Part shown: in pieces, positions 1 to 64,000 of the stretch
How positions within the stretch are numbered: position 1 is the first letter of the stretch
Layout of the letters: every line of letters begins with the position of its first letter
Origin: Owenia fusiformis
Lineage: Eukaryota > Annelida > Polychaeta > Sabellida > Oweniidae
Assembly: GCA_903813345.2 (NCBI GenBank)
Contig: CAIIXF020000004.1
Coordinates: forward strand, 7,647,525-7,711,524
Direction: 5' to 3'
Length of the DNA: 64,000 bases
The notes under the pieces: generated by a model
The model's input: the letters and a program-made list of their open reading frames with translations, nothing else
Told to the model about the DNA's origin: nothing
Database searches by the model: none
Program-made: the position numbers and the translations under genes

Positions 1-783
1 AGATTTGCGCTGTCAATAATAATATTGCCATATTCAAGATGTGGGAGAATGAACGCCATGTAAATAGTTTGCAAATGCTTCGATCTTACAGAAAATTTGA
101 GTGCCTTTAATGGATTGAACATTTTATTGAATTTAGTAATTACAGTTTAAGTTGAGTTGTTCTACAAAGGTAATGTTTCTGTCTATGATAAAGCCTAAAT
201 GTTTATGGCTGTTTACAAGAGGTATCTGCTCATTGTTCATAGTTACTGGAATTTGTTTCTTGACTTTTTGAGTATACTTTGAATGAAAAATGACCTCTTT
301 GCTTTTGGATGCTTTAAATTTGAGTTTTCATTTCATGGACCACTCAGCCATTTCATTGATGTCTGATTGAATTTTTTGATACGTTTCTTCAACTGCTTCG
401 TTCTTTGGTACTGTCAAGAAAATGGAACTGTCATCAGCATATAAAAAAAATTTGCAATTATGTACAGAGCCAAGTCTTTTATATAGAGCAAAAATAAAAG
501 GGGACCAAGAATTGAACCTTGGGGAACCCCACTATTTATTTCATGAGATTCGGGGCATCAATGTTGACGATTTGGATGAGTTTAGTAACAGGTTCAGCAT
601 TAGATGAAATGTCTGAATAAATATCATAATTTGATCCTATCAGTTAGGTATGAGGTCAAAATATCTATAATATTATTGCCTAATCCATAGGATTTCGTCT
701 TATGGATTAACAAGAAATGTGGGACTGCGTCAAATGCAGCTTCTACATCTAAAAAGTTATATGGCATTAATTTCTGCTTTCAG
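1..783 (-). pseudogene. LINE reverse transcriptase remnant (CR1/Jockey-like)
   Basis: Read on the - strand, this region carries the ordered RT motifs FLDVEAAFDAVPH (about 720-757), SGVPQGSILGPL (about 490-535) and YADDSSIFL (about 417-445), followed by HLGFIIDRN and LEYGNIII near 60-215. Several stops and frameshifts interrupt the frame, so it is a decayed non-LTR retrotransposon running off the left edge. It lies in the VWA8 intron before exon 1. The clade assignment is an impression from motif style. Confidence 0.85.
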
Positions 784-932
784 CATCTATCAGTGATGGA
801 AGATATGTTAAAGGATTATCTTCTAGGAGAACATCTACTGCTAGTGGGCAACCAGGGTGTCGGCAAGAACAAGATAATAGATAGGTTCTTATACCTGTTG
901 AATAGACCAAGGGAATACCTTCAGTTACATAG
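784..932 (+). CDS. VWA8: VWA8 in-window exon 1 (Walker A of AAA module 3)
   Basis: A pyrimidine-rich acceptor ending at 783 precedes the frame HLSVMEDMLKDYLLGEH, then GNQGVGKNKIIDRFL, and the exon ends in phase 2 (ag|gtgagt at 932/933). The lysine of GVGKN is the P-loop lysine. The last 62 nt of this exon plus the donor are the seed of the 77-bp tandem array that follows at once. Confidence 0.95.
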
Positions 933-3900
933 GTGAGTGGGAGGGGGAAGATAATAGATAGGTTCTTATACCTGTTGAATAGACCAAGGGAATACCTTCA
1001 GTTACATAGGTGAGTGGGAGGGGGAAGATAATAGATAGGTTCTTATACCTGTTGAATAGACCAAGGGAATACCTTCAGTTACATAGGTGAGTGGGAGGGG
1101 GAAGATAATAGATAGGTTCTTTTACCTGTTGAATAGACCAAGGGAATACCTTCAGTTACATAGGTGATTGGGAGGGGGAAGATAATAGATAGGTTCTTTA
1201 ACTGTTGAATAGACCAAGGGAATACCTTCAGTTACATAGGTGAGTGGGAAGGGGAAGATAATAGATAGGTTCTTATACCTGTTGAATAGACCAAGGGAAT
1301 ACCTTCAGTTACATAGGTGAGTGGGAAGGGGAAGATAATAGATAGGTTCTTATACCTGTTGAATAGATCAAGGGAATACCTTCAGTTACATAGGTGAGTG
1401 GGAAGGGGAAGATAATAGATAGGTTCTTATACCTGTTGAATAGATCAAGGGAATACCTTCAGTTACATAGGTGAGTGGGAAGGGGAAGATAATAGATAGG
1501 TTCTTATACCTGTTGAATAGATCAAGGGAATACCTTCAGTTACATAGGTGATTGGGAGGGGGAAGATAATAGATAGGTTCTTTTACCTGTTGAATAGACC
1601 AAGGGAATACCTTCAGTTACATAGGTGATTGGGAGGGGGAAGATAATAGATAGGTTCTTTAACTGTTGAATAGACCAAGGGAATACCTTCAGTTACATAG
1701 GTGAGTGGGAAGGGGAAGATAATAGATAGGTTCTTATACCTGTTGAATAGACCAAGGGAATACCTTCAGTTACATAGGTGAGTGGGAGGGGGAAGATAAT
1801 AGATAGGTTCTTATACCTGTTGAATAGACCAAGGGAATACCTTCAGTTACATAGGTGAGTGGGAAGGGGAAGATAATAGATAGGTTCTTATACCTGTTGA
1901 ATAGACCAAGGGAATACCTTCAGTTACATAGGTGATTGGGAGGGGGAAGAGAATAGATAGGTTCTTATACCTGTTGAATAGATCAAGGGAATACCTTCAG
2001 TTACATAGGTGAGTGGGAGGGGGAAGATAATAGATAGGTTCTTTTACCTGTTGAATAGACCAAGGGAATACCTTCAGTTACATAGGTGATTGGGAGGGGG
2101 AAGATAATAGATATGTTCTTTAACTGTTGAATAGACCAAGGGAATACCTTCAGTTACATAGGTGAGTGGGAAGGGGAAGATAATAGATAGGTTCTTATAC
2201 CTGTTGAATAGACCAAGGGAATACCTTCAGTTACATAGGTGAGTGGGAGGGGGAAGATAATAGATAGGTTCTTATACCTGTTGAATAGACCAAGGGAATA
2301 CCTTCAGTTACATAGGTGAGTGGGAAGGGGAAGGTGTAGATAGGTTCTTATACCTGTTGAATAGACCAAGGGAATACCTTCAGTTACATAGGTGAGTGGG
2401 AGGGGGAATATAATAGATAGGTACTTATACCTGTTGAATAGACCAAGGCAATACCTTCAGTTACATAGGTGAGTGGGAAGGGGAAGATAATAGATAGGTT
2501 CTTATACCTGTTGAATAGACCAAGGGAATACCTTCAGTTACATAGGTGAGTGGGAGGGGGAAGATAATAGATAGGTTCTTATACCTGTTGAATAGACCAA
2601 GGGAATACCTTCAGTTACATAGGTGATTGGGAGGGGGAAGATAATAGATAGGTTCTTTAACTGTTGAATAGACCAAGGGAATACCTTCAGTTACATAGGT
2701 GAGTGGGAAGGGGAAGATAATAGATAGGTTCTTATACCTGTTGAATAGACCAAGGGAATACCTTCAGTTACATAGGTGAGTGGGAGGGGGAATATAATAG
2801 ATAGGTACTTATACCTGTTGAATAGACCAAGGGAATACCTTCAATTACATAGGTGAGTGGGAAGGGGAAGATAATAGATAGGTTCTTATACCTGTTGAAT
2901 AGACCAAGGGAATACCTTCAGTTACATAGGTGAGTGGGAGGGGGAATATAATAGATAGGTACTTATACCTGTTGAATAGACCAAGGGAATACCTTCAGTT
3001 ACATAGGTGAGTGGGAGGGTTAAGATAATAGATAGGTTCTTATACCTGTTGAATAGACCAAGGGAATACCTTCAGTTACATAGGTGATTGGGAGGGGGAA
3101 GATAATAGATAGGTTCTTATACCTGTTGAATAGACCAAGGGAATACCTTCAGTTACATAGGTGAGTGGGAAGGGGAAGGTGTAGATAGGTTCTTATACCT
3201 GTTGAATAGACCAAGGGAATACCTTCAGTTACATAGGTGAGTGGGAGGGGGAATATAATAGATAGGTACTTATACCTGTTGAATAGACCAAGGCAATACC
3301 TTCAGTTACATAGGTGAGTGGGAAGGGGAAGATAATAGATAGGTTCTTATACCTGTTGAATAGACCAAGGGAATACCTTCAGTTACATAGGTGAGTGGGA
3401 GGGGGAATATAATAGATAGGTACTTATACCTGTTGAATAGACCAAGGGAATACCTTCAGTTACATAGGTGAGTGGGAGGGGGAAGATAATAGATAGGTTC
3501 TTATACCTGTTGAATAGACCAAGGGAATACCTTCAGTTACATAGGTGATTGGGAGGGGGAAGATAATAGATAGGTTCTTTAACTGTTGAATAGACCAAGG
3601 GAATACCTTCAGTTACATAGGTGAGTGGGAAGGGGAAGATAATAGATAGGTTCTTATACCTGTTGAATAGACCAAGGGAATACCTTCAGTTACATAGGTG
3701 AGTGGGAGGGGGAATATAATAGATAGGTACTTATACCTGTTGAATAGACCAAGGGAATACCTTCAATTACATAGGTGAGTGGGAAGGGGAAGATAATAGA
3801 TAGGTTCTTATACCTGTTGAATAGACCAAGGGAATACCTTCAGTTACATAGGTGAGTGGGAGGGGGAATATAATAGATAGGTACTTATACCTGTTGAATA

Positions 3901-6900
3901 GACCAAGGGAGTACCTTCAGTTACATAGGTGAGTGGGAGGGGGAAGATAATAGATAGGTTCTTATACCTGTTGAATAGACCAAGGGAATACCTTCAGTTA
4001 CATAGGTGATTGGGAGGGGGAAGATAATAGATAGGTTCTTTAACTGTTGAATAGACCAAGGGAATACCTTCAGTTACATAGGTGAGTGGGAAGGGGAAGA
4101 TAACTAGACATGTAAATTGAACAAGTTCAATTTAAGACTCCAGATTTAATTCTTTTTTTAAGCTGAGTCATCCAGAATACTTGTAAGCTGAGTCATCCAG
4201 AATAAGCTGATCGAGTCAGCTAGTATTTAGACATTTAGACAACTCTCCATTTTTTATCTTCGACTTCATTGGCTTAACATGGGGATATCATCATATCGAC
4301 TTTTCGAGACTTCAAACCGCTATAACTATCTAACCAGAAGTTAGATTGTATTTTGGTTTAAAGATTCGGACTCCTGAGAAAATTCTACCCTTAATTCATA
4401 ACTCATACATTAAATTTGGAGATTTTTTTATTTTGACCTACTTTTTGGACACCATATCTCAAAAGTGGGTCAAAATACTTTCTGACGGCAAAAGGCTATC
4501 ACTATAAGCACACTCTTTGCTACCTGTATACAAAATTTCGAAGCAAATCATTAAAGTGTAATGTCAGAATCGCAAAAATAAGGAAAATTATGAATTTGCC
4601 CTAGATTTTGACCTTGGCATTTTGATGTCCAAATTTTAAAGCTAGATAGCCTTCGAGGTCCCCTTCTTTTAAAGGCTTTCAGAATGTTAAGCTGTACTCA
4701 GTCTATATCTGGTATTTTAGACTTCAAAAAAATCTTTTTCCCTATTGACATAACATGTGGCACCAAATTTAGCAATTTTCGAGCTTTCAAAACGCTATAA
4801 CTTTCGAACAGAAAGTCGGATCGAAATTTGGTTTGCAGATTCAGATTCCTCAGAAAATTCTATCCTTATTTCATAACTCATATGCTAAATTCGGAGAACT
4901 TTTATTTTGACCTACTTTTCGGACACCATATCTCAAAAGTGGGTCAAAATACTCTCTGACGGCAAAAGGCTAACACTATTAGCACACTCTTTGCTACCTG
5001 TATACAAAATTTTGAAGCAAATCCTAAAAGTGTAGTGCCAGAATCGCAAAAATAAGGAAAAACTATGAATTTGACCTAGATTTTGACCTAGGCATTTTGG
5101 TGTCCAAATATTGAAACTAGGTAGCTCTTGAGGTCCCCTTCTTTTCTAGGCATTCATTATGTTAAGCTGTACTCAGTCTATATCTTGTATTTTACACTTC
5201 GAAAAAGTCTTTTTTCCCATTGGCTTAACATGGGCACCAAATTTAGCGATTTTTGAGATTTCAAAACACAATAACTTCCGAACCGGAAGTCGGATCGAAA
5301 TTTTGTTTGCAGATTCGGATTCCTGAGATAATTCTACACTTATATGATGATTCACAGTAGAATTTGGAGAACTTTTTATGTTCTGACCTACTTTTCGGAC
5401 ACCATATCTCAAAATCGGTAAGAGTAATCAAGAAACGGTTTACCATTCGTAATAAGCTTTTTCTAAGGAACATGATGGAAAAAACCCGGAGTGAAAATAT
5501 TGAAGGATGACTGAGAAAACTTGTAAAATAGTGAAAAACCACGATTTGACCTAGTTCTTGACCTTTGACCTAGATAAAAAGTTGACCTAATTTCCCAGAA
5601 ACTAGGCCTCATTACCTAGTTGACTGTGTTAGCAGATTTAAGTAAGTCCTTCTAGTTACCGAGAAAACGTGACAAGAGAGAAAGAATAATAACTAGATTT
5701 TGGAAATTGAACGAGTTCAATTTCAGACTCCAGATCTAGACTTTTTTTTAGCCGAGTCATCCAGAATAAGCCAAGTCATCCAAAATAAGCTAAGTCATCC
5801 AGCAAAAGATGGATGGATGGATGGATGGATGGATGGATGAAAAAGGAAGGAAGGAAGGATAGGATAGAATAGGAAGGAACGATAGGATAGAATAGGAAGA
5901 AGATATAAGAATAGAAAGGATAGGAAGGAGAGGATACGAAGCAAGGGTAGATAGGAAGGATAGGATAGGATCAGAAAGGAAGGATGGATGCATTTTTCAA
6001 TATTTTCTTCTCTACTCTTGACTTTCTATCAGGATACCATCAGATCGATTTTTCCTGAAATTTCAAAACGCCATAACTTCCGAACCGGTAGTCGGATCGA
6101 AATTTGATTTGCAGATTCGGATTCCTGACAAAATTCTACCCCTAATTTATAACTCATACGTTAAATTTGGCGAATTTTTATTTTGACCTACTTTTCGGAC
6201 ACGCCATAACTTCGGAACCGGAAGTCGAATCGAAATTTAGTTTGCAGATTCGGATTTCTGAGAAAATTCTATTGCTAATTCATAACTCAAACGTTAAATT
6301 TGGAGAACTTTTTATTTTGACCTACTTTTCGGACACCATATCTCAAAAGTGGGTCAAAATACTTTCTGACGGCAAAAGGCTAACGCTATAAGCACACTTT
6401 TGGCTACATGTATAGACAATTTCGAGGAATATAATTAAAGTGTAGTGTCAGAATCGCAAAAATAAGGATAAACTATGAATTTGACCTAGATTTTGACCTA
6501 GGGATTTTGGTGTTCAAATTTTGAAGTTAGGTAGCCTTCGAGGTTCCCTTCTTTCATAGGCTTTCATTATTTTAAGCTGTACTTAGTCTATATCTCGTAT
6601 TTTACACTTCAAAAAAATCTTTTTTCCCATTGACATAACACGGGGCACCAAATTTAGCGATTTTTGAGCTTTCAAAATGTCATAACTTCCGAACTGGAAG
6701 TCGGATCGAAATTTGGTTTGCAGATTCGGATTCCTGAGAAAATTCTATACTTTGTTCATAACTCACACGTTAAATTTGGAGATTTTTTTATTTTGACCTA
6801 CTTTTCGGACACCATATCTCAAAAGTGGGGCAAAATACTTTCTGACGGCAAAAGGCTAACACTATTAGCACACTCTTGGCTACATGTATACAAAATTTCG

Positions 6901-9900
6901 AAGAATATAATTAATCTGTAGTGTCAGAATAGCAAAAATAAGGAAACACTTTGAATTTGACCTAGATTTTGACCTAGGCATTTTGCTGTCCAAATTTTGA
7001 AGCGTTTTCAGATTCGGAATCCTGAGAAAATATCCTATAAGACTAACATTCAAGACATTTGATTCGGAGAACTTTTTTTTGGACCTCGTTTTCGGACACT
7101 GATATCTCGAAATCGGTTTGAGATATCAAAAATCTAAATCGACCCTAGATTTCCTACTTTTTTATGAGGAACACAATGAAAAAAACCCGGATCGAAAATA
7201 TTGAAGGACGACCGAGAAAATCGAAAAAAGTGACAAAGTACTGGATTTGACCTAGTTCTTGACCTTCGACCTAGATAAAAATTTGATCCAATTTCCGAGG
7301 AACTAGATACTGGACCTAAATTGACAAAATGATTGACTTTACTGAAGACCTTATGGTTATTGAGAAAACTGGTTTAGAAAAAGAATAATAACTAGATTTT
7401 GGAAATTGAACGAGTTCAATTTCAGACTCCAGATCTAGACTTTTTTTAGCCGAGTCATCCAGAATAAGCCAAGTCATCCAAAATAAGCTAAGTCATCCAG
7501 CAAAAGATGGATGGATGGATGGATGAAAAAGGAAGGAAGGATAGGATAGAATAGGAAGGAACGATAGGATAGAATAGGAAAGAAGGATAGAATAGAATAG
7601 GAAGAAGGGATAGAATAGGAAGGAGAGGAAACGAAGCAAGGGTAGATAGGAAGGATAGGATAGGATCAGAAAGGAAGGATGGATGCATTTTTCAATATTT
7701 TCTTCTCTACTCTTGACTCTTAACTCATACGTTAAATTTGGCGAATTTTTATTTTGACCTACTTTTCGGACATGCCATAACTTTGGAACCGGAAGTCGGA
7801 TCGACATTTGGTTTGCAGATTCGGATTCCTGACAGAATTCTACCCTTAATTCATAACTCATATATTCAATTTGGAGAACTTTTTATTTTGACCTACTTTT
7901 CGGACACCATATCTCAAAAGTGGGTCAAAATACTTTCTGACGGCAAAAGGCTAACACTATTAGCGTACTCTTGGCTACATGTATACAAAATTTCGAAGAA
8001 TATAATTAATCTGTAGTGTCAGAATCGCAAAAATAAGGAAAAACTTTGAATTTGACCTAGATTTTGACCTAGGGATTTTGGTGTCCAAATTTTGAAGTTA
8101 GGTAGCCTTCGAGGTTCCCTTCTTTCATAGGCTTTCATTATTTTAAGCTATACTTAGTCTATATCTCGTATTTTACACTTCAAAAAAATCTTTTTTCCCA
8201 TTGACATAACACGGGGCACCAAATTTAGCGATTTTTGAGTTTTCAAAATGTCATAACTTCCGAACTGGAAGTCGGATCGAAATTTGGTTTGCAGATTCAG
8301 ATTCCTGAGAAAATTCTATACTTAGTTCATAACTCACACATTAAATTTGGAGAATGTTTTATTTTGACCTACTTTTCGGACACCATATCTCAAAAGTGGG
8401 GCAAAATACTTTCTGACGGCAAAAGGCTAACACTATTAGCGCACTCTTGGCTACATGTATACAAAATTTCGAAGAATATAATTAATCTGTAGTGTCAGAA
8501 TAGCAAAAATAAGGAAAAACTTTGAATTTGACCTAGATTTTGACCTAGGCATTTTGGTGTCCAAATTTTGAAGCTAGATGGCTTTTGAGGTCCCATTCTT
8601 TTAAAAGCTTTCATTATATTTAGCTGAACTCAGTCTATATTTCGTATTTTTCACTTCAAAAAAATCTTTTTTCCCATTGACTTAACATGGGCACCAAATT
8701 TAGCGATTTTTGAGCTTTCAAAACGCCATAACTTCCGAACCGGAAGTCTGATATAATTTTGGTTTTCAGATTCGGAATCCTGAGAAAATATTCTATAAGA
8801 CTAATATCCTAGACATTTGATTCGGAGAACTTTTTTTTGGACCTCGTTTTCGGACACTGATATCTCGAAATCGGTTTGAGATATCAAAAAACTAAATCGA
8901 CCCTAGATTTCCTACTTTTTTATGAGGAACACAATGAAAAAAACCCGGATCGAAAATATTGAAGGACGACCGAGAAAATCGAAAAAAGTGACAAAGTACT
9001 GGATTTGACCTAGTTCTTGACCTTTGACCTAGATAAAAATTTGACCCAATTTCCGAGGAACTAGATACTGGACCTAAATTGACCAAATGATTGACTTTAC
9101 TGAAGACCTTATGGTTATTGAGAAAACTGGTTTAGAAAAAGAATAATAAGAATAAGAATAAGAAGAAAACTGACGAAAACAATAGACTCCAGATTTCATC
9201 TGGAGTCTAATAATAAGAAGAAGAAGAAAACTGACGAAAACAATAGACTCCAGATTTCATCTGGAGTCTAATAATAATAAGAAAACCGGCAAAAGCAATA
9301 GACTCCAGATTTTCAATCTGGAGTCTAATAAATAGGTTCTTATACCTGTTGAATAGACCAAGGGAATACCTTCAGTTACATAGGTGAGTGGGAGAGGATC
9401 ATACACCTCTCTGGACCTCAACAGTCGACATCATTCATGGGGTCGCTGAATGTGAGGCCTCTTTTTGGACCTCAACAGTCGACATCATTCATGGGGTCGC
9501 TGAATGTGAGGCCTCTTTTTGGACCTCAATAGTCGACATCATTCATGGGGTCGCTGAATGTGAGGCCTCTCTTTGGACCTCAACAGTCGACATCATTCAT
9601 GGGGTCGCTGAATGTGAGGCCTCTCTTTGGACTTCAACAGTCGACATCATTCATGGGGTCGCTGAATGTGAGGCCTCTTTTTGGACCTCAACAGTCTACA
9701 TCATTCATGGGGTCACTGAATGTGAGGCCTCTCTTTGGACCTCAATTGCAACATCATCTATGGGGTCACTGAATGTGAGGCCTCTCTTTGGACCTCAACA
9801 GTCGACATCATTCATGAGGTTACTGAATGTGAGGCCTCTCTTTGGGCCTCAACAGTCGACATCATTCATGAGGTCACTGAATGTGAGGCCTCTCTTTGGA

Positions 9901-12900
9901 CCTCAACAGTCGACATCATTCATGAGGTCACTGAATGTGAGGCCTCTCTTTGGACCTCAACAGTCGACATCATTCATCGGGTCGCTGAATGTGAGGCCTC
10001 TCTTTGGACCTCAACAGTCGACATCATTCATGGGGTCGCTGAATGTGAGGGGCCTCTTTGGACCTCAACAGTGGATATCATTCATTGGGTCACTGAATGT
10101 GAGGCCTCTCTTTGGACCTCAACAGTCGACATCATTCATCGGGTCGCTGAATGTGAGGCCTCTCTTTGGACCTCAACAGTCGACATCATTCATGGGGTCG
10201 CTGAATGTGAGGCCTCTCTTTGGACCTCAACAGTCGACATCATTCATGGGGTTGCTGAATGTGAGGCCTCTCTTTGGACCTCAACAGTCAACATCATCTA
10301 TGGGGTCGCTGAATGTGAGGGGCCTCTTTGGACCTTAACAGTCGACATCATTCATGGGGTCGCTGAATGTGAGGCATTCAAGGCAACTGGCTCACTAAAA
10401 TTTTGATTAAAAGTTTTGAATCTCATCCAGAGACCTCTCTTTGGACTTCAACAGTCAACATCATTCATGGGGTCGCTGAATGTGAGGCCTCTCTTTGGAC
10501 CTCAACAGTCTACATCATTCATGGGGTCGCTGAATGTGAGGCCTCTCTTTGGACCTCAACAGTCGACATCATTCATGGGGTCGCTGAATGTGAGGCCTCT
10601 TTTTGGACCTCAACAGTCTACATCATACATCGGGTCGCTGAATGTGAGGCCTCTCTTTGGACCTCAACAGTCGACATCATTCATGGGGTCGCTGAATGTG
10701 AGGCCTCTTTTTGGACCTCAACAGTCTACATCATTCATGGGGTCGCTGAATGTGAGGCCTCTCTTTGGACCTCAACAGTCAACATCATTCATGGGGTTGC
10801 TGCATGTGAGGCCTCTCTTTGGACCTCAACAGTCGACATCATTCATGGGGTCGCTGAATGTGAGGCCTCTTTTTTGACCTCAACAGTCTACATCATTCAT
10901 GGGGTCGCTGAATATGAGGCCTCTCTTTGGACCTCAACAGTCGACATCATTCATGGGGTTGCTGAATGTGAGGCCTCTCTTTGGACCTCAACAGTCGACA
11001 TCATTCATGGGGTTGCTGAATGTGAGGCCTCTCTTTGGACCTCAACAGTCGACATCATTCATGGGGTCGCTGAATGTGAGGCCTCTCTTTGGACCTCAAC
11101 AGTCTACATCATTCATGAGGTCACTGAATGTGAGGCCTCTCTTTGGACCTCAACAGTCGACATCATTCATCGGGTCGCTGAATGTGAGGCCTCTCTTTGG
11201 ACCTCAACAGTCGACATCGTTCATGGGGTCGCTGAATGTGAGGGGCCTCTTTGGACCTCAACAGTGGATATCATTCATTGGGTCACTGAATGTGAGGCCT
11301 CTCTTTGGACCTCAACAGTCGACATCATTCATCGGGTCGCTGAATGTGAGGCCTCTCTTTGGACCTCAACAGTCGACATCATTCATGGGGTTGCTGAATG
11401 TGAGGCCTCTCTTTGGACCTCAACAGTCAACATCATCTATGGGGTCGCTGAATGTGAGGGGCCTCTTTGGACCTTAACAGTTGACATCATTCATGGGGTC
11501 GCTGAATGTGAGGCATTCAAGGCAACTGGCTCACTAAAATTTTGATTAAAAGTTTTGAATCTCATCCAGAGACCTCTCTTTGGACTTCAACAGTCAACAT
11601 CATTCATGGGGTCGCTGAATGTGAGGCCTCTCTTTGGACCTCAACAGTCTACATCATTCATGGGGTCGCTGAATGTGAGGCCTCTCTTTGGACCTCAACA
11701 GTCGACATCATTCATGGAGTCGCTGAATGTGAGGCCTCTATTTGGACCTCAACAGTCTACATCATTCATCGAGTCGCTGAATGTGAGGCCTCTCTTTGGA
11801 CCTCAACAGTCGACATCATTCATGGGGTCGCTGAATGTGAGGCCTCTTTTTGGACCTCAACAGTCTACATCATTCATGGGGTCGCTGAATGTGAGGCCTC
11901 TCTTTGGACCTCAACAGTCAACATCATTCATGGGGTTGCTGCATGTGAGGCCTCTCTTTGGACCTCAACAGTTGACATCATTCATGGGGTCGCTGAATGT
12001 GAGGCCTCTTTTTGGACCTCAACAGTCTACATCATTTATGGGGTCGCTGAATATGAGGCCTCTCTTTGGACCTCAACAGTCGACATCATTCATGGGGTTG
12101 CTGAATGTGAGGCCTCTCTTTGGACCTCAACAGTCGACATCATTCATGGGGTCGCTGAATGTGAGGCATTCAAGGCAACTGCCTCACTAGAATTTTGATT
12201 AAAAGTTTTGAATCTCATCCAAAATAGTCTTCCATTAGATTTTCATTTGGTTGCTTCATCAACACATATGGAATGTTAGAGAAAAACATACTTATTGATT
12301 ATTGATACTTTTACCATGAGTTTTCTACCTTGAACTTTCCAAATATGACGAGTGTATACTTATTAGTCCTTGTTTTTTAGTCATGAAAATTCAAAGATAA
12401 AATATGACAATTTCATACTTTTTCATAAATCAACCAAAATTTCCTTTGTAGTTCTATAATATTGAGAGGTCTAAGAAAATGCTGAATATGCCATTTTGTT
12501 CCGACAAAGTTCAGAAAGACATCTTATTTCATTCTCAAGAATTGGTAGAAAGGAACAAAGAACAATTGTACTAAAAAATAAAAAATGTTAACAAAAACAG
12601 TTAAACATATATAAAATATGTTTTTTACAGAATGTTTTCAATAATTGGTTTAAGAGAAAAGCATTATTGAATTCAGTTCACCATATCGATACCTATCCTT
12701 TGAAGGTAAAATATGACAATTTTATACATTGAACCCCCTGTAAATATATGTTCATATATATTCAGGGATACAACAGTACAGACTCTGACCCTGCAGCCCA
12801 CGGTGCAAGATGGTGTCATTGTGTATGAAGACTCTCCCTTGGTAAGTCAACTTTAACTTAATGATGTACCAAGGCAACCGTTAATCACCTTGTAATATAC

Positions 12901-15900
12901 GTTTTTGCGTTGAACCAGATCTAAGGAGTAAGCTAAAACAATTTCAATTTTTGAATATTTTTGGATCATATGATTCCTTGTCATATCTATTTTACAAAAA
13001 TCCCAGAAGTGCATACTTTATTCCAGCAAACCTAAATATATTTATTTTTTCCTATGTTATGGTTTCTATTTTTATTATTTGGGAAAAATAATAAATTCTT
13101 AATAACTTCACCAATTCATAACATATTAAAGATCTTTTGGTATAATATTTTATCGTATGATCTGTAAAATGAAGCCTTCTGATTGGTCAGTTTGTGCTGT
13201 ACCAATCTGTATTGCTACTAAGATTGTCCCCATTGATCATCGCCGTCGCAATACAGAAAATATTGGTACTGAGGGGACATTCTCAGTATTATACAGAAGA
13301 TTACACGATAAAAACGTTATAGTATGATTTGAAGTGCAATACAGGATATAGTCTGCTCTCGATATTCTGTATTGGCACTCGACTTCGTCTCGTTCCAGTA
13401 CGGAATCTCTCAAGCAGAATATATCCTGCATTGCACTTCAAACCATTCAATAACTTATAGTATTTGAGCTTGTAAGGAATACATTAGTAGGTCAATTGAA
13501 CATATTGCTTGCAATTTTGTCACCCTATATAGATCTGATTCTGGCTTTAAAGGATGTTGTCCTCTCGAGTATTCTTTGTTGAAATACATTATACATTTGA
13601 AGCTGTAAAGCAATCACTGGCTGTCTGGTGATAGGCAATTAAGTGCTTTAATCACCTATACAGAATCTTATACTGTCTTTGACACATTTTGTGGAATTCA
13701 ATAAGTTAATCAGTACATTGCACCTGATACTTCAATTTTCCAGTGGTGACATCGCCACTTTAAAGAGCCAATAGTTGGATATATATCCCATAACGGGGGG
13801 TATATAGGGAACATCTTCATCTGCCTGTCTGTTAATAAATGGTCAGATGATTAACCTAAACTACGGAGCTCCGACCATTATTGGCCTCTACAGTTCATTC
13901 AGTTAAAAAACTTGTTCAGTTCGGTTTTTAACCGAATATGCCCTATAAATATGCAAGTTCTGCTTGTCATCATAGTGTCATTGTTTTCATAATAGGTGCG
14001 TGCAGTAAAGTTAGGACGCATTCTTAGTCATAGATGAAGCAGACAAGGCTCCAACTAATGTCACATGTATTCTTAAGACACATTGTAATTGTGTATAATG
14101 TAATTCCATCATAGGTGCGTGCAGTAAAGTTAGGCCACATTCTAGTCATAGATGAAGCAGACAAGGCTCCAACTAATGTCAAATGTTTTCTTAAGACACA
14201 TTGTAATTGTGTATAATGTAATTCCATCATAGGTGCATGCAGTAAAGTTAGGACGCATTCTAGTCATAGATGAAGCAGACAAGGCTCCAACTAATGTCAC
14301 ATGTATTCTTAAGACACTTGTCATAATTGTGTATAATGTAATTCCATCATAGGTGCGTGCAGTAAAGTTTGGACACATTCTAGTCATAGATGAAGCAGAC
14401 AAGGCTCCAACTAATGTCAAATGTTTTCTTAAGACACATTGTAATTGTGTATAATGTAATTCCATCATAGGTGCATGCAGTAAAGTTAGGACACATTCTA
14501 GTCATAGATGAAGCAGACAAGGCTCCAACTAATGTCACATGTATTCTTAAGACACTTGTCATAATTGTGTATAATGTAATTCCATCATAGGTGCGTGCAG
14601 TAAAGTTAGGACACATTCTAGTCATAGATGAAGCAGACAAGGCTCCAACTAATGTCACATGTATTCTTAAGACACTCGTTGAATCCGGAGAAATGCATTT
14701 AGCTGATGGTAGAAGAATTGTCAGTGGTATTTATGTTTTATATTTCCTACTACATGTATAATCTATGTATTATGTATAATGTAAAGAAAATAAATGAGCT
14801 ATAAAAGCCGAAAAAGCGCTGCAAGTTGCTATGCTATTAAAATATTCTCTAGCTCATTGTGGTATTCTCTTGCTAAATGATAAACTCTAGCTCATTGGTG
14901 TATAATATTCTTTTTCCAATGGTGAAGTCTAGCTCTTTGATGTACAGCATTGATAAAGTCTAGCTCATTGATGCACATCATTGATAAAGTCTAGCTCTTT
15001 GATGTACAGCATTGATAAAGTCTAGCTCTTTGATGTACAGCATTGATAAAGCCAAGCTCATTGATGCACATCATTGATAAAGCCTAGCTCATTGATGTTC
15101 AGTTTAATTGATAAAAAGTGTAACTTGATGATGTTCTGCATTCTCTTGTTCATTAACTTAAGCTCATTCATGTATACTATTTCATTGCTCAGAGATTAAC
15201 TCAAGCTCCTTGATTTATCCTCAAGCTCATTGATTTATCCTCAAGGTCATTGATTTATCCTCAAGCTCCTTGATTTATTCTTAAGCTCTTTGATTTCTAT
15301 TTCAGCACACTCAGGAATTCCCAGCAGTGAGAAAGTGATAGTAGCTCACCCAGACTTCAGAATGTTTATTCTCGCCAATAGGCCAGGGTTCCCTTTCCTG
15401 GGAAATGATTTCTTTGGTGCTATGGGTAAGTAATACCTCTCTTGTCTTGGTTTAATGGGTAATACATCTCTTGCTTCAATACTATGAGTATCAAGCAAAA
15501 CCTCTCTTACTTTGGCCATATGGGTAAGCAATACGTCTTTTGCATTTGTGTTATGTGTGATACATCTCTCAATTTGGTGTTATGCAGAAGCAAGTCCCCG
15601 ATTTCATTTGTGGTATGGGTATTACCTCTATTACTTAAGTAATGTGGGAAAATGTGTACATTCTTGTTTTGTAATCATAGGTAATAGTCTAGATGCGAGT
15701 AGAAATAATCTTGATTTGCGTAGTTAAAAATTCACAATTCATTGATCGTTAGATCCTAGAAATGTGGTTTTGAAAATAGTTTATCAATTTTGAAAATTTA
15801 ATTTTCTTTAAAAATGTGACTTCTAGGTCGGGGAGATTCCCCATAGACCCCATGTTGTAAAACCACAAAAAGTGAAATATCTTTTCTTGTTTTGGGCAGA

Positions 15901-18900
15901 TAATATTTTCTTTCACTGGACATATTTTAATTTGTATAACTATCACATACATAAGGGTAATGTGAAAAGTGAACCACTAAAACTGATGAATATTCAAGTT
16001 AAAGGGAATTTTGTAATACCCTGCCATATTATTTCCCCCGAATCAGCCACCTGGTGGCGAAACTGGTAACTACCTACTCGCATCTGAGTAATTCTTCTTC
16101 CTTTGGTGCCAAGGGCTAAGTATTTCTTATCTTTTTTTTTTAATTGTACTTGTGATACCTCTCTAATTTTTGTATGACGGATGTGCCCTCTAAAATACTT
16201 TGGTTTTGAAGGACTACATAAATATGAAATGTGAAGAAACACTTGTATGTTGCTAGTGGCATCTATACTCAAGTAAATTGATATTTGTGAAGACTCATAT
16301 AGACAGATAGATGGCAGTTCAATATTTCCTTTTGTGGATTGTACTTCACATCTGTCTCATTGGTTCATGGGTAAATATTGCTGTATCAAAACTTCAAAAC
16401 ACTATATGAATCAAAATCATAACAAATTTTCTCTTCAGAATTATTTACTTACAATTGTTTTAAGTCAGTATCATAAGGTTTTGGATATTTTCAATGTTGA
16501 TCTTGGGATATTTTTGGAAAAATCTTTACATGCACATGTTAAAATTACAATTAGACCAACTGAATTCTGTGCCATCTATTGACAGTCCTTAAGGCCATTC
16601 ATGAACATGAGAAAGCACCTTTCTATTTGCACTCATTGATGTTAGGTTGTTCGCTGAACTTTTTCTAAATGATGTTGATTTGAAGATAACATTATGATGG
16701 TGTAGACCCCCTTTGGTTAAGATATTTAAAAGTTCAGTTCTAATGCAATATCGTTTTCAAGTTACATAAATACTCATCATGTGACATTACTTTTAAGGTG
16801 ACATAATTCACTGCTCATGTGACATTACTATTCATGTGACATAATTGACTGCTTATGTGACATTAATTTTCAGGTGACATAATTCACTGTTCATGTGACA
16901 TTACTATTTATGTGGCATAATTCACTGCTCGCATGACATTACTTTTCATGCAATGTGACATAATTCACTGCTAATGTGGCTTTACTTTTTCATGTGACAT
17001 AATTCAATCCTCAATCCTCATGTGACATAACTCACTGCTCGTGTGACATTAATTTTCAGGTGACATATTCAGTGCTCATGCAGTTGACAACCCAAACATT
17101 GACTCTGAGATGGCAATGCTACGACAATACGGGCCAGATGTTGAGGAACATATACTTCGCAAATTGGTCCTTGCAATTGGAGAATTACGAGATATGGCTG
17201 ACCAGGGACTCATATCATATCCTTACTCCACTAGGGAGGTTGTCAATATGGTGAAACATTTACAGGTACAGCATTTGAATTATTTCAATTTCCTTTAAAT
17301 GCAAAAAAGAAATAAAGTTAGCTGCAAAGGCATACATGTTTTGTTGATTCAACACTCTGAATTGTATATGAATGCAACAAAATGGCAGTTCCTTCAAATT
17401 TTGAATAAGAGAGAGTCACATGGAAAATGAAAACATTTGTGAACCATCATGTCCCACCTGTCCATCCAGTGATACTAGAATATCATGAATGGATTTTACT
17501 CTAAGTTCTTGTATTTTCACTCAATAAGAACATTTGTTAAAATATTTTGCATATAATGTGTTCTAATCATTTCTAAGTGTAAGTCTATGTAATTTGCAGC
17601 ATGTAATCTGTCAGTTTGTTTTCAAAATATTCAGCATCTTTTGGAAAAAATTTAATGATACACTTTAATTTCACGTAAAAATGCAATATTGCTTATGATT
17701 TTCTGAAGTATATAGATCTACTTCCTCAACTTGTTATTTTCAGAAATTTCCAAATGAAGGGTTATCAAATGTTGTTCGCAACGTGTTCGACTTTGACAGT
17801 TACAATGAAGAACTACAAGAAACCATAGTAAAAACCCTACAAAAACACGGAATCCCAATTGGAGCGAAACCAACCAATGTGGAGCTGGCCAAAGAGTAAG
17901 AACACAGCCGTTAGGCTCAAGAATATTACAGTAAAACCTGTGTTATGTGAACACCTATTGGACTCAGGAACTTTTTGGACTTCCTTATGTACAGTAAAAC
18001 CTGTCTAAGTGAACACCTTCTTGTGAATATGAACAAACTCCTGAAGAATTCATATTTCCCATTTGATTGATACTGTAAATGTCCAACCTCTAAAGGCCCA
18101 TCTTTAGATCAACTTTCAAAGTTATTCAAAACTAAGGGTGCTAACTATACACAGGTTTCACTGTAATTCATTTTGTATAATAAATGCAACTATAATTACT
18201 CTAAAGCAGGTGGAAATTTCCCTCTTGATGGAGAAATCCATGGAAAATTCCAGCGATTGCCTCCATGCTGGTGGAAAATTCCAGCCTTATGGAAAATTCC
18301 ATCATGGGTAATAATTCTATTTCCATTATTATTATAACATATACCTCAAAATTTTGTTGCACAGATAATATTTAAGATAACTAATGCTTGGAATTAAAGT
18401 TCACAATTACCTCAAATTATGCACTTTGTTTATTTTAATATACCATAAGAATGAAAAATGTAAGAGAAAAGAAATGTAATGTACTATATTTATTAATAAA
18501 ATATTTGTAATAAAACAATATAATGTTAAGTATACATATAAGACATCTTTTTACAAATAATGCAGTCCCAATTTATTTGAAACATACATGTAGGAACAAA
18601 TCCTACGCTAAGGGCTGATGGGAAAAAGTCACTCCACCTCAGTGGGAATTGAACCCACAGCATGTCCCAATAATAAACATTGGCATTTTCAAGGAATGCA
18701 GAGGTCTGATCTTTCAAAGGACCATGACTAATATATTATTTTATGTATAGAATACCTCAGACTTCAAATCAAGAATATTTCATGAGTTTCTTGGCTTGCA
18801 TTATATTTCGAGAATTCTTGCTTTTATGTCTTTGAGTCACATTACATTTATGCTTCGTCAGTGATCTTCCCAACATTAAAGCAAGTGTTTCACCCACGTG

Positions 18901-21900
18901 ATTTCAGTTAGAAAATATTTAAAAGGAGAGCAATCTTGAAAATGTCAAGAATTTGTCCAACTTTGATTAGTATGGTTAAAATGATAATTTTCTCTCACTT
19001 CAGCGGTTTCACTAGAATTTCTCACAACAGGCTAAATAAATGAAAACAACAGGCAAAATTGATGGAAATCATAAATTTAACAGGGAAAAGTTGAAAAGTC
19101 CCTAAATACAACAGGTGATTTTGTGAAAACAACCAGTGAAAATCGCCTGTTGCCTGCTGCTAATAAAACCCCTGCACTTTTAATTTATGCCATGTTGCTC
19201 ACAACATTCTTAACCTCTTGAATCCCAGTCTGCACTTTTTCATTTTTGCCACCTTTTTAAATTTTACTACACACCTCTACAACTTTTCATGCTCACTTAG
19301 TATAATTAAATGGCAGAGATCATTTCTACATGTTTCAAAACAATTTTTGTGTAAATTGGATGAAAATTTTTCAAATAAGAACAATTTTAGTGAACATTTT
19401 TGTGACAGATTTTCTTGACACTCTGGGTTTCAAGGTCATTTCTGAGGTGACGAGAAATCTTGTCACTCCAGGTAGTCAAGAGGTTCAAGTTCATCAGTCC
19501 TGACTTTTATGGTAATGGTCTGATTTTAAGGTTATTTTACACTGTTCTTTGCTGCCACTCTAGATTTGACTGTATGGCGGGGGACTTTCTTGGGGAACAC
19601 CTTGTGGCACTGAACCAAGTGATTCAGAGTAACTAGGTGGTGCTTCTTGCAATAATGGCTGCCTCTCAGCTGATGAAAAATTCCGTTCTGATGGAAAATT
19701 CCGTCCTGATGGGCTTCTGTATTCATGAGCATTTTCCCAATTTAGATGTGATTGGATTAAAGACTTTTGAAGTGAACATATTAAAGATACAAATAGCATG
19801 TAAATTATTACAAATGCCATTGGAACACATGCGCATAAAAGAACATAGGCAGGAATGCTCGCTTCACACTCTGTTTTGACCATGTCTATAAACCTTGTGA
19901 AGGTGTTTGCTCTGTTTATAAAGAAAGGAGCATGAATCAACATGAACTCCTTCGTGCCAAATCCAAAACTGAATTTACAACTTTGAACAGTGTTTTTTCC
20001 CGCCGGTGGTGGCCTCTGTAATTGTGTTGAAAAAGCTGTTTCAAAGTTACATTTTTCAGTGTAGTCTTTATATTCGTAGGTTGTCTGTCCAACTTTAAAG
20101 TCAGTCTGAATCATTGCACTTTCTGGGAATGGTAGGATGTAAATACTTTTTATTTTGAAGATAAAGAAATATGTGTCTGGTTTAGTGATATTTTTTGTGT
20201 CATACGACCCCGTGCTTGACACATATACTGCCTCACACGAGCTTGTATCACATATCCCAGTCTTCATCCATTTACTGAAAGAGTCATTTCCACGAATGGC
20301 CAAAAATTCCCTTTGGACTTGAGTATTGTCTATTCTATAGTTAAGGATCAATCTTGAGCCAGAATTGAGGTAGAAACGCCAATAGGTGTATTGACCTGCA
20401 GGGACAGAAGTCTTCATTGTAAAATTTCTCCATGTGAGTGTTTTGTTTAAATTTGAATTCGTCAGCAGATACATGTATACTGATGTTTCGTCATCATTTG
20501 AATTATCATCTGATGCACCCAACTCAAGATTTTTATTGTTTGACGAATGTGCCGGATTTAGAATAACCCGAGTTTTTGTCGCTGTTAGACTTTTGCAGAA
20601 AATTGTTGAGAATCTCTCATTCAATGGTCGGTTGTCTCCTGGATTGATATCATAATTTACGGGTCTAAATTCAAGATATCTCACCGATAAGGCGATTCCA
20701 GTAGCTAGAATGGCCATCCAAACGAATGCAATGATTGCACGATGTAAACCCTTCAGCCTGGGGTCAAAACAGAGTATAATTGCTATAAGCCCAAATAAAG
20801 TGTCACAAGTACCGCGATAATCATCCTCGCTGTTGTTAATAGAGCGTAGATTTGGTTGCATATCAGGTGGATAGTTCGGCTGGTTTCTATCTTCTATTGC
20901 ACCACCAGATGGCATTGTTGTTGATTCATAAGGCGGTGGGTGGTCATTGAGAATTTGAGCAGATTCTCTCCCATTACGTGCTGGCTGTCTCGGCATGATG
21001 AATCTAAAATAAAGGAATTGTTTGTTAAATACTGAAACAATTTAGTTTTATAACTTGATATTTGGGGTTGTATCAAAAGACCATGGTTGTATTAATGGTT
21101 TTGGTTTATTGGTGTAGAAATGTACGGAATTAAAATGTTCTTAGAATTTTGACTATCTATCAGTTAAGCAGCCCCCCCCCCCATGACTGATGCCCTTGAC
21201 AGCTTAGGTCATTAATCATTTCAAACCTACCATGCTGACCTTTTTCTCAACCAATCAGCGAGCTGAAAGGAACACATGCTAAAAGCAGGCACAATAATTA
21301 TGTGATTACGTCAATAAAAATGACCATACAGTATATAGAAAGTCGTCCTTGTTCCGACGTTGAACAAGCTCCTTTCAGTACAAATGCCCTCCCCATGTGA
21401 AATGTATGGATTCATCTGACATGCATTCTCATACATATGCATCAATATAACATAACATGCAATTTAAAAAAGAAAAAATGTGTGCATTTTCAATTGGATT
21501 CATCTGACATGCACTCCCATACATATGCATCAATATAACATAACATGCAATTTAAAAAAGAAAAGATGTATGCATTTTCAATTGGATTCATCTGACATGC
21601 ACTCCCATACATATGAATCAATATAACATAACAATTGCAATTTTTAAAAAAAGAAAAAATGTATGCATTTTCAATTGGATTCATCAGACATGCATTCTCT
21701 TACATGTACATATAAATTAATATAACATAACATGCAATTTATAAAAAAAAGAAAAAATGTATGCATTTTCAACTGGATTCATCTGACATGCACTCTCATA
21801 CATATGAATCAATATAGCATAACATGCAATTTAGAAAAAAGAAAAAATGTATGCATTTTAAATTGGATTCATCTGACATACACTTTCATACATATGAATC

Positions 21901-24900
21901 AATATAACATAACATGCAATATAAAAAACAGCAGAAGCACTTACAGGCTGATACTGCTGTATATGACTTGGTCCATATATTAGTCCTTATCCACTCTCTT
22001 GGAGTATTGTTTTATTATGTCCATGATCCTACTGTCAGTAATTTTGAGCTATTTTCACATAATATGATTCTTTAACATGACAATAGATCACATGTTTTAT
22101 CATCGAATATACAAGAATATTGCATGTGTTCTTATGTGTTTGATAAGCTGAAGTGATTTTGCCATTCATATATGACCTTTACCAGCTTGAAGAATGTCCC
22201 TGTATCGTAAATCTCTATATTAGGTTAACAATAGCTTTGATCACATGTTGTCTTATAAACTGTGTACTGTACATGTTTGTATGTGTGATAAGAATAGGTT
22301 GAAATGCAGTTTATGTACAGTTTAACTTGTATGTGTGAACAGTACTGTTACAAAATATGGAAACCTTGCGTTGCCAGCTTATTTTCCTGGTAATTTTTGG
22401 GGTAATTTCTCATATTGTAAGAAAGTTATAAATTTTGGATAAATTATGAATTTCATGCTTGAATCAGTGAAAAGTCATAACATATTGGTTTGGTAATTTT
22501 TCAATTAACTTAACTTTGAAGAATTCACTGTAAACAGGTTTTAATGTATCAATAGTAAATTCTTGTTTATCATATTTGTTTATACTTGACCTTCAAAGAA
22601 TATCCATCTGCTCACACTAAATCTCATATTTCTTTCTTAATTTTGATAAAATTTCTGATTTCATTGCATTCCATACAATTTAGAGTGTTAACTACAAATC
22701 TGTTTACTTCATTTCATGCTGATTCCATTCTTTTAACTTCATTTTCATTAATAAAATCTGAATGACTTGTTATTTTATTCCAAGGTTGAATCATGTGATA
22801 CTGAATTTCTCAATTAATCTGAATGTAAGGCTAAGATATTTAATTCTGTGTTAAACTTTGTTTTGTTTTCTTGTAAATGATCATGATAAGGATATTTCTC
22901 AAAATCCTCATATCAGAGGAAGCTAAATTACAAAATAAAACATACATTTCTGTAAAAATTGAATATTTTCCATACTAAATTAGACTCAAGAACAATTCTA
23001 TGGCGGCCATGGTCCATAATTGTAAAGAATTTCATCAAACTTCAATCAAAACTAAAGAAACAATCTATACATTTCTGATACTCTGTTGTAGCAATTTTCA
23101 CAGAATAAATAATTTCACAGGAGGAATTACCTCATCACTGGTGATCCACTCGATTACGCTGGTTACCAAAACGAACCGTTTTGGTAACAAAATGTCGGAA
23201 CATCCGGAAGATACGATTTTCTCGTTTCCTTAATCTACACGTTGTAGGCAGAATTCCCACGACATTGTTTAACACAAACGTGTATAAGTATCATATGTTT
23301 AAGAAATTGTACATATTTGCGAACAAATAGTTCAGAAAACAACAGAATCGTCGATTTACTTCCTCACTTAAGTTACATAAACGGTTTGGGTTGAAAGTGC
23401 AGATCTTAACTGTTTTTCGAAAAACCGTTTATGTAACTTAAGTGATGAAGTAAATCGACGATTCTGTTGTCCTCTGAGCTATTTTTTCGCAAACATGTAC
23501 ATTTTCTAAAACATATGATACTGCTGCACGTTGTGAGAAAAAACGACGTGGGGATTCTACCTACAACGCGTGAAATAAGGAAAAAAGAAAACTCGTGCCT
23601 TCTACTTTCCGACATTTTGTTACCAAAACGGTTCGTTTTGGTAACCAGCTGATCGAGTGGATCACCAGTGCTCATGCATTAGGCAGTTTGAAATATATGA
23701 GGTTGACGCAAAACAGTTTGATTAATTACCATGGCCTAGTTTGTATTTATCAAGGTTTTTTTACACATAATACAAGTCATACTGTCCAATATGTTGAGAT
23801 AAGGTTTAAACTATAAACCCCTTCAAAAGTTGAGGGAGGGGAATTCAGGTACCACCAGTCACCCCCCCCCCCCATCCACCACCAGTCACCCCCCCCCCCC
23901 CCCCTTCCCAATTGAGTCCAACATATTGTGTTCAGCCATGCCACAGTAAAATTGAAAAGGATTTATTTTGGTACCATGCCTGCATTTTTCAACTACATAA
24001 TTAAAAGGTATTGTATTACTGAAGTAATTGATATCTCTCTTCTTTAATTACTTTTCTGGGAAAATGAAGATGAATTTTCCATAATTGCTATCTAATAGAG
24101 ATCAAATTTCGAGAATGAAAATTATAAGCTGCTAATGAAACTGTTTATTGAAACTGCCCAATTTATTTAAGGAAGAGCAGATTTTGAAATAATTCCTCCT
24201 GTAGATGTCCTAATTTAATGATTTCTCAATGCAATGTAGTCTTGCTCGAGCCTTTGTGACACATACAAGTTGTTAGAGTAGATAGTCCATGGTCTTGAAG
24301 TACGACTAAATGCAATATGGACTGAATCATTCCTCAAAAAGGTCAATATTTCAACCTTTGTGTGAGATGCCCAGCATCGAGTCTTGGGCTTAAAACATTT
24401 TCACACACTACAAAATATATTCTAATAAAAATTGTCACCTTGACTACCATTCAGGGAATGACCTTGGGTGAGTTATTGGTTATACATATAATGCAGTGAG
24501 GTTATATGAAATACAGGGTGGGCCAAAAAAATTTGCAACCTTTTTAGAAGGCACAAAAAGTATCATAACATTATGGTATTGACATGAAATTTTTTTTACA
24601 GAAACTTAAGGATAGGCATATTTTACCATTCAAATACTTAAGCTAATACTGACTTCACATTTTTTGTCAGATGTTTGAATATTAATGGTAAATTGTTCAT
24701 TTGTCCGAGATTTACCATTTTTCCTAGAAAATCTGACTTTCCATGATTTTATGTGATCAACAATAACACATTCATTATGTTTACTAAATCTGCTTCAATC
24801 TTTGATAACTGTTTAACCAATGTCTAGTACAGGTTTATATCAGTATCTAGTTATTATGGTAATATTGTTACACTGTATTAATTATTTATTAAACAAATGT

Positions 24901-27900
24901 TCAATGCATCCGCCTTTCACCTTCACAATCACATGGGGACGAGAACTGAACTGGTCAATGGCGCGATCCAGCAGTTCTTGTGGTAGTCGTCTCCACTTAT
25001 CCTGCAGAACTTCTTATAGTTGATCAATAATTTGTGGGGTATAACCATTAACTACAATACATTGCTCCAGGTGCCCCCATGTGTGATAGTCCCAGGGGTT
25101 GGCATCTGGTGTATTGGGTGGCCATTCGACTTAGGACTAATCTTCTTCAAAAGGGACATCTTTCAAGAATGGGGGCTCTTTCAGCCCCAAGTGATTACAT
25201 ATTCCAGCAGGATAGCGCTCCTGACCATAGGCCAAAAGTCACTATGGAATATCTGGAGCAAAATACCCCTTGATTCATTAGTCCTGATGAATAGTCGCCC
25301 AATACACCACTTAACAAAGATTGCAGCAGATTTAGTGAACATAATAAATGTTCTATCGATGATCACATAAAATTATAGAAAATCACATTTTCTGGGAAAA
25401 TCGGTAAATCTCGGACACATGAACAATTTACCATTAATATTCAAACATCTGACAAAAAAAATTGAAGTCAGTATTAGCTTGGGTATTTGAATGGTAAAAT
25501 ATGCCTATCCTTAAGTTTCTGTAAAAAAAATTTCATGTCAATACCATAATGTTATGATACTTTTTTTGCCTTCTAAAAAGGTTGCAAAATTTTTTGGCCC
25601 ATCCTGTACATGTACTGTGTTCGGATTGGCTGAAATCAGACGCATCTTGCCAAGCTATGTGTGAACAATTTTAAAGATCTTAATCGAATGATACTTGTTG
25701 GTAGTGAATTCCAGTCATTAATAATCAGATGAATTTTGAGGTCTTTTTCTACTTTCACTGACTTATTTATCTTTTGACAGGTTCCCACTTCCAGCGTTTC
25801 AACTGTCAGGCCAATGGAATATTGCAAGACAAGGGGGTCGTACCAAAACTGGATTGATACATTGTCCTTCAGAATCAAAAACATTAAGAATAAAGGTGAG
25901 TCCACATACTGTACAATGTCAAATTGAAGTGTCATGAATCATTTTTCTAAAAAAATAACTCATGTTAACACTTCTAGTTCATGAAAACATATGTCGCTTA
26001 GCTCGCCTCTAAAAAGGACATGGAACCTCGTATAAGGACTTTTGTTCCCAGACTATGTAAACAAAACCCATTTGCCAAATTAATTTGTCCTCCGGGGCCT
26101 AGCCTTAGTACCAACCCAGACTTATGATTTAACTTTCCTCAATAATAACATCATATATTTTTCCATTCAAAAAAGCAACTGTAACCCAGATTTATCCTTG
26201 AAAAAAAACTATTTTTCATTAGATTCCAGTCAGATCGAGTACATGTAGCTACCCAGACCTATCATCAAACTACGATTTTTTACTATGGCCAGTCATAATA
26301 GCTACTCATACCTATTATATAACTGAATTTCTGTTTTCCATTATAGGGGCCAGTAAGAGTAGCTACCCAGACATTTCCTTTGGAGAGATCAGAAGCCAGA
26401 TCAGAACACTTCACAGAACAAGAAGCTTACTGGACCATACCACTTGATGATACCAACATTATAGCAGATGTGGCTGTTTGCCAAGGTACAGTGTTACAAT
26501 AGAATGCATTTAATTTAGTTAATGGAGTATTGGTGAAGTTGTCCAGGGATTGAGGTCTCCATGGATTGAGTTGTCATGGAAATGAGTGATGAGGGATGAT
26601 TTTTGGGGATGATTTTTCAAGGGAATGAGTTTTCATTGGGATGGGCTGTCTAGCGTCTAGGGGATGAGTTGTCCATTGAATGAGTTGTCTAGTTGATGAG
26701 TTGTCCAGGGTATGAGTTGTCCAGTGAATGAGTTGTCCAGTGATCGAGTTGTCCAGTGAATGAGTTGTTATGAGGATGAATTGCCATGGAGATGAACCGT
26801 CTGAGGATGAGTTGTCATGGGGATGCATTGTCTGAGGATGAGTTGTCTAGGGGTTCAGTGGATTTAAAGATATTTATGCTCATTTGAGGACAAAGTGATA
26901 GTTCAGAATGACAACAATATTCTCACCTCCCCTGTTGAAGAGCTCCAATTCCGGCAACAGATATTTTACATCCGGGTTTTTTCCCCATTGAAATATACTG
27001 AGTCCAATTTTGAATATTGGATATTTGGATATTTGCACAATGGATAAAATATAGGTCCTTATGGCAATCTGCAAAGCTTTTTCACGAATATTTTTCAAAA
27101 CTGACAATAATCATGAAATGTTCTACGGTGACGTCACTGACTTAGTTCCCGGAAGCTGAGAATCGATGACTCGATATGAAAAAGAAGAAGTTCTCGTGTA
27201 TATACCGCGGGTTTGGGGTCATGTTTAAATATGTTTGACTTATATCAATTGTGAGGGTTGTAACTTGAAATTAGTATGACCTTTATCGTCCCGACAATAC
27301 GCAAAAACATGGTTTTAAGGTTGGTAGAATTTGGTTTAATCAACGGACCAATGAAAATTTGTCCCACTTGAAGTGATGCATTGCGGGAGATATTTATGTT
27401 AATGACCATGTTTTCGTCTATCGCATATTAGTCTATTGAATTGCATTTAATATGATTTTTCAAATATTTGATTATAAAATATCTTGATTCGTTTATCAGT
27501 ATTTGTATTTCAATATTATATTCATGAATTTCAGCTAAGTATCGCCATGCAAGTCAAACTGATGACATCATACACGTTGTGACCTGCAATCCGATTGGTT
27601 TATACACCATGACGCCAAACAGCAGATTCATATCGCATATTGACCTTTACGATGTGTTTCCAATGGGCCTTGGGGTACACAGATCGTTGAAGCCAAAAGT
27701 AAAGCTCGCCACTCTTGGTGCGTCACTGAATGACTGTGTGATTCTCCATGAAGAAAGCGTGAGTTTTTATTCATCACTTTGTATCTTGTAAACATTACTT
27801 TTTATGTCAGGACCAGAAGTGGTGACATATTGTTATACTGTTCAACCTTTTTTTGTGGCCAGTGTTCAGCATCTATAATAGCAGTCTACTTCTGTAACAA

Positions 27901-30900
27901 CATTCAGGTTATTTCATAACTTACCGAGAAGTTTAACCTCTTGACTACCCAGAATGACGAGATTTCTTGTCACCTCAGAAATGACCTTGAAACCCAGAGG
28001 GACGAGAAAATCCGTCACAAAATTTTTCACAAAAATTGCTCTCATTTGAACAATTTTCATCCAATTTACACAAAAAATTGTTTTAAAACGTGTAGAAATG
28101 ATCTCTGCCATCCAATTTTACTAAGTCGAGCATCTAAAGTTGTATAGGTATGTAGTAAAATGTCAAAAGTTGGCAAAAAATGAAAAATTCTCTGGTTTCA
28201 TGCCAATTTTAGGGCCTGGGATTCAAGAGGTTAAAGGATGAATGATTCAATGATGAGAGAGACCTACATGTATTAAGTCACTATTTTTGTATCTATGGTA
28301 AAGCTTATGCATGTGTATACATGAGCAGTCATCAAATTGAAATTATAACAGTTCTTTTCATTGTTTCTTCCAGTCAAATGTGACCCTGATCATAAACACA
28401 GAAACTGGTGATGTCACAAGGCTTCTGATGTCATCTTATCTGGAGGAAGCAGCAGGGAAAATAACACGCACCTTCCTCAATAAAGCAACGGTTTGTACAA
28501 TTCTTTGGGAAATAAGAAACACATCATTTGCATCAAGTTTTATTTGTGATTGAGTCATGGAGTACATTTTACAGTTCATGTTGACCTTTATGCTAATGAC
28601 TCTATTCTTTATAAATGTAGGAGACTTGGAAGATGTGTAGTGAGTTCTCACACGAGGGAGATGGCATGGTGGTCTTTCATCAAGAAAATGGGTAAGTTTT
28701 GTGTCTGTTATGTCCAGTACTGTATAAAAAAGAAAGAAAGCTTAAATGTACATGTAGATCGATTTTTATCAAATGAAAATAGAACAGACATTAATTGGTA
28801 ATTTTGACCAGCATGGAATGGATTTCGGAACTTTGGCAAGTTCATTTCTGAACAATAACTCATACAATGTCAGCCCTATTCTTAATAGCCTTATCATGTT
28901 CAAATTTACACTTTGGCTCATATTGAATGTAACACTCTTCAACAGCTTAAAATAGTACCCCACACATATCTTTCATCACATACTTTGTCAGACTGAAACA
29001 AATATCACAAAATATCCTTGGTTTGTTTATACATTGGGTTGGATACTAATACAGCGAGATTATCATTTTTCAAGTATAAGACCATAGTTTTGGAACCTCT
29101 GGGTACTCTGGGTTCCACTTAAGAGGAGTTCTTGCAGAAGTGCATCGTTAATGGGCAACAGATTTTTGAAGTGCTCCATTTTACATGTTTTACTGTATTG
29201 TCATAAAAAGAACCTCTTTATCTTTTCCAGTCAAACTATTGATGTATTAAATGTGCTGGAAGGAACATCTTGCAGTATTACAGTCCCTATTAAGATACAA
29301 TCCATGCATCTCGTTGATAGAGACACTTGGCTTCTTACACAGTCTGATGAAAATATGTAAGTACAGACTTTTTCACATCAGCCCTTAGCGCAGAATTTCA
29401 TTCTGTGTTTTCATTAATTAATACATATGTAACGACTTTGAATATCAAGCTACTACTACAGCATTGCTATCCTATCGGTTACAATTTTGTACACTGTACT
29501 AGTGTAACAACCCTGGATAGCAAGTTGTTACAGCCCAGCTATATTTGCTTGAGCCTTTATAGCTCAGTTGGTAGAGAATTAATTCTTAAATCCAAGGGTC
29601 CTAGGATCAATTCCCACATGGGGTATTGAATTTACTTTTGTTTTGATTGTAGGAAATATGTACTGAGGAGGAAGGGCAGCGATTATGTACTTCAGCCAAT
29701 CACAGAAGAGCAATCCAACTTGGGTATGTACAGTACACTGGACAAATCAATATTTGAATGATCTATCATATATTGTCACTATTGCAATATAAGACACAGT
29801 AGGGTTAAATGTGCAACAATTAGTGCAGAGGGGCCACTCAACAATCATGGACCAGTGTCAAAATATATTAAGTTTTGATATTTCATCAAGACGTACATCT
29901 ATTTTTGTTGTCTACAAAGAAACTAACTAGATAAGCATTATTTCAGCTGATATTCCTCTTGAAACATGGTGGATCTTAAAAATATAAAAGTGGACTTCTC
30001 CTTTTTGAAACTTTGAACTGAATTCACACGTCTTAATGCTGAAATTGATAGTTTATCCACACATTTTAAGAAAATAGGTATGTCAAAGAAGATGTTAAGC
30101 CAAATGTTGCTTTGATTGCTCAGAAAAGTTAAAATTTTCTTTCTCTCTACAGGCCTTGTTGCCCCTTTAACCTACATATTGTGGATGTCTTGAAGAGAAT
30201 TTGTTAATGAATGGATAGATTTATGGTCCTCCGAGGATTAGTTCTCCCTTTCATATAGTCCGGCAGCGCCGTGGGCTTACCTTGTTTTGTCTGATTAAGT
30301 TTTTTCTCTGCAGATTATGCATTGTAAGGGTACCTGTAGTGATATCTGGGTGGGTGTAGTGGTCTTACCCTTGAGGAATTTTAGCAAAATGCAAAAATCC
30401 AATATGGCCTCCATGAAATCCAATATGGCCGCCATAAAATCTTTGAAATGTCATTACTTGGTTGATATATAATAGTATTTACTTGCCCAATTAAGTTTAA
30501 TCGTATGAGGCAAATAATTGTGATTACGTCCCTTGAAAAAATGATATAGAGGGGACAATTATCCCTCTTGGTCACAATATTACTTGTAGACATTCAGGCA
30601 CAAGTTCTCTTAAAAATGTGCAGCTCTACTTCCTTAGTAATTCAATTGTTGTACAGTAATGTATCAGTTGTTGTACAGTAATGTATCAATTGTTGTACAG
30701 TAATGTATCAATTGTTGTACAGTAATGTATCAATTGTTATACAGTGTATAATTATAAAATGGGTCTTAAAGAGAACCTGTTTCATTTTAATTTTAGATGA
30801 CCCCCTAATTGGGAGATACATTGAGCTAGCTGGGAGTTCACCTTTAGAGAAAACCATCCTTAGTCGGGCACTTGGTCAGAGCCTCGACAGCCCCAATAGA

Positions 30901-33900
30901 GTCATGGTAACGAGGGAAACATATGCCTCTATAGCGCTTGGCTTCCCGGATCTTGATGTGAGTTGCTCAAATAATTTTATTGTCTAAAGTAGAGAAAGAG
31001 GAGGCTAGTTAAATGGCATCATGGTGGCACTGAGCTTAGAGGCTTCTCCTTTGAGGGAGACAATGGGTACAACTGATGTGGTGACGTAACTATGACGTCA
31101 CATGGCCTCACCAAATTCCATCCACTTACCAAGCCACTCTTTCTTGGTGGGGAGATTTTGTCATGGCAATGCCTTGTATAATCGTGGATTGATAATATAT
31201 CCAATAAAAGAGGGCATATTATATACTGCATCATTGATTGCGTTACATAGTAAAACCTGTCATATTAAACACCTCTCTCTAATGAACACTTGTCCCTTGT
31301 AAACACAATTTCTCAGAACATATTCCATTGTTAAACTGACTGTACCAAAAAAGGTGAAATATTTTTAACAAATATAATATTCATATTGCTTTTCCTCTCT
31401 TTAGACAGACTTAGATATCTACACTCTACCAAGGGAAGAACTCCCGCAGGTGAATAAAAACATCTCTAAGGATCAGTTCGCAGCCATTTTGAATCGTCCT
31501 CCTTCTGCTAATGCTAAATCGGGTATTGTATACCTCCCCGATTCTGGAATGGTTATACGTGCGCTACCAACTTGGAAGGTACCAACAAAAGTCTTCCCTG
31601 GAGGTACGTTACATTTCAAATTGTTACGTAATATGTTGTTATGCTAATTAATGCTATATAATATGTTTTCATGTTATGTTGTTCACCCAAAATAGAATTA
31701 ATAACATTTGTTTTATTATTTATTGTTAATATTCCTCTGTTTCAATAATTGAATAATAAAATATTGATATCTAATTAATGATAACAATGTACTGTATCTT
31801 AATGAATAAAAATATATAAAACAGAACACATATCCAGGGATATGTAAAATTAAAGTTATGAATACACTGCCTGGGAATTTTTTTTTTCTTTATTTTTTTT
31901 TTTTATGGGAATATCATTTTAAAATATTTCCTAGTCATGAATACAGCCGGGGAATATCTCATCTTATTTCCCAGTCATGTGTAGAACATAGACCAGGTTA
32001 AATTAAATTAAATTAATTAAAGGTGCAATAATTAGTGCAGAGGGGTCATTCAACGATCATAGACCAGTGTCAAAATATATTTAAGTTTGGATATTTCATC
32101 AAGACTAACATCTATTTTTATTATCTACAAAGAAACCCCTTAGATAAACATTATTTTAGCTGATATTCCTCTTGAAACATGGTGGATCTTAAAAATATAA
32201 AAGTGGAAGTCCCCTTTTTGAAGCTTTGAACTGAATTTACACTTCTTAATGCTGAAATTGATAATTTATCCATACATTTTAAGAAAATAGGTATGTCAAA
32301 GAAGATGTTAAACCAAATGTTGCCTTGATAGCTCAGAAAAAATGAAAAAACGTTCCTATTTTCTCTACAGTCCTTATTGCCCCTTTAAATTCAATTTCAA
32401 TTTATTCATACATTCAATCATTATGTTTAAAGATATTATTTACAAAAGGTGGCACCATGGGTGATGCTTATGCCCATACATGTGGTACATGTATATGATT
32501 AAGTTGGAATTGAATTGAATGATATTAAAAACAATTTTTGCTTGTTTTCATTAAAGTGAATCTGTACAAGTAAACAACCCTTTAATGTGAATACTGAATA
32601 CAGTTTGCAAAATTCACTTTAGGCAGTTTTTATTCTAATCTCCACTACAATATTATTTTCCAGGAGCAAAACCACAGGGTCTTACTGGTTATTTGGAAAT
32701 AACAGATTTAGCCAATCATAAATTGAGATACATCCCAGTGCCAGGGTAAGTGACTAATCACAAGCTCAGATACATTCAAATTCGAGGGTAAGTAACCAAT
32801 CACAAGCTCAGATGCATTCAAGTTCTAAGGTAGGCAACCAATCACAAGCTCAGATGCATTCAAGTTCTAGGGTAGGCAACCAATCACAAGCTCAGATGCA
32901 TTCTCTAGGGTAAGTGACCAATCTCAAGCTAAAATACATTCAAGTTCTGGGGTACATCTGTATTTGACCAATCACAAGTTCAGAATTATTCAAGTTCTTG
33001 GGTAAGTAGCCAATCACAAGCTCAGATGTACCCTAGTGTCAAATTCTGACTAACATATGTTAAGTTAACTCCTTTATATCTTGGTATTTTCACTCTTTTC
33101 TACTCTACATGTTCTATGTTCTTTCTCAGCATATTCTAAAATTAACCATATTTGGAATATTCATGGAGTATTAAGTAAAAAATAAAATGCAATAGAAATC
33201 CAAGAGAACACTGATGCACAATATTCTGCATCTGTATTTCCAGTGCAAGACACCAGTCTCCCTACACCAATTGGATGTCTTCAAATTCAGACGTCAGTCT
33301 TGTCATGGCCAATCTTTCCAATGACAACGTAGTCACGGTTGATGCAGGAGGGTGTGTCAGGCTGTGGGAGACTGTATTGGTCCATCTTGAAAAATCAATG
33401 CAACAGTGGAGGAATATGATTGGTCAGGATGATGGCCGACCATTACAGATTACGCACGAACGTCCCCCGAGTGATAAAGAACTAGGTGGTCCAAAACATG
33501 GAAAAACAGATCCGACAGGTTTTTGTATTTGTATTGCATTATTCGTTGAGTTTTTGAGGTATGGTGTCTTAATGTTAAAATTTGTGAAAGTTCAAAGTAG
33601 GGTGAGTGGTTATTGGTGAAGAATGTGAATTTTTAATTCAATGGAAAAGCTTGTCAAGGTTTTTTAGACTCATTAAATGAGGGGGGATGGATTAAACCAA
33701 AATGGAATTAATTGTTCTGTTTTTGTACAACTTTTATCATTTGGATAGCATCTAATTGAAACCCCATGCTTAAATTAACAAAAATGTAATTTATTATGTC
33801 ATTACCAGAAGCATGGGCTTGCAAGAGAAAGTTTTCTATTGAAAGCCCATGCCAGAAGTGAAGACATATCGTATAGTCTCTAACTTTTTTGTGGATGTCC

Positions 33901-36900
33901 CTCGACAGTTTGTGTTTGGCGTCTTTAACAAATAGCAGGTGATAGCATTTTGCATGTTTATTAAAGCCTTGCAGAGATCTCCCCAGGATTTTTTCTCAGG
34001 TGGGTGCAAAATTCTCATTTTCACAATTCCGACCAAAATTGGTCAAAATATGCCAATTTTTCTCATTTTCAAGTGGGTGCAAGAGAATTTTCAGGTGGGT
34101 GCAAGTCTATTTTCATAATCTCAGGTTGGTGTTGTGCCTACTTGCTTTAATTCTGGGGAGATCACTGCCTTGTTATCTTAGTATATTTTAATGCTCTACA
34201 TCATAAAATTTGATAATAATTGATTTTAACACAGGTGCACCACATGTCGGAGGGAACACTTGGGCCGGGGGAACCGGAGGTCGGGACACAGCAGGACTAG
34301 GGGGTGTAGGAGGACCATATAGGTTGGATGGGGGTGGGGATGTGCATCAAGTATCCCAGGTAGAAAAGGATGCAGTACCAGAGCATATTCGGAGAGCTGC
34401 TAGAGAAATGGCTGAAAAAGCTTGGAAACAAAGGTGAGACTCTTGAATTTTATTTGTTGAAATCAGTTATTTACCTTAGGCACATACGTCATCCTGGTTG
34501 ATAGAGCCTAGACTTTAAATAAAAGAAATATATATAGATTTGTTACTGGTAAGATCAAAATGACCACAAAGTAAGCCACATGGACTTCATTGAGAGTTTT
34601 ATTATTCCGTGAATACTTTTTAAATTGTGTGGTAAATTTCAATCAACCGTATTCTCAGTATTCATATTGGTTAAGGCCAGATCAAAAAATTATCTTTAAC
34701 TAAAAGATTGTAAATGAACCTCTCTTTTAAGAGAATCAAAATAAAACTATTGAAAAGGGTAACTGATTAGACATATTGAAACTTACTTTTGATTTTCATA
34801 AAGATAAGTAACTCATTCAGCAATAAGCAAGACAGTCTATACTAAGACAGTTAATGATTTGAGGAATTTGTAAAATTCAACATTGATGACAATGGACAAA
34901 ATACTAAAAAGAAAAATTCATTGAGAAGCAAAATATATCTATGATAAACTATAAAATGGAATGAACATATTGCTCATCAAAATTTCACAAGTAGTAGGAA
35001 TTCTTTACAAGGTCAAAAATAAGATAAATCACCCTGCAATGATGTCTATTCTGCTATTTCAATAACGCCTTCCAAGTATTGCAAAAACGTAATGAAAAAT
35101 CCATGGACCCGGAAATAAAAAGTGATTGCGTTTTGTGGACGCAGTGCAAGCCATACTCATACAATCAACTTTGGATGAATGATTTGATAAAGATCTTACC
35201 TTCAGTCTCTTTATTTCGTCAGAATCCAATAAATAATTGAAGAAAATTCTATTTCTAAAAGAAATAAAATTTTCTTTCGAAATTTCCTTCCCGGAAGTTG
35301 ATTTCTGATCGAAATAGTACGAGGCATGTGATAGGACAAAAATTTATACAATACTCGATTTCCGAGCAGTAATCAGTATGAGTCCTACGATTGGCCGGTA
35401 GTTTAAGACCTGATTCAAACCATTTTCAATTGGTCAAGTGTGATCACGTGATCATTATTTGAGACTGCATATGCGCAAGAAACTGAACTAAAAAGTTGAA
35501 CCTCGCGCAGATTGCCCCTAAACTAAACATGCTAAAGCAAAATCAATAGCAAATTGTTTCGAAATTCGCAAGGAAAAGGTGTTTTAAATGGGAGAATATA
35601 AGTTATGATGGTATCTGTATCATTCAATGACATACTAGACTTGCAAGAACGCTGATTCAGACCGATAAATAGCAAAAGCAGTGGTACAAAATTTCATCAA
35701 TTTATTTCATCCAGTGTAAAAACGTGACTTTTGAATTCCCGGGAACATTTTTTCAAGGGACGCAGTTTTTTGAAGGGAGACGCATTTTTTGAAAATCATT
35801 ACGTCCAAGGGACGCAATTTTGGACAAGCCTACTGAAAACACTGTCTATTTATTACTCTCTTATATATAGCCATATAAATTATTGTATTCTTATCTGGGG
35901 AACATCAACTAAAGCTCTATTGTTTCAAATTCTGAAAGTACAAAAAAGATTCTTAAGACTACTTACAAACAGTGTTAGAACAGACGATTCATCTCGACAA
36001 TTTAAGAAAATAAAGATATTTAAATTAGAAGATATTCAAAAGCTAAATGTTGGTATTTTTGTATTTAACTGTCTCAAACGACTTAAAGAATTTCCTCAAA
36101 CTTTATTCTATGACTATTTCATATGAAATGCTCAAACTTATGGTCAAGGGACACGTTATAGATTCAGTCTTAGAGCTAATTTAAATCCACAATTGGACAA
36201 AGGAGCATTAAATACATAGGACAAACAACATGGAATGAAATACCTGAAACTTTTAAACATCTGAATTCTAGAAATAAATTTAAGTCAGATTTTAAAAAGT
36301 ATTATCTGGACAAGTATTAAATTGATCTGTATAACATTTAGCTATATGTGCTTATATATATGTATATTTCTTTCTCTTCTATTACTTTTCTACTAACTTT
36401 CTATCTTTAAAAACAGTTTTATATCTTGTCATCTTGATTAATACAATTATGTTATATAATCATATGTAACTATATACACCCGCATGGGTGTCAGTTGCCT
36501 GTACACTGAACATTGATTTAATTGATGAATAAACAACTATATGCAAACTGTATATATGCCTCATTAAATATTAGTATTTAGTTACACTACCATCATGAAA
36601 ACTAATTATCGTATCTTTTCTCGTTATAACAAGATGAATATGTATGTATTATTATTACTTGATTTATGGAAATAAAGTTATGATAAAAAAAAATAAAAAA
36701 AAACAAGATGAAAGACCTTGGGATGTTGTAAAATGGGAATCATATTTCTTCTGACATACATCTTCTAACAATTAACGAGATGACTTACTTTTGTCTGTTA
36801 AACATATTTTACAAAAACAAGAACTTATTATTGATGATGAACTTTTGAAACTTTTATTACATGATTTTAGATTAGGGTGCCATACTGGAAAATTCCTGAA

Positions 36901-39900
36901 TGCTGCTCTTATCAAAAGAGCAAGCTTCGTTTAATAATTTTATCATAATATTGTTTTCAAATATATTGTATAATGTGCCCCATAAGCCTAAAATAGGCTG
37001 GGTATTCTATACGAGGCACTTAAATAAATAAATATACACTACTTTGAGGTACGAAAGATATTCCAATTACAAAGTTTCTTATAATTTCAGATTGCGTGAG
37101 ATAAAGATGTCGGAGTATGATGGGGAGTTATACGAGGTGTATTCAAAGAGTGTGAGGAAACAAGTGACATCTCTTAGGGTCATACTGGAGAGTCTGCAGG
37201 TAATGCATCGATCACATAAGCTCTGATTCATCGGCCTGCGCCAGGCCGATTCATTAATTTTTGAACAAAATGCTCAATCGGCTGGGTGCAGGCTCATGAA
37301 TCGGAGCTTATGTGAGCTAGGGATTAACAAATTTATAAGTATCATTGATAGGGGACATTATCTTAAATTCAAAATTGCTAATTATTTTATTCTCAATGGT
37401 CGGGGATAATTTAGATTGGACAAGAAAAATGTCAGGGAATTTTCCAACACTCTTAAAAATTAATTACTTGAGTATTTTCCAAGTATTTCCCAAGTATAAA
37501 AATTACTTAAAGTTAAATACTTAGTTTTACTTCATTTTACTTAGGTTTAACTTATATTGTCATTTTGAGTTTTTTAATTGCTTAATTATGTAAATGAGTA
37601 TTACAATTACTACAGTAAGTATTTCAATTTCTCTCCTTGCATTAGTAAATTCACCATAAATGGATTACTTAAAAATTACTTAAAAATTTTTCAGTAGTTC
37701 AAGATTATTTAAGTAATTTTTGACTTAAAATGAGTAGTACAATTTCTCAATATAAGGAAATCCAAGTAATAATTTTTAAGAGTGAATGTTCAAAATGAGT
37801 ATGACCTATACTGTTTGTACAGTAAAGAAGTACAGCGTTTCAATTCTTCAAATTCTCTAGGCTAAGGGTAAAGAGAGACAATGGTTGAAACACCAACAAC
37901 ATGGAGACCTTGATGATGCTAAGCTCATTGAAGGAATAACTGGAGAGAAGTCAATCTACAGAAGGAGGGGTGAACAGGATCCAGAGGTATTCATTTGTAT
38001 TATGTCACCACCACAAGTGGTGACATATTGGTGGTGACATATTGTTATAGTCTTCAACTGTTTTGTGGACAGTGTTCAGCATCTGCAACAAATGGTGTGT
38101 ATAACAATTATCAGCATCTGTAACAAATGGCAGGTGGTAAAATTGTGCATGTTAATGCCTTGTTTACTTTTTATTGGAGGTTATGCAACAATTTTCACAG
38201 AAATTGTGCATGACTGTGTAATAAATGTGTAATATTATGGCCTGCAGGGAAATACTGTTCCCCTTTCTTGGGGTTTTTCCAGAGACTTAATGTCAACTAT
38301 TTTTGTTATACCTTTATACTCAATCAGGCAAGAAGATACAACAGAGTGGATAACTAATCCCGAAGTACTATAGTTCTACACATTTAATTTACATACAAGT
38401 TCACTTAAAAGCATGTGGCATTATTAGCTCCCAATTATCACTTAGAAATAGTTACACACTTATTTAACCACTCTATTTTTGAGACCGGTGTCAGTATTTG
38501 GTGTCAGAGTATTGTGTCTGTAACAAATTATATTTTTTATTAACAGTGACACTGAAATATTTTAGACTAATAAACAGGAATCACCATAGTAACTGGTTGC
38601 AAAAGTAACAAATACATTAACAAGGTTACATGTTGCTATAATAAATACATTAACACCACAGATACAAGGTCTATCCTATAGTAAAAATAAATTACCATAA
38701 ACACTGATTTGTATAGCAAATATATTTCTCATTACTCTTAGACACTATTATCTAGTTGCTATAGAAACAACATATACTTTCAGATGGGGACCCCACAACA
38801 GAAACCCAAACTTTTGAAGCTGGTTGTCGATGTCTCTGGAAGCATGTACAGGTTTGATGGACATGATAAAAGACTGGAGCGCTCAATGGAAGCATGTCTT
38901 ATGGTCATGGAGGCCTTTGAGAATTATGAACAGAAATTTAAGGTTAATAACTATTTTAAAGTTACTTCATCTCTTGTTTTATAGCCCCCCCCCCCCTTGT
39001 ATAGCCCAGCAAAATATATTATGGTCATGGAGGCCTTTGAGAATTACGAACAGAAATTTAAGGTTAATAACTTAACTATTTTGAAGTTATTTATCTCTTG
39101 TTATTTCAACAGGGGGATATGGTAATGGTACATGGTGGCATGTAACACGATTTTATTTGACAAAAATTTGTAATGGTAAAAGCATGTAATTAAAATCTTA
39201 CCAAACTCCCATTGGTTCTACTGTAGCTGTTATCTTAGGGTGATAACCTATAAATAGCAATTTACCCATTCTAGTTTGACTAATAAAAGTTGACCTTTAA
39301 TTCAGGTCACCTAATCATGGGTCGTCAAGGCCGTCACATCAGCCAAATGCCCTAAAACACCAAATTCCTAGATATTGACCTCTGACTTTGTAATGACATT
39401 GACCCATAAAGTTGACCTTGACACAGCAGCCCCCAAATGTCTTTGGAATGACCTTGACCTCTCAGGAGTGAACATCAATGAACAGAGTGAAAAATTATTG
39501 CGATGTATGGAGACTTTATTGATAATGCATTCGAAAATATGAACCCACCTGAAGTTCAACATTCCTGATGAATCAAACTGGTCAATAAGTGTTATGTATG
39601 TGAATTATATATAGTTTATCTTGTATACTTGATTGTATAATGGTAGCATTATGTAGTAAATTAAGTGTAGTGTAGTTAGGTTATGGATAAACTATCCATA
39701 CTAGATTTTGGGAGGAATAATAGCTGGGTGCCTTAAGCCAGTAAAAATGGTTTATCTAACTTTAACCTCACACTGACTCATATGAAAAGTAAATGGCCCA
39801 CACAATTTTAGAAAATGGGTGTATTTAGTTCAGCCTCATTGCACTGTATGTAACAGGTCAGGTACAGTTTAAAGTTTGATTTCCTTTGTGTTTATTATTT

Positions 39901-42900
39901 AACTATTCAATGAGTGAATAGGGTGTAACCAGTTCAGTTTTAGCGTGTATGTGACAGTCAATCTTCTTTTGTGCCACACTGGTTTCGGATAGCTCAGTCA
40001 ACAAAAGATATATGTACTGTATTTCTTAATTAATCATGACTAGCTAAATCCTTGCCATATTTCGTAGCTACTACAGTCTACATTTTGTTACATATATATT
40101 CCAGTATGAGATATCTGGGCACTCTGGTGAAGGTCCCAACTTTGAATTTGTTAAAGGAAAAGTACCAAGCAACAACAAGGAAAGATTAGATACACTGAAG
40201 GTATTGTTTATTTATCCTTAATTGAAGTGTTACCTTTTTCCAAAACTCCAGTCCTATTTAGGCTAATAACCCATGTAGAACGTCACGTCCTGTAAATTAG
40301 AACGGACACGCAAAAACACCCTTCAGCAAAAGATGACCACAATAAAAGTACGATAAAAATGTCAGTTTTTATGTAAAAAAGTTCCACTTGGGATGTGTTC
40401 AATAGAATTGCTCCACTCATAGAGATGTTCCACTCATAGAGATGTTCCACTCATAGAGGTGTTAGCACTCATAGGGTTGTACCACTCATAGAGTTGCTCC
40501 ACTCAGAGTTGTACCACTCATAGAGTTGTTAGCACTCATAGAGTTGCTCCACTCATAGAGTTGTTAGCACTCATAGGGTTGTACCACTCAGAGATGTGTT
40601 AGCACTCATAGAGTTGCTCCACTCAGAGATGTTCCACTCATAGAGTTGCTCCACTCAGAGAGTTGTACCACTCATAGAGGTGTTCCATTAGACAATTTTC
40701 ACTGTTCATTCTAGATGATGATAGCCCACTCTCAGTTTTGCCTGAGTGGAGACCATACACTTGAAGCCACAAAGAAAGCTGTAGAGGATATTGCCAAAGA
40801 AGAAGAGGCAGATGAACGATTTGTTATTGTGCTAAGCGATGCTAATTTAGATCGCTATGGTGAGAATCTACATTTAATTCCTTTTTGATTGCCATTTTTA
40901 TTAATTAATGCATCAATTGATTAATGATGATTCATATCAAAATCGTTTAAGATCAAGAAAAAATTGTTCAGTTGGTGGGTGAAGCACATTACAATTTTGC
41001 CCAACCTTTTATCTCACATTTCTTAATTTTGTGCAGCCCATACAATGTAACCATACAGTAACTAACTTTTTTTTTGTCAATCCACTTGTTTTCCTTCAGT
41101 CATCATATTGCCTCTTTGTGTGTTGTACATGTAATCATAGAATGCATAGAAAGTTTGAGAACAGTCCAACTAGTTTTGTGTATGACTCTGTGTATGAATG
41201 TTACAATGTACCTTAGTTCAACAAGTTAAACCCAATACCACGGCTTTTATTTATAATCTGAATGTTCTTGTTGCTGTGATTGTGTTTAACTTCCGTGCTA
41301 TGCTTTCATTGGTTGCAAATTCTCACTATCAGTTATTAATAGGCCACCATTAAATTTTTTGCATCAAGGGTCGAATAGGCACGGAAGTTAAACCTAGGGC
41401 GAGCCACAAGATATGTCAGATTAGAAATAAGGCCCAGACTAGGTTTAACTTGTTGAACTAAATGTACCTGTGGTGTGTTTTGAGCGTTGGGCATCTGGTT
41501 CCTCAAGTAAGATTTTCTGATGAATCAAGCTTTTTTGGGGTTGTCAAGTTGGCTTAGCAGTCTGCACTGAACAAACTAAGCTTGGCACTGCTCGCTGTAA
41601 CCATGTGGGCGTGTGTTCGAGACACATGAGCTCCTTCCGTTTATTCATTTGTAACCGTAAGACATTTTGGTTTTTGTATACATGTACAGGTACACATATA
41701 TTGTCAGTTAGCTGATGAGTAAGTCACCGATTCTAAGCATTTCGGAAAGGTGCATTCAACATCATGTTTCACATTTTTGATCCAATTGAGTTGTGCAATA
41801 TACATTTTTATTATATCACTTGCATGTTTCTTGCTTTCTCATTGGATACAAACCAATCACATGATTACAAATATTAGGGTGCATTTCCCTGTCTCCAGCT
41901 TCAGCCTCGTTTTCAACTGCACGGAGTATATGCCACAGTAGAAATTCCCGGATGACCACAACATACGTATAACCGAATGCTAGTATATTCTCCGACTACG
42001 TGAATAGCGACTACCAAAATAGCAAACGATTTAATAAAGATTAGAGTCTATAAAATAACATATTGATGAAAATATTTTTGAATATGAAAGTTTACATACA
42101 TGTATGAACCAATGACCACTCGAGATTTTATGGATTGGTTACAACAAGGAAAACGTCTTGAATGAATCTTGAAAAGACAGAGAAATGAGGTTTAAACCGT
42201 GAAGAATTATTCATATCAGATATTTATCAAATATTTAAAACCAATGACTTTCGATATCAAGTCGCTTCTACAGTCTCAGCTATAGTGGCTAGCTATAGCC
42301 TTTATGGCTCAGGGGTAGAGCGTATGACTCAAGAGCAGAAGGTCCTGGGTTCGATTCTCGCATTGGGCATTGAATTTAGCACACACCCCCCTTCAAGGCT
42401 AGTATCTGGCTTGGTACACTGCAGCTCCCCGACGGACGTGCCCTAGGGTGGTAACATAAGCATGCGTAAACATTGAAGCTGAACGGATATGAAGCAAGAG
42501 GACTAGAGGCAATAGACCAATCCAGTAAATCATGCCATCTATTGGTTATGATGTCATTCTAACAATTTCAGTGCAGAAATAGGATTAAAATATTGCTAAT
42601 TTTCAAAAACTTCTTTCAATTTTCTTTACAATGTAAAGTATTACATCATAAATCTAGCCAATATACCTTAGTTTACTAGGGGTTTGGATTTATTAGAAAG
42701 GTCTATTATACATGGTGACAATTTTGGTCTTCAGCGTACAATATTTATCACAATGGTGTCATATTCTCACTGGGAACTGATACGAGGACTCTTCAACATG
42801 CTCTTTGTAACATTATAAGTTATTCATGAAGAAATAAATACTATTAATTAAGAAATTGTGATATCTATATTTCTTGAGACAATAAGGCCCCGGGGACAAG

Positions 42901-45900
42901 ACCCTGCTTGCATTATGGGATCCACTGTATCTACTATCCCTGGGGATTGCTTTAGATAAAGAGAAACTGATGAATCAGAATGTGACGCTTGTGTTACTAA
43001 ACGTATAATTTGCTCCATTATTGTATATCACCCACAGACATACATTTTAAACAATGAATACATTCATTCTGAAGGTGTACAGTTTAATTTTTACTACATG
43101 AATAACATATATTATTACAAATTAAAAGGAAAATTCTCAGGAATATGTAGAGCAGATATCTGCGTCACTATCTATTAGGTATTACATGGTATCTACACAA
43201 ACAAATGTATGATTACAATTGAATACCAAGCACACTCCAAAAATTAGTTTATTATATGATTATTATAATATCACAAATTCAAATTCAAAGGGACTGTTTA
43301 TTCTACACCGTGTGCGTGATATCCACACCATGCATTTTTTCCACACACAATCTGCTTAAGGTTGCAGTTGATTGAACATGCCAAAGGATAACCTAGTAAT
43401 TTGTTTGTTTTTTCTTTTCCAAATATTAATGAAAATTATGAAATAATTTGATTTATGAATTGAATGAAGTTAAAAGCTTGTTCAGCTCCTGCATATAAAA
43501 TTGGACAGGTCAAGTTTTATTTACCTCTCATTGTACAGTATACAATTATTGACCTCTCCAGAGGTTTACTGTCAAAATTATATCCCGAGACTGTAAACCG
43601 AGACCGTAGGTCGAGGTTTACAGTCGAGGGATATAATTTTGACAGTAAACCGAATGGAGAGGTCTATAATTGTTTTGTTAGTCCGAAGAATATCTTAGAT
43701 TTTTCTGACCCTTGAAGTTGACTTGAAGTTGGATCCAGACCCTCCGGAGATGATTTCAGTATATCGGCAGTAAGTTCACTCAATGGAGTCAAATTACTCT
43801 CCTGGGCGAAGTCCACTAAAAGCTTTGTACAAAGTTTTAGATTTTTCTTCGTATTTTGACTGTCTTTACTCTCTAAGAGACTAATAATATCCTCATCTTC
43901 AACATTTTTGAAACGGCTAGTGCTAGCGGCGGCCATTTTATCGTCTGATAATGACGTCATTTTAGTGGAATGCTGGGAATATTATTCACCGGCAATGCAT
44001 TGCGCGGTGTACAGTTAAAATTATTCACCGCTCGTTGACCAATCAAAATCGAGTATTTCAACTGAGGTACTAACAATAACCAATGCTGACCTTAAGTTAA
44101 TTAAGCTTACAATATGCAGAGTTTTATTCATGCTTGAATGTTCTGAAATCCTCGTGTATCAAACTAGGTTTGGAGTTGTCATCCAGGGTCAAGTCATCAT
44201 ATTTTAATATCTTCTGCCACCTCACAAGTGTAGTTCTATATGGGGCATACTCCTTATATATTTTATTTATAATATGTTAGCATGAATTTGTGTGGCTGTG
44301 AGTCTTAAGTGAAGTATGAAATTAGGCCGCTGAACTCAAAGCCTTCTTATCAGATTTGAGAATTGCAGCGATTTTTGCAATTTCTTGACTGTGACCATGG
44401 GCTCTACCACCTGTGACTGAATTTGAATTTGTGACTATTGAACTGTGACATAATGACACCACAATGCTACAGGGTGGTCCAAAAAAAAGTGAACCCCTGC
44501 ATCGGGCTATATTTCCCTTATTACATGCAGGAATCCTTTCATATTTTTACATGTTGTAGAGAAAGGTCTAAAATTTTAGTTGGCACCATACATTTTTCGT
44601 GGTCTTGAAATTGGCAGAAATTATAAGCGCTATCCAAACATCACTGAAAATCGATAAAATGTGGACTTCAACATTTGCAATTCTTCAACCCTTCAACACT
44701 CTTCCCATGGAAACTGCTTTAGCCACAGTCTGAAAACCTAATGTTTTCTTATTTGTTTGAATTTGAATCCTGTACATTATGGTGTAAAAATTAGCATCCT
44801 GCCTCCATCAGTTGAAAAGTTATTGTGATCCAAAGAAATGTTCTTAGTTTCCAAAGATGAAAACTTCTTCCAGTGAAATAGCTACATATCCCTATATGGT
44901 CTTAAAATGTCAATATCGTCATTTATTATGGACCAATTCTAATAAAATATGGCTCATAACACTGAATATAAGATTTCCTTTTGATTTTTGTAACATAATT
45001 AAGATGAAGGGCTTCTCAGAGGTTGGGTCACGGGGATAACTTTGCCCCCTCTAACCGTTTGTGTAGGTAACATGCCCCTTATCTGTTGAATGGTTACAAC
45101 TGCTTCAAAATGGTCAATGAAAATGTAAAATGTGTTTTCTGCTCAAATAATGCCCCATCTGTCATATGGTATGGTTTGAACTTATATCTTCCACTGAAAT
45201 CTTTTTTTAAGATCATCCGATGTGTTTCAACAATTTCTGTGTAAAGTTAGTAAAGTTTTGCACACTATCTAATTTTAGGCATGTTTGTATAAGTCTTACA
45301 ATTTCTTCAAAATTCAAGACTGCGAATAAATTATGGCATCAACAAAATTTTTAGACCTTTCTCTACAAGATGTGATGATATGAGCCAGTTCATGCATGTA
45401 TTAAGGAAAATATAACCTTTTGCAGGGGTTCACTTTTTTTGGACCACCCTGTAAATGTCATGATTTGTGCTTAATGAACATCATGCGGAATAAGTTTAAC
45501 ATTTTCCCAAACATTTTTATCATTTAAAAGAAAGAAATTTGAATAGAATAACACTAAAGATCTTTTCATCATTAGAATAATTGGTACATGCCCCGCCCTT
45601 CCCTGCCCTATGTTACCATAGCAACCATTTCAAGACTTAATATTAACATATGATGCTGAAACTTCAGGATATGACAGCTTATACTTCAACTGCAATATAC
45701 ATAAAATGTCAGCTGTAATGAATTATATTAAGAAAGTTAGAGCATATACACTGTAGTGCATTACTTCTGGGACAACCCTCATATACATGTATATATAATT
45801 ATAGTTCTTAGTGTCATATACTTAATCCAAGTGCCAGAATTCAAGAAATATTACAAACAAGTACAAAAAACATAATATAAGAGACTAATAGCATAAAATG

Positions 45901-48900
45901 TTTATTTTTTTTATTTCCTTTGTGTCATTTAATATGTACAAATATTTTATACAACTTAATTACAGTGGATACCTTTATCTTCACACCCTGTTAAGAGAAA
46001 AACCAGAGACAAGTAATTACATAGGGTAAAATGTATTACACAGTGATTTGCTTGTCTCTTTTCATGTATTACAAATAGCAGTCATAAATCAAGCAAATGT
46101 GATTGTGATGACCAAACAAATTGATGGTCAGGCCTTTGTGTACATCTTTACATGAAGATAGGCTTATCTTTGAACTATTGAATATTTCCCATGTATATTA
46201 TAAAGAAAGAGGACCATACCCCCCCCCCCCCCTTCTGCCATTTGGCAGTTTGAGGCACATCTTTGAATTATGGATAATTTCTCCTGCATATTACAAGGAG
46301 GGGGAAAATACCCCCCCCCCCCCCTTCTGACATTTAGCAGTTTGAGGCTCATCCTTGAATTATGGATTATTTCTCCTGTATATTACAAAGAAGGGGAAAG
46401 AGGTTCATACATACCCTACCCTCCTTTCCGCCATTTAGCAGTTTGAAGCCTTTAATGAGATATTAATATCAACTGAAATGTTGGATTGACACCAACCATT
46501 TTCCGTCTATCCCCCATATGTTATATTGTATTGCATTGTCTCCATTAAATGGACCCTGCCCTTATTTGTGTTGCCTTTGGTGGCCAATTACTGATGACAG
46601 TCAAATAAAGAAGCTCACCTGAGCAAGATTTTTTAAAATCAATACATGATTTTATTTTGCAGATTTTAAAACACCAAGCAAGTTAGTCGATCTCAATGTC
46701 CTAATTTTCCCCCCAAGCAATACCTGCCTGAATTTGCTACAATATCCTACGTGCTCCTTTGTTGAGCAATTCAATATACGGGATTCACAGTATTCGTTAA
46801 TGCACTTCTGCATGGTAAACATTTGCCCAAATATGGTCTTACATCTCATATCACTGTCTGGATTTGGCTGGGCTATCCCACGTGTTCTTTTGTTGAGCAA
46901 TTCAATATACAGGATGCAATATGTTCGTTAATATACGCATGCTTTGGAAACATTCGCCCAAATATGGTCTTACATCTTTAACATCAATGTCTGGATTTAT
47001 CGGCACTATCCTACTTGTTCTTTTTTGAGCATTTCAATAAACGGGCGCCACAGCGTTCGTAAATGTACATCTGAATGGGAAACGTTTGTCCAAATGTTGT
47101 TGAGCAATTCATTATACGAGAGCCACAGCATTGTCGTTAATGTACATCTGAATTGGAAACGTTTGTACAAATATCGTCTTAAATCTTTGACTGAATTAGG
47201 GTGGACTATTCTACAGTGGACGTGCCCCTTTGTTGAGCAATTCATTATACGGGAGCCACAGCGTTCGTTAATGTACATCTGAATGGAAAATGTTTGTCGA
47301 GATATTGTCTTACATCACTGTCAGAATTTGGATGGGCAATCCTTCGTTTTCCTTTGTTGAGTTACTCAATGTACGGGAGCCACAACGTTCGTTAATGTAC
47401 ATCTGCGTGGGAAACATTTGCCCAGATACCGTCTCACATCTTTTCTAAACCTTGAACCCCCAATAAGACATATATAAAAGTTTGCGGAAAAACTCATGAA
47501 ATATATTGTCAAGGAAAGTTGATAAAATCCAAAGATGATGATATTTTGATAGTCCTTGTCAATCCTCTTCGCAATCATTATCATGAGGAAAACAGGTAGT
47601 GTGAATGCTACTATCCCGAATGACACGCATATCAACATAACCGTGATCCCACGTTGTTTCGCTTTAAATAGATTTTCATTTGGTTGTTGATTCGGAATGT
47701 TCGCTGATAAGGCAACTCCTATTTGAACCTTCTTTTTCATTTTATGTATGATATAACTGTTGAAAGATAGCAAGATACACGCTGGTATGATTGTCTGGAC
47801 GAGGGCATCAATTATGGCGAATTCCTGGCTACCCGGATAATCCTCTCTGTACAATGAACAAGTTAAGTGCTTCAAATTCTCATCGAATATCGTGGTCGCA
47901 AATTTGAAACGATGCGCATTTCTGAAGGAAGTCAAAACGATAACTAAACATATTATTATTTTCACACGCTTAGGTGCCCTCCATTTTTTAGTATGTGGCA
48001 TTTTTAGCATCAGAGACCTATCTATGGTCATTGCTATAATGAGATAGGTAGATGCCTCCAATGTCCATCCAATAGAAAAAACGCGCAGCATGCAATAAGC
48101 CTTATCAATTTGATCATTTTTGATTTCTTGATATACCCAAAATATCAAGTATAGTATTATCTGCATGTTGTCTACCACGGATATGGCAGTCATATATAAA
48201 CACGTGCTTATCTTTTTGTATTTCTTCTGCTGCATGATCACAATTGCCATGGTATTCCCAAACAGTCCCAAGACAAGAATGACAGCCATCAGTGACATTC
48301 TTATGTTGTATATTACATTCACTATGTCGTTTTTCCCCATCTTTTTTATTCACAATTAACCCACTTTTGTTAATACAAAACAAATGTTGTCAATGTTCAG
48401 AAAGTTTAGTCAAAGAATCATCAGAACGCCACTTTATTATTCAGCAGATTTTTCTGTCTTCTACAGCTCTGTGAGTAATCAAATGACAGACTTGAAGTGT
48501 ACGAGTTGTTTATATATAAGCTATTTATTAACAATAGCAACAGTAGGAGCTCGGGATATAGACGATGCCCCCTGGGATGCCAAGTAGTCTAAAGAAGAGT
48601 AGTTTCTGACATCGTAAAAATTGAATATGCTGATTTTACACATGTTGTTCTTATTTTTTTAACATACTAGTATATAAATGGTTTATTATTCTATCAAACT
48701 AAGCAATCAAAGGATGACAGCGCAATATTATATTGAAAATACATTCATATTTTAGAAACAAAACATTTGTATATTGTACAATCAACCTGTGGCCCTTTGT
48801 AATGTTGGGAGTAATATTATTTGTTTTGCATTTAAAATGATAATGTATGCATTTTCCATATTACAATTAACAATATAGTGCACTTTGGTCCCTTTGGTTG

Positions 48901-51900
48901 CTCATTATAAGGTTCGATAGACCTTCATTTCTACTGCTTGGAACTGACATGACATTTTATACATGTTTGTGTTTAAATCAGGATATACTTGAACAGCATG
49001 TTATTTCAACACATATTTTACATGCAGTTGTTAATCTGAATTTATATTGTTGAACTTTCTTGTATTCCTGATTCGTGATACGTATAACAAATCAATATAA
49101 ATCGCAGCATATATCTCTAGGTGCTGAATGGGTTTTTTATGTCACCACCACAAATGGTGACATATTGTTAAAGTCTCTAACATTTTATTGACGATGTTCA
49201 GCGGTTGGTGTTCGGCATTTGTAAAAAGTGGCAGGTGGTGACATGACATTATGCATGTTAATGGCTTGTAAGTTAATCAAAAGCCAAATCTCTGAAATAA
49301 TATTAAGGGTTGTATATAATGGAAATTATTGCTCATCTATTCCCATGGGAAATTTTTTAGCAACTGAAGCTATATAAGCATATGTAAAATCCATTTACAT
49401 ATAGCTACCATGAAAATTCCCAAAACACGCTTTAAGAAAAGAAAGTCAGTTGTGCAATATATTTGAGACAATGGGACCCTTTGATATTAATCCTTCTTTG
49501 ATGAATAAGCAACATCTTGAATATCGTGTAATTTCATCAAGACTATCTCGTATTTAATTTGATCATTTGATACTGCAATACAGGAGCAGGTGATTGCTTA
49601 TTTTCTCATTTGTAACATTTAGAATTCCCCGCTGTCTACCCTTTCCATTGAAATTAAATTTCTCATTAGTCACCGCAGAAAGGTGGTGACATATTGTTAT
49701 GGTCTCCGTTTTTTACGGCGGTTGGTGGTTGGCGATCGGCGTCTGTAACAAATTCCCACAACTTCCAATAACTTAACAAATACTGTTTAGACTGACAATT
49801 TTTTCAAAATCATCTCCAAGTTCCTAGAAGTTCAAATCTGACTTTAGATTTGAGATTTCACCTTCGATGGCCTTCTCAGGGTAAAAATTTATTTTTTCAA
49901 AATTATCTTAAAAATTTCAGAAATTCAAATTTGAACTCATAATATTTTGATCAACTACCTGTAGGTGGTGACATTTGCCATGTTAATGACTTGTTTTAAT
50001 CTGAAATACAAAAGATCGCGTAGACCATTGTTGCTTGATTATAGCAATAACATTTACTTGTGCACGTTCAAGATGGCCCTGCGCATTTTTTAATATATAT
50101 CATATCTGAGAAGCGTATCGGTTCAAAAAATCCCAGAAGACCTAACATATTTTACCATTTCGTGCGCCTCTTTATTTTGCAGTTCAAAAGTAGCTTTCTC
50201 TTAAAAAATCAACCTTCCAGATTTGTTGAATTTCTTGCAGAAATCGTCTAATTCCCCTCCCCTTTCGTCCCATTTTTCTGATCACCAGGCATGATAATGC
50301 ATTCAACATACAGGCTTAATAAAACGTTGCATTTTTGGTGAAACCTTTTTGAAAATGTATGTTGATGGATTCAATGCCAAAAATTGTCGAAAATTGTTTG
50401 TCGTAACCTCTGTGATCCTTTCCTTTCTAAAAACGACACATTGAAGCTGGACGGGTATATCTCTCCGTTCACGTTTACGTTGTGAAGCTTCACATCGAAG
50501 CTGAACGGGTATATCTCTCCGTTCACGTTTACGTTGTGAAGCTTCACATTGAAGCTGAACGGGTATATCTCTCCGTTCACGTTTACGTTGTGAAGCTTCA
50601 CATTGAAGCTGAACGGGTATATCTCTCCGTTCACGTTTACGTTGTGAAGCTTCACATTGAAGCTGAACGGGTATATCTCTCCGTTCACGTTTACGTTGTG
50701 AAGCTTCACATTGAAGCTGAACGGGTATATCTCTCCGTTCACGTTTACGTTGTGAAGCTTCACATTGAAGCTGAACGGGTATATCTCTCCGTTCACGTTT
50801 ACGTTGTGAAGCTTCACATTGAAGCTGAACGGGTATATCTCTCCGTTCACGTTTACGTTGTGAAGCTTCACATTGAAGCTGAACGGGTATATCTCTCCGT
50901 TCACGTTTACGTTGTGAAGCTTCACATTGAAGCTGAACGGGTATATCTCTCCGTTCACGTTTACGTTGTGAAGCTTCACATCGAAGCTGAACGGGTATAT
51001 CTCTCCGTTCACGTTTACGTTGTGAAGCTTCACATTGAAGCTGAACGGGTATATCTCTCCGTTCACGTTTACGTTGTGAAGCTTCACATTGAAGCTGAAC
51101 GGGTATATCTCTCCGTTCACGTTTACGTTGTGAAGCTTCACATTGAAGCTGAACGGGTATATCTCTCCGTTCACGTTTACGTTGTGAAGCTTCACATTGA
51201 AGCTGAACGGGTATATCTCTCCGTTCACGTTTACGTTGTGAAGCTTCACATTGAAGCTGAACGGGTATATCTCTCCGTTCACGTTTACGTTGTGAAGCTT
51301 CACATTGAAGCTGAACGGGTATATCTCTCCGTTCACGTTTACGTTGTGAAGCTTCACATCGAAGCTGAACGGGTATATCTCTCCGTTCACGTTTACGTTG
51401 TGAAGCTTCACATTGAAGCTGAACGGGTATATCTCTCCGTTCACGTTTACGTTGTGAAGCTTCACATTGAAGCGGAACGGGTATATCTCTCCGTTCACGT
51501 TTACGTTGTGAAAAAAAAACGTTTAACCTCTGTAATATCTTTTCATGACACCTTGTAAAACCCTTAAATATTCTTATCGATTTTAAACAGTTTTCCCAGG
51601 TATAGCCCACATTTCATGTGTTTTATAGTAGTCTTTACTATTTGGTATAATATAACAACGTTGTTATGTTACAGCATAGAAGTAGTCTAATGTCATACAA
51701 AAATAACCTTACAATGCAGTCATTATTTTAATGGAGATAATACTATTGTGTCATCCTTAGTTATTGGCTCATAATCACCCTTGGCTAAGTTGGAAATGCA
51801 AAGATAAGGAAATTAATTTTTTGTTCTCGATCTCTTACCCTCGGGTGGCAATGTAGGTATGTGGTTGCTAATGTATTGGCGTATGGTATTTGTTACAAAA

Positions 51901-53211: not shown

Positions 53212-54464
53212 TGATATTAACCAATAGGAGAGTGTTTATATCAACCAATAGGATATGAAACTGAGATTGACCATTAACCAATAGGAAATGAGACTGAGAT
53301 TGAATAAGCAATTGTATTGGATAACATGTATAATGCTACAAATTAGTAGACGTCTCTCTTTTGACAATCTGTGTCTTGTTTGACATGAAACTCAAATTAA
53401 AACTTAAAGAATTGCAACCATTTTGATTTGAGCAGCCATTTTGAATAAACACAGTATTTAGGTTAAGCAGAGTTTGGAGGCTATTTAGGAAAGCCCCTAC
53501 TAAGTGTTATATAGTATCATTATTTGAATATGAAACAGTCGGAAATGAATCCAAGTTTTAGTAAAAATGTCATTTTTGGAAGATTTTTGCTGTCAGTTTA
53601 GATTTTGGGAAAATACAGATGCCTTTTCAACCCAATTGTTTTTCCACAATTATTGTTGATATTTTAATTTGTTACGAGGGAAGTGTCCACAAGTCTAAAA
53701 ATTGTTTATGGGCAATAGAAAATGCTTTTATAATGTGTGTATTTAATATTTATATAAAGTGAAAATATTTATATAAAGTGAATATAATGTGTATCATTGA
53801 AATAAGCAACAGTAGAATAAATGATTTTATAACTCATTAATCATTGGGTATTTTGTTTATTATATTTGTGCTTGATATTTTATTTATTTATTCAGAACTA
53901 CGCTTTTGTATCAGCGGCACACTTCACAGGTGCGTTTTTACAATAAAACATAACATATCTAAAACTGAGTCTTAAGAATCTTTAAGATTGCACTATATGG
54001 TTTCGTTTATTACACGGATTGCACCTTTCATAAGTTGGTAATAATTCAAATGGTAATAGAATATTTTTATTTTTACCTCTTTAGCACCAAGCTTTAAATA
54101 TGATGTGAAACTAGAGCCGCTTAATCTCAGATCAAACCGCGCCATGCAATTGCTAGATCAATCATTCTTCTTCAGGAATTCTGTTGGAAGCCAGTTCTGA
54201 TCCAATGCGTAGATGTCATGCAATCCAAAAAATCGGTTTTCTCTTTACTTGGATTATTTCTTTACTAATGCTTCTGATTCAGTAGGGATATAGGGAAGCC
54301 CTCTGTCAGTCAGTCCCTCCGTCAATCTGTCCGTCCGTCCGGAAGATAACTCAAATATTAGTTGACAAATTTCTTCATATCTGATGTGTATTGCTGAATT
54401 GTTCTACGCAAAAAAATCCAAGATGGCCTCCACTTAAAAAATAACGGGAATTTTTGCGAAAATA
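53212..54464. other. VWA8 3' UTR and intergenic sequence
   Basis: Aside from the small UTR repeats and AATAAA, there is a run of ccgtccgtccgg-type sequence near 54325-54345. No gene recognised. Confidence 0.5.
53816..53821 (+). terminator. candidate VWA8 polyadenylation signal
   Basis: The first AATAAA seen downstream of the VWA8 stop is here, about 605 nt into the putative 3' UTR. A second possible signal (caataaaac) lies near 53940. The UTR opens with about three imperfect copies of a ~28-nt unit (aaccaataggaaatgagact) at 53218-53310. Confidence 0.4.
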
Positions 54465-54468
54465 TTAA

Positions 54469-57400
54469 AGGCCCACTATACTTAATTTAGAAGAAAAAAG
54501 AAAAATATAATCATTGAAACATGTTACACACTTGTTCAAATGTGAAACAAAGTCTGATTTGCCTTAATATTGAACCAAGAAAAATAAAATAAAAGTTCAG
54601 AGATCATTAGTAGTGCAGGCACATGCTAAACAAAGTGCATGTTTTAAATTACTTTGATTCAAAAGATGGCAACACTTCTATAAAAATGAATGTATCATGT
54701 AATACAAACAACTTCCACGGGTTGTATCCAAAGCCCCGTTATAATTGAGAGGTCGCGAGCAAGTTCCCGCTGAAATCACGAGCAAAGTCCTTTTTATTTA
54801 ATTCATCTGGAAATATGGACCAAAAAGGTAAAAATACGCATTACTGTTCTTTGATACTTTAGGTATACTTTCAGAACAGGTATATCTTCACAAACAATGA
54901 CATGAAAGATAACTATTTTTACTGGCATGGAAGAAACGGGCGTCAATACGCACGTTTGCATAATTTACTGTTAACATATTACTTTTATGGTTAAAATAGA
55001 GACAAGAACTACGATATACATACCTCATTATGAATATTGGACCAACATTGTATGTATTGATAAGTTCTTTTTCAAAAACATCCACTGTGGGGGGTGAAAT
55101 ACATCATTGAAGATGTGCCAGTGGCCCCGCTGAAATTATGAGGAAGCCCCGCTGAAAACATGAGGAGGTCCCGCTGAAAACAGGAGCAGATATCACGAGT
55201 ACCCGCTTCGATCACGAGGAAAGCTCATTACTATTACATAAAATATTGAGGTTCTTCAAATAAACGTACACGAAAGACCAAGTTAAGTACTTCTAATAAT
55301 TACTGTATATATACCCTGTACTGTTTCATTCTAGGGCCAGGTTTCTAATGTTTCCATTCCAACTTCAAGCCACCAGAGATTTCGTCAAACATTTTATAGA
55401 GTTGCATCCATATCAAAATGTATAGGAGAAAGGTGGATATCATTTCAAGAATGAACTTAATTGAAGCCTGAGGTTCAGGGTAATAAGTCTTGTATTAAAC
55501 AAAGACACCCCAAGTTGCAAGAAGATGAAATTTAGAGAGAAAGGAGAACCACAAAGTCTCCATGATAATTCAGGTTCTACTTTTATAATTTAACAATAAC
55601 ATTTAACAATAACATTCAAGTTTTTGTTTTTAAATATTTATTAAAATAATGATGATTTGTATTCCATACCTGATAATTTTCAGGGACATCAACCGGGAAT
55701 ATATTCCATATCCGGGCAAATATTTTTCGTATGTCCCGCTCAAACGTGGATCCGGGACATATAAATTGTATGTCCTGCATAAGCCATTTTCCTGGACATA
55801 TTGTCACGCGGTAAACACGATACAAATATATGTCATATTCCACAATGAATATGGCATATTCACTTGTGGAGTATGACAGATTCACCTGCGGTAAATGGCA
55901 TACTCACCTGCGGTGTAAGGCATATTCTGCAAGTGAGTATGACATATTCTGCGAGCATGGGGTATTTACTGAAATCAATGTATCACATATTCAATACGGA
56001 ATATGCCATACTCACCTGCGGAATACGCCATATACCACAGCTGAATATGGCATACACACCCGTTTCACAAATACCACGCAACCATGAATATATGCCATAT
56101 TCCGCGTAACACATACGATGTTACGCGGAGTATGGCATACATTTATGGTTGCGTGGTATTTGTGATACGGGTATACAGTATATGCCATACTCACCTGGCA
56201 TATTCCGCAGGTGAGTATGCGATATTTCGCCGTGAATATGCGATAAATTGATTTCAGTGAATACCTGATAGTCACCTGCAGAATATGTCATACTCACTTG
56301 CCAAATATGTCATATACCGCAGGTGAAAATGACACAATGATTACCCGTTTGTTCAATCAATGCAAATGACAATTGCGTACTTCCGTATCGTGTTCTCATT
56401 GCTTAGTGGGTATGCAATATACTGCAGCTGAATCTGTCATACATCGCAAGTGAATATGCCATATTTATTGCAGAATATGACACATATTTGCATCATGTTT
56501 TCCGCGTAACACATGCGTTTAACATAACCTACGATTAATTGTTAATGATGAAATTATTTGATTATTATTATTTCGGACTCATAATCGGATGATGTTCTCC
56601 TTTGTTACTTACATCTAGCAGTTGATCCATAAATTGCCTTTTCAAACGTGTGCGCCATTGGTGCTGAATCCCCTAAGGTAGTAATATACTGAACTACAGT
56701 ATAATGTAACTTCAGTGAAATATAAATATATATTGCATACAAAGAAGAACGAGTTGTTTGAAACTTGTCAAAAGTCGTGGAATGGATTTAAATCTTCTCT
56801 TGGTAAATTTCTCGATGGAGTCAGGTCGAAATACATTAAGTGAAATGGTTTTATTGGAATCATGCTCGTAGCCAGCTTTTGGTAAGGGGGGGGGGGTTGC
56901 TCGAACCGATAATAACAATGACAATGATATATGATATATATGTGCTCTGTAGAGTATCAATAATTAATATATTTATGACGTTGGCTACAGTCGTGGCAGA
57001 TTTGCAAAGTCAAATCGGTCTTCACTCCATTTTAGAGATCCACTTGCTCCTGATTTCAGCGGGACCTCCTCATGTTTTCAGCGGGGCCTCCTCATGTTTT
57101 CAGCGGGATCTTTAGTTTATTGCTCATGGTAGAAGCGGGGCCTCAAGGGATATGCTAAAATTGAAATATATAATTTTTTGTGAAACTTTAGGAAGTGAAA
57201 CTCACAATACCTTCATTTCATATTACTATGACCATTTCAACTGAAGGGCAATGGCCTTCTTCAGCTATAAAATATAGAAATATATAGATAAAGATTCAAG
57301 ATGATACATTCTCTCTCCAATTATCGAATAACAAAACTCAGAACATCAGCTCGTGATCCTTTTTTGCAGAAGTTGCTTTTTAGTATCAATACCATGTAAT

Positions 57401-57770
57401 AATTGAGTAAAATTAAATGAAAACGCTTTTTACAACATACAATTTAAGTAAACAAAAGATAACCCTTCTTTTCTTTTAATTGCTCGCGATTTCAGCGGGT
57501 ATTTGCTCGCGATTTCTAAATCATAGCGGGGCTTTAGATACTACCCGTGAACTTCGCCATCTTTCAATGACATTGATAAAAACTTGATATATAAAGCTTG
57601 ACAGATCGAAAACGTATTTTGATTAATTATTGTAAGCTTTGATGTCCGTTTGAGCTTTTGTTGGTGTCAAATGAAAGATAAGGTTCTCATCAATACATTG
57701 GACATTCTATAGAATTCAAATGTAAGTCTTTATTTTGCCCAAAAACATTTAAAATACGCAAAGTAGGCCT
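54469..57770. mobile_element. 3.3-kb TTAA-flanked element with inverted, palindromic interior
   Basis: TTAA lies on both sides (54465-54468, 57771-57774). Termini aggcccactatactt and aaagtaggcct are inverted copies. Further in, aaagatggc...cacgggttgtatccaaagccccg (54662-54745) is matched in reverse by 57475-57575, and gaagccccgctgaaaacatgaggaggtccc (55140-55190) by 57055-57115. No transposase is encoded, so this looks like a large non-autonomous foldback of the TTAA-target type. Confidence 0.7.
55790..56530. repeat. palindromic field of TATGCCATA and CACCTGCGG motifs
   Basis: The motifs atatgccata(t/c)tc and tcacctgcgg(a/t) or their complements recur more than ten times in both orientations. 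The core is a palindrome centred near 56107 (acccgtttcacaaataccac...ccgcgtaac / gttacgcgg...gtggtatttgtgatacgggt). It sits in the middle of the 3.3-kb element. Confidence 0.85.
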
Positions 57771-57779
57771 TTAAGTTTT

Positions 57780-58665
57780 TCATTTTAAATCAAAGTGATA
57801 AATATTATTGTTTGAATCTATTTCACATATACTCCGTGTTTTCACCCTGACCCCCAGGAGCCATGTATAGGGGGGGTCGGGAAAACAGGAATTTGCGTTA
57901 ATTTTGAGACGTTTTAAAGTATAGCTTTATTATTCTCAATTCAGAGTAGATTGCAAATATTGTATCGTTTTTCCGATTCGGGCATCGTACAATTCAAAAT
58001 GGTTGCCTTATGTGGGATTTCCCAATAATTTTCTGATCTCTTCTAAATATGGCTATATTGTACTCAAACTGAAAGAATTTTAGAGTAGATCACAATTATG
58101 ATATTGTTTTACAGAAAATTCAAAATGGCTGTCTCTCGTATAAGGAATTCGCCATTACTTAGAGATCACTTTCAGGTATGATATTGATACAACAATGGAT
58201 TTCAAATATCTATTCAAGGGAAGAGTAGATCGTAAATAGTATATTGTGACATATACAGATTCATGAATATAAAGAAAAGCTGCACGAATAGCGGAGTAGC
58301 CTATTAATAAATTGAAAATTACATTTCAAACGGGAAAAGTATCTAGTCGCATTTTTAGACTTGCTTTTCAGTGAATCGAATGATAAATAAAAAAAATTAC
58401 AACATGCATATTTAGTGATGATGTTCTTTTAAACAGATTTTTTAATCCATGATATATTTTTTAATTAAATTAAAGGAAACTTTGCCATCGTATTTCGTCC
58501 GCAAGTGTTTACAATGCTATCCTGAGATAACATGATCGTACTGACTGGCAAATTAATTAAAAACTGTTCAAGGTGGAAGACCTACCACCTACGTGCGTTT
58601 GTTGTTTACGTCACTTGATACTATATATTTTTTATACGAGTTTATTATTACATTAATATGAATAT
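57780..58665. other. intergenic, nothing recognised
   Basis: AT-rich; no element or ORF supported. Confidence 0.5.
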
Positions 58666-58670
58666 TATAC

Positions 58671-58807
58671 AAATACTGGATGATCAGGAGCTGGATATGG
58701 CAGAATACCTATTCGAGAAAAAATATTGGGCGAGGCGGCAGCCGAGCCCAATATTTTTTCGAGGATAGGTATTCTGGCCATATCCAGCTCCTGATCATCC
58801 AGTATTT
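58671..58807. repeat. palindrome with CGAG-GC-GGCA-GC-CGAG tip
   Basis: aaatactggatgatcaggag pairs with ctcctgatcatccagtattt and aatattggg with cccaatatt. The tip CGAGGCGGCAGCCGAG is at 58731-58746. A CCAAT-like box (59248) and the inverted pair ttattatgcacctc/gaggtgcataataa (58812, 59271) lie to the right. Confidence 0.92.
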
Positions 58808-59552
58808 GTTTTATTATGCACCTCCCAATGAAAGTTAAGTGGAGTACTTACAGTTTAGTTGACATTATTTTGACATTTATTTATTTTTTCTTTCAAAACT
58901 CAGACCGGACTTCCGGCCAGTTTATTCGCTACACTGGACGGAAATATTTGAACCGGGAATTTAATTTTTATTTATTCGAGACGTTCTTGCAGAATTATAT
59001 GTAACTTTTGAATGATAAGGGTAATTGTGATTGATTAAGTGCATCTTTTTCTTCTATTTTCCGCCAGTTTCAGATGTACGCTTTAAGTAGTACTCCAGTT
59101 ATTAAGAAATAAAACTCTGAAGTGGGAATGTTGCAAAAACATTGAAAAAAATATCCGACCCTTTTTCTCGAAATGGTCAGATATTAAAAAAATATCCAGC
59201 AGTTTTCAGAAAAGAGCAGAGTATTGCCAAATTACAAGCAACTAAGAACCAATCAGATTTGAGTATTTTAATGAGGTGCATAATAACATATATTATCAGA
59301 ATTAACGCAATAATAAATATTATACAACATTTGTTATTGATAACGTGAAAAATTATCACAGGTGAGTATTAGCAGGAGGTCGTCTCCCGCTGTGCTCCGC
59401 CGGACATGGGCCGCAAACGAATATTGGCGTGATTACATTACCACGTCTCACTATCTTATTTTGACAGTGCTACCTTTACAAGTTCCGGAGCTGTCAAACG
59501 AGAGTGTGTCAACACTAGAGTCGATCAACAACTTATGCCATGGTCACATTTG

Positions 59553-59651
59553 CTCAAATTGTCAACACCGATGCCCGGTCGATGAGTACGAGTTCAAATC
59601 TGAATGCAATTTTGAACAAAATACTCATCGGACGGGAGCCGGTGTCAACGT
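59553..59651. repeat. palindrome gtcaacaccg...cggtgtcaac
   Basis: Left arm gtcaacaccgatgcccggtc gatgagta; right arm tactcatcggacgggagccg gtgtcaac, with a ~35-nt loop. Confidence 0.8.
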
Positions 59652-59654
59652 AAA

Positions 59655-59815
59655 TATAGTCCATCAGTAAATATAGTCCGGGGTTATATTGTATACCAAT
59701 ACAGAAAATATGGTCCGGTTAAGACAATACACCCTAGGACACCAAGTCCGGGGGACCTGGTGTCCTGGGGTGTATGGTCCCACGGACCATATATTCAGGG
59801 AGACTGTATTTACTC
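59655..59815. repeat. palindrome around caccctaggacaccaagtcc
   Basis: caccctaggacaccaagtcc pairs with ggacctggtgtcctggggtg across a short CGGGG spacer. The outer arms ccggttaagac.../ggaccatatattcaggg are weaker. Confidence 0.7.
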
Positions 59816-59899
59816 TGATAATCGGAGCACATCTGACCACGGCATTACACTGAACTATCACACAATTTTATTTTCTATTGTAGTACACACCAGGCTATA

Positions 59900-59970
59900 C
59901 TGGCGGATCTAGGGGGGGGCAGAAAAAAATTCTGGGCCCAAAATTATGTAAGGCCTCAAAAATGGGCCTT
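59900..59970 (+). mobile_element. hAT-type terminal fragment (ctggcggatctaggggggg)
   Basis: This is a single end resembling the cagtggcggatcc terminus at 62362, followed by GGGCCC-rich sequence as in that element. No partner end was found nearby. Confidence 0.5.
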
Positions 59971-60194
59971 TTTATGTGAGATTTCACGAGATGTTTTAGC
60001 AAAACGTCTATACACAAGTGATTGCCATTTTGAATCTTTGCAACGTATATCGAAAGTGCGATAACCCTGGTTTGAGAGATTTTCATAATATGATGTTTTG
60101 CAAAACGAGGATACGATGAGGGGGTAATTATGTATACAACATGGCAAAAATAAGTTTTCGATGCGGGGTACATGTAATTAAAATATCTAAATGA

Positions 60195-60420
60195 ATAATA
60201 ATAACGTCCGGCGAGTGGCTGTTTGTGGTTGGCGGTCGGCGTCTGTAACAAAGTCCTACAATTTCAAAAAACTCAGAGTTGTACTAAAACCATTGTCAGA
60301 ATCTCTTATTAGCTTTTACCTTCTCAAGGTCATTATAGGTCAAAAAGGTGTTTCCCAACTCGAATTTCATAAAAGTAGTTGTCGCCAATTGAACTGCATA
60401 ATATAAAAACATGCATCAGT
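60195..60420 (+). repeat. 'gtcaccacc' family copy
   Basis: gtggctgtttgtggttggcg, gtcggcgtctgtaacaaa and caaggtcattataggtcaa match the copy at 49668. Confidence 0.6.
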
Positions 60421-60979
60421 CACATTTACCTCTAGCTTGTTTGTCTTTCTTTTTCCTTTATTAAATATTGATGTTATATATAATAGGAATTATTTTTCTA
60501 ATGCCCTATTAGGGCCAAACGTACATCCAACAATAAAAATAAATCAAAGTAAAAATATTTAAAACGTTCTTCAAATTACATAATTTATAAGCTGTTACCT
60601 TGATCTCTACCAATCATGTCAGCTATTTCTTTAAAAATGATCCTCTCACTAGTCAAAATAAAAATTGTCTTATGATGATCACTCATATTTTTAATGTAAT
60701 GTTGTCTGATATTCTTTAATTGTTTACATTTAAACAAAAATGGGTTACATTTTTCACTACTACGGATCTATACATATTTTACAAAATCGCCCATTTAAAT
60801 CAATAATTGGTCTCGTGTATCGACCTCTCTCAGCTGGGAGGCAAGACCAAAAAATCAATTGTTATTTCAAGGTTGTGGTTGCTAATAATAGTCTAGCGAG
60901 CTGTCATTGATATTTTAGCCCTGATACACACAAACGCCGTTCTGAAATCACGTACAGTACATTGAGAGAATGTTACCGG

Positions 60980-61375
60980 ATGGAAAGGACGATTCTCGGT
61001 TTGGAGAATAGTCTCCTGGGCTAATAATTTTTTCATGAAAAATATAGAAATATTACCCAAATTAAACTATGAGTATTCAAAAGAGGACATTTAAATCTAC
61101 AAGATGTAAAAATAACAAATTGGTCTGAAGCAGGGATAACGCTCAATTAGACCGATTCAATAAAATACAAGTCTCGATTTGGGGAAAGAAGTTCATCAGT
61201 GTACTGCGCTAATATTTTTTGCGAAAAATTTAGAAATATTACCCAATTTAAATTATGACTATTCAAAAGAAGACATTCAAATCTATATTATGTAAAAAAT
61301 CAAATTTGTCCGAAGCAGGGATAATGCTCATTTAGATTGATGAACTTCGTTCTCCAAACCGAGAATCGTCCTTTT
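60980..61375. repeat. ~200-bp tandem duplication bounded by inverted ggacgattctcggtttggaga
   Basis: aatatagaaatattacccaa...gaagcagggataa occurs twice (about 61038-61135 and 61225-61322), and ggacgattctcggtttggag (60986) is inverted at 61351 (ctccaaaccgagaatcgtcc). It resembles a small foldback element. Confidence 0.7.
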
Positions 61376-62361
61376 GAGTATGATTCTCTTTGAGAATGGT
61401 ACCAATCTGTTGGAAAACTGAGCTGTCCAGTACTGTGTGGTATTGCTGCAGATTGGCTGTATAAAGCAGAAGTTTTAACAAGTGTGGTTTTTAAATCATG
61501 AATATGTAGTGCCTTGTAAGTAAAACATGGCATTTGTCTCAGGGGCAGTGGCGTAGCTACGTGTACGCCAAGTACGCCCAGGCGTACTCTCAAATTTTAA
61601 GAAAAAATAAAATTTACCTGATTAATTGTGATGAAAAATAAATATTTTACCAAGATTCCAGGCAATCTGCCAAATTTGAACGTTGGGAACTTGTTCGACG
61701 GATTCGAAACAGATCTTGAGGCTGGAGATGTACAAGAGCTTCAAAATGAAGTAACACGGTGGAGCCATAAATGACAACAAGTTGCTCTAGGGAACATCCC
61801 AGCAACTCTTATTGACACTATTCAACAGACCCCCCCCCCCCCAGCCTCTTTACCCCGATGTCTACACAGATAACAGTTGTTGCCTTAGTTAGCTAATAAT
61901 ATAACCTAATGTAACCTAATGTCATATGCTTTTATAATTAAGTTGCTGGACTATTATTGATTTTATATGTTGGCATTAGTGCTTTAGTTAATGCACCTTT
62001 AGTCATAAATCAGAGCAGAATACATAGCATTCCTTTGCCATTGCTGATTCAGTCTTGTGTAATCCTTGTGTAACCTCTTGTGTAACCCCTTGCTTTATTA
62101 TAACTTCCAATCAATGTGCTAGAATATAGCTTTGCAAACCCTTTGCCCAAATAAGGAAACTCCTGTTTCATAACTAACCAATCACAACGCAATGCATACT
62201 AATATCCCTGTTAAGCTTTGGTCATGCTTGTAAGCTGAAGAATTAAGTTTAGTCTGGGTCTGGTCCTGGTCTCCTGAAGTGTGAAGTACAAATAAAGAAA
62301 CCAAAAGAACAACCTTGCGTCTTGTTAGACAACACTACAATTGCTGAACAATAGACGACAA

Positions 62362-62656
62362 CAGTGGCGGATCCAGGAACCAACAAGTGGGGGGGGGGCC
62401 CAAATTTGAGGTCCGAGAAAAAAAATTTGGGCCCCTAAAACCGAATAGTGGGCCCAAATTTTGAAAATTTGAGGCCCATTTTTTCAAAATTGGGCCTAAA
62501 ATTAAAAAAATAAGGCCTTAGAAGGCCCATAATGACCAAAAGGCCCACTTTTTGGGGCCTTAGGCCTAAAATTTTTTTGGGCCCAACTTTTTTTTCTGGG
62601 CCAACCTTAGGGGGGGGGGCCGGGCCCCATGGGCCCCCCCCCCCGAATCCGCCATA
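62362..62656. mobile_element. hAT-like MITE rich in GGGCCC, nested
   Basis: Left end cagtggcggatccagg; right end cgaatccgccatag. Between them are many aggcccatt/gggcccaaa motifs on both strands, plus G and C runs. Low-complexity runs may be misassembled. Confidence 0.7.
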
Positions 62657-62659
62657 GAG

Positions 62660-63080
62660 ATTGTTAAGATCCGAAATGGAGTTGAAACGGTCGTGTAACT
62701 GTTCTTTTATTGTTAATCATCTTGTGAGCTAGATAAAAACAAACACAGAAAAATAATAATATCTCATGGAGAATGACCACAAAAGCTTAAAACAATGAGC
62801 CTCATACATACAGTTTTAGGTAGCCTAAAAAATAAAATCGCCTTGATAGACGGCTTCGATCGCCGATGGCATGATTATATAGAATCTGTCTATTTTGTTT
62901 CCCGAATATTATCTGTTAATACAGTTAATTCAATCCCTTTAAAAAGCTATGTCAAAATGATCAAACAATACATATTTCCTTCATTGAATTAAGAGTGTTT
63001 AGTGTGTCCCCTATCTTCTGAACACCCGGGATCTTCCTTTTTTATGGAACCATCGTTTTGTTAATTTTGATAAAACCGGG
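62660..63080. other. internal part of the hAT remnant, unrecognised
   Basis: A short + frame at 62795-62992 (MSLIHTVLGSLKNKIAL...) has no recognised family. Confidence 0.4.
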
Positions 63081-63635
63081 AAATCATACGGGCGTACACT
63101 CGCAAAATGGGCTAGCTACGCCTCTGAGGGGTGCTCCATTCGGGCTGATAAATAGTACCCCGAACAGGCTGAATGATGCAGTCATGTTTTTACTCTTTAT
63201 TTGTAATGGAACAACCATTCTTACTGGAATTTTCCAGGTTATGATTTTGACAGGCTTTTTTCAAAAACACTTCACTGTCAATAAAATACAGGTTTTTGCT
63301 TGAACAATTGAACTTTTGACGTCATTTCAAATATTGCCTGGCTATTGAATTTTCGGCCGCCGAAAGTCCTTCCAGATGTATCTGTTGCCATATTGATTAT
63401 GGCTGATTATTGTTGTTATTCATTTTAATTATATTCAATATTATTACAGTGCATTAGGCCAATAAAAAACTTGTTGCTCTGGGTCTGGTTTGTGAAGTGT
63501 TCCCTAGATTAAGCCCAGATAGAGGAGGTCAATCTTCTTGTCAAAGACACGAGTTCAACAAGATCGAACTGTTCAATACTGTCCAAAATCACTGTTCCAC
63601 AAGTAGTTACTTTGACGAAACGTCAATGTAACAAA

Positions 63636-63869
63636 ATGGATGAAATTCCTGGATACGAGTTTTTTGTTTTCTCGTTGGGATTTTATTTTTTGGTAATTTT
63701 TTTACCTCTGTTAATGGCAGGCAAAATTCAGCCTAAAAGGGGAAGTATATTAAACGGTTATAGGGAACGTATGTTAATGTTAGGTCAAATATCGCTGCAC
63801 TATAGTGTGCTACCAGCTACTTTATTAGACGTCCTAGTATTTGTATTCTATTTTGTTTACCACCAATGA
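63636..63869 (+). CDS. small two-pass membrane ORF, hypothetical
   Basis: From an internal Met (MDEIPGYEFFVFSLGFYFLV) this reads 77 residues. It has two hydrophobic segments (FFVFSLGFYFLVIFLPLLMA and LPATLLDVLVFVFYFVYH) around a basic loop (KIQPKRGSILNGYRER). An upstream Met at 63612 is also possible. Nothing else marks it as a gene. It could be a chance ORF or the first exon of a gene to the right. Confidence 0.35.
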   Translation: MDEIPGYEFFVFSLGFYFLVIFLPLLMAGKIQPKRGSILNGYRERMLMLGQISLHYSVLPATLLDVLVFVFYFVYHQ

Positions 63870-64000
63870 ACCTCTTGGGTATGTACCGTATATATATACG
63901 GTCGTAATTAAAATGGCAGATAGACCCAGAAGTACCTCCTTGAAGGAGCCCTGTGTTCTTTTATGTGCACTTATACATAGACATACAAGTACACACCACA

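Follow-up and report, generated by a model that had tools for sequence, protein, structure and literature searches.

VWA8 and its junction arrays in the 64,000-nt window

The 3′ part of a VWA8 gene lies in the window, the whole 64,000-nt stretch of Owenia fusiformis DNA analysed here, as 25 exons running in frame from 784-932 to 53103-53211, with 49 splice boundaries, AG/GT at all exons and a 3459-nt open frame up to the stop. The model protein carries a Pfam AAA_5 match and aligns with human VWA8 from about residue 759 through the C-terminus, where the human guide sequence, taken by us to be the authentic one, served both this alignment and the splice aligner. With the same guide, the aligner reproduced the exons between 25.8 and 40.9 kb, but it split exon 13, which is weakly conserved, into four short pieces and moved the ends of exons 7, 8, 9, 14 and 23. 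A search of the 20 kb upstream gave no convincing N-terminal exons, Rfam gave zero matches at gathering scores over the whole window, and solved-structure searches returned no match for VWA8 exon 1.

Exons 1, 3, 4, 5, 8, 16 and 21, numbered identically in the original prediction and in this 25-exon model, have ends repeated in the adjoining introns. Each boundary was tested with a 40-nt seed that had the splice site at its centre against 1.5 kb of adjoining intron, with a score of 16 marking the 99.9% level of 1500 shuffles. The relevant features are as follows:

784..932, + strand: VWA8 exon 1, the first in the window; the array's opening unit consists of its final 62 nt and its donor (splice sites, reading frame)
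871..4108, + strand: array of 42 contiguous 77-bp copies, with the exon 1 donor as its seed (TRF, copy counts)
9326..9397, + strand: exon 1 unit, its 43rd copy, set apart from the array
13988..14675, + strand: array of about 119 bp per unit seeded by the exon 3 acceptor, the functional copy being the last (TRF)
14591..14726, + strand: VWA8 exon 3 (splice sites, reading frame)
15421..15630, + strand: decayed array 3′ of the exon 4 donor, spacing 29-36 and then 95 nt (seed score 22; without a TRF call)
16754..17080, + strand: 38-bp array 5′ of the exon 5 acceptor, which it includes (TRF, seed)
26238..26373, + strand: exon 8 acceptor with two decayed copies on its 5′ side (60-nt seed, p=0.0002; weak with the 40-nt seed)
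32712..33027, + strand: 42-bp array with the exon 16 donor as its seed (TRF, seed)
38901..39105, + strand: exon 21 donor with its flanks, two copies 120 nt apart (seed score 29.5)

Seeds recur above the 99.9% level at six of the 49 boundaries, namely the donors of exons 1 (score 40), 4 (22), 16 (26) and 21 (29.5) and the acceptors of exons 3 (40) and 5 (31.5). The exon 8 acceptor falls below significance with the 40-nt seed (13.5) and reaches 16 with a 60-nt seed (p=0.0002, 5000 resamples), the second copy lying closer to the exon, while the remaining 42 boundaries score at most 13. The claim that at least seven VWA8 exon ends sit in arrays thus stands as six clear cases and a seventh, exon 8, which is real but decayed. 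The seed test likewise bears out that exon ends were captured together with their splice sites, and both boundary kinds are duplicated (four donors, three acceptors), donor-seeded arrays lying downstream and acceptor-seeded ones upstream as had been described. In every one of these arrays the copy predicted to be functional is the exon-proximal one.

The arrays differ in dimensions. Spacing is 77 nt at exon 1, 118-120 at exon 3, 38 at exon 5, 42 at exon 16 and 120 at exon 21, irregular at exon 4 (29-36 and 95 nt), and about 53 and 61 nt at exon 8; copies, including the functional one, number 43 at exon 1 (42 contiguous and one 5.3 kb further on), 6-7 at exons 3 and 16, up to 8 at exon 5, about 4 at exon 4 and 2 at exon 21. 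TRF detects four of the seven (exons 1, 3, 5 and 16). The exon 1 unit is directly seen to be single-locus, as all 43 of its 43 matches in the assembly fall here, and the roughly 5.2 kb between the array and the 43rd copy holds nested repeats of about 476 bp. Long arrays are difficult to assemble with the right number of copies, but an artefact in which the copy numbers were inflated or invented is scarcely credible, given that the copies are non-identical, with a higher-order period of six units (461 bp) in the exon 1 array, and that several genes, on different contigs, have junction arrays.

Decoy splice sites

In young arrays the decoys are intact and retain GT/AG: among the 42 contiguous exon 1 copies GTGAGT is kept in 33 and GTGATT is found in 9. 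Decayed arrays have kept fewer, with decoy sites present in 3/7 copies at VWA8 exon 5, 2/3 at exon 4 and 0/2 at CCT3 exon 9. As argued from the VWA8 coding frame, the exon-proximal sites would be those used. At the seven junctions, an exon read through into a donor decoy would hit a stop within 2-40 nt, and one extended back to an acceptor decoy within 3-10 nt.

The repeated sites could instead be spliced, giving alternative isoforms or slower splicing as in human IFI6, for which excerpts of PMC4526556 describe two downstream repeat units serving as donors, and the 33 of 42 exon 1 copies with a functional donor hexamer would suit such use. We consider it highly improbable, since the extended exon would gain a stop codon at the seven junctions and the decayed arrays have lost part of their decoys. 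Furthermore, donor-core columns vary like the rest of the unit at exon 1 (0.031 and 0.031) and slightly more than the rest at CCT2 exon 11 (0.019 and 0.012), so there is no sign in either array of selection keeping the decoys. Aligned decoys in seven arrays do keep the splice dinucleotide, but column variability permits as much (chance 0.15, with the CCT6 'exon 4' discussed below still counted in both the retention and the variability analyses), and selection on decoy sites, looked for in the aligned arrays, was not seen. The DNA is consistent with a tolerance of decoy splice sites, which had been put forward as one possible meaning of the arrays.

Array rates at junctions and in introns

To the VWA8 boundaries we added a sample of 19 regions belonging to 18 further genes picked without regard to arrays (CCT1-8, HSPD1, CLTC, Na/K-ATPase alpha, VCP and PSMC1-6; 357 boundaries), with expected counts set per gene according to how densely array edges occur in the same introns. 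In these blind genes 10/357 junction arrays were observed against 9.88 expected at scores of at least 20, 9 against 6.83 at 25 and 8 against 4.88 at 30; the ratio climbs with stringency (1.01, 1.32, 1.64) with no significant excess at any of the three levels (P 0.53, 0.25, 0.12), and resampling the genes by bootstrap gives ratios from about 0.3 to 4. Array edges occur at 2.5% of the blind junctions (9/356, one later dropped) versus 2.0-4.8% at 120-260 nt into the introns, so that there is no peak over deep intron, while the junction rate is about twice the 1.1% found 60-80 nt into the intron. Preferential amplification at exon-intron junctions, as first proposed, is therefore unsupported by the blind genes, and the duller option, that minisatellites arise everywhere, accounts better for a rate that matches the array-edge expectation.

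Several candidates were set aside in reaching these counts. The CCT6 'exon 4' (C12), with which the tally stood at 11/358, turned out to be one copy in a 104-bp array that continues past the end of the retrieved sequence and was dropped, as were a spurious 11-nt CCT4 exon and two doubtful terminal PSMC6 exons. For TRF arrays, a random-placement null (blind 10/67 versus 4.96, P=0.03) shut long arrays out of short introns, and for this reason we substituted the seed null; the excess fell with the change.

Under the seed null, the comparison with shuffled positions that had been suggested as a check gave, on our sample, 10/67 blind TRF arrays on a boundary versus 5.9 expected (P=0.08; one of these ten, a CCT8 array, has an overlap of no more than about 5 nt with its boundary), and 14/97 versus 7.9 with VWA8 included (P=0.03), both leaning towards an excess. 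The position test with VWA8 included gave 14 versus 7.9 at scores of at least 25 and 11 versus 5.7 at 30 (P=0.03 each), and VWA8 itself shows 6/49 versus 1.6 (P=0.006), a gene that had been noticed for its arrays. The blind TRF result leaves room for a junction preference of up to about twofold. That junctions are preferred birthplaces of minisatellites by about twofold or more, owing for example to splice-signal motifs, R-loops or a step in composition where exons end, nonetheless strikes us as quite unlikely: the VWA8 excess, the TRF boundary counts and the climbing blind ratio speak for it, but the blind genes alone are non-significant, their bootstrap is wide and there is no local peak over deep intron.

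The background is itself uneven. A local copy at scores of at least 20 exists for 30% of 5972 VWA8 intronic positions and, in the three blind sets, for 25% of 9594 (including the CCT6 'exon 4'), 8.6% of 5744 and 6.0% of 3355 (including the two doubtful PSMC6 exons); array density is thus high in VWA8 and the CCT set and much lower in the other two. CCT2 has arrays at 4/22 boundaries versus 0.42 expected, among them exon 11 with 49 donor copies downstream, and together with the VWA8 excess this means that one uniform rate fails to fit every gene. Hot genes or regions of tandem amplification may cluster junction arrays in some genes and leave others with none, a possible though doubtful reading given that the genes are few and that per-gene expectations already absorb part of the local array density; in its favour are 14 TRF arrays in CCT2 and 30 in VWA8 as opposed to one in CCT7 and zero in PSMC1 and PSMC4.

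Genome-wide, a donor-triple pattern matched 139 times versus 50 for its reversal and an acceptor triple 88 versus 10, both leaning to splice-like motifs; a first gapless donor pattern, with 2 matches, was uninformative. These counts rest on few arrays (about 17 in the acceptor listing) and lack normalisation to single sites or to how many control arrays there were, so we draw no rate from them. Outside the blind sample, an exon starting VYPDPVRVV is preceded by three decoys at 54-bp spacing; its alanyl-tRNA synthetase matches are weak (PF07973, E 0.034; alaS, E 0.08), and solved-structure searches gave no match for it.

Origin of the arrays and comparison with known systems

We propose that the VWA8 arrays are probably minisatellites that arose locally and took in an exon end by chance, of the type called 'mirages' in lancelets. 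Slippage or unequal exchange would duplicate short segments in many introns of the genome, segments inside exons presumably being removed by selection; no TRF array lies wholly within an exon (0/67 blind, 0/30 VWA8). A junction-spanning segment would give an array whose exon-proximal copy still pairs with the authentic other exon end, so that the protein would be unchanged and the array tolerated, and further copies would turn into intronic decoys, ignored perhaps through exon definition, in which the site closest to the opposite end of the exon would be preferred. A striking one-gene pattern can largely follow from a high tandem-repeat background. A bolder version, in which thousands of worm junctions carry near-identical decoy arrays (up to 49 copies, in the essential CCT2), seeded about twice as often as elsewhere, with the spliceosome using the exon-proximal copy only, seems unlikely to us; if true, the worm would provide a ready-made experiment on exon definition across its genome, and a lasting store from which new exons and introns could arise. 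Near-identical splice sites in near-identical exonic context isolate position as the variable in splice choice, and RNA reads from Owenia fusiformis could reveal whether the exon-proximal copy alone is used.

In our literature searches, junction arrays appeared only in lancelets and one human gene, IFI6. The structure itself is already known; what is new is its presence in a lophotrochozoan phylum, a blind-sample rate close to 3% of junctions, and extreme cases, for example the 49 donor copies at CCT2 exon 11. Lancelet mirages, as excerpts of PMC3087553 and PMC3902484 present them, are exon-intron boundaries duplicated in tandem in the globin, Adh3, TnC and PGBD5 genes, and they share with the worm arrays minisatellite-sized units spanning a donor or an acceptor, both boundary kinds, decoy AG/GT in many copies and a functional exon-proximal copy. 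Array units span the exon-intron boundary in the worm at 6/49 VWA8 boundaries, at the decayed seventh and at 10/357 blind ones. Copies reach 43 and 49 in the worm versus 3 and 6 in the lancelet globin BflGb6 (same excerpts). The lancelet globin mirages, in the portions seen, come with RT-PCR evidence, whereas the worm arrays are known here from DNA. The lancelet kind is further characterised by undisturbed regular splicing and by copy numbers that differ between haplotypes or cells; the worm counts come from a single assembly.

The published mirages in those portions are from a cephalochordate and the worm arrays from a lophotrochozoan, although the host forms no part of the structural definition. 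The host genome carries a Lox5-like gene with a KLTGP parapeptide in an ordered Hox cluster; this parapeptide, which we take to be the Lox5 signature, places the host among the lophotrochozoans and outside the cephalochordates. Amphioxus, a host that the mirage literature had brought to mind, was discarded on this evidence. GFP queries against the same genome gave zero matches, a miss that proves little.

The IFI6 minisatellite with its multiple splice donors was reportedly described by Turri in 1995. Excerpts of PMC4526556 and PMC2572611 likewise portray human IFI6 (6-16, G1P3) as holding a minisatellite with multiple splice donors, and it resembles the worm arrays in that a 5′ splice site at the end of an exon is tandemly repeated. 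According to these excerpts IFI6 repeat units are used as donors, whereas in the worm arrays such use would be predicted to bring a stop. Intron gain through tandem duplication of AG/GT segments is said to go back to Rogers in 1989 and later work. The idea is discussed in an excerpt of PMC3087553, and it too involves tandem duplication carrying splice signals. As outlined there, AG/GT duplication yields new introns, whereas in the worm no new intron is seen and existing introns lengthen.

Arrays at the exon ends of VWA8

The window (C4 7,647,525-7,711,524, within a 498-Mb assembly) carries tandem arrays at exon ends of VWA8, and these arrays are real. The exons were built from splice signals together with a VWA8 protein guide, giving a model of 25 exons with AG/GT borders and a single open frame of 3459 nt with a stop at its end, whose protein matches Pfam AAA_5. 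With the same guide a splice aligner recovered the exons between 25.8 and 40.9 kb alike, except that exon 13 was fragmented and the ends of exons 7, 8, 9, 14 and 23 were displaced. The gene is already under way at the window start, and N-terminal exons looked for in the 20 kb upstream of the window were not found.

At all 49 VWA8 boundaries a 40-nt seed with the splice site at its middle was compared with 1.5 kb of adjoining intron, a score of 16 marking the 99.9% level among 1500 resampled flanks. Six boundaries lie above this threshold:

Seed scores of the VWA8 boundaries above threshold
Exon 1 donor: 40
Exon 3 acceptor: 40
Exon 5 acceptor: 31.5
Exon 21 donor: 29.5
Exon 16 donor: 26
Exon 4 donor: 22

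The original prediction had listed seven such boundaries, correctly; the weakest is the exon 8 acceptor, which scores only 13.5 with the 40-nt seed and 16 with a 60-nt seed (p=0.0002), a further copy having been found closer to the exon. None of the remaining 42 boundaries scores above 13.

The exon 1 array comprises 42 contiguous copies of a 77-bp unit and has a higher-order period of six units; a single detached copy stands 5.3 kb further on, beyond a block of nested ~476 bp repeats. GT is present in all contiguous copies, as GTGAGT in 33 and GTGATT in 9. All 43 matches to the unit in the whole assembly lie at the VWA8 locus and none elsewhere, and the unit was therefore made locally from VWA8's own exon. 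Other repeats in the window are:

4251-9061: six nested copies of a 300-nt stretch (spacings 474-476, 1095 and 1410), lying after the exon 1 array and before the detached copy of its unit
9407-12167: 54-bp minisatellite, 51 copies, with a longer repeat within, adjoining the detached exon 1 unit
50437-51512, intron 23: 54-bp array, 20 near-identical copies (99%), with one frame open for 375 codons

Junction arrays in VWA8 and in genes chosen blind

Whether such arrays reflect preferential amplification of exon-intron junctions, as had been proposed, depends on the background: at score 20, 30% of 5972 positions in VWA8 introns are matched by a copy no more than 1.5 kb away. Junctions are fairly compared with those intronic positions that lie at an array edge, with copies on one side only; from the rate of such positions 1.6 junction arrays would be expected in VWA8, and 6 are observed (P=0.006), in a gene that was chosen because of its arrays. 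We thus turn to 18 genes picked blind, by protein matches alone (CCT1-8, HSPD1, CLTC, Na/K-ATPase alpha, VCP and PSMC1-6), with 357 boundaries in 19 regions, CCT6 being split over two. A false CCT6 exon, an 11-nt CCT4 exon and two doubtful PSMC6 exons were removed before the count.

Among these 357 boundaries, 10 junction arrays were observed against 9.88 expected at score 20 (P 0.53), 9 against 6.83 at score 25 (P 0.25) and 8 against 4.88 at score 30 (P 0.12), and a bootstrap over the genes gives lower bounds of 0.3-0.4 and upper bounds of 2.1, 2.9 and 4.0, respectively. In a count at score 25 that still contained the false CCT6 exon, array edges occur at a rate of 2.5% on junctions, against 1.1% in intron 60-80 nt away and 2.0-4.8% in intron 120-260 nt away. 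When arrays from TRF were compared with a seed null, the blind genes had 10 of 67 on a boundary (5.9 expected, P=0.08), VWA8 had 4 of 30 (2.0 expected) and the two together 14 of 97 (7.9 expected, P=0.03). Preferential array birth at junctions is thus not demonstrated, with a preference of up to twofold still compatible with the counts, and an ordinary cause is the best reading of the arrays at exon ends.

The genes do differ in junction-array frequency. It declines together with local-copy density across three blind sets, from 9/176 boundaries (one dropped later) and 25% in the CCT set (CCT1-8 and HSPD1) to 1/100 and 8.6% in CLTC, ATPase and VCP and 1/86 and 6.0% in PSMC1-6. CCT2, an essential chaperonin gene, has arrays at 4 of its 22 boundaries against 0.42 expected. 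Junction arrays outside VWA8 are:

CCT2 exon 11 donor (assembly pieces L008-L010): 49 copies of the donor and its flanks including the functional one, ~105 bp spacing, 5.07 kb of the 13.2-kb intron 11
CCT2 exon 5: 25 copies, spacing mostly 53 bp
Other CCT arrays: CCT2 exons 2 and 9; CCT4 exon 10; TCP1 exon 8; CCT3 exons 6 and 9
Non-CCT arrays: CLTC exon 18; PSMC5 exon 7
G000:C3:24931400-24934000 (L037), minus strand: exon starting VYPDPVRVV, with three upstream acceptor decoys (further copies of the splice site) at 54-bp spacing, from a pattern search and not blind; probably alanyl-tRNA synthetase, from weak matches

Separately, one exon of Na/K-ATPase alpha (G000:C10:26077305-26083731, L024), encoding residues ~130-167, is present in six versions that differ in sequence, all of them 114 nt long, in frame and bordered by AG and GT; they are likely mutually exclusive exons.

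Decoy sites

A stop is reached 2, 6, 2 and 40 nt past the functional donors of VWA8 exons 1, 4, 16 and 21, and 3, 10 and 3 nt back from the acceptors of exons 3, 5 and 8. Such stops are expected, because introns commonly contain them; decoy use would therefore truncate the protein. The splice dinucleotide is invariant among the aligned decoys of seven arrays, which has a chance of 0.15 given column variability in a set that includes a 104-bp CCT6 array since found unanchored on a verified exon. Column variability of the donor core versus the rest is 0.031 versus 0.031 in the exon 1 array, slightly higher in that of CCT2 exon 11 (0.019 versus 0.012) and lower in that of CCT2 exon 5 (0 versus 0.029). 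In decayed arrays, AG is left in 3/7 decoys at VWA8 exon 5, GT in 2/3 at VWA8 exon 4 and the splice site in 0/2 at CCT3 exon 9. Taken together, column variability and site loss therefore give no clear sign of either active erosion or upkeep. Junction arrays would make a useful natural experiment if RNA were examined.

The host and known systems

Contig C1 carries an ordered Hox cluster, one gene of which has a KLTGP parapeptide following the homeodomain, which we take to be the Lox5 mark of lophotrochozoans. The O. fusiformis genome is described as 505.8 Mb in 12 chromosome-scale scaffolds, with 11 Hox genes, all but Post1 forming a cluster on chromosome 1 (PMC9977687).

Our literature search for annelid or other cases of mirages, the lancelet name for arrays whose unit spans an exon-intron boundary, found none, which is weak evidence of absence; an account of the earthworm metallothionein gene reports intron minisatellites and, in the part concerned, describes none at splice junctions (PMC12783039). 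In the human IFI6 minisatellite, downstream units act as donors (PMC4526556). Lancelet globin genes contain mirages, for which RT-PCR suggests regular splicing, and Adh3 mirages are cited alongside them (PMC3087553); those of Adh and TnC are reported to yield no aberrant mRNAs, with PGBD5 added as a case (PMC3902484). The VWA8 arrays are of the same kind as lancelet mirages and differ from them in the phylum of the host: a known kind of structure, in a new phylum.
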